41,579 nt of DNA from Clostridia bacterium (lineage in GTDB: Bacteria > Bacillota > Clostridia > Oscillospirales > Acutalibacteraceae). The position numbers and the translations under genes were made by a program. Below, piece after piece: positions 1-41,579 of this stretch. The notes beneath the pieces are model-generated. The model did not search any database. It was not told the origin of the DNA and was given only the letters and a program-made list of their open reading frames with translations. The first letter of the stretch is position 1. Each line of letters begins with the position of its first letter. Location: NCBI GenBank assembly GCA_017430145.1, contig JAFRNP010000025.1, forward strand, positions 1-41,579, in the 5' to 3' direction.

Positions 1-363
1 ATGGGATACCGCACAACGGTATCTCCGCAAGGCGGTGACAGCGGCATTGACATCACAGCATACAAGGACGAGCTACCGCCACGGATTCTGGTTCAGGTCA
101 AGAGCCAGGACAGCGACATAAAGGAAGCGACCATTCAGTCTCTGAAAGGTGCTATGCGTGAAGGTGATTACGGACTCTTTATAACGCTTTCTAATTACAC
201 CAAGAACGCGCAGAAGTATCTGAACAGTACTCCGATCATTCGAGGAATCAATGGGACGGAGCTCGTGGAATTGATTCTCAAATATTACGATCTGTTGGAT
301 GACAAGTATCAAAAAATCATTCCCCTGAAAATGGTTTACATCCCAGTGTTAAGAACATACTGA
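1..363 (+). CDS. Mrr-type restriction endonuclease, C-terminal part (cut by window edge)
   Basis: The 120 residues match the end of the Mrr catalytic domain (PD-(D/E)xK fold) of type IV, modification-dependent restriction enzymes. Near the N-terminus is GGDSGIDI, the Asp-bearing strand, followed by the VQVK strand (residues 31-34) that supplies the lysine. ATG at base 1 is probably an internal methionine, since family members have this MGYR segment well inside the protein, so the gene starts before the window. The C-terminus (IIPLKMVYIP) looks complete. In the cell it would cut foreign methylated DNA. The fold is fairly sure; the specificity cannot be told. Confidence 0.8.
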   Translation: MGYRTTVSPQGGDSGIDITAYKDELPPRILVQVKSQDSDIKEATIQSLKGAMREGDYGLFITLSNYTKNAQKYLNSTPIIRGINGTELVELILKYYDLLDDKYQKIIPLKMVYIPVLRTY

Positions 364-413
364 CTTGTGAATGGTCAAATTAGTTTTCCATCTGACAGAA
401 AAAGGAGAGCCAT

Positions 414-737
414 TTGCTTATTAAGGATATTCCCACGGAAAATGCAAAAAGACTCATTTCTGCAATCGAGGATCTGCGACCTGGAATGAACGTTAAGGTT
501 ATTGCAGAGGACACAGCACTATTTGACCTCGGGCATTCGCATTTCATCCCATGTTCCATAGAAATTGAAGCAACGGAGGAAGAAATCGATGCTCTGGTAG
601 ATGAGGTTTATCAGATGGAAGCTGATGCCTGGAACTTTGATGAAAAGGAAATGATAAATCCTGATATTGCAAAGCTGCAAAGAGAATTAGAAGAAAAATA
701 CAAGAAATACGCGATAATCGTTATTTATCTCGGTTGA
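414..737 (+). CDS. small acidic protein of unknown function
   Basis: This is a 107-residue soluble acidic protein. The start is TTG, chosen because a clear SD (AAAGGAGAG, 400-409) lies just upstream and no ATG is available. Residues 53-66 are Glu-rich and probably helical, and residues 83-96 form a second charged helix. No signal peptide or membrane segment is seen. It lies 50 bp after the Mrr-like gene on the same strand and may be cotranscribed. I do not recognise the family. The last residues (AIIVIYLG) abut the repeat array that follows, so the native C-terminus may have been altered by an insertion there. Confidence 0.6.
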   Translation: MLIKDIPTENAKRLISAIEDLRPGMNVKVIAEDTALFDLGHSHFIPCSIEIEATEEEIDALVDEVYQMEADAWNFDEKEMINPDIAKLQRELEEKYKKYAIIVIYLG

Positions 738-740
738 GGA

Positions 741-876
741 GCACTATTTAACGATTACAGCCACAATTTAACGATTACAGGGCACGATTTTACGTTTATT
801 GCCACAATTTAACGATTACCACCACCTTTTTACGATTACAAGTCACAATTTTACGATTACGATCCATAATTTTCAC
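741..876 (+). repeat. six to seven imperfect ~20-bp direct repeats, transposon-end-like
   Basis: The unit is approximately CCACAATTTAACGATTACAG. Copies begin near 741, 761, 781, 802, 822 and 842, with a decayed one near 863; the core WTTWACGATTAC is best conserved. Multiple short direct repeats of this kind are known as transposase-binding sites at the ends of IS21-family elements. No istA or istB gene remains, so this would be a solo end. Family assignment is inference. Confidence 0.6.
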
Positions 877-892
877 TTTAAAAGCAAAAAAG

Positions 893-926
893 CCTGCCCG
901 GAAGACGATTTCCAAGGCAGGTTTTT
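893..926 (+). terminator. probable rho-independent terminator
   Basis: CCTGCC (893-898) pairs with GGCAGG (916-921), followed by five T. Six A precede the stem, so it could also work on the other strand. Confidence 0.55.
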
Positions 927-983
927 ACGTTTACTGATGGCGAAAGCCCATATATATCAACAAGTTCGGGTAAAAAATGAACC

Positions 984-1012
984 CCACTATAATTCTATCA
1001 AAATTATAGTGG
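984..1012 (-). terminator. terminator hairpin behind the tRNA-Leu remnant
   Basis: Eleven-base arms CCACTATAATT / AATTATAGTGG are perfectly complementary; on the minus strand a T run (972-977) follows a few bases later. It has the same position and the same loop-side bases as the terminator of the intact tRNA-Leu at 16017-16061, but the stem bases differ in compensating pairs. The two tRNA genes are therefore related copies, not a recent duplication. Confidence 0.65.
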
Positions 1013-1017
1013 AGTTA

Positions 1018-1071
1018 TGGTGCCGGTGGCGGGGGTCGAACCCACATGAACTTGCATTCACTGGCACCTGA
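1018..1071 (-). pseudogene. tRNA-Leu remnant, 3' part (anticodon to CCA)
   Basis: On the minus strand this is 54 nt from TCAGG in the anticodon loop through the 3' anticodon stem, long variable arm, T arm (GGGTTCGACCC) and acceptor end to CCA. It matches the intact tRNA-Leu(CAG) except in the acceptor stem, where it ends CACCGGCACCA instead of CATCCGCACCA. Nothing resembling the 5' half precedes it. Instead the sequence switches abruptly at 1072 to a motif also found next to the 5' tRNA half at 16241. It cannot make a functional tRNA by itself. Confidence 0.85.
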
Positions 1072-1095
1072 TGGTAGCGTTACCTCGGTGAACTC
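1072..1095. repeat. left copy of ~20-bp inverted repeat abutting the tRNA remnant
   Basis: Reading inward from the tRNA remnant the plus strand is TGGTAGCGTTACCTCGGTGA followed by ACTC. The mate lies at 16219-16240 in opposite orientation (minus strand GAGCGTCACCTCGGTGAAAC). The two share ACCTCGGTGAA exactly and AGCGT before it, with one Y difference and one indel. Confidence 0.7.
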
Positions 1096-1148
1096 TTTAT
1101 TTACGACGCCTTATGTTCGCGGATCGTTTATTTTTTCCGTCCTCTCAG

Positions 1149-2306
1149 TTATTCCCAGGTGTCATCCATATCAGCAAAGCGAAAATACAGATCCCACGCG
1201 CCGGCAAGATACCTGCGGCGCAGATCGTGATTGATCCCGTTGATGTTCTTCTGATAATACCGCATACCGTAGCACCATTCGCGCATTTCTTCATATTGAG
1301 GATCCTTCGGATCGTTCAGGATCCTTTGCAGCTCCGCAAAACCGTAGGGGCCGCCGCAGTCCTCCGGCGGCGCGTCTCCGGTCATTTCCGTGCAGACTGG
1401 CGCGGGCAGGTCCGCGTCTTCTATGATCTCCACCAGACGGATCTCATGCTCCCAGCCGTCGCCGAAATCGTATTCGTAGAAGATCCGGTCCGTCCCCGGA
1501 AAAATATCGCGCAGACGGGTTTTCTGCTCGTCAAGCACTTCACAGCCGCGCAAGGCGAAGAAATCTCCCTCCCACATGGACGGATCGGTGACGATCTGCG
1601 CCGGACGGCCGTTCCTTTTCACTTTGGTGATAAAATCGTGGCCATGATAGCCCTGCCACAGGAACAGCTGTTGTATGACGTCGTGCAGATAGTTCATCGG
1701 GAAATCCAGCGGCACCGTCACCCGCCGCACACAGGGCGTGGCCAGCTTCAGCGTCACGTCAAATACCCCTGCGCGGCATTGATACAGCCGCCCGTAACGC
1801 TCCTGCAGCAGCCGCGCCAGCTCCTCATAAACGGCAAAAACTACTTTCTCTCCGTCGACGGTAATCATCCGGAGGTCGTCGTTGATCTTCGGCAGCAGCA
1901 TCGTCTGAAAGGGATCGTTCGGTTCATAACAATTGGTGAACCATTCGATCCGTTTGCAGAATTGGTTCAGCCGGGTCACGGCGGAGCGGTCCGTATTTTT
2001 GCACAGCGTTGCCGGGAAAGCGCAGTCGGCCAGGTACCGGTCGATCACGTCGCCGGAGATGTTTTCCGAGGCCAACACATTCCGCAGCCCGGCTTCCAGC
2101 TTGCTTTGGATGTTCTTTTTATCCTTGGCTGTGATCCCGTACAGGAGGAACCCGCAGCCGGACGCCTCATGGAAGACGGCGATGCACTTTCTCCGGTTCA
2201 GCACCAGAAGGTTGGCGGAAAAGGCAAATAGCGGCTCTTCCGTCCCGGGCGTCTGCGGTGTGATCTCCAGATAGTCCAACAGTTTTTTCGTGCAGCTGAT
2301 TTTCAT
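1149..2306 (-). CDS. DUF6933 / plasmid pRiA4b ORF-3-like protein
   Basis: The 385-residue protein has two parts. Residues 1-~175 resemble DUF6933 (start MKISCTKKLLDYL, then a FSANLLVLNRRKCIAVFHE strand). Residues ~195-340 are the pRiA4b ORF-3 domain, recognised by YDFGDGWEHEI and by PPEDCGGPYGF. The domain is common in accessory DNA and its biochemical role is unknown. The SD is AAAGGAGGAGA. The start ATG overlaps the stop of a preceding reading-frame remnant (ATGA, 2303-2306), so translation was probably coupled to a now-truncated UPF0158 gene. The product is likely cytoplasmic, with no signal peptide. Confidence 0.8.
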   Translation of the reverse strand: MKISCTKKLLDYLEITPQTPGTEEPLFAFSANLLVLNRRKCIAVFHEASGCGFLLYGITAKDKKNIQSKLEAGLRNVLASENISGDVIDRYLADCAFPATLCKNTDRSAVTRLNQFCKRIEWFTNCYEPNDPFQTMLLPKINDDLRMITVDGEKVVFAVYEELARLLQERYGRLYQCRAGVFDVTLKLATPCVRRVTVPLDFPMNYLHDVIQQLFLWQGYHGHDFITKVKRNGRPAQIVTDPSMWEGDFFALRGCEVLDEQKTRLRDIFPGTDRIFYEYDFGDGWEHEIRLVEIIEDADLPAPVCTEMTGDAPPEDCGGPYGFAELQRILNDPKDPQYEEMREWCYGMRYYQKNINGINHDLRRRYLAGAWDLYFRFADMDDTWE

Positions 2307-2368
2307 GCGTCTTTCTCCTCCTTTGGATTTTCGGAAACCGGTCCGATCTGCTCGACGCCGTTTCCCAT
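2303..2368 (-). pseudogene. 3'-terminal remnant of a UPF0158-family gene
   Basis: The minus-strand frame reads MGNGVEQIGPVSENPKEEKD, then A and stop. The intact UPF0158 gene at 5256-5756 ends almost the same way (MENGVELIGPVSDNPEEEND). Only this C-terminal tail survives; further upstream the similarity ends. As in the intact copy, the tail carries the SD of the next gene inside its coding sequence. Confidence 0.7.
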
Positions 2369-2442
2369 GGTAATGTAATGATAATATCCATCAAACAAAA
2401 CAATCAACAAACGAAGGTATCGTCAGATCAATTGATTGGATA

Positions 2443-3294
2443 TCATTCCGGGTGATACGCCGTGCAGGTACATTTTTTGAATTTCAAACCGCTGCCGCAT
2501 GGACAGGGTTCGTTCCTTCCGATTTTCCGTTTTTTGGGGATTGCTGAATTCCGCGAATCCCGCATCAGCATTTCCGCAAGCGTTTCTCTTCCGCCAAACG
2601 GCGCAAAAGCAGCTTCCATTGCCGGTCGGCCGTCCGGAATATCCTCGTCTCTTTCCGGAATATCATCTGACAATACGGGTGGATGCTCGATCTCTGCCGG
2701 AGGCCAGCCTCTTAAAACAGGGTTCGGCATGACAAGGTAGGCCCCGTTGCCCAAATCGCGGAATCGCCGGACCTGATCCACCGTACGGAAATGTATTTTG
2801 CCGTATCGTTCACTTTCAAGAACGCCCATCACCCAGGATTTGTTGTCGCATAACGCCAACGCCTGATGAAATATACAATCGTGGGCAAGTTGTTCACACC
2901 ATTCGTCATCAAGCCCCAACTCTGTCTCGCCGAATTCAATGATTGCGTTTATCACCGGTATGTCTGGCAGTCCGGTTCTCACGGCAATCAATTCCTGTTC
3001 ATCGCAATCGAAGAAAGGTCCGTCAATACGAGCGGCCATAAACGATTCAAAAGCATTGTCGTCTAACGCAAGCAGGTGTTCCGTCACAAGTTCAGGCTCG
3101 TCCAATCCTTCCGTTCCCACACAACAGTGATACCGGAAAATATTCTCCGTGCATCGTTTCAGAACACGGTCGATCTGCGGAGCGGCGACGTCGGGATGCC
3201 AGTCGTGCAGTTTATAAATCACAAACGAAACCGGTACCGACCAGTAAAAATTGGCAAAGGATCCAAAAAGCTCTCCTAATTGTTCATCTGTCAT
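2443..3294 (-). CDS. SEC-C motif protein
   Basis: This is a 283-residue protein. The start at MTDEQL is preferred over an ATG eight codons upstream because GGAGGG lies seven bases before it. The body (1-~200) is an acidic, mostly helical region that I do not recognise. The C-terminus carries a SEC-C zinc motif, EPCPCGSGLKFKKC, then T and C; the usual form ends CC or CH, so the fourth ligand is displaced by one residue. SEC-C tails occur on SecA and on many accessory proteins, where they bind zinc and help contact partners. Its promoter region is nearly the same as that of the AAA ATPase gene at 7425. Confidence 0.7.
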   Translation of the reverse strand: MTDEQLGELFGSFANFYWSVPVSFVIYKLHDWHPDVAAPQIDRVLKRCTENIFRYHCCVGTEGLDEPELVTEHLLALDDNAFESFMAARIDGPFFDCDEQELIAVRTGLPDIPVINAIIEFGETELGLDDEWCEQLAHDCIFHQALALCDNKSWVMGVLESERYGKIHFRTVDQVRRFRDLGNGAYLVMPNPVLRGWPPAEIEHPPVLSDDIPERDEDIPDGRPAMEAAFAPFGGRETLAEMLMRDSRNSAIPKKRKIGRNEPCPCGSGLKFKKCTCTAYHPE

Positions 3295-3362
3295 ACGTTC
3301 GCCCTCCGAATGATTCATCTGAAAATAATAAACAAACCACGGCTAAAATCGTTTTTAATTTT

Positions 3363-3390
3363 ATTATAACGGAAGTACAGAAAAAATCAA
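3363..3390 (-). promoter_or_regulatory. sigma-70 type promoter for the SEC-C gene
   Basis: On the minus strand TTGATT (3385-3390), a 16-bp spacer and TATAAT (3363-3368). About 45 bp around it match the promoter of the AAA ATPase at 7462-7489. Confidence 0.65.
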
Positions 3391-3528
3391 CTGCTTCTCA
3401 TAAAGACAAACGTTTTCTGCCAGGTTCTTCGTACATTTTTATGGGTGACGGCAAAGTCTCCGTGTTCCCGTGTTTATGGCATTGGAAAAGGTCGCTTCCT
3501 AACGGCCGGTACCCTGAGCAAAGATGCG

Positions 3529-5277
3529 CTATTCTTTCCGCCAGCCGTAGCGTTTCAGTGCGGCGGTAAAAGCGTTGTGCCGCGGGAATTGGTCGCGGTA
3601 GATCGTCAGAATACATTGTTTGCCGTCCGGTTCGCCCCGGGACTCGAACACCTCACCCCAGGCGGCCAGGAACGCGGCGCTTTCCTCGTATTGGTTCCGC
3701 TTCTGCTGGGAGACGATTGCCTTTACGCGCAGATCGATCAAAGAACCGATTTTCCCAAAAATGGCCTCCTGCTGTTCCTGCGAGAGAGGGGTTCGGTCTG
3801 TCGTCTGCCGGAACAGCTTCATGAACAGCGCATCATCGCCCGTTCCTTCTGTTGCGCGAAGGCCGTGCATGTAGCTTTCCTCAGTGAAAGAAAGGGCCTG
3901 CATCGCCAACCGGCGCATGGCGGCGCATCCGCTGCCGGTCCTGCCGCTTCGGTCCAGCAACAACAGAAACAGGGCGATGCCGCATTTGAGAAAGGTGTTG
4001 CTCCATCCCAGTGGGGATTTCGCCCGCATTCCCTTTTTCAGAACCGTATCATAATCGCCGTGCAGGAAGAGCACGCCGTAATAATCAAAGACGGTGCAGC
4101 TCCTCCGGCGCAGCTCATCCTCCGCGTTCACCGCAGGCAGATAGCTTCTGTAAGCGTCAGCGGAAGGGGCATGAAGGCTGGAGATGATGTGATCTGCTGC
4201 CGCTTTCCATTTCACACCCTTGCTTTCTCTTACCAGCCGCAGATAATTGACCGCCGACGGATCGGAACGAAACGCCTCCAGCAGGCAGTTGTCAAACGCG
4301 TCCACGGCGTCCGTCGCCGACGCGGCGTGAGCCGTCAGAAGGGCTATTTCGCTGCGGATCACGTAATCCTCCGGGATGTTCGCAAGCGCCTCCTGCCCCA
4401 GCGACAGTTGTTCTCCCGGTTCCCGGTCGGCGCTGTCTGTGAGGAGCTTCCGGTACAGGCAGGGGTGCGTCCGGCTGAATTTTTGCGCGTATGCCCTCAG
4501 TGCCTGCTGATCCGCAATGCCGTCAAACGCCTCCAGGATCAGTCTTTGCGCCGCGGTTCCGGTCTGTGTCCCGAGATAATCGATCCATTGCGGCAAAAAA
4601 GCGGGAACGTCCGGCAGCTCGCGCTGCGCGTGCTGCATCACGTCTTCCAATCCAAGGCCGGAAGACTGCGCCAACCGGAAAAACGCGTACAGCGCCGGCG
4701 CTCTGTCCTGCGGGCCGTGCGCCATATAGGCGGCGTAAAGCGCGTCAAGCTGCACCGAACGGAGGTCTCCGGTCAACAGCTCATATTCAAACAGCGTTCC
4801 CAGCGAGAGATCTTCGTGGTCATAATCGCCTTCTCCATTGACCGTCAGATTCAGCAGCAGATCCGCGATCTCAAAGGCTTCGCGGAAGCGCTCCCAGTCC
4901 AGCAATTCCCGCAGGATCCGGATGGCCTCCCGAATGTCGTCCATCAGATGGTATGGATCCTTATACAGGATCATGGGCACTTCGTCGTTATACCAATCGT
5001 CGTATTCCTCATTGAACTCGCCGACCAGATACCGATCCGGGTCGTCGAACCCGGACAGCTTCTCTTTGATCCGCTCCGCCCTTTTCGCAAGATCCTGCGG
5101 GAGCGGATCGGCGGAGAGGGCCTTCTGCACCGAACTGGCCTCCAGCGATTGGAGGAACACGGTTCGCCGGACCTCCGGCAGTTGACGGGCTTCGTTATGG
5201 ATGAAAGCGGCCAGCGCTTCTTTGGATAACCGCGTTGCCGCTTCATCCACCTGCATTAAAAATTCTGTGATATGCAT
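3529..5277 (-). CDS. large helical-repeat protein of unknown function
   Basis: The protein has 582 residues, is soluble and almost wholly alpha-helical by composition, with many Leu/Ala-spaced segments that suggest TPR- or HEAT-like repeats. No catalytic motif, signal peptide or membrane segment stands out. An acidic patch near residues 80-100 (EFNEEYDDWYNDE) is notable. The start is supported by GGAGGAG about ten bases upstream, inside the preceding UPF0158 gene, which it overlaps by 22 bp. The two are therefore probably translationally coupled and may act together. I do not recognise the family and assign no function. Confidence 0.7.
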   Translation of the reverse strand: MHITEFLMQVDEAATRLSKEALAAFIHNEARQLPEVRRTVFLQSLEASSVQKALSADPLPQDLAKRAERIKEKLSGFDDPDRYLVGEFNEEYDDWYNDEVPMILYKDPYHLMDDIREAIRILRELLDWERFREAFEIADLLLNLTVNGEGDYDHEDLSLGTLFEYELLTGDLRSVQLDALYAAYMAHGPQDRAPALYAFFRLAQSSGLGLEDVMQHAQRELPDVPAFLPQWIDYLGTQTGTAAQRLILEAFDGIADQQALRAYAQKFSRTHPCLYRKLLTDSADREPGEQLSLGQEALANIPEDYVIRSEIALLTAHAASATDAVDAFDNCLLEAFRSDPSAVNYLRLVRESKGVKWKAAADHIISSLHAPSADAYRSYLPAVNAEDELRRRSCTVFDYYGVLFLHGDYDTVLKKGMRAKSPLGWSNTFLKCGIALFLLLLDRSGRTGSGCAAMRRLAMQALSFTEESYMHGLRATEGTGDDALFMKLFRQTTDRTPLSQEQQEAIFGKIGSLIDLRVKAIVSQQKRNQYEESAAFLAAWGEVFESRGEPDGKQCILTIYRDQFPRHNAFTAALKRYGWRKE

Positions 5278-5756
5278 TCGGTATCATTCTCCTCCTCCGG
5301 ATTGTCTGAAACAGGGCCGATCAGCTCGACGCCGTTTTCCATGGCCCATTCAATGGCGAGGCGATAATAAAATCTGTCCCGGTACCACTCCCACTGCGGC
5401 GTCAGGTGCAATCGCCGCAGTTCTCTTTTCGTCCGCTTGACTGCGCCTTTTCCTTGGGTACAGCGCTTGAGCCTGTCGTGCAGCGGCTGATTGTCGATCT
5501 CTTCTATAAAACAACACAGATCGGTATACTCGTCCATGGGACACGTGACGGGCAGAAAGATAAAACGGTTTTCTTCATTATACAGGATCTCATTCAGAAA
5601 ACCGCTTTCGTCCATTTCCGCGTCATGATTTGAAAACCGGTATAACTTACCGCAGCGGATATCAAGATAATGATACAGCCCCTCGCTTTTGCACTGCTTC
5701 AATATGCAAATCAGTTGATTCAACTCTATAGATCGGTTGATTTTGTTTTCCATCAT
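5256..5756 (-). CDS. UPF0158-family protein
   Basis: The protein has 166 residues. The family pattern is visible: LYHYLDIRCGKLYRF near the N-terminus, FIFLPVTCPMDEY at ~70-82, a RLKRC..GKGAVKRTKREL stretch, then WYRDRFYYRLAIEWAMENGV at the C-terminus. UPF0158 proteins are small, cytoplasmic and uncharacterised. The end of the gene overlaps the start of the 582-residue gene and contains its SD. A remnant of a second copy precedes the pRiA4b-ORF3 gene at 2303, so this family has been a repeated upstream partner here. No convincing SD is seen for this gene itself. Confidence 0.75.
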   Translation of the reverse strand: MMENKINRSIELNQLICILKQCKSEGLYHYLDIRCGKLYRFSNHDAEMDESGFLNEILYNEENRFIFLPVTCPMDEYTDLCCFIEEIDNQPLHDRLKRCTQGKGAVKRTKRELRRLHLTPQWEWYRDRFYYRLAIEWAMENGVELIGPVSDNPEEENDTECISQNF

Positions 5757-5819
5757 TCAGTTGTTCTGATATTTTGACTTGAAATGCGTCAATCGGGAAA
5801 AATACAACATGCCAAAGCA

Positions 5820-6134
5820 TTACCGAAAAACAAATCGGATGCGCTCTGTCAGGTCGTCGCTGAACCCATGCAGGTCATCCGGCGTGATGACGTCTTCATT
5901 CAGCAGGGAAAGAATATTCGTGACCATCATCGAGCGGGACATTCTGGCGCATACGCCCGTTTTCTGCCTGTCAGAGCGAATTTCTTTCTCAAGCTCCCAG
6001 AATTTGTCGGAGGCTTTGCCATCGCCGGACAGCAGTTCAGAATACGCTTGGGTTAGACGCTCCATATAAGCCTCCTGCCATCCGGGCAGTTTTTCTCTGA
6101 ACAGTTTCCAATCTCTCTCTTTTGCTTCGTACAT
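5820..6134 (-). CDS. small conserved Clostridia-type protein of unknown function
   Basis: The protein has 104 residues, charged and helical, with no membrane segment. It starts MYEAKERDWKLFREKLPGWQEAYM and has RSMMVTNILSLLNEDVI near the C-terminus. Similar short proteins are frequent in Clostridia; the label multidrug transporter sometimes attached to them does not fit a soluble protein with no transmembrane helix. It sits between the UPF0158 gene and the AAA ATPase on the same strand, with ~65-bp gaps, so it may share the ATPase transcript. The role is unknown. Confidence 0.6.
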   Translation of the reverse strand: MYEAKERDWKLFREKLPGWQEAYMERLTQAYSELLSGDGKASDKFWELEKEIRSDRQKTGVCARMSRSMMVTNILSLLNEDVITPDDLHGFSDDLTERIRFVFR

Positions 6135-6198
6135 ACGCAGAACCTCGTAATTGTGGGTATTGTTGTTATGAGCTGTGGATTCCCTCTGTGGGAAGGCG

Positions 6199-7425
6199 TT
6201 ATATCATCCAAATGGGAATGATATAGGTATTTCGGTCAATAGCGGTCAGTTCTTCGCGCAGGCAAAGGATGGCGCCGACGCCGCGCGGGACGGAGCTTTT
6301 ATCAAGGATTTTAAACGCGCTCGCCAATTCCGAACCGGGATTGGTCGATTTTTTGACCTCCAGCGGATGCAGTTCACCGTCGCTCTCTATGACGAGGTCG
6401 ATCTCATTGGCGTCCTTATCCCGATAATAGTGGAGAAAACAGTCTTTCGCGTCGTTGTGATATGTTTTTATGATTTCGGCGACCGCATAGTTCTCCAGAA
6501 CCGCGCCGTTAAGCGCGCCGTTCATCAGGATCTCCGGGCTGGAATACTTTGTCAGATAGGCGACCAGACCGGTATCAAAGAAATACATCTTCGGCGTTTT
6601 GACCGTTCGCTTCAGCAAATTGTTGGAGTAGGGACGAAGGTAAAAAATTACCCCGGATTTTTCCATCACAGCAAGCCAGCGCTTTGCGGTGTCGTCGGAA
6701 ACGCCCACGTCCTGCGCAATATCGTGTACGTTGAGCATCTGACCGGCGCGGCAGGCGGTGGCGCGGATAAAATCCGCATACTGTAATTTATCCACGCCCG
6801 GTATCATATCCGTCACATCCCGGTCAATGTAGGACTGGATGTAGGAACTGTAAAACACGTCCCGGTCCGTAAACTTACCGCTTCTGTGGCCGGGCATTGC
6901 GCCTTGCCAGATCCGCTCATACATCTGAAGGGGGGAAGCGGAAGCAAGCTGCGTTTTCCGCGCATGCAGGGCGGAAAGGTCAATGGAGAACGTGCTTGTC
7001 GCGCCGTCTGAGTAGAGCTCGCCTTGCGAAAGGGCGGACATATGCAGAATGGCAGTTCTTCCGGCCAGGGATTCCTGGGCGAGATCCATCAGACGGAAGG
7101 CCTGGGAACCGGTAAGCCAATAGGACCCCGGCACGGCGCCGTTGTCGATTTTTATTTTCAGATAGGAAAACAGCTCCGGGGCGTATTGGACCTCATCGAT
7201 CAGCAGGGGGGCGGGATGAATTTCCAGAAACAGCGCCGGATCTGTTTTCGCAAGCTTCCGTTCCTCCACGTTGTCCAAAGAGACCTTTGTCCGGTCGGTT
7301 CCTTCCATCAGGTGTTCCAGCATCGTTGTTTTGCCAACCTGACGCGGCCCGGTCAACAGCAGACAGGCATACTCTCTGCTGACCTGTAATATTTTCGGTT
7401 CTATTGTTCTTCTGATATATGCCAC
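6199..7425 (-). CDS. AAA ATPase with DUF4143 domain
   Basis: The protein has 408 residues. The N-terminal AAA domain has Walker A GPRQVGKTT (about residues 26-34) and Walker B PLLIDEVQ (about 73-80). The C-terminal DUF4143 region ends in a nuclease-like segment (NEIDLVIESDGELHPLEVKKS), in which Asp and Glu-x-Lys resemble a PD-(D/E)xK core. The start is GTG with GGAGGTGG just upstream. These genes are abundant, often multicopy, and of unsettled function. A promoter lies at 7462-7489. The length is normal and all motifs are intact. Confidence 0.85.
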   Translation of the reverse strand: MAYIRRTIEPKILQVSREYACLLLTGPRQVGKTTMLEHLMEGTDRTKVSLDNVEERKLAKTDPALFLEIHPAPLLIDEVQYAPELFSYLKIKIDNGAVPGSYWLTGSQAFRLMDLAQESLAGRTAILHMSALSQGELYSDGATSTFSIDLSALHARKTQLASASPLQMYERIWQGAMPGHRSGKFTDRDVFYSSYIQSYIDRDVTDMIPGVDKLQYADFIRATACRAGQMLNVHDIAQDVGVSDDTAKRWLAVMEKSGVIFYLRPYSNNLLKRTVKTPKMYFFDTGLVAYLTKYSSPEILMNGALNGAVLENYAVAEIIKTYHNDAKDCFLHYYRDKDANEIDLVIESDGELHPLEVKKSTNPGSELASAFKILDKSSVPRGVGAILCLREELTAIDRNTYIIPIWMI

Positions 7426-7461
7426 AATGAACCACCTCCGACCAAAATCGTTTTCAATCTT

Positions 7462-7489
7462 ATTATAGCCGAAATACAGTAAAAATCAA
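7462..7489 (-). promoter_or_regulatory. sigma-70 type promoter for the AAA ATPase
   Basis: On the minus strand TTGATT (7484-7489), 16-bp spacer, TATAAT (7462-7467). Sequence from the -35 to about 25 bp past the -10 closely matches that upstream of the SEC-C gene (3340-3390). Confidence 0.65.
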
Positions 7490-7525
7490 CCGTTTTTCAA
7501 AAAAACACATTTTTTTCACTTTACG

Positions 7526-7690
7526 ATGAAAAAAACAACCAGAATCGGACGTGCCTGCGCCTACATCAAACCGTTGCTCGTCCAGTGCGCCTTGTGTGCG
7601 ATCCGAAAGACATGCAATCCGGAAATCCGTCGCAGCTATGAAAACTTAAAAAAGCGCAGAAACCCACAAAAAGTTATCATTGCCATTGCA
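7526..7690 (+). pseudogene. IS110-family transposase, C-terminal remnant
   Basis: The frame from 7526 reads RIGRACAYIKPLLVQCA, then EIRRSYENLKKRR and KVIIAIAKIF. This is the well-conserved C-terminal (transposase_20) end of IS110 transposases, which carries the serine-recombinase-like half. Only about 50 codons remain, with no N-terminal RuvC-like domain. It runs head-on into the PIN toxin gene and marks the point where that gene is cut. Confidence 0.75.
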
Positions 7691-7838
7691 AAAATATTCG
7701 GTGCAGTTCTTCAATATTCGTTTCTCTCAAGAGACCTTTGTTCGGATAGGAAACCGCTTTGATATATGCCTTATACGGCGTTCCTGTCGGGTTCAAGGCA
7801 GCGAAAATCAAGATGTTAGTATCAATCAGAATTTTCAT
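7677..7838 (-). pseudogene. PIN-domain toxin, truncated
   Basis: The frame starts ATG overlapping the antitoxin stop (ATGA) and reads MKILIDTNILIFAALNPTGT, with the first PIN-domain aspartate at residue 6. After 53 residues it ends (EELHRIFLQWQ stop), where normal PIN toxins run to ~130-150 residues and carry three more acidic active-site residues. The break coincides with the IS110 remnant. A VapC-type ribonuclease function is therefore lost. Confidence 0.75.
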
Positions 7839-8107
7839 TCCATATCCTCATTCCTTAATTCCGCAATCATAGCGTCGATGGAATCGTCTGTAGAAAGCCC
7901 AGCGGCTTCGCCTGCTCTCTGCCTCTCTTTTTGCAGTATTTGCATTGCATAAACAGCAGAATTTACGATCCGTGCGGTATTCCCCTCAACGATAAAGGTT
8001 ACTCTGTCTCCATTTGAGACGCCCAACGCATTGCGGACGTCCTTTGGAATCGTAATTTGTCCTTTGGACATTACCTTTGCGTTATCAATAAAGGCAGCAT
8101 TTGACAT
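7835..8107 (-). CDS. AbrB/MazE/SpoVT-type antitoxin
   Basis: The protein has 90 residues. Residues 10-45 form the swapped-hairpin AbrB DNA-binding domain (KGQITIPKDVRNALGV, then GDRVTFIVEG). The acidic C-terminal half (residues 60-90) is the usual toxin-binding tail. It is followed with ATGA overlap by the PIN toxin remnant, so this was a VapBC-like pair and is now an antitoxin without a working partner in cis. The operator-like palindrome at 8129-8144 just past the -10 suggests autorepression. Confidence 0.85.
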   Translation of the reverse strand: MSNAAFIDNAKVMSKGQITIPKDVRNALGVSNGDRVTFIVEGNTARIVNSAVYAMQILQKERQRAGEAAGLSTDDSIDAMIAELRNEDME

Positions 8108-8128
8108 AAAAATACCTCCACAATAAAA

Positions 8129-8176
8129 GTAGGAATTTTCCTACTTGTATTATACACAATTGTCACAAATAATCAA
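8129..8176 (-). promoter_or_regulatory. promoter and likely operator of the antitoxin gene
   Basis: On the minus strand: TTGATT (8171-8176), 16-bp spacer, TATAAT (8149-8154). Just downstream GTAGGAA TT TTCCTAC (8129-8144) is a perfect 7-bp inverted repeat covering the expected transcription start, a usual place for VapB-type autorepression. Confidence 0.65.
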
Positions 8177-8247
8177 GAGAGAAGAATAATAATTCTGGAC
8201 TTTCGCAAAAAGTGTGGTATTGTCTTGCGCTAAGGAGGCGTGATACG

Positions 8248-8538
8248 ATGAACACGATAGAAAAGCTATATTACGGGCACATCCATCCACACGAAAAGCT
8301 CGTTGATTCTGAAAGCCGGTTTGCGGTTCTTCAGGATCTTCTTGTATCCAGCGACGAGGACCTGACGCGGCTGCTGCCGGAGAACTGCAAAGGGGCGTAT
8401 GAATCCTTCAAAGCCGTCTACGATGAAATGTACGCGACAGCGCAGGTGGAAGCGTTCGCCGACGGCTTCAGCCTCGGCTTGCGGTTGGGGGTTGAAAGCT
8501 TCGACAGAGAAACAGGACAGAAAAAGAGAGGAACGTAA
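8248..8538 (+). CDS. DUF6809-family protein
   Basis: The protein has 96 residues from ATG 8248, chosen because TAAGGAGGCG lies seven bases upstream; longer starts lack an SD. It opens MNTIEKLYYGHIHPHEKLV and ends in a helix with AFADGFSLGLRLGVE, the pattern of the DUF6809 family, common and often multicopy in Clostridia. It is soluble with no catalytic motif. The next gene, two bases downstream, is a paralogue, so the two form one transcript. Confidence 0.7.
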   Translation: MNTIEKLYYGHIHPHEKLVDSESRFAVLQDLLVSSDEDLTRLLPENCKGAYESFKAVYDEMYATAQVEAFADGFSLGLRLGVESFDRETGQKKRGT

Positions 8539-8540
8539 TC

Positions 8541-8804
8541 ATGTCATTGCTGGAAGACCTGTGGTTTGATAACCTTGAGGTACAGGACGTAGAGATTAAG
8601 AAAGGCTTCGAGCAGGAAAAGGTGCTGGCAGAGTCGGTAGAATGTGAAGAAACGCTGCGGGAAACGCTGAATGAAAAACAGAAAGAGCAATTCGCTCTCT
8701 GCGGTGAGCGCAGAAACGAACTGCTCATGGTGTTTGAGAAAGAAGCCTTCATCCGGGGATTCAAACTCGGCGCGAGGATGGCTGTCGAAGTTCTTTCAGA
8801 TTGA
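8541..8804 (+). CDS. second DUF6809-like protein
   Basis: The protein has 87 residues, starts three bases after the end of the previous gene, and shares with it the C-terminal helix (EAFIRGFKLGARMAVEV against EAFADGFSLGLRLGVE). The N-terminal half is divergent and acidic. Tandem paralogues of this type suggest a hetero-oligomer or a recent duplication. Function is unknown. Confidence 0.65.
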   Translation: MSLLEDLWFDNLEVQDVEIKKGFEQEKVLAESVECEETLRETLNEKQKEQFALCGERRNELLMVFEKEAFIRGFKLGARMAVEVLSD

Positions 8805-8961
8805 AAGGGAGCCCTGTTTCAAAAAGTGATCTTATAATCGATTGCTGTTCGGATGCTGGTAAGCCACTCCATCGACCGGCCTCCTTTCCTTGATGGGTTC
8901 ATTGTATCCTATAAAGCGAAAATTGTCCTGTCATTTCCTGCTCAGATCTGTCCTGCCTTTA

Positions 8962-9963
8962 TCATTTCACAGCCTCCCCGATTCCCTGTGAGGGATGATT
9001 CTGCCGCAGGTCAAGGGTAAATACGCTGCCTTTCCCGACCGTGCTTTCGACGGTGAGGGAAATGGAAAGCAGGTCCGCGGCCTTTTTGCCAAGATACAGC
9101 CCCAGCCCGCTGGAGGCCTGCCCCAACCGGCCGTTGCATCCGGTATAGCCCATCTCAAAAATGCGGGGCAGATCCTCCGGCGCAATACCCACCCCGGTGT
9201 CGGAAACCGTCAGCAGACCGTTATCAAAGGCGATCCCGACCGTGCCCTCCGGCGTGTATTTGACCGCGTTTGACAGCAGATGATCGAGGATACAGGCGAA
9301 CCATTTCCGGTCCGTCACCACCATGGCGCCGGTGGGGGCATAATCCAGCCGCAGACGTTTTTCCACGAACGCCGCCGCCTGCTTGCGCACCGCCTCGCGG
9401 ATCAGCTCGTCCAGCGGGTATTCCCGGATCACCAGATCGTTGGTCTCGCTGCCGATGCGGATGTACTGCAGCGCCATCTCCGCGTATTGCTCGATGCGGC
9501 TCAGCTCGGCGGACAGGGCCAGGTGCTCCGGCGTGTCGTCGGATAGCTTCAGCTTCATCACGGCGATGGGCGTTTTGATCTGGTGCACCCACGCGGTGTA
9601 GTAGTCCACCATATCCTGCCGCTCGGCGTCGGTTTCCGCCGTCAGCCGTTCCAGCTCCGCGCCGAGGGCCGCGATCATTTTCCGGCAGTCCTCCTCGGCA
9701 AGGGAACGGGGCTCCGGCAGCGCGCGCCATTCGGAGACGACGGCAGCAAGCGCGCGGGAGCGCTCGTCCGCCCGCCTTTTTTCCCGGACAAAATCGACGG
9801 CCAGGAGCGCTGCCAGCAGCAAAAAGGACAGGACTGCGGCGTAGAGCAGCGGCTCCGTCAGGATATCGTACAGGAGAAAGACCGCCGCGTTGAGCAAGGT
9901 CGCTGCGGCAAACAGGACCAGCGCCGCGCGGTTTTTTCGCAACACCTCTTTGAAAATCTTCAT
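8962..9963 (-). CDS. BceS-like intramembrane-sensing histidine kinase
   Basis: The protein has 333 residues. Two N-terminal transmembrane helices (about 12-34 and 38-57) are separated by only a few residues, so there is no extracellular sensor, as in BceS/VraS-type kinases that sense through their partner exporter. The H-box is HQIKTPIAV with His127, followed by an N-box (LLSNAVKYT) and DTGVGI. It overlaps the response regulator gene by four bases and is last in the order ATPase, permease, regulator, kinase. In known systems of this layout it responds to peptide antibiotics such as bacitracin or nisin; the actual ligand is not predictable. Confidence 0.9.
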   Translation of the reverse strand: MKIFKEVLRKNRAALVLFAAATLLNAAVFLLYDILTEPLLYAAVLSFLLLAALLAVDFVREKRRADERSRALAAVVSEWRALPEPRSLAEEDCRKMIAALGAELERLTAETDAERQDMVDYYTAWVHQIKTPIAVMKLKLSDDTPEHLALSAELSRIEQYAEMALQYIRIGSETNDLVIREYPLDELIREAVRKQAAAFVEKRLRLDYAPTGAMVVTDRKWFACILDHLLSNAVKYTPEGTVGIAFDNGLLTVSDTGVGIAPEDLPRIFEMGYTGCNGRLGQASSGLGLYLGKKAADLLSISLTVESTVGKGSVFTLDLRQNHPSQGIGEAVK

Positions 9964-10631
9964 GGAATGATGTACCCGCTTCCCGGTTTCGTGATAATGA
10001 CGTCAGTCATGCCCAGCGTTTCCAGCTTTTTGCGCAGCCGCGTGACGTTGACCGTGAGGGTGTTTTCCTCCACATAGCAGTCGTCGTTCCAAAGCCGCAG
10101 CATCAGCGCGTCCCTGCTGACGATCTTCCCCCGGTTTTCCAGCAGCGTGCGCAGGATGCGGAACTCGTTTTTCGTCAGCTCCACCCGCCCGCCGCCGCAG
10201 GAAACGCTGCCGTCGTTCAGGTCCAGCGACGCGCCGTGGAACGTCAGGGTCTGGGCGGCGCCATTCATCTCATACGCGCGCCGCAGCACGGCCTGCACCT
10301 TGGCGTTCAGCACCATGGGCTCCACGGGCTTGGCGATGAAGTCGTCGCCGCCCATGTTGACGGCCATGACCAGGTTCATCCCGTCGCTGGCGGAGGAGAG
10401 GAACACGATGGGAACGGAGGTGAATTTCCGCAGTTCCGCCGTCCAGTAATAGCCGTTCTGATAGGGCAGCATGATATCCATCAGCGCCAGATGCGGTTCG
10501 TATTCGCGGAATTCCTCCGTCACGGCGCGGAAGTCGCTGACGATCCGCGCCTCGTTGCCGTACTGTTCCAGCTGCTTTTTCAATTCCAGCGCCAGCGCGC
10601 GGTCGTCCTCTACAAGAAAGATACGGTACAT
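9960..10631 (-). CDS. BceR-like OmpR-family response regulator
   Basis: The protein has 223 residues. The receiver domain (1-~115) has the acidic pair ED at 8-9, phosphoacceptor Asp52 (LMDIMLP) and the KP motif near residue 100. The OmpR/PhoB winged helix (~130-223) carries ELTKNEFRIL and the recognition region ENTLTVNVTRLRKKLE. It pairs with the kinase it overlaps. A box of the BceR type lies before the ABC genes at 13554-13567, so it most likely activates its own operon. Confidence 0.9.
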   Translation of the reverse strand: MYRIFLVEDDRALALELKKQLEQYGNEARIVSDFRAVTEEFREYEPHLALMDIMLPYQNGYYWTAELRKFTSVPIVFLSSASDGMNLVMAVNMGGDDFIAKPVEPMVLNAKVQAVLRRAYEMNGAAQTLTFHGASLDLNDGSVSCGGGRVELTKNEFRILRTLLENRGKIVSRDALMLRLWNDDCYVEENTLTVNVTRLRKKLETLGMTDVIITKPGSGYIIP

Positions 10632-10643
10632 GGGGTCATCCTT

Positions 10644-12719
10644 TCAATGCACGATTTTATAATACGTTTTTGCCGTCAGCACGTACACCGCAGTGTAAAC
10701 CAGCGCGAACACCGCAAGGGTAACGAGCGTGCAGATGATAAACAGTGACGTGTTGGTCAGCATCAGTATTTTCAGCAGTTTCAGCAGGATCGGAAACGCC
10801 ACTGCCGTGTGGACGGCTGCCGTGGCAAGCGGCAGGAAAAACTGCAGGACCAGCTGGCTGCCGATGGTCTTTCTGACCTCCCGCGCGTCCATCCCAACCT
10901 TTTCCATGATCTGGAACCGCTCCCGATCCTCATACCCTTCCGAGATCTGCTTGTAATAGATGATGAGGATGGTGGAAAACAGGCACACGAAGCCCAGCAG
11001 GATGCCCAGAAACAGGAAAGTGCCGTACATTTCCAACACGTTATGCAGGCTTTCCCATTTGGTGTCGAGGTCGTATTGCAGCGTTCCGGTCCCGACGGCT
11101 TGCAGCTTGTTGACGATCGCCTGCGAGACCTGTTCGCCCACGGCGCTGACCGCTTCCTCGTCGGCAAAGCTTACGCCGATGCGGTCCGAAAACTCGCTTG
11201 CAAATTCGCCGTAGGCCTCCTTCTGCGCGAGGTAGACGTCATTCAATACGTCATCGTCAGCCACCACGATCCCCAGCACGTTCACCACCGTGCTCATGTT
11301 GCTGCCGATGGGGAAATAGGTCAGATTCTCTTTTACGCGGTAGGTATTGCCGTGAAAGGTCAGCCTCTCCGGCATGAATCCCAGATCCATGGCGGCGGAA
11401 GCGACGCGACAAAAGGCGATCTCGTCCTTGTCAAGCCCCAACCCTTCCGGCGCGCGGGACAGCGCCGGATCCTCTGCCGTCACCCTTTTGCTCTGCAGCT
11501 CCGCATACGTGTCCTCGGTGATGAACATGACGCTGCACAACTCCGACGTATCGTAGCCGCCCTCGGCTTCCGTTTTCGTCAGCAGCCTGCCGCCGCGCAG
11601 CAGGTAGGAGACGGTCAGCAGCCGTTCGCTTTCCACCTCCCGTACCGCCACGCCGTTTTCCGCGGCGGCCTCCCGCACGAGCTCTTCCAGCTTTCCGGAG
11701 GGAATATGCGTGATCTCCTCGCCCTCCTGCCGATATGCGGAAAGATAGAGCTGCCGGGGATAGTTGGTCTCCATGGTGTCCTGCACGCCGCTGTAAAGGC
11801 TGACGGTGGTGGAGATCATCACCAGCACCCCGGTGGCCAGAATCGCGATGGAGGCCAGCCCCACGGCGTTCTGCTTCATACGGAACAGCAGCCCCGCCAC
11901 GGCGGGCATATGTTTTTTGTGATAGTAGTATTGTTTTCTCTTTTTGAGGCTCTGCAGCACGAAAGTCGTTCCCGTCACGAACACGCAGTAGGTGCCGACG
12001 ATCACGAGGATCACCGCCGCGAAGAACAGGAAGATGGCCTGCAGAGGGCTTTTGACGGTCAGGGCGATGCCGTACCCCGCGCCCAGCGACAGCACGCCGA
12101 GGACCAGCAGCGGCCATCTGGTTTTCGGCTCCCGTTCGCCCGCCTTCTTCGCGGAAAGCAGCTCCACCGGCTTCATGCGGAGGATGGCAATCCGGTTGAC
12201 GAAATAGGTAAACAGATCCAGCGCCAGGAACGCCGCCGCGGGGATCAGCAGGGTGACCGCGTTCAGGTAGTAGAAACCCGCCACGATCTCCGAACGCAGC
12301 AGCCTGCAGATGAGCAGGGAAGACAGCTTATAGAACAGCACCCCGAAGCACAGGCCCAACGCCACGGACGCCAGCGAAGCGATCAGCGATTCGGCAAACA
12401 GCACTTTTGCGATATGGCGCTTTTCCATCCCCAGCACGTTGTAAAGGCCGTATTCGCTCCTGCGGCGCTTCATCAGAAAGCTGTTGACGTACAGGAGCAG
12501 GATGAGGGAGAGCAGCCCCAGCACGGCGGCGCCCATCCACATGAAGGTGGGCAAATACGCCCCGCCCAGCGCCTCCGAAAGCCTGCCGTCCATGGCCAGC
12601 GTGATGAGGATATAAAAGCAGCCCAACAGACCTGCCTCCGCCAGAATGCGCGGCCAATATAACCGCCCGTTCTTTTTGACGTTTTCAAGGGCGATTCGGG
12701 TATACAATCCTTTTTTCAT
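10644..12719 (-). CDS. BceB-like ABC exporter permease (FtsX family)
   Basis: The protein has 691 residues. About ten hydrophobic segments are visible: one near the N-terminus (~30-50), FtsX-type groups at ~65-220, and three at the C-terminus. Between about residues 310 and 530 is a large hydrophilic extracellular domain, the hallmark of BceB and the part that senses peptide antibiotics. The SD is GGAGGTGA. It lies seven bases after the ATPase gene and 12 before the regulator, in one operon. The length is typical for the family. Confidence 0.9.
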   Translation of the reverse strand: MKKGLYTRIALENVKKNGRLYWPRILAEAGLLGCFYILITLAMDGRLSEALGGAYLPTFMWMGAAVLGLLSLILLLYVNSFLMKRRRSEYGLYNVLGMEKRHIAKVLFAESLIASLASVALGLCFGVLFYKLSSLLICRLLRSEIVAGFYYLNAVTLLIPAAAFLALDLFTYFVNRIAILRMKPVELLSAKKAGEREPKTRWPLLVLGVLSLGAGYGIALTVKSPLQAIFLFFAAVILVIVGTYCVFVTGTTFVLQSLKKRKQYYYHKKHMPAVAGLLFRMKQNAVGLASIAILATGVLVMISTTVSLYSGVQDTMETNYPRQLYLSAYRQEGEEITHIPSGKLEELVREAAAENGVAVREVESERLLTVSYLLRGGRLLTKTEAEGGYDTSELCSVMFITEDTYAELQSKRVTAEDPALSRAPEGLGLDKDEIAFCRVASAAMDLGFMPERLTFHGNTYRVKENLTYFPIGSNMSTVVNVLGIVVADDDVLNDVYLAQKEAYGEFASEFSDRIGVSFADEEAVSAVGEQVSQAIVNKLQAVGTGTLQYDLDTKWESLHNVLEMYGTFLFLGILLGFVCLFSTILIIYYKQISEGYEDRERFQIMEKVGMDAREVRKTIGSQLVLQFFLPLATAAVHTAVAFPILLKLLKILMLTNTSLFIICTLVTLAVFALVYTAVYVLTAKTYYKIVH

Positions 12720-12725
12720 GGCCGT

Positions 12726-13481
12726 TCACCTCCCCGTGCGCAGCATCGTGAGGGTGTCGGCGATTTTTTTATACAGCTCCTCGTTGGTGCTGTCGCCCCG
12801 GTAGAGCTGGTGGAAGACCACGCCGTCCCGGATAAACAGCACCCGTCCCGCGTGGGAGGCGGCGTCCGCGGAGTGGGTGACCATCAGGATGGTCTGCCCG
12901 TTCCGGTTCATCTGAGAAAAGACCCGCAGCAGCTCCGCGGAAGACCGGGAATCCAGCGCGCCGGTGGGCTCGTCCGCCAAAATCAGCTTCGGGTTCGTGA
13001 TCAGCGCCCGCGCGGCGGCGGCCCGCTGCTTCTGCCCGCCGGAGACCTCGTAGGGGTATTTGTTCAGAATCTCCGCGATGCCAAGCGGCCCCGCCGTCTG
13101 CATCAGCCGCGTCTGCATTTCGGAGACGCTTTTCCCGCCCAGCACCAGCGGCAGCAGGATGTTGTCCTTCAGCGTGAAGGTGTCCAGCAGGTTGAACTCC
13201 TGAAACACAAAGCCCAGGTTCTCCCGGCGGAAAGCGGCCAGCTCGTTTTCCTTCACCGCGTCCAGCCGCTTGCCCTCCAGCTCCACGCAACCGCCGGTGG
13301 GCTGATCCAGCGCCGCTAAAATGTTCAGGAGCGTAGTTTTGCCGGAGCCGGATTCGCCCATGATGGCCACGTATTCCCCGGCCTCCACGGTAAAGGTGAC
13401 GCCCTTGAGCGCCTGCACCTGCGCCCCGCCGAGGCGCGACGTGTACGTTTTTTTCAGATCGTTGACCTTTAAGATTTCCAT
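12726..13481 (-). CDS. BceA-like ABC transporter ATPase
   Basis: The protein has 251 residues starting MEILKVNDLKKTY. This start was chosen over a longer frame because GGAGG lies nine bases upstream and it matches the usual family start. Motifs are Walker A GESGSGKTT (about 42-50), signature VSGGQKQRAA, Walker B LILADEPTG and the switch His in MVTHSADAA. It belongs to the MacB/LolD/BceA group that drives FtsX-type permeases. It is first in the four-gene operon and directly downstream of the likely BceR-controlled promoter. Confidence 0.9.
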   Translation of the reverse strand: MEILKVNDLKKTYTSRLGGAQVQALKGVTFTVEAGEYVAIMGESGSGKTTLLNILAALDQPTGGCVELEGKRLDAVKENELAAFRRENLGFVFQEFNLLDTFTLKDNILLPLVLGGKSVSEMQTRLMQTAGPLGIAEILNKYPYEVSGGQKQRAAAARALITNPKLILADEPTGALDSRSSAELLRVFSQMNRNGQTILMVTHSADAASHAGRVLFIRDGVVFHQLYRGDSTNEELYKKIADTLTMLRTGR

Positions 13482-13514
13482 TCGCTGTTTCCTCCGTTTC
13501 GTTTTTACGGGTTC

Positions 13515-13567
13515 ATTATACCGAAACGGTCGTCCGCCCGACATCGAAACAGGTGACATTCATGTGA
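13515..13567 (-). promoter_or_regulatory. BceR-type box and promoter of the exporter operon
   Basis: TGACA TTCA TGTGA (13554-13567) fits the known BceR-type consensus TNACA-N4-TGTAA with one mismatch. Downstream on the minus strand is TATAAT (13515-13520) with no recognisable -35, as expected for an activator-dependent promoter; the box centre is ~40 bp above the -10. Confidence 0.55.
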
Positions 13568-13599
13568 CAGTTTTGTAAGGTGCGGGAATCCGGTCGGAT

Positions 13600-14088
13600 T
13601 CAGTCCCTGCCTGACCGGATCAGGTGCCCTTCCTGAATGGCGGCGAACGTCGCGACCGAGCAGACGACGGCTGCCGGATATTGCAGCCCGATCCAAGAGA
13701 CCGTCAGCGGCAGCGCGAACAGCAATACGCCCGTCGCCTTATTCATTACGGTATGCGGGGCGATCCATCTCTTCCGGACCGCGAACCCGGAAATCACGTT
13801 GACGACCTTGATCAGGGCGATCAGACCGGTCCAGATGAAAAGCCAGACCGGAGGCTTCAATATCGGCAGCAGTTTGATCAGGCAAACCGCAACAAATACG
13901 ACGTCCGCGATCGTATCCAGCTTTGCGCCGAATTCGCTTTCCGTGCCCGTTTTCCGTGCCGCCGCGCCGTCGATCATGTCTGTCAGTCCGGCGGTGAGAT
14001 AGAGCGCGCAGAACACGGGGGAAAACGTGGAAAAAAACAACAGCGCGATGCTGAGCACGATTCTGATTCCGGTTATGATATTTGCCAT
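13600..14088 (-). CDS. CDP-alcohol phosphatidyltransferase family membrane protein
   Basis: The protein has 162 residues and is strongly hydrophobic, with five or so membrane helices. The CDP-alcohol motif D-G-x2-A-R-x8-G-x3-D-x3-D is present as DGAAARKTGTESEFGAKLD followed by TIAD. It transfers a phosphoalcohol from a CDP-linked donor, as PgsA does for phosphatidylglycerophosphate, but it is shorter than housekeeping PgsA (~180-200) and lies in an accessory operon, so the substrate is open. It starts two bases after the GNAT/VOC gene and is last in the TetR-led transcript. Confidence 0.8.
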   Translation of the reverse strand: MANIITGIRIVLSIALLFFSTFSPVFCALYLTAGLTDMIDGAAARKTGTESEFGAKLDTIADVVFVAVCLIKLLPILKPPVWLFIWTGLIALIKVVNVISGFAVRKRWIAPHTVMNKATGVLLFALPLTVSWIGLQYPAAVVCSVATFAAIQEGHLIRSGRD

Positions 14089-14089
14089 G

Positions 14090-14728
14090 TTATACCAGCG
14101 TCCCCACTTCGATCAGATTTCCGTCCGGATCATAAAAGCGTATGACTTTCTGCCCCCAGTTGTGCGTCATGAGCCTGTTGACGTATTTTACTTCCGGATC
14201 ATACTTTTCAAGCCGTTCGATAAAACCTTCAATTTGAATATCAAAAGGTTCATCTTCTACACAGGAAGATATCGGATGTTCACTCAGTCTGAAGCCCATC
14301 GCGTTGTAAAAATCAATGGTTTCCTCAGCAGAACAGCAGGATGCGTACAGAGCAGAAGCCCCACGGCCTCTTGCATAATCAGCGACAGTTTCAACCAGCC
14401 GTCGTCCGATTCCGCACCGTCTGAACTCACGGGAAACATGAAAACTGTCAATGATAAGGCGATTCTCGTTAAGTTCCGGTATCAGCATGATTTCACCAAC
14501 GACCGCATCTCCCTCAAATGCGCAGAAGGTAATATATCTGCCGGACAGTATCTCTCCCGCCTTTTTGCGCCTCTGTTCGGGCGACCAGGTTTCGGTAAAG
14601 GGTTGAAAATTCAAAACGAGTCTGCCGTTTTCTATGCGCCAAACATTCTGAACCTCTTGAAATCTATCAAATGAATCCATTGACGTTTCGCAGAAATTGT
14701 TTCTGTCCGCCTGTTTGATTTCAATCAT
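14090..14728 (-). CDS. GNAT acetyltransferase fused to the C-terminal end of a VOC (glyoxalase-like) domain
   Basis: The protein has 212 residues. Residues ~1-160 form a GNAT domain with the acetyl-CoA loop RRCGIGRRL (about 107-115) and a typical end (FYNAMGFRLSE, then DEPFDIQIE). Residues ~170-212 are not GNAT: KYVNRLMTHNWGQKVIRFYD followed by PDGNLIEVG is the last strand pair of a vicinal-oxygen-chelate protein, with the final metal-ligand Glu in IEVG. Only about one third of a VOC domain is present, so the chimera probably arose by recombination and the tail may be inactive. Confidence 0.75.
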   Translation of the reverse strand: MIEIKQADRNNFCETSMDSFDRFQEVQNVWRIENGRLVLNFQPFTETWSPEQRRKKAGEILSGRYITFCAFEGDAVVGEIMLIPELNENRLIIDSFHVSREFRRCGIGRRLVETVADYARGRGASALYASCCSAEETIDFYNAMGFRLSEHPISSCVEDEPFDIQIEGFIERLEKYDPEVKYVNRLMTHNWGQKVIRFYDPDGNLIEVGTLV

Positions 14729-14741
14729 GATGATCAGAACC

Positions 14742-14825
14742 TCACTTGTATTCCATCGGGGTAAAGCGGATGTTCAATCCCTCCTGTCCTTTTGAAAGCA
14801 TTGACCGGATCATGGATTTCATCAT
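14742..14825 (-). CDS. 27-codon ORF coupled to the isochorismatase gene
   Basis: It starts at an ATG overlapping the upstream stop (TGATG) and reads MMKSMIRSMLSKGQEGLNIR then FTPMEYK. It ends 13 bases before the GNAT/VOC gene. The stop-start overlap argues for translation by coupling, but no SD or homologue is known to me. It may be the remnant of a longer gene. Confidence 0.3.
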   Translation of the reverse strand: MMKSMIRSMLSKGQEGLNIRFTPMEYK

Positions 14826-15316
14826 CAACCCGTCAAGGCGGCCAGAGGCCCGACCTTGCAGCCCTTATCCGCATAATACACAAGCATTTCGGGCAATTTC
14901 TTCAGATCGTAGCTGGTAACGCAATCGGAGATGACGTGCACGGCAAATCCCGCTTTGGCCATGTTGTAACAGGTGGATTTTACACAGGCAGTAGCGTCCG
15001 CGCCGGTGATATAAAACGTATCGATGCCGTTGTCCCGGATAAACGCGGAGAACGGTTCGCTCGTCAGCGCGTTGGCCTTCGTCTTGACAAAGACGTTGTC
15101 CGATACGACGTTCAACTCCGGCGCAAGCTCCGCTCCCTTCGTGCCCGGCTTGAACGTCCGGGTGCCGTCGGACAGATTGTGATGCTTGATATAAACAACC
15201 GCCATTCCCTGCGCCGAAGCCCATTCGACCGCGGCATTGATATCGCCGATGATATCCCGGTAGTGTTTGGTGATATCGTTCTGAATATCGATCACAACAA
15301 GCGCTTTCTTACTCAT
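14825..15316 (-). CDS. isochorismatase-family cysteine hydrolase
   Basis: The protein has 163 residues. The Asp-Lys-Cys catalytic set of the family is visible: Asp10 (VVIDIQND), Lys80 (VKTKANALTSEPF) and Cys111 (GADATACVKST). Members hydrolyse isochorismate, nicotinamide, or N-carbamoyl and other amides; the short form and context do not settle which. The start overlaps the TetR gene's end by eight bases, and the gene is followed by a coupled tiny ORF. Under control of the adjacent TetR it could be a detoxifying enzyme. The enzyme fold is sure, the substrate not. Confidence 0.85.
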   Translation of the reverse strand: MSKKALVVIDIQNDITKHYRDIIGDINAAVEWASAQGMAVVYIKHHNLSDGTRTFKPGTKGAELAPELNVVSDNVFVKTKANALTSEPFSAFIRDNGIDTFYITGADATACVKSTCYNMAKAGFAVHVISDCVTSYDLKKLPEMLVYYADKGCKVGPLAALTG

Positions 15317-15911
15317 GGCCCGCCTCTCCGTAAATGCTGATAAAATGTCTGCTGAAGGCTTCGATCTGCGCCATGGCCCCGTCCGTTTTCTCCGGCTCCC
15401 GGTCGCAGAGGTGAATCAGAGCGGAAATCGGCGCGGTGTAGGCGAAGGCCAGCATGGCGGGATCGTCTTTTTTGAGCAGGGCCTTTTCCATCATGCCTGT
15501 GAAGATCCGTGTAAACATGTCTGTAAGACCGGTCAGGAAGTGCTTTGTCGCCAGTTCCCTGGCGCGCGGGTCTCGGAACTGCTCAAGTGTGAGCACCTTG
15601 CGCGTCATGGCGATTTTTTTATCGTGAACGGTGACGTTCACCATCCGCATGGTCAGCCGGGTCAAATCCTCCGGCGAATCCGGCACGGGCGGCAGACGGT
15701 CTGCGGACCCGAAGCGATCTGCATAATAAGCAATCATCTGATCCAGCAGCGCATTCCAGATGGCTTCCTTGCTCTCATAGTGTTTATAGACGCCGGACTT
15801 CACAAGCCCGAGCGACGCGCTCAATTCGCGGATGTTTGTCCCGGCATAGCCGTTTTGTGAAAACATTTCCAACGCGGCTTCCAGGATCCTCTCTTTTGTG
15901 TCGTTCGCCAT
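15309..15911 (-). CDS. TetR/AcrR-family regulator
   Basis: The protein has 200 residues from MANDTKERIL. This start is preferred over one four codons upstream because GGAGGG lies six bases before it. The N-terminal helix-turn-helix (about 25-45, TNIRELSASLGLVKSGVYKH) is typical; the C-terminal ~150 residues are the helical ligand domain. Its own promoter contains a perfect 16-bp inverted repeat (15934-15972), so it almost certainly represses itself and the following isochorismatase, GNAT/VOC and CDP-alcohol transferase genes. Confidence 0.9.
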   Translation of the reverse strand: MANDTKERILEAALEMFSQNGYAGTNIRELSASLGLVKSGVYKHYESKEAIWNALLDQMIAYYADRFGSADRLPPVPDSPEDLTRLTMRMVNVTVHDKKIAMTRKVLTLEQFRDPRARELATKHFLTGLTDMFTRIFTGMMEKALLKKDDPAMLAFAYTAPISALIHLCDREPEKTDGAMAQIEAFSRHFISIYGEAGHE

Positions 15912-15933
15912 AATACCCTCCACATATAACAGA

Positions 15934-15979
15934 GTGACCTTTCGTTCACCATTATAGTGAACGAAAGGTCACTTGTCAA
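15934..15979 (-). promoter_or_regulatory. TetR operator overlapping the operon promoter
   Basis: The minus-strand promoter is TTGACA (15974-15979), 17-bp spacer, TATAAT (15951-15956). Arms GTGACCTTTCGTTCAC (15934-15949) and GTGAACGAAAGGTCAC (15957-15972) are perfect inverted repeats with a 7-bp centre that holds the -10. A repressor bound here would block polymerase directly. Confidence 0.85.
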
Positions 15980-16016
15980 GTTTTTGCTTCACTTTTTTCA
16001 TCCGGCTGTTTCGGAG

Positions 16017-16061
16017 CAAAAAAAATCTCCACGTAAATCCTATCGAAATTAACGTGGAGAT
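16017..16061 (-). terminator. terminator of tRNA-Leu(CAG)
   Basis: Ten-base perfect arms ATCTCCACGT / ACGTGGAGAT (16025-16034, 16052-16061), followed on the minus strand by eight T. Confidence 0.85.
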
Positions 16062-16062
16062 A

Positions 16063-16149
16063 TGGTGCGGATGACGGGAGTCGAACCCACATGAACTTGC
16101 ATTCACTGGCACCTGAAGCCAGCGCGTCTGCCAATTCCGCCACATCCGC
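16063..16149 (-). tRNA. tRNA-Leu, anticodon CAG
   Basis: 87 nt with encoded CCA. The acceptor stem GCGGATG / CATCCGC is perfect. The anticodon stem CTGGC / GCCAG holds loop TTCAGGT, giving CAG; a long variable arm follows, then the T arm GTGGGTTCGACTCCC. Its 5' part is repeated as a tRNA half at 16241-16278, just upstream on the same transcript. The nearest promoter is above that half, so the working tRNA must be processed from a transcript that also contains the half and the 91-bp insert. Confidence 0.95.
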
Positions 16150-16240
16150 GTATTGAATTTTCACCGTTAAATTTTACTCGGCACGGTGATCCGAGAGCGG
16201 GGCCATTCTGAGATCGGGAAGTTTCACCGAGGTGACGCTC
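16150..16240. other. 91-bp insert between tRNA 5' half and intact tRNA, ending in an inverted repeat
   Basis: On the minus strand it begins GAGCGTCACCTCGGTGAAAC, the mate of the repeat at 1072, abutting the tRNA anticodon loop. It then contains a small hairpin CTCGG CACGGTGAT CCGAG (plus strand, 16177-16195) and a second CGGTGAAAA motif near its end. No gene, promoter or terminator is visible. Confidence 0.6.
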
Positions 16241-16278
16241 CCTGAAGCCAGCGCGTCTGCCAATTCCGCCACATCCGC
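16241..16278 (-). pseudogene. tRNA-Leu(CAG) 5' half, positions 1 to 38
   Basis: Identical to the first 38 nt of the intact tRNA-Leu, from GCGGATG to the anticodon loop CTTCAGG, where the sequence departs into the 91-bp insert. With the 54-nt 3' part at 1018-1071 it adds to 87 nt after removing the shared TCAGG. The acceptor strands do not match, however (GCGGATG here, CACCGGC there). Confidence 0.85.
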
Positions 16279-16312
16279 ATTTTCGGAACAGTTCCTTGAA
16301 AACTGCTTGCTT

Positions 16313-16341
16313 ATTTTAGCACGGAAAAAACACTTTGTCAA
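16313..16341 (-). promoter_or_regulatory. tRNA promoter
   Basis: On the minus strand TTGACA (16336-16341), 17-bp spacer, TAAAAT (16313-16318), about 35 bp before the tRNA 5' half. Confidence 0.75.
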
Positions 16342-16427
16342 TATCGATTTTTGAAAAAATGAAAACAATTTGTTTCTTTTCCGCCTGAGAGGGATCGTTT
16401 TTTTCTTTCTGATGATAAATCCAACGG

Positions 16428-17783
16428 TCATTGCTGCGCCGGCGGGGTCATCTGCGCCGCGATCGTATCGAGGATCCCCAGATCGAAGGCAAGCGTCGAG
16501 AGGATATACTTGTCGCGGATATCCCTGGTCATCGCAAATACCTTCGGGGCGTCCGCGTTATCCAGCCCGAAGTCCGCCGGCGCCGTCGGCGCGCCGATGC
16601 GTCGGAGCAGCGACAGGACCGCTTCGTACGCGGGCAGCTCCTCGTCTATGATCCTCAGGATCTCCGGCCAGCGGGAGACGAGATTGTGAAGTCGCGCGGC
16701 ATGCTTTCCGGCGTCGTACCGGACGCTGTTTTTCATGTTTTCGATCATCCCCTGCGCCGCGCTGCCGAGATACCGCCGCAGCTCTTCCTGCCATGTTTCG
16801 GCGTCAAACGCTGCAAATGCGGCGTTCGCGCACAGCGCGTCCGGCGTAAGGGTTCTGAGTTTTTCATACCCTTTCAGCGCATACAGCGTGCCCACGCCGC
16901 ACTGTACGCCGTGCAGGTCGAAGGGAGTGCCGAATTCCAGCGCGCGCATATCCCAGATATGCGAAAAATAATGCTCCACGCCGGACACCGGGCGGCTGAC
17001 GCCCGCGTAATCCGCCGCGATCCCGGAAACGATCAAGCCGTCCATGACCGCCCTGACCGCTTCTTCACTGCCTGTGAGCAGGCCGTCGGCGTTGTCGACG
17101 CATTTTTTCAGTGCAGCCCGGATGATCGCGGCCACCTCTTCACAGTAGTACTCCCCTGTCACGACATTGCCGATGCGCCATTCGCAGACGCTGATATACT
17201 TTGCCAGCATATCGCCGAGCCCCGCCAGAAGCATGTGTTTGGGGGCTTTTTCGAGGATGTCTATATCGCCGAGGATTACGTTCGGGCAGGCGGAATCCAC
17301 CGAGACCTTGAGTTTGTCCCGGATGACGCTGGAGGTGGAGGAGGCGTAGCCGTCCATACTGGGGGCGGTGCCGACCACGATAAAGGGCAGCTTCGTCGCC
17401 AGCGCAACGATCTTCATGATATCGTTCATGACGCCGGAACCCACCGCGACCAGGATATCGCAGTCTGCCGGCCGGTGCAGAAACGCCGCGCCCACCGCCT
17501 TTTCATCCGGTTCGGTACGGTTTTCCGGATAGATATAGGTCGTGACCCGGACGCCGTTTGCGCGCAGGGTCTCCTCCGCCTGCCGTCCTGCCGCTGCGTA
17601 GGTGTTTTTGTCGGCGATCATGTAGGCGTTGGTCCCGCCGAGCTTTTTTGTAAATTCCGAAAGCCGCCGTACGGCGCCGCGCTCCACGACCGCCGCCTGT
17701 AAATGGGCGCGGTGCGTTTTTCCGCACCCGCAACGGAATTCTCCCCGCGAGATCAACGCCGCGGACGTGTATCGATCCTGCAT
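16428..17783 (-). CDS. egsA: sn-glycerol-1-phosphate dehydrogenase (AraM/EgsA-like)
   Basis: The protein has 451 residues of the iron/zinc alcohol dehydrogenase class. The NAD-binding GSGVMNDIMK lies near residue 117 and the phosphate-side GTAPSMDGYAS near 140. Metal ligands are Asp in GLGDMLAKY, His in GVEHYFSH and His in FDLHGVQCGV. It reduces dihydroxyacetone phosphate to sn-glycerol-1-phosphate; in Bacillus AraM feeds heptaprenylglyceryl phosphate synthesis. No PcrB-like partner lies in the window. It is slightly longer than AraM (~395). A GAAGGGAA SD precedes the ATG. It seems monocistronic. Confidence 0.85.
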   Translation of the reverse strand: MQDRYTSAALISRGEFRCGCGKTHRAHLQAAVVERGAVRRLSEFTKKLGGTNAYMIADKNTYAAAGRQAEETLRANGVRVTTYIYPENRTEPDEKAVGAAFLHRPADCDILVAVGSGVMNDIMKIVALATKLPFIVVGTAPSMDGYASSTSSVIRDKLKVSVDSACPNVILGDIDILEKAPKHMLLAGLGDMLAKYISVCEWRIGNVVTGEYYCEEVAAIIRAALKKCVDNADGLLTGSEEAVRAVMDGLIVSGIAADYAGVSRPVSGVEHYFSHIWDMRALEFGTPFDLHGVQCGVGTLYALKGYEKLRTLTPDALCANAAFAAFDAETWQEELRRYLGSAAQGMIENMKNSVRYDAGKHAARLHNLVSRWPEILRIIDEELPAYEAVLSLLRRIGAPTAPADFGLDNADAPKVFAMTRDIRDKYILSTLAFDLGILDTIAAQMTPPAQQ

Positions 17784-18208
17784 GTTTGCGTTTCCCTTCT
17801 TCTTGCTGTTACTTGTGACCGCATGTTTTTAACAGGATATATTATAGGCGGCTTCCTGTTGGAAGTCAATGCTTTCGGAAGGATTCTTTTTGACACCGCC
17901 GGCGTTCTGCCCTTTTTCCCTTCAAAACGCGGGGCACGGTATTTGGATAAGTTTATATAAGAGTATCTGAAACTATTTTTTTACATTATTTTCATAATTT
18001 GTTTACAATACAGCTGAAAATATACGGATCCCGTTCAATAAATCAAAAATTTTTATGAAAATTTGAAATTTCCTATTGCAATCCAAATAAAAATAATTTA
18101 AAATTTATAAGAATAAATTAAAATAATTTTATATTTTTAACTATAATTTTTGATTTGCTTCCTTTCAGTTGTTTCCATACGGACGGACGCGCAGACCGGA
18201 GGACGAAA
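17784..18208. other. 425-bp intergenic region, very AT-rich in its second half
   Basis: No ORF is credible here. From ~17960 to ~18150 the sequence is dominated by A/T runs, then ACTATAATTTTT (~18140) and a short stretch ending in the SD CCGGAGGACG before ATG 18209. A similar AT-rich block, ACTATAAAAAC motif and CCGGAGGGC SD precede the surface-protein gene at 28866. The block probably holds the promoter with UP-like sequence. Confidence 0.5.
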
Positions 18209-18355
18209 ATGAACGATAAAAATAAAAGATACAAATACAGGAAGGGCAAGCGGCTTTTGTGTCTGCTTTTGAGCCTCCTGTTTTTATTCTCACTGGATTC
18301 CGGCGTCGCCGGGGTCCTCGTTGAACCTGCGCAGGCTGCGGCTCGGTTCCTGTGA
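18209..18355 (+). pseudogene. surface-protein leader, truncated after 48 codons
   Basis: The frame reads MNDKNKRYKYRKGKRLLCLL, then a hydrophobic run and LDSGVAGVLVEPAQAAARFL stop. It is a paralogue of the N-terminus of the protein at 28866 (same SGVAGVLVEP-QAA cleavage region). Similarity stops at the AAA after the signal peptide. What follows (18350-18394) has another frame ending CDGAFITLDAQECL stop, perhaps the end of a third gene. The leader and its upstream region now precede the acetyltransferase array. Confidence 0.75.
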
Positions 18356-18418
18356 CGGCGCGTTTATCACGCTGGACGCACAGGAATGCCTATAAATAAA
18401 GAAAGAGGGGAAAGCCGG

Positions 18419-19717
18419 ATGATCGATTACAGTTTTATGGATAAGGACAAGGCGCCCGGTCTGATGCCGGAGCTGTTTACCATTCTGAGCGAAAACATGA
18501 GCGCCATTGCCCCGACGGGCAATACGTACGACGAAGACTTCGCCATATGGTCCTCCAACGTCGGTCCCGCGCTGGAAAAGGAGAACCGGCAGGTCGTTCT
18601 GCTCCTGGACGACGGCGCGATCGTCGGTTACGTGCAGTATTATACGAACGAAACGACCTTTATGATCGAGGAGGCGCAGCTCAAGAGCGCCTTTCAGGGC
18701 GGCGGCGTGATGCGAAAGGCCTTCGCGTTTATCGCCGACAATATCCCCCGGGACCTTTTGTATGCGGAGGCGTTCGCAAACAAGCAGAACCTGCGCTCGC
18801 AGAATATCCTTACGCATCTGGGGTTTTCCAATATCGGGGAGAATAAAAACGGCAGGTGCTTTCATTACCGCGCCGACTGCCGCTCCCTGCTGCGGCATAT
18901 CCGGATCGCCAACGTGGACGAAAACGCAAATGAAGCGGAAATACTGAAGCAGTATTACGAAGCCTACGACGAGGAAGGCAGGCTGCTTTCAAAACACGGG
19001 CAGGTGGAATATATCACGACGCAGAAATACATCCATGCCTGCGCCGAAAAGGTGAACGCAAAACGCATCCTTGAGGTCGGCGCGGGGACCGGGCGGTACA
19101 GCGTCCCGCTGGCGAAAGAGGGCTTTGACGTGACCGCGGTGGAGCTGGTGGAACACAACCTTCAGCTCCTGCGGCAAAAGCTTGACGGCAGCGAAACGAT
19201 CACGGCCGTACAGGGAAACGCCACGGACCTCTCCCGCTTTCCCGACGGCGGCTTTGATATCACGATGCTGCTGGGGCCGATGTACCACCTGTTCACGTTT
19301 GAAGATAAGCAGCAGGCGCTGGCCGAAGCGGTACGCGTTACAAAACCGGGCGGCTACGTCCTTGTTTCCTACTGCATGAACGAGCCGACCGTGGTCCAGT
19401 TCGTGTTCCAGAAAGATCACCTGCGGGAGATTCTTGAAACGGAATTGCTGACGGCGGATTGGCACTGCGGCAGCGACCCGAAACAGGTATTTGAACTGGC
19501 GCGCACGGAGGATATTGCGGCGCTGGACGCGACCGTGGACGCCGTGCGCGAAAAGCTGGTGGCAACGGACGGCGCGACCAACTATATGCGGGAATTTATC
19601 GACGCGGCGGATGATTTTACGTTCAGCAAGTGGGTCGAATACCATCTGGCGACCTGCGAGCGGCAGGACCTGATCGGCGCATCGCACCACGTTCTGGATA
19701 TCCTGCAAAAGAACTGA
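18419..19717 (+). CDS. GNAT acetyltransferase-class I methyltransferase fusion
   Basis: The protein has 432 residues from MIDYSFMDKDKAPG, start chosen by the SD AGAGGGGA eight bases upstream. Residues ~1-155 are a GNAT domain, with a loop QGGGVMRKA at ~93-101 in place of the usual Q/RxxGxG/A. Residues ~185-432 are a SAM-dependent methyltransferase with motif I ILEVGAGTGRYS (~217-228), acidic strand-2 end VTAVEL, and post-I DITMLLGPMYHL. Both domains look complete. The substrate is unknown; small-molecule or antibiotic modification is possible. It leads the same-strand array up to 22.8 kb. Confidence 0.8.
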   Translation: MIDYSFMDKDKAPGLMPELFTILSENMSAIAPTGNTYDEDFAIWSSNVGPALEKENRQVVLLLDDGAIVGYVQYYTNETTFMIEEAQLKSAFQGGGVMRKAFAFIADNIPRDLLYAEAFANKQNLRSQNILTHLGFSNIGENKNGRCFHYRADCRSLLRHIRIANVDENANEAEILKQYYEAYDEEGRLLSKHGQVEYITTQKYIHACAEKVNAKRILEVGAGTGRYSVPLAKEGFDVTAVELVEHNLQLLRQKLDGSETITAVQGNATDLSRFPDGGFDITMLLGPMYHLFTFEDKQQALAEAVRVTKPGGYVLVSYCMNEPTVVQFVFQKDHLREILETELLTADWHCGSDPKQVFELARTEDIAALDATVDAVREKLVATDGATNYMREFIDAADDFTFSKWVEYHLATCERQDLIGASHHVLDILQKN

Positions 19718-19729
19718 CAGGAGGGCATT

Positions 19730-20641
19730 ATGACACTCGGACTGAAACGCGGGACCGTGGCGCTGTATCCCCACGAAACAGCGTGGGAGACACAAGCGGC
19801 GCATACGGTCTGTATACTGAAAGAGATCCTCGGTGATGCCGCTGCGGATATTCAGCACGTGGGCAGCACGTCGATCCGCGCCATAAAAGCAAAGCCGATC
19901 GTCGATATCGCCGTAGCGGCGTACGATTTTGCCGACGTACTCAAAAAGAAGGACGCGCTGCTTGAAAAAGGGTTTTATCTCCGGCCGTCGACGCTGGGCG
20001 ACAGTCAGCTCCTGTTCGCCTGCGGCAGTTATTATACCGGCGAGGGCGATCTGCAGACGCATTTTATCCACGTTGTGAAAAAGGACAGTATGGATTGGCG
20101 CAATTACCTGAACTTCAGGGACTACATGAACGCCTTTCCCGCCGCCGCGAAACGGTATGAGGCGCTCAAAGAGCGGCTCGTCGCCGAAAATCCCGTCGAT
20201 CCCGGCAGAGAACGCTACACCGCGGGGAAACACGCGTTCATCCAAAGCATCCTGCGTCGGGCGACGGTATGGTCTTTTCTCGGCGAAAACGTACATATCG
20301 AGATCGACCGCCCGGTCGGATACGTACATAAAAAAGAGACCTACGCGCTCACGTATCCGCTGAATTACGGCTATATCCCGAACGTCTTCGGCGGCGACGG
20401 CGAGGAGCTGGACGTGTATCTTCCCGGCGAAAAAAAACCGCTGCGGGAGGCGGATTGCCGCATCATCGGCGCCGTACACAGGAAGAACGACACAGAAGAC
20501 AAGCTGATCGCCGCGCCGGAAGGCAAGGAATTTACGACAGAAGAGATGGAAAACGCCGTCCGGTTCCAGGAACAGTGGTACGAGACGGCGGTCATCCCCG
20601 CCTGGGAAAAAGAAAGGTTTGATGCACTTTATGAATCATGA
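19730..20641 (+). CDS. GrpB (UPF0157) domain fused to inorganic-pyrophosphatase-like domain
   Basis: The protein has 303 residues with SD AGGAGGGC. Residues 1-~180 match GrpB/UPF0157, a nucleotidyltransferase-fold family: VALYPHETAWE, IQHVGSTSIRAIKAKPIVDI, HFIHVV, then YLNFRDYM. Residues ~183-295 match short Firmicute soluble-pyrophosphatase-like proteins: YPLNYGYIPNVFGGDGEELD carries the N-Y-G and acidic metal-site pattern, and EDKLIAAPEG the later Asp-x-Lys. The pairing suggests a nucleotidyl transfer pulled forward by PPi removal, which is inference. It overlaps the next gene by 20 bp. Confidence 0.8.
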   Translation: MTLGLKRGTVALYPHETAWETQAAHTVCILKEILGDAAADIQHVGSTSIRAIKAKPIVDIAVAAYDFADVLKKKDALLEKGFYLRPSTLGDSQLLFACGSYYTGEGDLQTHFIHVVKKDSMDWRNYLNFRDYMNAFPAAAKRYEALKERLVAENPVDPGRERYTAGKHAFIQSILRRATVWSFLGENVHIEIDRPVGYVHKKETYALTYPLNYGYIPNVFGGDGEELDVYLPGEKKPLREADCRIIGAVHRKNDTEDKLIAAPEGKEFTTEEMENAVRFQEQWYETAVIPAWEKERFDALYES

Positions 20642-21173
20642 GGATCTGATTTTCACGGTCCCGACAACGGAATACGCGGAAGAGATCCGCGCCTACCGGC
20701 AGGAATTTCTGGACGCCGGCAATTCCATGGACGGTACCGGTCCGCTGCGCAGTTATGAAGATCCTTTAGAGTGGCTTCGGGAGGTCGAAAAATACACGCG
20801 CCCGGAAACCGTCCCCGCGGACAAGGTGCAGGCGACGCAGTTTCTCTGCGTGCACAAAAGCGACGGAAAGCTTTTGGGCATGCTGCAGGTACGCCATACC
20901 TTCAACGACTATCTTGAAAAATACGCCGGGCATATCGGGTATTCCGTACGTCCCTCCGAACGGCGCAAGGGATACGCAAAATGGATGCTGCGGCAGGGGC
21001 TGGACTTCTGCCGGTCGATCGGCCTGGATCGCGTTCTGATCTCCTGTAAGGCCGAAAATGAAGCCAGCCGCCAAACGATCCTCGCAAACGGCGGCATCTA
21101 CGAATGCACGGTCCTTGAACCGGACAGAAACGTCCAGCTGCAGCGGTATTGGATCGACCTGTGTAAAAAATGA
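20622..21173 (+). CDS. GNAT acetyltransferase
   Basis: The protein has 183 residues starting MHFMNHEDLIF; the second ATG (20631) is equally possible. The SD AGAAAGG lies inside the preceding gene, whose end it overlaps. The acetyl-CoA loop is RPSERRKGYAKWML (~107-120), and RVLISCKAENEASRQTILANGG is the usual beta5-alpha4 region. It is of the predicted small-molecule acetyltransferase type. The tail (QRYWIDL) is complete. It is part of the acetyltransferase/methyltransferase array. Confidence 0.85.
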   Translation: MHFMNHEDLIFTVPTTEYAEEIRAYRQEFLDAGNSMDGTGPLRSYEDPLEWLREVEKYTRPETVPADKVQATQFLCVHKSDGKLLGMLQVRHTFNDYLEKYAGHIGYSVRPSERRKGYAKWMLRQGLDFCRSIGLDRVLISCKAENEASRQTILANGGIYECTVLEPDRNVQLQRYWIDLCKK

Positions 21174-21180
21174 TCCGGAT

Positions 21181-21381
21181 ATGAAAGCAGAACTTAAACA
21201 ATTGTCCGCGGATATGGGAAAGCCGGAATATGAAATGCTGCAGGGTATTCCTGAAACAGAAAACGGTTTTTATAACCCGGCATACGACCTGACTTATATA
21301 AAGATCATGTTAAAAAACGGCGGAAAAATCATAGGCGATTTCAAGGGCTATAAGCATATCATACAGATACCGATAAAATAA
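21181..21381 (+). pseudogene. acetyltransferase remnant
   Basis: A 66-codon frame beginning eight bases after the previous stop. Its first ~38 residues (LKQLSADMGKPEYEMLQGIP, then ETENGFYNPAYDLTY) resemble the N-terminal region of another GNAT subfamily in which ENGF-N-AYD-SYEEF precedes the core. The acetyl-CoA-binding core is missing and the sequence ends in an unrelated-looking short tail. It probably reflects an internal deletion; a free-standing small protein is less likely. Confidence 0.45.
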
Positions 21382-21457
21382 GAGGTTCCGGTTTGATGAG
21401 GTAAGTCGGAATAGAAATCACGCGCCCGACAAATCGGGATTTGAGGAGGAAAAAGCC

Positions 21458-22036
21458 ATGAGGCACTGCGGAACCCAGAGTATAGAAACGGAAAGATTGA
21501 TTTTGAGAAGATTTACGCTTGATGATGCTCAAGCGATGTATAAAAACTGGGCTTCCGACCCTGACGTGACAAAGTTTTTAACGTGGCCTGCACATTCCGG
21601 TATCAACGTCAGCAAATTCGTATTGGGAGAATGGGTATCTTTATACACAGAGAAAAACTATTATCAGTGGGCGATCGTTTTGAAGGAGCATGGAAACGAT
21701 CCGATCGGAAGTATTTCCGCAGTGCATATGGATGAAGCTGTCGATATGGTCCATATCGGCTATTGCCTTGGGAAAGAATGGTGGCATCGGGGAATCATGT
21801 CTGAGGCGCTGAAAGCGGTCATGGATTTCTTTTTTGACAATGTGGGAGCGAATCGCATCGAGAGCCGCCACGATCCGAGGAATCCGCATTCCGGCATGGT
21901 CATGAAAAAGTGCGGAATGAAATACGAGGGAACGCTGCGCGCCTCCGACTGGAACAATCAGGGGATCTGCGACGCATGCTGGTACGCCCTGCTGAAATCA
22001 GAAAGACAGATCCCCGGTTTTGATAATAAAAAGTAA
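21458..22036 (+). CDS. RimJ/RimL-type GNAT acetyltransferase
   Basis: The protein has 192 residues with SD GAGGAGGAA nine bases before ATG. It starts with the usual ETERLILRRFTLDDAQAMYK. The acetyl-CoA site is CLGKEWWHRGIMSEALKAV, where the loop reads W-H-R-G-I-M-S. ANRIESRHDPRNPHSGMVMK then KCGMKYEG is the family C-terminal half. The length is normal and the gene intact. Members acetylate protein N-termini or small molecules; no specificity can be given. Confidence 0.85.
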   Translation: MRHCGTQSIETERLILRRFTLDDAQAMYKNWASDPDVTKFLTWPAHSGINVSKFVLGEWVSLYTEKNYYQWAIVLKEHGNDPIGSISAVHMDEAVDMVHIGYCLGKEWWHRGIMSEALKAVMDFFFDNVGANRIESRHDPRNPHSGMVMKKCGMKYEGTLRASDWNNQGICDACWYALLKSERQIPGFDNKK

Positions 22037-22082
22037 ATTCGGATCGTTTGAAAGGCGCCCCGCCATACCGATAACCCCCGGA

Positions 22083-22384
22083 TTGGAATGGACGTTCGAT
22101 ACGGTCGCGGCCAAATATGAGAAGCTGCGCCCCGGTTATGTCGACGAATTGTTTCAAACGCTCTTTGATTATATCCCCATTGAAAAAACAGCCGCGTGGT
22201 CGAAGTGGGAAGCGGCGGCGCCTTCGCGCGGTTTGCCAATCATCCGTACCGGGATAAAGGGAACCCGGTGCTGTCGGAAGCAATGGATGCGATGCAAAAC
22301 AATCCTGTGTATGCCGATGAATTGATAAAACCGACGTTTTTGATCGTAAAAGCGAAGAAAGGAAAATGCAATGTCAGCCTTTGA
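22083..22384 (+). pseudogene. SAM-dependent methyltransferase, broken
   Basis: The first frame reads LEWTFDTVAAKYEKLRPGYV, then DELFQTLFDYIPIEKTAA, a usual methyltransferase start. One base is then missing near 22195, and the sequence continues in another frame as VVEVGSGG, which is motif I. It jumps at once to AFARFANHPYRDKG, a segment from near the C-terminus of such enzymes. So there is one single-base deletion plus loss of about 100 internal codons. The start codon is also doubtful (TTG 22083). Confidence 0.65.
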
Positions 22385-22818
22385 AATCAAACAAATCGGC
22401 CTTAATGATCACCCCGCGTGTACCGCGGTGTTCGACGGAAACTGCCTCTTTGCAGGGACCTGCCTTCAGCAGCAGAAGGAGAAAAACCGCGAAGCGTATG
22501 CGCTCTTTGTCGACGGAGAGATCGCCGCAGAATGCCATCTCGTTTACAACAATCCCGAATACGGCACAGTCCCGGGCAGTCGGGCGTATCTTTCCCGTTT
22601 GGCAACGCGAAAAGAATACCGCCGCAGGTGGTTCGGCGAAAAAAATCGTGCGGTTCATTCTGGACCTTGCCAAAGAAAAAGGGTATCGGGAGATCGCCCT
22701 CGGCGTCAACTGCGACAATTTTGCCGCGCTGCACCTCTATCGGAAACTCGGGTTTTCGGTCTATGAGACCGCCAAAGACGATTACGGAGAATACTACAAA
22801 ATGGAAAGAACGCTTTAA
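22371..22818 (+). pseudogene. GNAT acetyltransferase, frameshifted
   Basis: Reading begins MSAFEIKQIGLNDHPACTAV and runs through YLSRLATRKEYRRR to about 22625. The family sequence then continues in the next frame as KKIVRFILDLAKEKGYREIA to the stop at 22818. The switch lies at GGCGAAAAAAATCG: with six A instead of seven the frame is continuous and gives a normal ~148-residue enzyme. It could be a sequencing error, a recent mutation, or a slippage site. The SD GAAGAAAGG overlaps the broken methyltransferase. Confidence 0.7.
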
Positions 22819-22821
22819 TTA

Positions 22822-22866
22822 TCAGAAAAGGGACCCTCTGATTTCTTTTCTGACAGCCCTTTTTTG
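22822..22866 (+). terminator. probable terminator of the acetyltransferase array
   Basis: TCAGAAAAG (22822-22830) pairs with CTTTTCTGA (22845-22853), or AAAAGGG with CCCTTTT, followed by six T. Confidence 0.5.
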
Positions 22867-22875
22867 TCATTCTCA

Positions 22876-22904
22876 TTGATTTATCCCGAACAATGTGATA
22901 CAGT
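22876..22904 (+). promoter_or_regulatory. promoter of the VanX-like gene
   Basis: TTGATT (22876-22881), 17-bp spacer, TACAGT (22899-22904), 35 bp before the ATG. Confidence 0.45.
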
Positions 22905-22938
22905 ATTGTTATAAAAAAGAAAAACGGAGAAAAAAGAA

Positions 22939-23733
22939 ATGAAAAAAACAACGGTCAGAATCATTTCCCTGTTTTCGGCGATAACGTTTTTCGGCGTCCT
23001 GCTCAACAGCTGCAAAGGTTCCGTTCCCGACGCGACACAAACGGAGGCGGAAGATTCGCGGGCTGCGGCGACGGAGACCGTGGGTGAGGACGGCGTCAGG
23101 CTGTCAAATGACGCTTCCGATTTTGTTTTGCTGAGCGATGCGGTCCCGGACGTGATCCTGGAGATCCGGTATTACTCGACCTACAATTTCGTCGGCGACC
23201 GCATAGACGGCTACGAACAGCCGCTGGCGCTTCTGACAAAGGAAGCCGCCGCCGCGTTAAAGGAAGCGAGCGACGAATTCAACACCCGGGGCTACCGGCT
23301 GAAGGTGTACGACGCGTACCGCCCGCAGAAAGCCGTTTCTCACTTCGTCCGCTGGGCGCAGGACGCGACGGATACCCGGATGAAGGAATACTTTTACCCC
23401 GATCTGGAAAAGGACGTCCTGTTTCCGCAGGGGTACATCGCGGAGCACTCCGGCCACAGCCGCGGCAGCACGGTCGATCTGACCCTGTTTGATATGACAA
23501 CGGAAAAAGAACTGGATATGGGCGGCACCTTCGATTACTTCGGCGAAGAGAGCCACCCGGATTACCGGGGGATCACGGAAACGCAGTACGCCAACCGTAT
23601 GCTGCTGCGGGAGATCATGCTCAAACACGGATTCAAACCGCTTGCCGAAGAGTGGTGGCATTTCACACTGGCGGAAGAACCGTATCCCGACACCTATTTT
23701 ACGTTCCCCGTCAATATCGATTCTCTAAAATAA
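22939..23733 (+). CDS. vanX: D-Ala-D-Ala dipeptidase (VanX-like) lipoprotein
   Basis: The protein has 264 residues. The N-terminal signal ends in a lipobox LLNSC (Cys25), so it is likely anchored outside the membrane, unlike cytoplasmic VanX of resistance operons. The M15D zinc site is complete: SGHSRGSTVDL (His173, Asp180) and EEWWHF (Glu238, His241); Arg in DAYRP (128) corresponds to the transition-state Arg. It should cleave D-Ala-D-Ala or related dipeptides in the wall space. No vanA, vanH or vanS/R gene is nearby, so scavenging or wall recycling is more likely than glycopeptide resistance. Confidence 0.85.
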   Translation: MKKTTVRIISLFSAITFFGVLLNSCKGSVPDATQTEAEDSRAAATETVGEDGVRLSNDASDFVLLSDAVPDVILEIRYYSTYNFVGDRIDGYEQPLALLTKEAAAALKEASDEFNTRGYRLKVYDAYRPQKAVSHFVRWAQDATDTRMKEYFYPDLEKDVLFPQGYIAEHSGHSRGSTVDLTLFDMTTEKELDMGGTFDYFGEESHPDYRGITETQYANRMLLREIMLKHGFKPLAEEWWHFTLAEEPYPDTYFTFPVNIDSLK

Positions 23734-23805
23734 ACAGGTAAAGCCGTTTTTCGTGTCTTTGCCGTACCTGCAGGATTTAAGAAATCGAGAATGGAGGCAA
23801 AATCT

Positions 23806-25188
23806 ATGAGCTTATATTCAAAAATCGTATCTTTTCTCATGTCGGTCATCGCGTTTTTTACGGGCCTGTTTTCCAATACGGACAAAAAGCAAGACCCGAC
23901 GCTGCAGCCGGACCCCGCAGCGCCCGGCGTGATCGACGCGGAGCTCTACGGGCTTCCCGTATTTGAAGCGGGAGAAAAGACCGGATTTTTCCGGAGCGCC
24001 GGCTCCACCGAGGTTTTGCGCTACGACAAAACCTGCGCCGCCGATTTCAGCGCCTACAGAAAAGCGCTGCTGGATGCCGGTTTTGAAGTCTACGACGAAC
24101 ACGGGATCGAAAACAATCTGTTTGCGACGCTTATAAACGATACGCTGACCGTAAACCTCTCGTGGTTTGCCGGGACCGGGACCCTAAGGATCGTTGCCGA
24201 GGAACGCGGCCCGCTGTGCCCGCTGACGGACGAAAGCGAGCGCATCTGCGACACCCTGCTCACCGGCATGAAGGGCGAAACCACCGTCGCATCGGAAGGT
24301 ATGGGCTATATCATCCGGCTGCCGGACGGGAGCTTTTGCATCATCGACGGCGGCATGGGAGATCCCGACCACGTGGACGCCGACAAGCTGATGGGGATCC
24401 TGAACGCCCAAAAGCCGGAAGGTACGGACAAACCCGTGATCGCGGCGTGGATCTTTACGCATCTGCACGGCGACCATGTGGGCGTGTTCAACTGCTTTTC
24501 GCTCGACCACCACGACGACGTGGTGATCGAAAAGCTGATCTACAACTTCCCGAAGGAAGAGGAGATCGCGCTCTCCGATTCGCCCTATATGCTGGACGAT
24601 TCGATCTACCGCTGGAACCAATTCAAGAAAAACCTGGCGGACTTTTATCCCGACGTGCCGGTCGTAAAAGTGCACACCGGCAACCGCTTTGCGGTGCGGG
24701 TCGCCGCCTTTGAGGTGCTGTTCACGCTGGACGACCTGTATCCGTCGTCGATCTTAAACGGCAACGGCATGAATGAGAGTTCACTGCTGCTGAAAATGAC
24801 GCTGGAGGGGCAGACCTTCCTCTGGACCGGCGATTTCGGCTTTATCTCCGCGGACCTTGTGCTTTTGGAATATAAAAATACGCTCAGCTGCGATTTCCTG
24901 CAGCTGGCGCATCACGGCATGAACGGCACCGCGGAGCTTTATAACTGTGTTGACCCGACATTCACGCTTTTGCCCGTATGGAACGGCGGGCTCTCCGCAA
25001 TGCTCAAAGAAGACCAGAACAGGCTGCTTGTGTGCAACCCGACGATGCGGCAGATGATCGTCACCGGCTGCGGCACGTGGACGATCCGGCTGCCGTACGA
25101 TCCGGCCTTCGGCACGTATCTCCGGATCCCGACGGACAAAACGGTGTATCCCGCCTACCCGGACCTGCTCGGCGAAAAGAAGGGCTGA
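23806..25188 (+). CDS. exported metallo-beta-lactamase-fold hydrolase
   Basis: The protein has 460 residues. The start at MSLYSKIVSF is preferred because ATGGAGGC acts as SD; a start five codons earlier has none. Residues 1-~25 are a hydrophobic leader nearly equal to that of the next gene. The MBL core is at ~150-400: HLHGDH (about 219-224), WTGDFGF and LAHHGMNG supply the metal ligands. ComEC-like secreted MBL hydrolases with this layout are common in Clostridia and their substrates are unknown. It lies 72 bp after vanX and may be cotranscribed. Confidence 0.8.
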   Translation: MSLYSKIVSFLMSVIAFFTGLFSNTDKKQDPTLQPDPAAPGVIDAELYGLPVFEAGEKTGFFRSAGSTEVLRYDKTCAADFSAYRKALLDAGFEVYDEHGIENNLFATLINDTLTVNLSWFAGTGTLRIVAEERGPLCPLTDESERICDTLLTGMKGETTVASEGMGYIIRLPDGSFCIIDGGMGDPDHVDADKLMGILNAQKPEGTDKPVIAAWIFTHLHGDHVGVFNCFSLDHHDDVVIEKLIYNFPKEEEIALSDSPYMLDDSIYRWNQFKKNLADFYPDVPVVKVHTGNRFAVRVAAFEVLFTLDDLYPSSILNGNGMNESSLLLKMTLEGQTFLWTGDFGFISADLVLLEYKNTLSCDFLQLAHHGMNGTAELYNCVDPTFTLLPVWNGGLSAMLKEDQNRLLVCNPTMRQMIVTGCGTWTIRLPYDPAFGTYLRIPTDKTVYPAYPDLLGEKKG

Positions 25189-25259
25189 TAAAAGAACGGC
25201 TGAACCGTTTGCAAAACGCCCCCGGACGCTGACGGGCATCAATATCAGGAGGAACCCTT

Positions 25260-26255
25260 ATGGATATTTTTTCCAAGATCCTTTCATTTTTCATGTCGGT
25301 CGTGCTGTTCCTCAGCGGCGCGGTACGCGGCAGCACACGCGATAAGGCGCAGAACCTGCGCGTCGTTTCGTATCTGGTCATCAACAGCCTGTCTGCCCTC
25401 GATACGCTTGACTGCTCCCATTTTGGGGATCTGACCGACGTGATCCTGTTCGGCAGCCTCGCCGGGATGAACGGCGACGGCGAAGTGGAGCTGTGCGACG
25501 ACTTCGCCGCGATCGTCGCGCGGATCAAAGAGCTCGGCGAAGGGTACGGGCTGAAATGGCACCTGAATTTCAATCTTCTCGCCGAACACGACCAGAAAAC
25601 GGAGCTGCGGGACGCGTTCCGCGGGAAAAAGCTTGCGCAAAACATCCGCGCCGTATTGGAAGAATACGACCTGGACGGGGCGTTCTTTGACTACGAATTT
25701 CCGCAGGAATGGGACGCGAAGCTGGATTTCAGCATCTTCCTGATCGCCCTCAACAAGTGCCTCGGCGACGACTATCTGATCGGCGCGGCGCTGCAGCCGT
25801 GGTGCGCAAGCTTTTTGCCGGGCGCCGTGGCCGCCATCGACATGGTGGAGCTTATGTGCTACGACAACTGGGACGAAAACGGCTTCCATTCCACGATGGC
25901 GCTGGCGAAACAGGACGTGAAAAACATGGTGAAGCTCGGCTATAAGCTGCATCAGATCGATCTTGGGCTCCCCTTCTACGCGCGGCCCACCACAAAGGAA
26001 GCCCGCTGGTACGATTACAGGGAATACTGGGATCAGATCGATGAAAACGGCCTCGCAGAGGAGGAAGGGACCGGCCTGATCGCCTCCTTCAACACGCCGT
26101 CTCTCATCTACGACAAAACCGAATGGGCGATCCGAACGGGCCTCGGCGGCGTGATGATCTGGCACTACGCCTGCGACGTGCCCGCGGATAACGACGCGTC
26201 GCTGTTTGGCGCGATCACCCGCGCAAAGACCGATCTTTCGGAGCCGGAAAGATAA
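25260..26255 (+). CDS. exported GH18-like glycosidase
   Basis: The protein has 331 residues with SD AGGAGG. Residues 1-~25 (MDIFSKILSFFMSVVLFLSG) are a leader shared with the MBL gene. The TIM-barrel core has the GH18 signature D-G-A-F-F-D-Y-E at 139-146 with Glu146 as acid/base, MCYDNWD in the substrate-assisted site region, and a final W-H-Y strand (GGVMIWHYACD). Chitinase- or ENGase-like activity on GlcNAc-containing chains, host glycans or wall, is expected. It is followed by a terminator at 26416. Confidence 0.8.
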   Translation: MDIFSKILSFFMSVVLFLSGAVRGSTRDKAQNLRVVSYLVINSLSALDTLDCSHFGDLTDVILFGSLAGMNGDGEVELCDDFAAIVARIKELGEGYGLKWHLNFNLLAEHDQKTELRDAFRGKKLAQNIRAVLEEYDLDGAFFDYEFPQEWDAKLDFSIFLIALNKCLGDDYLIGAALQPWCASFLPGAVAAIDMVELMCYDNWDENGFHSTMALAKQDVKNMVKLGYKLHQIDLGLPFYARPTTKEARWYDYREYWDQIDENGLAEEEGTGLIASFNTPSLIYDKTEWAIRTGLGGVMIWHYACDVPADNDASLFGAITRAKTDLSEPER

Positions 26256-26261
26256 CGAAAA

Positions 26262-26363
26262 ATGTATGTCGCGAAACCGACGAAACAGCAGCTTGCATGG
26301 CACGAGCCGGAGATCACCGAAGAAGCCCGAACGCCCTCGCTGCGCGATTTCGCCTTGTACTGA
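26262..26363 (+). pseudogene. 33-codon ORF, possible glycosidase N-terminal remnant
   Basis: The frame reads MYVAKPTKQQLAWHEPEITE then EARTPSLRDFALY stop. KPT-QQLAW followed by an acidic residue resembles the start of alpha-L-fucosidases (GH29), but similarity ends after about 14 residues and the match is too short to be firm. No SD is seen. Confidence 0.25.
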
Positions 26364-26405
26364 GATCCCCTTTTTTCGTTTTCTCTATGCTGAGATCCCC
26401 TTTTT
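26360..26405 (+). repeat. two copies of a 30-bp-spaced direct repeat
   Basis: CTGAGATCCCCTTTTT occurs at 26360-26375 and again at 26390-26405, between the glycosidase remnant and the terminator. Confidence 0.6.
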
Positions 26406-26415
26406 GCGCAAGATA

Positions 26416-26450
26416 ACGGCAGCGCCCGACAATGGACGCCGCCGTTTTTC
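26416..26450 (+). terminator. terminator downstream of the GH18 gene
   Basis: ACGGCAGCG (26416-26424) pairs, with one mismatch, with CGCCGCCGT (26437-26445), followed by T residues. Confidence 0.6.
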
Positions 26451-26478
26451 TGTTTTTTCTTTTCTGAAATAAGTACGA

Positions 26479-27314
26479 TCACCTGAGTTCGATCACGTTC
26501 ACGGAATGCGGGGCCAGCGTGACGCTGCCCGCAAACGGTTCCCCTTTGCCGGCGTCCACGCCCACCTCTGTACGGCCGACGTCGTTGAACGCGTCGACGG
26601 AGGGACCGTTCAGCGTATGGACGCGCATTTCGCGCGGCGTATCTTCCAGAAAACAGAACGATACCGTCTGCGCCGCCTCCGGGTCCTTGTTGACGGCGGC
26701 AACGGCGTACGCGCCGCCGTCGGCGGTCACAACGATATCGACGGCGTCTACGGTCCGGTCACCGTCCCGTACCCTGCCGCTGAGCACGGGCACGTCCTCC
26801 TTCCAGAGGTCCAGCACCGTATCTTTCATAAGATTTGCGTACAGTTCGAAAACAAAGTACTGCGGGCGCAGCACGAGCCCGTTTTCGGTATTTCCCCAGT
26901 AGCCGTGGACAGAGATCCAGTCCAGGTACTGTCCCGCCGTGCGCAGCAGGTTCAGGTTCCAGTCCAGGTCCGGGATGGATGCCGCCGACAGCTCAACGGT
27001 GGGGTCCGTGCCGAACCGGTGGGATTCCTCCACCCGCCACACCTTGTCGTAGGTGGGGACCCGGTCCTTCCCCACCCCGTTCTTCCAGTGATAGGCGGAA
27101 ACGTAGGGCCGCCGGGCCAGCGTATGACCGGCGTGCGGATACGGCGCAGCGCCTCCAGCACGTCCGCACGAAAGCCGTCTTCGTCCGCGAACGGGGACGA
27201 CGGGTCAAAAACGCCGCCGTAGACCTGCCGGTGGAAGTGTTCAAGAAAGTGGCCGTAGAGCATTCTGTCCGCCTGCCCGACGGCGTGTTTTTTGCTGCAG
27301 ATGATCTTCGTCGT
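26479..27314 (-). pseudogene. GH51 alpha-L-arabinofuranosidase, decayed
   Basis: The N-terminal part reads LYGHFLEHFHRQVYGGVFDP and TPVIRWPGG, typical of GH51. A base is missing near 27107, and the sequence goes on in another frame as YVSAYHWKNGVGKDRVPTYD then KVWRVEESHRFGTDP. It then jumps straight to DWNLNLLRTAGQYLDWISVH, losing ~150 residues that include the acid/base Glu (WGIGNE region). The C-terminal beta domain is intact to the stop. The expected start is ACG rather than ATG behind GAGGGG. So the gene has three independent defects and is dead. Confidence 0.8.
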
Positions 27315-27338
27315 CCGGTCCCCTCTGTGCCTTTTGTT

Positions 27339-28565
27339 TTACTGTTCCGTTTTTGTTTTTTCAAACATTGCCTGTACCGACGGCGCGTTTTTCGTCAGCT
27401 TTTTGATGCTGACGTTTTCAAGCTTGTTGTTTGCCGTATTGAGGTGGTTTTCGGATTTAACCAGGTTTTCCCTGATCTTTGTCAGTTTTGAGATCGTGTC
27501 GTCGATGCCTTTGATCGCCTCTTCGAACCGGGCGCTCGCCTGATTGAAACTGTAGGCAAAACCGTCCTTGAACTGCGCGAGGTTTTCTTCAAAAGTGTAC
27601 AGATCCAATTGCTGATTCCGGATCTCCTCAAACTTTTTCCGGTACTCCAGGGAATTCAGCGCGGCGTTGCGCAGCAGGGAGATGATCGGGATAAAGAACT
27701 GCGGGCGGACCACAAACATTTTCGGGTAGCGGTACGAAACGTCCACAATGCCGTTGTTATAAAGCTCGTTATCGGACTCCAAAAGAGAGACCAGTACGGC
27801 GTATTCACATTTCTTTTCCTTCCGGTCCTTATCCAGCTCTTTGAAAAAATCCTCGTTTTTATGCTTGGTCGCGGTGGTATCCATCTCGTTTTTCATTTCA
27901 AACATGATGGAGATGAACTCCGTGCCCCCGACGGATTCCCGGAAGATGAAATCGCCCTTGCTGCCGGTTTTTGCGTCGTTATCTTTTTCAAAATACGCGT
28001 TCGGGAAAGCCGTCATGCGGATCCCGTTGAATTGCGTCAAACAGTGCTGTTCCAGGCTTTCGCCGACCATTTTGGTGGATTGCCTGGCTTTGAAATCCTT
28101 CAGCCGCTCGATCTCTTCCTCCCGGAGCTTCAACTCATCTCTGTGCCGCTCGACAAGATTGTTCTCCCGCAGCTCGCCCTCTTTTTTCTGAAGGTCGAGG
28201 GCGCTCATCAGTTTTTCGATCTCCACTTCTTTGTCGGAAAGCATCTGATCTTTTTTCTGGACAGCCTCGGTAACAGCAAGCTTTTTTTCCGTCTGGGCGT
28301 TTTGGAGCTGCGCTTTGAGCCGCTCGACCTCCTGCTTGATTTCTGCAAGCGCGGAATCCTTCCGGGCAAGCGCAGCGCTGTGTATCTTTTCCTGTTCCAT
28401 GCGTTCGATCTTCAGATCGTCCTCTTTTTTTTGCCGGATCTCCTGTTCCCGGCGTTCCAGCTCCTTTTCAAATTCCTTATCACGGACCTGCTGCATGATC
28501 TGCGCGTAGCCGCTTTCATCCACCTGAAAAACCTTTCCGCAATTGGGACATTTGATCTCCTGCAT
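27339..28565 (-). CDS. DUF2130 protein with zinc-ribbon-like N-terminus and coiled coil
   Basis: The protein has 408 residues from MQEIKCPNCG, start chosen because GGAG lies eight bases upstream. A CPNC pair (residues 6-9) is followed by a long charged coiled coil (~25-170, many EERKQ heptads). The DUF2130 core (~170-330) has GSKGDFIFRE and FEMKNE, whose Asp and Glu-x-Lys suggest a PD-(D/E)xK nuclease fold. A second helical stretch closes the protein. The family is cytoplasmic, widespread and uncharacterised. It is transcribed alone or with the dead GH51 gene 25 bp downstream. Confidence 0.85.
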   Translation of the reverse strand: MQEIKCPNCGKVFQVDESGYAQIMQQVRDKEFEKELERREQEIRQKKEDDLKIERMEQEKIHSAALARKDSALAEIKQEVERLKAQLQNAQTEKKLAVTEAVQKKDQMLSDKEVEIEKLMSALDLQKKEGELRENNLVERHRDELKLREEEIERLKDFKARQSTKMVGESLEQHCLTQFNGIRMTAFPNAYFEKDNDAKTGSKGDFIFRESVGGTEFISIMFEMKNEMDTTATKHKNEDFFKELDKDRKEKKCEYAVLVSLLESDNELYNNGIVDVSYRYPKMFVVRPQFFIPIISLLRNAALNSLEYRKKFEEIRNQQLDLYTFEENLAQFKDGFAYSFNQASARFEEAIKGIDDTISKLTKIRENLVKSENHLNTANNKLENVSIKKLTKNAPSVQAMFEKTKTEQ

Positions 28566-28574
28566 CGTCGGCAC

Positions 28575-28865
28575 TCCTTTCTTATTGACCGCTTATTGAA
28601 CGTTTTTCGATTTTGAACCGTTGTTTTCTATTGTAGCAGTTTTTTTCGCTGAAAACAACTGCCGCGCGGGAAGCAACAAAAAACTTAGACAACATGCACA
28701 AAATACGGGCACGTTTTTTGACAGTAAAAATTTATATTTTATTAATCATTTAATATATTTTTTATTTTATTTAATAAAATAACTATAAAAACGCGTATGT
28801 TCCTGAATACCCCGTTTATTCCGTCCCCGGTTTCTTGGGACCGACAAACAGTCCGGAGGGCAAAG
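28575..28865. other. 291-bp intergenic region with an AT-rich block
   Basis: Bases ~28725-28790 are almost pure A/T and end in AAAATAACTATAAAAACG, a probable promoter region for the surface protein. No ORF or hairpin terminator is seen. The block and the sequence around the SD resemble the region before the truncated leader at 18209. Confidence 0.5.
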
Positions 28866-31349
28866 ATGAACGATCATATAAGCGCAAGATACCAAAACAG
28901 AAGGGGAAAGCGGCTGCTGTGTCTGCTATTATGCCTTCTGTTTTTGTTTTCCATGGATTCCGGTGTCGCCGGGGTCCTTGTTGAGCCTGTCCAGGCGGCG
29001 GCTGCAGCCATCGGCGCCGGCGTCAGCCGCGGCGTATCGGGGTTAGGCTCCCTGATGGGCGGTTCCTTTTCAAAGCTCGGCGGGCTGCTGCTGTCCATCG
29101 GCGGGGGCGACGGCGACGGCGGCGACGAAGAGGAGCCGGAAGAATCGGAACCCGATCCGCACGATCTGAACGAAGTCTACTGGAACCCGTCCCCCGAGGA
29201 CAAATTAGGGCCTGACGGCACCGTGATCCTGCTGAAGGGCGATGACGAAAACTCCGGCGTGGATGACACGCACGCCGTACTCACCTGGGAGCGGGCGCTT
29301 TCGCTTGTAAAGCCGGGCGGCGTGATTTGGGTGCTGACGATGGAGACCGTGCTGTATTCCGAGGAACAGCCGGTCACCGTACGCGACGGCGCCGTTCTGA
29401 ACGATAACGGCGAGCCGCAGGTCACGGAGCTCAAATTCTACCCCGGCTGCTCCATTTTGCTTTCAAGCGGTATCGAAACGGACGTCGAAGACGCGGTGGG
29501 CGAAAGTCTTACGCTGAAGAACCTGAAAATGACCGACAAGACCGAAGACGAGGATCCGGAGGATAAAAACCGTCTTCTGCTTCTGAACGGCGGTACCGTA
29601 ACGCTGGACGTGGGCACGACCATGCGCGGCGACGTGCGTATCGAGCAGTTCTCCGACGAAACGGAAGGCTCCGAATCTCCCGAGATCTACGTCACACCGG
29701 AATTCGCGGACGACTTTGACGCCAACGTGGACCTGACCGTGAATTTCGACACACGGCTTTCGGATCACCACGCCAACAGCGGCGATAAGATCGCCTTCGA
29801 TTTCCTCGTATTCCCCGAAGGGTTCGACGTGGAGGACATTCTGGACAACGTCCATCTGGACCCTCTGCTTCAGGAGCCCCGCGGCGAGGACAACCTGGTC
29901 TGGAGCGTCCGCAAAAAGATCGGGGCAGACAATATCGTTGAGATCTACCTTGTGGAGCCTTACGACGGCTGCGTGTACGTCTCCGGGCTGGGCAACGACG
30001 AATGGGAGGGCTTATACGCCTCCCGTCCCGTACGGACCTTTGCGCGCGCATTGGAGATCCTTCAGGGCAACGGCGGCGACCTGAGCTACACCGGCTATTT
30101 CAGCGACAACGTGACGACGATCAACGAATACCGCTGGCTGCACGGCGAATTCGTGCCCAACGAAGGGCTGATCCGCATCTGCGGCGCCCCGGTGGAGATC
30201 ACGGAAACCGAAACGTGGAGCATGCCGCACGACACGTACTGGGACCGCGGCCCCACCGGCAAAAAACTGGACGACAACGGCAACCCCTACCCGCGCGTGG
30301 ACCAATCGTGGGTGGAGCGGTATAAACATTACGTCGACGACCTGATCGAGGTCAGGACCGGCGGCAACCTCACGTTGACAGATATCACGGTCAAGGGCGT
30401 AAAGAGTATCGCCAAAAACGCCACCGGTTCCCTTCTGGTTGTGGACGCCTACGGCAACGCCACATTGGGCGCAGACGCACTGCTGACCGACAATACGGCC
30501 GTGGAAGGCGGCGGCGCAAGGCTTGTGGGGAACCAGGCAGAACTCATAATCTCCGGCGGCAGAATTACAAACTGCCTTGTCTCGCGCAACGGCAACACCG
30601 GCATGGGCGGCGGCGTGTACGTGCACGGCGGCAGCCTTACGATGATCAGCGGCGAGATTACCGACAACAACGCCAATCTCGGCGGCGGCGTGTACGTTGA
30701 CAATTATGAAGGCACCGCGGGTTCCGCACTGCTCTCCTCCACCGGCCGGATCTATCTTTACGGCGGCAGCCAGATCACGCGCAACCAGGCGCAGCAGGGC
30801 GGCGGCGTATATACCAGCGGGTCGGACACGGTCCTGCTGCCCAACGACGCCTCCACTGCAACGATCGCCGCTTACGACAACGGCTTTGACGCTTTTTCCA
30901 GCATCTGCTGCATCAGCGTCACCGGCAACACCGCCAGCTCCTTCGGCGGCGGCTGGATGGCGGAGGACTGCACGCTGACGATCGACGGCGCCGAGGTCAC
31001 CGGCAACAACGTGATTTTGCGGAACAACAGCGGCGCCGGCGGCGGCATCTATCTCGCGAGCTCGGTCGGCACGATCAGCAACCTGCATCTGTTCAACTGC
31101 AACGTAGATCAGAGCATCAGCTCCAGCAATTCCTACGATGACGTCTATTCGTCTTACAGCTATAACTATTATCCGAACAGACAAAACGGTTACCGCGGCA
31201 GAGGCGGCGGCGCGTACTTTGAGTCTTGCAATGTGACGATGACGGACAGCGTCTTTGAGAAAAAACGGCAACCAGACGAAGGAAGTCACCGGCGTCGCGC
31301 TGGCTGTGCGCGGCGGCACGCTCACCGCGACGAACGTTCTGTTCAGTGA
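28866..31349 (+). CDS. beta-helix cell-surface protein, interrupted by a frameshift
   Basis: Start at MNDHISARY with SD CCGGAGGGC. Residues 1-~40 are a signal peptide (GKRLLCLLLCLLFLFSMDSG, ending VQAAAAA). A Gly/Ala-rich stretch and an acidic spacer (~85-105, DGGDEEEPEESEPDP) follow, then ~700 residues rich in GGxV/N-x-I/L-T motifs. GGGVYVHGGSLTMISGEITD and similar rungs indicate a right-handed parallel beta-helix, as in adhesins and polysaccharide-active proteins. At ~31260 GAGAAAAAACGG holds one A too many and the frame is lost; the rest reads in another frame. No wall anchor is present. Confidence 0.75.
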   Translation: MNDHISARYQNRRGKRLLCLLLCLLFLFSMDSGVAGVLVEPVQAAAAAIGAGVSRGVSGLGSLMGGSFSKLGGLLLSIGGGDGDGGDEEEPEESEPDPHDLNEVYWNPSPEDKLGPDGTVILLKGDDENSGVDDTHAVLTWERALSLVKPGGVIWVLTMETVLYSEEQPVTVRDGAVLNDNGEPQVTELKFYPGCSILLSSGIETDVEDAVGESLTLKNLKMTDKTEDEDPEDKNRLLLLNGGTVTLDVGTTMRGDVRIEQFSDETEGSESPEIYVTPEFADDFDANVDLTVNFDTRLSDHHANSGDKIAFDFLVFPEGFDVEDILDNVHLDPLLQEPRGEDNLVWSVRKKIGADNIVEIYLVEPYDGCVYVSGLGNDEWEGLYASRPVRTFARALEILQGNGGDLSYTGYFSDNVTTINEYRWLHGEFVPNEGLIRICGAPVEITETETWSMPHDTYWDRGPTGKKLDDNGNPYPRVDQSWVERYKHYVDDLIEVRTGGNLTLTDITVKGVKSIAKNATGSLLVVDAYGNATLGADALLTDNTAVEGGGARLVGNQAELIISGGRITNCLVSRNGNTGMGGGVYVHGGSLTMISGEITDNNANLGGGVYVDNYEGTAGSALLSSTGRIYLYGGSQITRNQAQQGGGVYTSGSDTVLLPNDASTATIAAYDNGFDAFSSICCISVTGNTASSFGGGWMAEDCTLTIDGAEVTGNNVILRNNSGAGGGIYLASSVGTISNLHLFNCNVDQSISSSNSYDDVYSSYSYNYYPNRQNGYRGRGGGAYFESCNVTMTDSVFEKKRQPDEGSHRRRAGCARRHAHRDERSVQ

Positions 31350-31835
31350 AAACGGGAAACAGGACATCAAAAACAGCAGCGGCTATCTTGACAGCAACGG
31401 TTACGCCTACGGCACGCTGCACGTGGGTTCGTCCGCGAACTTCACGCTGAACCTCTGCACCTTCACCAAGTGTTACGCTATTACGGCGGCGCCATCCGTC
31501 TGGATATCGGCAATATCACCACCGAAACCGTCTACGCGAACAACACCTATATAGGTACCCTGTACAAGGGGAATTACGCCCCCACGCTGCACCTGAACGG
31601 CTGCACATTCAGCGGCGACTGGGACAACTGCAACTATTTATTGTTCCCGTCTGAATGGACGGCAGAGGAGACCGAAAAACTCGGGGACTCCTTTTCGGTG
31701 ATCGTCAGGGCGGAGGCGATCCAGTCCGCAGGCTTTGAGGACGGCGTGAACCCCGACACGGGGGAATTCGTATCCGCCATCGACCGGGCGTGGGACGTAT
31801 ACAACACCTACGTCTATATCGAGCCCGGTGAATGA
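31255..31835 (+). pseudogene. C-terminal continuation of the beta-helix protein in shifted frames
   Basis: From ~31262 the homologous reading is NGNQTKEVTGVALAVRGGTL in the +1 frame, with further beta-helix rungs to TLNLCTFTKCY. Near 31477 a second shift returns to the original frame (YYGGAIRLDIGNITTETVYA) and runs to YVYIEPGE stop at 31835. An extra A at 31260 and a lost base at ~31477 compensate, so the intact protein would have ~989 residues. Either two compensating mutations or two sequencing errors explain this. Confidence 0.7.
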
Positions 31836-31856
31836 CCGTAAAAAGGCGGTACAGAG

Positions 31857-32855
31857 ATGTTAAACAGAAAAAGAGCCGCGGCGATGATCGCCGCGCTGAC
31901 GATATTCCTCACGATGTGCGTTCCGGCGATCGGCGGGTCGGTGAACGTGAACGGCGCGCGTGAGATCGAGATCAGGGCAGGCGGGGAACAGCCGCTTGAC
32001 CTGTTCGGGAACTATACGAAGGCGCTGATGCCCGGGGAGACGGTGACGTTCCGGATCCTTGTGAAGAACAGCAGCGCCGTACCGGTCAACATGTACCTGA
32101 AGGCGGCGGACACGCCGGCGGATCAGTTCCCGACCCCGGAGGACAAGGCAAAGTCCGACAAGCTGCTAAAAGAGATCCGGATGCAGATCGAACAGATCAC
32201 GGACGATGCGTCTGCGCCCCTGTTCACGGGGCTTGCGGACGGGACGGCAGAGGACGGCAGCGGGGGGCTGCGGGAATACGTGCACCTGGGGCTGCTGAAC
32301 GCGAACGGGGAGACGTATCTGGAGATGCACGTACAGGTGCCCGTCACGCTGGACAACACCTATCAGGCGGCGATCGGCAAGATCGACTGGATCTTCCGGA
32401 TCGAGGAGACCGCGGAGGAATCCAGCACGGAACCCGCGACAACAGAACCCGGTACAGAGCCGACGACCGCGAAACCCTGCACGGAAACTACGACGGCGAA
32501 GCCCGGGACAGAACCGACGACCGCAAAGCCCGGCACGGAAACTACGACGGCAAAGCCCGGCGACGAATCCACAACTGCAAAGCCCGGCGACGAATCCACA
32601 ACTGCAAAGCCCGGAGACGAATTCACGACGGCAAAGCCCGGCACAGAACCGACGACAAAAGCCGGTGGCACGCCTTCCGGGAATCCTGCGACGACCGTTT
32701 CCCGCACGCCGCAGCGCAACCCGGACGTAGTGGTCGTGGTGCCGCCGAACACGGGCGTCGGCAAACGTACCTGGATGCTGATCGCAGCCGGCGTGTCGGC
32801 AGGGGTCATTGCGCTGGTCCTGTTCCTTCCGCGTAAAAAGAAAGCGGAATGCTGA
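31857..32855 (+). CDS. cell-wall-anchored protein with TTAKPG repeats and PPNTG sorting signal
   Basis: The protein has 332 residues. The signal peptide is residues 1-~28 (AAMIAALTIFLTMCVPAIGG). A ~165-residue domain follows (NYTKALMPGETVTFRILVKN, VHLGLLNANGETYLEMHV), with the look of a small beta-sandwich subunit. Then a Thr/Pro stalk of seven 9-residue repeats (TTAKPGTEP type), VVPPNTGVG, a membrane helix (MLIAAGVSAGVIALVLF) and RKKKAEC. PPNTG fits the sortase motif xPxTG. It lies 21 bp after the beta-helix gene, so the two are probably coexpressed; this one could display the other on the wall, an inference. No sortase gene is in the window. Confidence 0.8.
   Translation: MLNRKRAAAMIAALTIFLTMCVPAIGGSVNVNGAREIEIRAGGEQPLDLFGNYTKALMPGETVTFRILVKNSSAVPVNMYLKAADTPADQFPTPEDKAKSDKLLKEIRMQIEQITDDASAPLFTGLADGTAEDGSGGLREYVHLGLLNANGETYLEMHVQVPVTLDNTYQAAIGKIDWIFRIEETAEESSTEPATTEPGTEPTTAKPCTETTTAKPGTEPTTAKPGTETTTAKPGDESTTAKPGDESTTAKPGDEFTTAKPGTEPTTKAGGTPSGNPATTVSRTPQRNPDVVVVVPPNTGVGKRTWMLIAAGVSAGVIALVLFLPRKKKAEC
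32463..32651 (+). repeat. seven 27-bp in-frame tandem repeats
   Basis: Each unit encodes TTAKP followed by CTET, GTEP, GTET, GDES, GDES, GDEF or GTEP. The two GDES units are nearly identical in DNA, a sign of recent expansion. Confidence 0.85.
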
Positions 32856-32893
32856 CGACGGCCGCAAATCAATTCGCAGTTATTTGAGAACCA

Positions 32894-32935
32894 GACACCG
32901 GCAGGGCGTGTGATCGCGCCCTGCCGGTGTCTTTT
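32894..32935 (+). terminator. strong terminator of the surface-protein operon
   Basis: Fifteen-base perfect arms GACACCGGCAGGGCG (32894-32908) and CGCCCTGCCGGTGTC (32917-32931), then four T. It lies between convergent genes and may also slow transcripts of the metallophosphoesterase gene. Confidence 0.85.
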
Positions 32936-32964
32936 ACTTGTATTGTTTATATAATGAAAAGGAA

Positions 32965-33939
32965 TCAACCGATAACGGTATTTTTCAGCGTGAAGGTCTT
33001 TTCGATCACACCGTTGCCGTCGGTCGCCCATTCGCCGAAGTAGAAGCTCCGTCCGCGGATGACGACCTGGTTTTCATAGACCTCTACCTCTACGCCGCAG
33101 CCGGTATCGTCGGGGATAACGTTATCCTTTTCGCCGGTCAGCCTTGTCAGACACGGCAGGGACGTTTCCGGGAAATTGTAATACGTACTGATGGAGGAAG
33201 ACGTGAGCGTGCGGTGGGTATGGCCGCTGAAATAAAACAGGTCGTGCGTATCGGCGTATTCCGTCAGGATATCCGTCAGGCTGTAGGGATAATCCGGGTT
33301 CGCCCTGTAGGAAGCGCGCTCCGGGTGGTGTGAAAAGACGAACGTCGGTTTCCCGCTATGCGCCGCCTCCTCCAGCACGCCGCGAAGCCACGTCAGCTGC
33401 GCGTCGGACAGCGTCATGCTGTTGCTGGTATGTTCCTCCGTTCCGAGCACGATGAAATAAAAACCGTCGATCACGTCGCAGTAGTAAGGCGTGGTCAGTT
33501 TTTTGTCAAAGAATGCGTTCGTATACGCGTACCAGCGGTTTTGCAGCGCTTCGTAATCGCCCTCTCCGTTGCCGATATCGTGGTTGCCGAGGACCGGCAC
33601 CACCTTCTGTCCTTTCAGGATCTGGGCAACCGTACCGTGGAAAAACATGCTTTCCGTGCTGTTGCCGTTCATGGTGTTGTCGCCCAGAAAGACAACAGCG
33701 TCATTGCCGCTCTGATTTTTGTTCACATCCTGCAGGCACCTGGCAAAAACCTTGTAGCGCGTGTAGTTGTTTCCCTCGATGTGGGAATCCGAAAGCACGG
33801 CGAAATTGAGTTTGCAGTCCGCCGGGGATTTTACGTCATGCGCACTGCCGCCGACGCCGACGCCGACGCCTATGAGCATGACGGCGCACAGCAGGTACGC
33901 AAGTATACGAAGAACAGCGCCTTTCATATTAATCGCCAT
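32965..33939 (-). CDS. exported calcineurin-like metallophosphoesterase
   Basis: The protein has 324 residues if started at MAINMKG; MKG four codons later or a GTG six codons earlier are possible, and none has an SD. A signal segment (VLRILAYLLCAVMLIGVGVG) is followed by the full metal set: SDSHIE, FLGDN, LGNHDIG, FSHHPE and SGHTH. These enzymes hydrolyse phosphomono- or diesters outside the cell, so nucleotide or phospholipid breakdown is possible. The only strong SD upstream (AGGAGG at 34026-34031) serves an 11-codon frame. It lies next to the nucleoside-uptake operon on the same strand but is probably transcribed separately. Confidence 0.8.
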   Translation of the reverse strand: MAINMKGAVLRILAYLLCAVMLIGVGVGVGGSAHDVKSPADCKLNFAVLSDSHIEGNNYTRYKVFARCLQDVNKNQSGNDAVVFLGDNTMNGNSTESMFFHGTVAQILKGQKVVPVLGNHDIGNGEGDYEALQNRWYAYTNAFFDKKLTTPYYCDVIDGFYFIVLGTEEHTSNSMTLSDAQLTWLRGVLEEAAHSGKPTFVFSHHPERASYRANPDYPYSLTDILTEYADTHDLFYFSGHTHRTLTSSSISTYYNFPETSLPCLTRLTGEKDNVIPDDTGCGVEVEVYENQVVIRGRSFYFGEWATDGNGVIEKTFTLKNTVIG

Positions 33940-34127
33940 GCGATTCAGAATTCGCACAAAGTGGGATGAAATATCACACTTTATGCCCGAATCGTTCCTT
34001 TCTTCTGATTTTTCACACTATGAAACCTCCTGATTTGCTTTGATTGCAGAATATCTGATTGCAGTATGATCGCCTGTGACCGGATCCCCGCGGGCCCGAC
34101 CGCGGAAAGAAACGCGGGTTGAGAGGG

Positions 34128-34739
34128 TCAAAGCAGATGCCGTCTGATCCGCTGCTCCAGGATCTCCAGTACGACCGGATCCTTACCGCCGTTCGGGATG
34201 ATCAGGTCCGCGTATTTTTTGCTCGGCTCCACGAAGGCGTCGTGCATGGGCTTGACGGTGTTCAGGTACTGGTCGATCACCGAATCCAGGGAACGTCCGC
34301 GCTCTTTGGCGTCGCGCCTGATCCTGCGTAAAACACGCACGTCGGCGTCCGTATCCACATACAGCTTGATATCGAACAGACGCCGAAGCTCCGGCTCGGC
34401 AAAGATCAGGATCCCGTCGACGACGATCACGGACGTCGGAGAGACCCGGCGGATCCGGTCGCTGCAGTTGTGTATCGTAAAATCGTAGACCGGGCAGTCC
34501 ACCGCCTGCCCCGCCTTCAGCATCTTCAGATGCTCGATCATCAGCGGCGTATCAAACGCATCCGGATGATCATAGTTCTGTTTGCAGCGCTCTTCATACG
34601 GCATATCGTCCAGCGCCTTATAATAATCGTCGTGCTTGATCACGGTCACTTCGTCGCCGAAGATCTCCTGCAGCCGCCCGGTCAGCGTGCTCTTGCCGCT
34701 GCCGGAGCCTCCCGCGATGCCAATTATCAGACTTGCCAT
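34128..34739 (-). CDS. udk: uridine kinase
   Basis: The protein has 203 residues. The P-loop GGSGSGKST is at residues 10-18. KHDDYYK (~36-42) carries the catalytic Asp, and YDHPDAFDTPLM, VYDFTIH and VVDGIL are family motifs. It phosphorylates uridine and cytidine with ATP or GTP to UMP and CMP. It is the last gene of the nucleoside uptake operon, 12 bp after the phosphorylase, so imported nucleosides can be either kept (by Udk) or split. The length is normal for the family (~205-210). Confidence 0.92.
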   Translation of the reverse strand: MASLIIGIAGGSGSGKSTLTGRLQEIFGDEVTVIKHDDYYKALDDMPYEERCKQNYDHPDAFDTPLMIEHLKMLKAGQAVDCPVYDFTIHNCSDRIRRVSPTSVIVVDGILIFAEPELRRLFDIKLYVDTDADVRVLRRIRRDAKERGRSLDSVIDQYLNTVKPMHDAFVEPSKKYADLIIPNGGKDPVVLEILEQRIRRHLL

Positions 34740-34751
34740 CTTCTGTTCCTT

Positions 34752-36047
34752 TCAACGGATGATCTTATGGATCAGCGGCAGGGGTGCAGGTGCAGTCTCC
34801 GAAAACGACAACGCGGAGAGATAAGCGTCCCCTGCCGCCGCGATATCCGCTTTCTTTGAATACAGCGTACACAGCGGCTCACCCGCAGATACCGGGTCGC
34901 CGGTCTTTTTATGGATCCGGATGCCTGCGCCGAGGTCGATCCTGTCCTCCTTGGTCAGGCGGCCGGCGCCCAAAAGCGTGCTGACCGTGCCGATCTTCTC
35001 GGTGTCCATATGGGCGATATAGCCCGTGACGGGACACGGGACGGTCACGGCGGGCTCGGCATACAGCGCCATCAGGCCGGGCAGCGCGTCGGCGTCGCCG
35101 TTCTGCGCGGCGATCCACCGCCGCATTTTTTCATATGCAGCGCCGCTGTCAAGCGTCTGCTCCGCCTTTTGCACCGCTTCGTCGCGCGGGACGCCCGCGG
35201 CAAGGGCATACAGCTCGGCAGCCAGCGTCAGGGAGAGCTCCCGGATATCGCCGCCGACCTTGCCGCGCAGCACGTCGACCGCCTCCTGGAGTTCCAGGGC
35301 GTTGCCGACGGTATTGCCAAGAGGACGGTCCATATTGCTGATGACCGCCGCCATATTGCGGCCGAAACGCTGCCCGAGCGCCACCATCTTCTGCGCCAGC
35401 AGCTCTGCGTCTTCGGCGGTTTTCATGAACGCGCCGGACCCGTATTTGACGTCCAGCACGATATTTTTGGCGCCGGCCGCCAGCTTTTTGCTCATAATAC
35501 TTGCAGCGATCAGCGGGATGCTGTCCACGGTTGCGGTCACGTCCCTGAGCGCGTACAGCAGCTTGTCCGCCGGCACGAGCTCCCCGGAGGCACCGATCAC
35601 GGCGATGCCGATCTCCCCCGCCTGCCGCAGAAATTCCTTTCCGGAGAGCGTGATCCGGTAACCCGGCACGCTCTCCAGCTTATCCACGGTCCCGCCGGTG
35701 TGCCCGAGCCCCCTGCCGGTCATTTTGGCGATCTTCAGCCCCATGGCCGCGGCCAGCGGCGCTGCGACCAGCGTGGTTTTATCGCCGACGCCGCCGGTGG
35801 AATGCTTATCCGCGGAAAGGTTCCCGAAAACGGAAAGATCGATCACGTCTCCGGAGCCGATCATCGCCTTCGTCAGCAGATAGGTCTCCGTATCCGTCAT
35901 CCCGCGGAAGAACACCGCCATCAAAAACGCCGCTGCCTGATAGTCCGGGATCGAGCGTTTGACATAGCCGTCGATCAGAAAGCCGATCTCCGCTTCGTCC
36001 AGCGCAAAGCCGTCGCGTTTTTTCTTTATGATTTCATACGCTGTCAT
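34752..36047 (-). CDS. pdp: pyrimidine-nucleoside phosphorylase
   Basis: The protein has 431 residues. The phosphate and substrate site shows as KHSTGGVGDKTTL (about 81-93), TGRGLGHTGGTVDKLES is the family signature, and SKKLAAGAKNIVLDVKYGSG forms the pyrimidine side. The C-terminal alpha/beta domain (AGAGI-IHKK-GDPV) is complete. It splits uridine, deoxyuridine and thymidine with phosphate into base and (deoxy)ribose-1-phosphate. Length and motifs fit Pdp of Gram-positives better than DeoA of enterobacteria (~440). It lies 24 bp after the second permease gene. Confidence 0.9.
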   Translation of the reverse strand: MTAYEIIKKKRDGFALDEAEIGFLIDGYVKRSIPDYQAAAFLMAVFFRGMTDTETYLLTKAMIGSGDVIDLSVFGNLSADKHSTGGVGDKTTLVAAPLAAAMGLKIAKMTGRGLGHTGGTVDKLESVPGYRITLSGKEFLRQAGEIGIAVIGASGELVPADKLLYALRDVTATVDSIPLIAASIMSKKLAAGAKNIVLDVKYGSGAFMKTAEDAELLAQKMVALGQRFGRNMAAVISNMDRPLGNTVGNALELQEAVDVLRGKVGGDIRELSLTLAAELYALAAGVPRDEAVQKAEQTLDSGAAYEKMRRWIAAQNGDADALPGLMALYAEPAVTVPCPVTGYIAHMDTEKIGTVSTLLGAGRLTKEDRIDLGAGIRIHKKTGDPVSAGEPLCTLYSKKADIAAAGDAYLSALSFSETAPAPLPLIHKIIR

Positions 36048-36071
36048 CGATTATCCCTCCCACGTCCGGCG

Positions 36072-37118
36072 TCATCTCGCGCCCTTGTCATAAGGGATCC
36101 CCTCGGCCTTCGGCGCGCGGCTCTTTTTAGAAGTAAACGCAAGCACGATCAGAACCGTTACGAAGGGGATCAGATTGTAAAAATACATGTTTTTGAAGAT
36201 CGCCTCATAAAACGCCTTGAAGCCCTCGCTGCCCGCAAGAAGGTTTTGCATCCACGTCTGCGACTCCAGCGGGACGATCAGGCTCTTGTTGTACGTCACG
36301 GCAAGGCACTTCAGAAAGCCGAACAACAGCGAGCCGAACACGATGCCCAGCGGCTTCCAGTTGCCGAAGATCATGATCGCAATGGCAAGGAAGCCCATGC
36401 CGGCGACGGTCCCCTCCGCGGTGCCGTTGGCGACGGTGGCAACGTAGGCGTAGCCGCCGAAGCCGGCAAGCGCGCCGGAGATCGTGGTGCCGAGGTAGCG
36501 CATACGCACGACGCTGATGCCGACGCTTGCCGCCGCCTGCGGATGCTCGCCGCAGGCACGGAGCCGCAGGCCGGTTTTTGTTTTATAGATCCATACGGAC
36601 ATCAAAACAAAGATCAGAAGGGCAAGGAAGGTGGAGATATACGCCTTGTCAAACAGCACCTGTCCCACCGGGCCGAGCTCGCCGTTCAGGATCGCGTACC
36701 CGAAATCGCGGCTCTTGCCGGAGGAATCGAGAGCGGTCTCCATCTCCAGCTTGTCCTTGTTGAACAGGACCTTGGTGATAAACAGCGTCACTGCGGGGGC
36801 GAGCAGGTTCAGCGCGGTGCCGCCGATCGTCTGGTCCGCCTTCAGGTTGATCGCGGAAAACGACAGCAGCAGCGAGAAAACCGCGCCGAACACGGCGGCG
36901 ATCAGAAGGCAGATCAGGAACAGAAGCTGGTTGTGGTCGACAAAGAACGGGGATCTGCGCAGGTAAAACGACGCGAACGCCCCGGCGAAGGCGCCGAAGA
37001 TCATAATGCCGTCCAGTGCGATGTTGATGATGCCGCTGCGCTCGGCAAACATGCCGGCAAGCGCGACGATCAGCAGCGGGATCGCAAAGATCAGCGCTTT
37101 CTGCAGCAAAAAGATCAT
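36072..37118 (-). CDS. nucleoside ABC transporter permease 2 (NupQ-like)
   Basis: The protein has 348 residues and about eight to nine membrane helices, in the BPD_transp_2 (LivM/RbsC) group. The N-terminal GMFAERSGIINIALDGIMIFGAF is typical of the YufQ/NupQ branch. The cytoplasmic coupling loop with LRACGEHPQAAASVGISVVR is clear. It starts four bases before the end of the first permease gene (ATGA overlap). It forms the membrane pore with that partner and receives nucleosides from the BMP-family lipoprotein. Confidence 0.9.
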   Translation of the reverse strand: MIFLLQKALIFAIPLLIVALAGMFAERSGIINIALDGIMIFGAFAGAFASFYLRRSPFFVDHNQLLFLICLLIAAVFGAVFSLLLSFSAINLKADQTIGGTALNLLAPAVTLFITKVLFNKDKLEMETALDSSGKSRDFGYAILNGELGPVGQVLFDKAYISTFLALLIFVLMSVWIYKTKTGLRLRACGEHPQAAASVGISVVRMRYLGTTISGALAGFGGYAYVATVANGTAEGTVAGMGFLAIAIMIFGNWKPLGIVFGSLLFGFLKCLAVTYNKSLIVPLESQTWMQNLLAGSEGFKAFYEAIFKNMYFYNLIPFVTVLIVLAFTSKKSRAPKAEGIPYDKGAR

Positions 37119-38509
37119 TTCCTGTCACCGTCCTTCCCAAGCGCCGTCCCGTCCGCGGGCGGCGCATCCTCCGTTTGGATATCCGGATTTTCCGCGGGCG
37201 GCGCATCCTCCGTTTGGGCGTCCGCATTTTCCGCCGGCACATCCTCCGTTTGGATATCCGGGTTTTCCGCCGGCACATCCTTCGTTTCGGTATCCGGGGG
37301 TTCCGGCGCTGCGGTTCCGGCGACTGCCGGCGCGGGAGAAACGGAGAGCGGTTTATTGTTTTTCTTGTTCAAAAAGTCCTTGATAAATTTGGAGAACCCC
37401 GCAAAGTAGATGATCACGGCGATGATCAGCTGCGACACATATTCATTGAACGCCGTTTCGCCGGGCAGGTACGACCCGCCGGTATCGATGTACCGCAGGA
37501 AGATGGCGGAGAAGATCACGCCGATCGGGTTGTTGCTGGCAAGCAGCGCGGCGGGGATCCCGTTGAAGCCTACGTTCGGCAGGGACTGGTAGGTGTTCCA
37601 TTTGAAGTCCTGCTGCCCGTTCAGACACCACAGGGCGGCGCCGCAGGCGGCAAGCCCGCCGGCGATCGCCATGGAAAGCATAATATTCCGTTTTTCGTTC
37701 ATACCGGCATACCTTGCGGCGTTGCGGTTGTAGCCGCACGCCCTGAGCTCATAGCCGAAGGTCGTTTTGTTCAGCATGACGTACAGCAGCACGGCGATCA
37801 GGCAGGCGATGATGATGCTCACGTCCAGATAGGAGCCGGCAAAGAGCTTGTCCAGCCCCAACGTCGCCGTGGAGACGCCGTTGGAGATCGTTTTGCGGAT
37901 AAAGTTCGTCTTGGTCTCGGCGATGTTGACAAACTGCTCCTGATGGGCGTAGAAAACCCAGGAGACGATGTTTGCGGCGATCCAGTTGGTCAGGATGCAC
38001 ACGATCACCTCGTTGACGTTGAATTTCGCTTTAAAGAAGCCGGGGATCGCGCCCCAGATCACGCCGAGGAGCGTACCTGCCAGAAACGCCAGCGTCCAGA
38101 TGATCCAGGCGGGCATACTGCCCTGCGGGATACTGAGCGCGACGATCAGGCTGCCCATGGCGCCCATCAGGTACTGCCCCGGCGCGCCGATATTGAACAG
38201 GCCGGTCTTGAACGCCAGCGCGACGGAAAGGCCCGTCATGATCAGCGGCGTCGCCGTAAACAGCGAGTTGCCGCAGGTAAACAGGATATCCCTGGGGTTG
38301 CCCGCCGCAACCGGCCCGCTGAGGACGATCAGGATCCCCTTCAGCGCCTCCGATACCGGGATGTCCTTGGAGAACACAGCCATCAGCAGAAGCACAAGGA
38401 AGCCGACGACCAGGCCGCCGAAGATGCAGATCAGAGACGCCGCGACCGACTGGACCGCCGACCTGCGGAAAAAGGAAGCTTTGCTTCCGGTCTTTTCAGG
38501 CTTACGCAT
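37115..38509 (-). CDS. nucleoside ABC transporter permease 1 (NupP-like) with acidic repeat tail
   Basis: The protein has 464 residues from MRKPEKTGSK, start fixed by GGAGGCGAG. About eight membrane helices lie between residues ~25 and 375. The coupling motif LRACGYNRNAARYAGMNEKR and NVGFNGIPAALLASNNPIGV mark the BPD_transp_2 permease. After the last helix comes an unusual ~80-residue cytoplasmic tail with four acidic repeats (PAENPDIQTEDV type). YufP/NupP normally ends soon after the last helix at ~350-370 residues. It overlaps the ATPase gene by eight bases and the next permease by four. Confidence 0.88.
   Translation of the reverse strand: MRKPEKTGSKASFFRRSAVQSVAASLICIFGGLVVGFLVLLLMAVFSKDIPVSEALKGILIVLSGPVAAGNPRDILFTCGNSLFTATPLIMTGLSVALAFKTGLFNIGAPGQYLMGAMGSLIVALSIPQGSMPAWIIWTLAFLAGTLLGVIWGAIPGFFKAKFNVNEVIVCILTNWIAANIVSWVFYAHQEQFVNIAETKTNFIRKTISNGVSTATLGLDKLFAGSYLDVSIIIACLIAVLLYVMLNKTTFGYELRACGYNRNAARYAGMNEKRNIMLSMAIAGGLAACGAALWCLNGQQDFKWNTYQSLPNVGFNGIPAALLASNNPIGVIFSAIFLRYIDTGGSYLPGETAFNEYVSQLIIAVIIYFAGFSKFIKDFLNKKNNKPLSVSPAPAVAGTAAPEPPDTETKDVPAENPDIQTEDVPAENADAQTEDAPPAENPDIQTEDAPPADGTALGKDGDRK
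37157..37296 (-). repeat. four 36-39-bp tandem repeats encoding an acidic tail
   Basis: Coding units PDTETKDVPAEN, PDIQTEDVPAEN, ADAQTEDAPPAEN and PDIQTEDAPPAD lie end to end at the 3' end of the permease gene. Confidence 0.8.
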
Positions 38510-40100
38510 GGTTCTCGCCTCCTTTTTGTCCGTTCTGCCGTTTTGCGCCCGCCATATACAGGCCCAGCTCCTCAACGGAAGTGGTCTTGGGATCAAATTC
38601 GCCGGTGATCTCGCCCTCGTACATCACAAGGATACGGTCGGAGAGGTTCATGACCTCGTCAAGCTCGAGGGAAATCAGCAGCACGGCGCTGCCGGCGTCC
38701 CGGGTGGCGACGATCTGCTCATGGATAAATTCGATGGCGCCGACGTCCAGGCCGCGCGTCGGCTGTACGGCGACAAGGAGCTTGTGCGCGCGGTCCATCT
38801 CCCGGGCGATGATCGCCTTCTGCTGGTTGCCGCCCGACATGCTCCTGGCGATCGTATCGGCGCCCTGGCCGGAGCGTATGTCGAACCGTTCGATCAGGCT
38901 GTCGGCGTACGCGCGCACCTTATCGAAACGGATAAAGCCGTATTTCTGGAATTCCACTTCAAAATACCGCTGCAGGACGATGTTCTCCTGCAGGGTGTAG
39001 TCCAGCACAAGGCCGTGCTTGTGCCGGTCCTCGGGGATATGGCTGATCCCGTGGGTGTTTTTATAACGGATGGTCTTTTTTGTCACGTCCTCACCGCAAA
39101 GCAGGATCTGCGCGCCCGGCTCCGCCTTCTGAAGCCCTGTCAGCGCGGCGACGAATTCGCTCTGCCCGTTGCCGTCGATGCCCGCGATGCAGACGATCTC
39201 GCCGACGCGGACCTGCAGGGAGACGTCGCTCACGGCGTTTTTCCTGTGCAGCTTGCTTTTGACGGTAAGGTTTTTGACGTCAAGGATCGTTTCAGCGGGC
39301 TTCGCGTCTTCTTTGTCGACGGCAAATTTCACGTCTCTGCCCACCATCATGGCGGAGAGATCCTCCTTGGTCACGTCCGAAACGTTCACGGTGCCCACGT
39401 ATTTCCCCTTGCGCAGTACGGTGCAGCGGTCGGCGACCTCCATGATCTCGTTGAGCTTGTGGGAAATGAACAGGATCGACTTCCCCTCCGCTGCAAGCCC
39501 CTTCATGATGTTCATAAGCTCCGTGATCTCCTGCGGGGTCAATACGGCGGTGGGCTCGTCGAAGATCAGGATCTCGTTTTCACGGTACAGCATCTTCAGG
39601 ATCTCCGTGCGCTGCTGCATCCCCACCGTAATATCCTCCACCAGCGCGTCCGGGTCGACGTTGAGCCCGTAATTTTTTGAGAGGTCGAGCACCTTCTGCC
39701 TGGCTTCCTTTTTACGAAGGAAGCCGAGCGAGGCAGGCTCGATCCCGAGAATGATATTGTCCAGCACGGAAAAAACGTCCACCAGCTTGAAATGCTGGTG
39801 CACCATACCGATCCCCAGCGCGTTCGCGTCGTTGGGGTTGTTGATGACGACCTTTTTTCCGTCCTTGTAGATCTCGCCCTGCTCCGGCTGGTACAGGCCG
39901 AACAGGACCGACATCAGCGTCGATTTGCCCGCGCCGTTCTCGCCGAGAAGCGCGTGAATCTCGCCGCGCTTCAGCTGCAGGGTGATGTTGTCGTTTGCGA
40001 CGATCCCCGGGAACACCTTCGTGATACCCCGCATCTCGATCACGTAAGGGCTGCCCTCCGTCTCCGGCGCCGGGGACGGCGCTTTCCTCGTATTGTCCAT
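38502..40100 (-). CDS. nucleoside ABC transporter ATPase with two ABC domains (NupO-like)
   Basis: The protein has 532 residues from MDNTRKAPSP, supported by AAAGGAG seven bases upstream. The first ABC domain (~25-265) has Walker A GENGAGKST and EILIFDEPTAVLTP. The second (~280-525) has a degenerate Walker A GIDGNGQSE lacking the lysine, then SMSGGNQQKAIIARE. This asymmetry is the rule in the ribose/nucleoside import family. It powers both permeases. It is separated from the binding-protein gene by a strong hairpin and is probably expressed at a lower level. Confidence 0.92.
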   Translation of the reverse strand: MDNTRKAPSPAPETEGSPYVIEMRGITKVFPGIVANDNITLQLKRGEIHALLGENGAGKSTLMSVLFGLYQPEQGEIYKDGKKVVINNPNDANALGIGMVHQHFKLVDVFSVLDNIILGIEPASLGFLRKKEARQKVLDLSKNYGLNVDPDALVEDITVGMQQRTEILKMLYRENEILIFDEPTAVLTPQEITELMNIMKGLAAEGKSILFISHKLNEIMEVADRCTVLRKGKYVGTVNVSDVTKEDLSAMMVGRDVKFAVDKEDAKPAETILDVKNLTVKSKLHRKNAVSDVSLQVRVGEIVCIAGIDGNGQSEFVAALTGLQKAEPGAQILLCGEDVTKKTIRYKNTHGISHIPEDRHKHGLVLDYTLQENIVLQRYFEVEFQKYGFIRFDKVRAYADSLIERFDIRSGQGADTIARSMSGGNQQKAIIAREMDRAHKLLVAVQPTRGLDVGAIEFIHEQIVATRDAGSAVLLISLELDEVMNLSDRILVMYEGEITGEFDPKTTSVEELGLYMAGAKRQNGQKGGENHA

Positions 40101-40162
40101 AATACTCCTTTTTGGCCGCTCGTACGGTTTTCGTCCGCGGCCGGTCCTGCCGTACCGCAAAT

Positions 40163-40195
40163 TTCAAAAGCGGGGATGGCAGTTAAGCCATCCCC
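40163..40195 (-). terminator. attenuating hairpin between binding protein and ATPase genes
   Basis: Eleven-base perfect arms GCGGGGATGGC (40168-40178) and GCCATCCCCGC (40185-40195), loop AGTTAA, then TTTTG on the minus strand. The short T run fits partial termination, which would give more lipoprotein than transporter mRNA. Confidence 0.75.
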
Positions 40196-40210
40196 GCCGG
40201 ATCAGAATAA

Positions 40211-41335
40211 TTATTTCTCAAGATCCACAGTCACGTGCGTCCAACCGGCGGCGATGTCCTCGGGGACCTCGTCCTTCGGGACGATCTCACCGGACTTGAT
40301 CTTTTCGAAGAGCTCCTGGTACTGCTCGACCGTGAAGTTCTCAAGTCTCCAGGTCTCGGTGGGCAGACCGGTCGCGTCGTCGGCTGCGCCGAGGTTCTGC
40401 GCAACGTCCGCAAGCTCTTCGTCCCATTTGCCGTCGTAGAACTGGCCAAGGACCTTCTCAACGGAAGCGGACAGACCCTTGACGGCGGAGGTGACGACCT
40501 TCTCGGACTCGCCGGACTGGTCGACGTCAACGCCGATGATCTTGGCGTCCGGATATTCGCCGGCAGCCGACTTTACGCTCTGGAACATGGAACCGCCGCA
40601 GGCAAAGACTGCCTCGACGCCGTCGGCATACCAGCCGGCGATCTGGGTCTGCAGCTCAGTGGAGGCGGAGAAGGTCTCGCCGTATTTGAAGCTGTACTTC
40701 ATGGTCACGTCCACGCCCTTCTCTTCAGCGGCAGCCTCTGCGCCCTGCAGGAAGCCGTAGCCGAAACGGTTGACAGCGGGGTTCGTTCCGCCGCCGCCGC
40801 CCGTGAAGCCGAGCTTGGTGTAGCCTTCCATGACAGCGGCGTAACCGGCAAGATAACCGGACTCCTGCTCCTTGTAAACGATAGCGGTCACGTTGTCAAG
40901 GCCCAGCGCCCAGCCGTCGACGAACACGAACTTGACGTCCGGGTTCTCCTTGGCGACCGTTTCCATTGCGGTAGCCTGCAGGAAGCCGGGGGCGACGATG
41001 ATCTTCGCGCCGTTCTCGATGGCCTGCTTCATTGCGGCGACACGGTCGTTATCGGACGCGTCGCTTCCGTTGGCAGGCTGATAATATTTATAAGCAATGT
41101 TGTTGGCCTCGGCGTACGCCTGCGCACCCTCATAGGTGCCCTGGTTGAAGCCCTTGTCCATCAGCTGGCCGACGTCCGTGACAACGGCAATCTCGGCGGT
41201 ACCGTCGGAAGAGGTGTCAGGCGCGGCGGTCTCGTCCGTCGTGTCGGGCTGCGGCTGGTCCTTGCTGCAGGCGGCGGCAAGGCCGATGCAGAGAACCATA
41301 GTGAGTGCGAGAAGTACGGCAAGTACTTTCTTCAT
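40211..41335 (-). CDS. BMP-family nucleoside-binding lipoprotein
   Basis: The protein has 374 residues from MKKVLAVLLAL, start fixed by AGGAGG nine bases upstream. The lipobox is LAAAC (Cys24), followed by an acidic Thr/Asp/Ser linker (~25-48). The type I binding-protein fold has the BMP marks DVGQLMDKGFNQGTYEGAQA (~54-73), FTGGGGGTNPAVNRFGYGFL and VFACGGSMFQSV. It captures nucleosides outside the membrane and is first in the operon BMP, ATPase, two permeases, Pdp, Udk, like B. subtilis nupNOPQ. The promoter is at 41394-41422. Purine nucleosides are equally possible ligands, but the downstream enzymes point to pyrimidines. Confidence 0.92.
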   Translation of the reverse strand: MKKVLAVLLALTMVLCIGLAAACSKDQPQPDTTDETAAPDTSSDGTAEIAVVTDVGQLMDKGFNQGTYEGAQAYAEANNIAYKYYQPANGSDASDNDRVAAMKQAIENGAKIIVAPGFLQATAMETVAKENPDVKFVFVDGWALGLDNVTAIVYKEQESGYLAGYAAVMEGYTKLGFTGGGGGTNPAVNRFGYGFLQGAEAAAEEKGVDVTMKYSFKYGETFSASTELQTQIAGWYADGVEAVFACGGSMFQSVKSAAGEYPDAKIIGVDVDQSGESEKVVTSAVKGLSASVEKVLGQFYDGKWDEELADVAQNLGAADDATGLPTETWRLENFTVEQYQELFEKIKSGEIVPKDEVPEDIAAGWTHVTVDLEK

Positions 41336-41393
41336 GGGTGTTTTCCTCCTTAAAATAAATGTACAGGGCATGGCTTGTCCTGTCACAAAAACT

Positions 41394-41422
41394 ATCTTAC
41401 CATAAGAAAAGCCATAAATCAA
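41394..41422 (-). promoter_or_regulatory. promoter of the nucleoside operon
   Basis: On the minus strand TTGATT (41417-41422), 17-bp spacer, TAAGAT (41394-41399). A further TTGACA lies upstream at ~41446-41451. No clear operator was found. The last 130 bp of the window show AT-rich sequence with two copies of TTTTTTCCAT and no gene. Confidence 0.55.
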
Positions 41423-41579
41423 TAGATTTTTAATAAGAAGTATGTGTCAAGTAGGAGTTGGCAAGTTTTTTCCATATAATTGCTGGAAATTTTTTCCATG
41501 TGATACGTATGGGAATATGAGTTGTATTTTTCAGATTTCACTCAACGGTTTAAGAGAGGAAATCTGTTTCAACCAAGTG

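Follow-up and report, generated by a model that had tools for sequence, protein, structure and literature searches.

The segment at positions 1072-16240 of the window, the whole 41,579-nucleotide stretch analysed here, is very probably a 15.2-kb site-specific mobile island that interrupts a host tRNA-Leu(CAG) gene at its anticodon loop and carries a complete tRNA inside. The island seems to cut tRNA-Leu at the anticodon and to keep the cell supplied through its own complete copy. Such a carried-tRNA strategy is known for some phages and is found here in islands of gut Clostridia. An earlier note on this DNA described a single element with terminal inverted repeats that abut the tRNA at TCAGG, within the anticodon loop; this reading is supported, and the note placed and read both tRNA halves correctly, but it missed the complete tRNA-Leu 91 bp inside the end of the element. 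The features are collected in Table 1.

Table 1. Features of the island and of the divided tRNA-Leu gene in the window.
Feature	Position	Strand	Remarks
Sigma-70-like promoter match of host tRNA gene	16313..16341	-	TTGACA-17-TAAAAT; 11/12 consensus; consensus match, not proof
5' half of tRNA-Leu(CAG), displaced host copy	16241..16278	-	stops at anticodon loop (TTCAGG)
5'-half junction, core TCAGG meets arm P'	16236..16245	-	same junction in 8/26 genus genomes
Element arm P' (GAGCGTCACCTCGGTGAA)	16223..16240	-	inverted repeat of 1073-1092
Leader stretch	16159..16217	-	matches pseudoknot model R1
Complete tRNA-Leu(CAG) within element end	16063..16149	-	ARAGORN; Rfam 51.6 bits
Cargo	1149..15923	-	16 ORFs scanned: 12 with a Pfam match, 4 without; no recombinase
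Element arm P (TTCACCGAGGTAACGCTACCA)	1072..1092	-	inverted repeat of P'
3' part of tRNA-Leu, displaced	1018..1071	-	core TCAGG through CCA; last 17 nt of tRNA-Leu(CAA) type

The divided tRNA-Leu gene and its island

The 5' half matches the first 38 nt of the complete tRNA-Leu(CAG) at 38/38 positions and the 3' part matches its last 54 nt at 50/54. The two parts overlap by TCAGG and add up to one tRNA length (54+38-5 = 87). Relative to the intact gene, the 3' part has four substitutions, all within the last 17 nt and all toward the tRNA-Leu(CAA) tail. The acceptor stem formed by the split halves of the window pairs at 5/7 positions, and those of the halves in G216, G221, G395, G030 and G151 pair at 7/7. 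The objection that the two acceptor strands come from different isogenes comes down to these four tail substitutions.

The intact gene lies 91 bp inward of the 5'-half junction, and the 5' half is therefore an extra copy, 129 bp upstream of the whole gene. The promoter match precedes the 5' half, and none was found between the 5' half and the intact tRNA gene. The two displaced fragments flank a separate complete gene, and rebuilding of the Islander type from an element-borne fragment was not found. Integration has split the host tRNA and not rebuilt it: in the window, as in relatives, each of its halves is displaced. The leader between the 5' half and the intact tRNA matches a pseudoknot model that is based on covariation among 10 hand-picked sequences. 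Leader and tRNA together fold no better than shuffled sequence (z -1.20; leader alone, z -0.26), so the fold by itself supports nothing. The 3' end of the tRNA is even paired with the extra 5' half in the structure of minimum energy. The genome also encodes tRNA-Leu(UAG), which might read CUG.

Within the cargo, Pfam matches include TetR, isochorismatase, GNAT/glyoxalase, CDP-OH transferase, ABC and FtsX, as well as a response regulator, a histidine kinase, MazE-like, AAA_14/DUF4143, SEC-C and DUF6933-PRiA4. In agreement with the earlier note, no recombinase was found among the 16 scanned ORFs (four of these match nothing), and contig C173 has no match to the tyrosine integrase family PF00589 or to the large serine recombinase family PF07508. 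Island DNA is 92-94% identical to G216 in the main blocks and 91-95% identical to G221; outside the island the best matches in these genomes reach 70% and 72%, respectively, and are best matches, not necessarily orthologues. In G216 (contig C77), the homologous block has no intact tRNA near it and stops precisely where the tRNA ends on its 3' side (16063), and part of the cargo may therefore have arrived by other events.

The junctions were also sought in relatives. Among 26 genomes of the genus, all four with the 3'-half junction fall within the eight that have the 5'-half junction (hypergeometric P = 0.005), and among 398 family genomes 19 were assigned the 5' junction, seven the 3' junction and four both (P = 0.0001, four of seven within 19 of 398), in both cases with related genomes and events that are not independent. 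Judged from sequence, both junctions are more than chance, because both recur in other assemblies. The 3' junction is absent in four of the eight genus genomes with the 5' junction; such genomes may carry scars or have missing contigs. G215 and G217 carry one intact tRNA and no extra half.

Attachment sites, candidate recombinase and proposed mechanism

Across 20 nt, positions 1073-1092 and 16223-16242 are 90% complementary, which upholds the claim that the same motif stands inverted at both breaks. The 17-nt motif AGCGTYACCTCGGTGAA has exactly two copies in the 3.03-Mb assembly, both here, and its reversed control has 0. P and P' are inverted repeats in 7/7 elements tested, and one common 3-nt offset places the P/P' dyad centre on the first two core bases in all seven, giving predicted sites with symmetric arms centred on TC or TT (7/7). 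The attP of a large serine recombinase is approximately 50 bp long and has dyad symmetry around a core of 2 bp that attB has in common with it. The 5-bp repeat had been taken for the target duplication of a transposon; it reads better as a core common to site-specific attachment sites, given that the break in tRNA-Leu 5' halves falls at the identical place in 13 genera.

With up to one mismatch, the motif has matches in 15 of 200 family genomes, G000 included. The motif as a dispersed repeat was rejected: there are 15 places outside G000 and a third place inside it, none at a tRNA half. A looser pattern found 59 stretches in a genome contig collection that may omit records close to the genome of the window, and only one of them (L125 = G219:C201) lies at a tRNA half. 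Pattern scans of the genome contig and viral contig collections found no free attP, and a plasmid search gave one weak 75-base match in one record.

A complete relative is found in G030, in which contig C14 carries both junctions on one strand, bracketing a 22-kb island, and the halves are identical to the intact tRNA inside the island (38/38 and 52/52). This island encodes a MobA relaxase and, near it, a resolvase-recombinase-zinc-ribbon protein, whose best relative among solved structures is TnpX. Recombinases of G192 and G216 are 72% and 56% identical to the G030 protein. A TnpX-like large serine recombinase, as inside the complete G030 island, is the best candidate for the enzyme, an assignment for which the case is evenly balanced. 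The gene might instead be part of a nested element, since G192 has a tRNA tail that separates its recombinase from its intact tRNA. In G030 and G192 a site resembling the motif directly precedes the serine recombinase gene; none was seen next to the gene of G216, and the site is suggestive only.

In the proposed reaction, an element site of the form arm P-TCAGG-arm P' would recombine with the host site 5' half-TCAGG-3' half, yielding 5' half-TCAGG-P' at one end and P-TCAGG-3' half at the other. Such products mean that the host gene is truly split, as the sequence and the relatives both show. The host tRNA would be destroyed, and the element would supply an entire tRNA expressed from the promoter of the host gene. 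Transcription from this promoter would run through the 5' half, the leader and the new tRNA as a single unit, and the usual 5' processing would then free the tRNA. Recombination between the 3' half of the element tRNA and the displaced 3' half could remove the cargo, so that a scar of 129 bp would stay behind, upstream of a working tRNA; repeated rounds would stack scars, as G204, G214 and G216 suggest.

The tRNA that the element of the window brings is complete and shares the isotype of the host gene, tRNA-Leu(CAG); the elements of G395 and G151 carry a foreign tRNA-Leu. On the sequence record, whether a whole tRNA arrives is decided by these two genomes, where the old 3' half was found: their old halves match each other, and the working tRNA at the locus differs. 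The G395 3' half is inverted and the G151 junctions are on different contigs. Acceptor-stem mismatch proved only partly useful as proof of whole-tRNA arrival. In this comparison (26 loci given, 24 rows obtained, without G011 and G369), G192 pairs at 4/7 and G151 at 5/7, and G406 (2/7, eroded half) and G078 (2/7, gene cut by the contig end) are uninformative. All remaining rows pair at 6 or 7 of 7, wobble counted, so replacement of the 5' half alone is possible there.

Alternative explanations and known systems

A classical tRNA island, integrated at the tRNA 3' region with 16063-16149 and 1018-1071 as direct-repeat ends and the extra 5' half as an unrelated leader duplication, is improbable. 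Direct repeats do exist at 965-1079 and 16010-16124 (115 nt, 81%), the homologous cargo of G216 ends at the tRNA 3' end, and ordinary tyrosine integrases are found close to tRNA-Leu(CAA) and tRNA-Leu(UAA) in the genome of the window. This explanation does not account, however, for the seven elements in which TCAGG is precisely the first sequence of the 3' fragment and is preceded by the arm of the 5' half in inverted form, nor for old halves in G395 and G151 that match each other and not the working tRNA.

The rival named in the earlier note, in which small inverted-repeat elements were inserted separately and then recombined with no 15-kb mobile unit, is weaker than the note allowed and, together with a variant that starts from a tandem duplication of leader and 5' half, equally improbable. 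Units of 129 bp, stacked in G214 and eroded in G216, do show local duplication or repeated insertion, G259 has four stacked halves, and the four genus genomes with only the 5' junction fit as well. Against it, no leader precedes the first 5' half in the window, as it would after a simple duplication; the two junctions occur together, in G030 on one contig with identical halves; and the cargo between the junctions has moved.

Trans-splicing of a split tRNA from two transcripts, as in Nanoarchaeum, is most improbable: the arm that follows the 5' half is complementary to the one that leads into the 3' half in 7/7 elements, but an intact tRNA-Leu(CAG) is present, so the halves are not the sole source, the acceptor stem in the window is incomplete, G219 has a degenerate 3' half and G214 a truncated first half, and the archaeal splicing enzyme is not known from bacteria. 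An assembly artefact fusing separate tRNA loci is just as remote, since both junctions recur in other assemblies, although this is a metagenome assembly of 180 contigs and the CAA-type tail would allow a wrong join within the tail.

A mobile island in tRNA-Leu(CAG) shares features with several known systems. The G030 recombinase and its neighbouring relaxase resemble TnpX-type elements (Tn4451), but Tn4451-type elements use GA targets with little specificity, and a tRNA anticodon-loop target is not known for them. Integron cassette arrays are resembled by single-ORF units that, in some relatives, are set between one broken tRNA 5' half and the next, up to the tRNA that works; unlike cassettes, these units end in tRNA halves.

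The closest known mechanism is tRNA-dependent lysogeny of actinobacteriophages (Guerrero-Bustamante and Hatfull 2024, PMC10865867), in which a host tRNA gene is hit, the core is short and the tRNA is not rebuilt, as in the island. That account concerns phages with a tyrosine integrase, cores of 8-10 bp in the examples considered and a phage tRNA with its own promoter. Here the elements are islands or mobilizable elements with a 5-bp core, symmetric inverted arms and a serine recombinase candidate, no element-encoded tyrosine integrase was found among the 16 scanned ORFs, and no promoter was found for the tRNA, 91 bp inside one end. Islander islands likewise target tRNA genes, commonly at anticodon-centred sites, with displaced fragments marking the ends (PMC4383910), but they carry a rebuilding fragment, whereas the present island brings in the gene whole and displaces the two halves of the host copy. 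In ICEMh1, the direct repeat is also a tRNA-Leu anticodon loop and one functional and one partial tRNA-Leu are left (PMC6861422); it differs in its 11-bp repeat, putative tyrosine recombinases, UUG isoacceptor and Pasteurellaceae host.

Implications for gut Clostridia

With the island, tRNA-dependent integration is no longer confined to phages but includes chromosomal islands and mobilizable elements, in many genera of one bacterial family. A broader model can be put forward only tentatively: a family-wide system of gut Clostridia in which TnpX-like serine recombinases, and not tyrosine integrases, may target the anticodon loops of tRNA-Leu(CAG) and tRNA-Leu(UAG), each element swapping in its own promoterless tRNA. 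Cargo, scars and single-gene units would stack upstream of the working tRNA and be transcribed by way of the tRNA promoter that the element has captured, and a conserved pseudoknot leader would prevent misfolding of the tRNA by the broken 5' halves. The Islander paper holds tyrosine integrases to be the only known type targeting tRNA genes (PMC4383910); a serine recombinase, if confirmed, would break this rule. The replacement tRNA is placed where the host's own promoter can be borrowed, so that a cell losing this end of the element could pay a price and the tRNA locus becomes a repeat landing site.

Split and complete tRNA-Leu genes in the window

The window is one contig of an assembly of 3.03 Mb (180 contigs, 86.6% complete), and its two tRNA-Leu junctions carry arms that are inverted repeats of each other. 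The coordinates that an earlier note had assigned to both tRNA-Leu parts are correct; the complete gene was absent from its account. This gene is the sole CAG tRNA among 21 tRNA matches in the assembly, where the remaining leucine tRNAs found are CAA, UAG and UAA. The features are collected in the table below.

Features of the window and of related loci (G, genomes; C, contigs; L, opened loci; G000, the window's genome)
Feature	Position or locus	Strand	Context
Promoter-like boxes	16341-16313	minus	precede 5' half, right junction
5' half of tRNA-Leu(CAG) (38 nt), last bases CTTCAGG	16278-16241	minus	right junction
91-nt stretch, beginning GAGCGTCACCTCGGTGAA	between 5' half and complete tRNA	minus	right junction
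Conserved pseudoknot leader RNA	16159-16217; loci L174-L203	minus (window)	precedes tRNA-Leu(CAG) in genomes of the family, tandem in some
Complete tRNA-Leu(CAG)	16149-16063	minus	downstream of 91-nt stretch
TTCACCGAGGTAACGCTACCA-TCAGG, then remainder of tRNA-Leu with CCA	1092-1018	minus	left junction
Carriers of 5'-half junction in the genus	G000, G204, G206, G214, G216, G218, G219, G221		
D-arm-copy hairpin	L081, L082, L084, L085, L086, L234, L242		downstream of intact tRNA-Leu

The 91-nt stretch includes an H-type pseudoknot, in which CUCGG pairs with CCGAG, and a second helix. Helix 2 covaries: in 10 hand-chosen sequences all six of its pairs have two-sided changes, 16 cells in total where shuffling gave 6.4 on average. 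The same 10 sequences, one of which (G076a) is shifted by one position, also served to derive the structure. A second measure, the number of further pair types, did not exceed the shuffled values (261/500). By DNA similarity the stretch was found in 3 of 398 family genomes, one match being a 37-base piece. At E <= 0.1 the pseudoknot model has matches, many of them weak, in 75 of the 300 family genomes scanned. When 30 such loci were opened, the same-strand downstream tRNA was tRNA-Leu(CAG) in 29 and tRNA-Leu(UAG) in one. No Rfam family matched the leader in the stretches scanned.

A search of the window for promoter-like sites gave none in the interval from the 5' half to the complete gene; transcription of the element tRNA therefore probably starts at the host promoter. 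Two genomes with no insertion, G215 and G217, have promoter-like boxes (identified by eye) directly before a single intact tRNA that lies at the end of a contig.

Both junctions in the genus and the family

The 5'-half junction with the 91-nt stretch and an intact tRNA is present in 8 of 26 genus genomes, as established by similarity search and inspection of loci. A complete extra 5' half is absent, by sequence, from 11 (G076, G187, G200, G201, G203, G208, G210, G211, G212, G215, G217), and the other seven were assessed from the BLAST table alone. The 3'-half junction is found in four genomes (G000, G216, G219, G221), every one within the set of eight. Compared with the 3' part of the intact gene, the 3' half is identical at 54/54 positions in G216 and 50/54 in G221, and is degenerate, without CCA, in G219. 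The earlier note had worried that the acceptor strands of the two halves come from different isogenes. The window's 3' part has four differences; all lie within the last 17 nt and match a tRNA-Leu(CAA) tail, so that the mismatch comes from an exchange confined to this tail after insertion, or from a join made there during assembly.

Across the 398 family genomes, a 5'-junction pattern (5' half-TTCAGG-arm, <=3 mismatches) matched 33, which were sorted by eye into 19 real junctions (13 genera), 11 ordinary intact tRNAs, two halves broken without an arm (G241, G292) and one chance match (G250). Thirteen of the 19 were inspected with flanks, five were seen as loci (G000, G204, G011, G259, G320) and G369 as a pattern match only. 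Both tRNA-Leu(UAG) and tRNA-Leu(CAG) are represented among the 19. A 3'-junction pattern (arm-CAT[C/T]AGG-3' half, <=2 mismatches) matched nine genomes and its reversed control three. The tRNA 3' half continues in seven of the nine (G000, G030, G098, G105, G151, G162, G395); no tRNA 3' half follows the pattern in G081 and G339. Both junctions occur in four genomes (P = 0.0001, for genomes that are related and not independent).

The clearest case is G030 (contig C14), where both junctions lie on the same strand 22 kb apart and the two halves agree at every position with the intact tRNA-Leu(UAG) of the island (38/38 and 52/52). Within each of G395 and G151, the displaced halves fit each other (acceptor 7/7) and the working tRNA is clearly different (30/38 and 37/54 identical to the halves in G395), so that the complete tRNA came from outside. 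The 3' half of G395 is inverted relative to its 5' half, and the two junctions of G151 are on separate contigs.

Homologous exchange between the 3' half of the element tRNA and the displaced 3' half would lose the cargo and leave a 129-bp scar. This predicted scar is exactly the state of G204, where the 5'-half junction is kept and no 3' half was found by pattern search. Elsewhere, G214 has two units, the first eroded, G216 has an eroded leader ahead of its unit, and G259 has four stacked halves followed by an intact tRNA.

Other broken tRNA-Leu pieces and repeats were also observed. A second type of 5' fragment is cut in the D-loop at GGCAG (L186, L187, L190, L184, L179). A structured insert about 110 nt long comes after it and stops close to ACGCG; three loci (L186, L187, L184) have the arrangement in tandem, and G219:C188 (L096) has a related insert in the neighbourhood of tails of the tRNA-Leu(CAA) type. 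At L234, L248, L235, L236, L237, L238, L240 and L246 the space from a broken 5' half to the following tRNA-Leu is occupied, in the manner of a row of cassettes, by single small genes, including FMN reductase and a 23S rRNA intervening-sequence protein. The intervening-sequence protein occurs in two genera, with tRNA-Leu(UAG) in G259 (copy seen by eye) and tRNA-Leu(CAG) in G417. Past the tRNA terminator, several loci share a long hairpin with a stem that repeats the D-arm of the tRNA (TTGGCAGACGC pairing with GCGTCTGCCAA). At 745-870 of the window, short AT-rich repeats resembling ATTTAACGATTAC adjoin the displaced tRNA tail; contig G219:C188, on which there is a serine recombinase match as well, has a similar array next to a tail reading CCACCGGCACCA.

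Island cargo and a candidate recombinase

In the main blocks that it has in common with each genome, the island (the proposed mobile element, 1072-16240) is 92-94% identical to G216 and 91-95% to G221. Outside it, the gene adjoining the right junction has a best match of 70% in G216 and another stretch one of 72% in G221, both putative counterparts. The higher identity inside than outside indicates that the island has moved. Its content is modular: the AAA_14 gene is missing from G221, and in G216 the 3'-half junction comes directly after this gene. Modular gain is also suggested by two direct-repeat pairs that lie a short way upstream of genes in the island (2310-2370 with 5284-5344, 85%; 3327-3416 with 7426-7515, 77%). 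At the contig start (1-363) there is an Mrr-type restriction endonuclease domain without its first 19 profile positions.

In a Pfam scan of 16 island ORFs, 12 fall into families of transport, regulation or other kinds, four have no match and none matches a recombinase; PF00589 and PF07508 have no match anywhere on the contig. Arms were compared in seven elements with both arms taken (G000, G216, G219, G221, G395, G030, G151), four of which are related members of the window's genus, so that these are not seven independent tests. All have inverted-repeat arms with a common 3-nt offset and 14-18 of 22 positions matching, a value reached 0-2 times in 5000 shuffles. The offset centres the symmetry on the first two core bases, TC or TT. 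A large serine recombinase site is expected to look like symmetric arms centred on two core bases; the arms have this appearance, which is a likeness and not proof.

The G030 island encodes a large serine recombinase and a MobA relaxase. The recombinase, whose best solved relative is TnpX, is 72% identical to a protein of G192 and 56% to one of G216, both encoded downstream of the tRNA in their genomes. The G192 gene is separated from the intact tRNA by a further tRNA tail, so this recombinase may belong to a nested element. Ten other G030 island proteins, a set without those of the transporter and two-component genes, gave no recombinase match, and four of them match nothing.

Relation to tRNA-dependent integration

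In actinobacteriophages, a host tRNA is split and a replacement supplied in tRNA-dependent lysogeny (PMC10865867). Only tyrosine integrases were known to target tRNA genes, according to the Islander paper (PMC4383910). Titles and abstract beginnings among the literature matches listed, a coverage outside which most subscription journals fall, held no comparable case. The window shares the split and the supplied replacement with tRNA-dependent lysogeny as there described; the latter uses a tyrosine integrase, whereas none was found in the window's island. With the split and the replacement present and the tyrosine integrase not found, the window is filed as a variant of tRNA-dependent integration.
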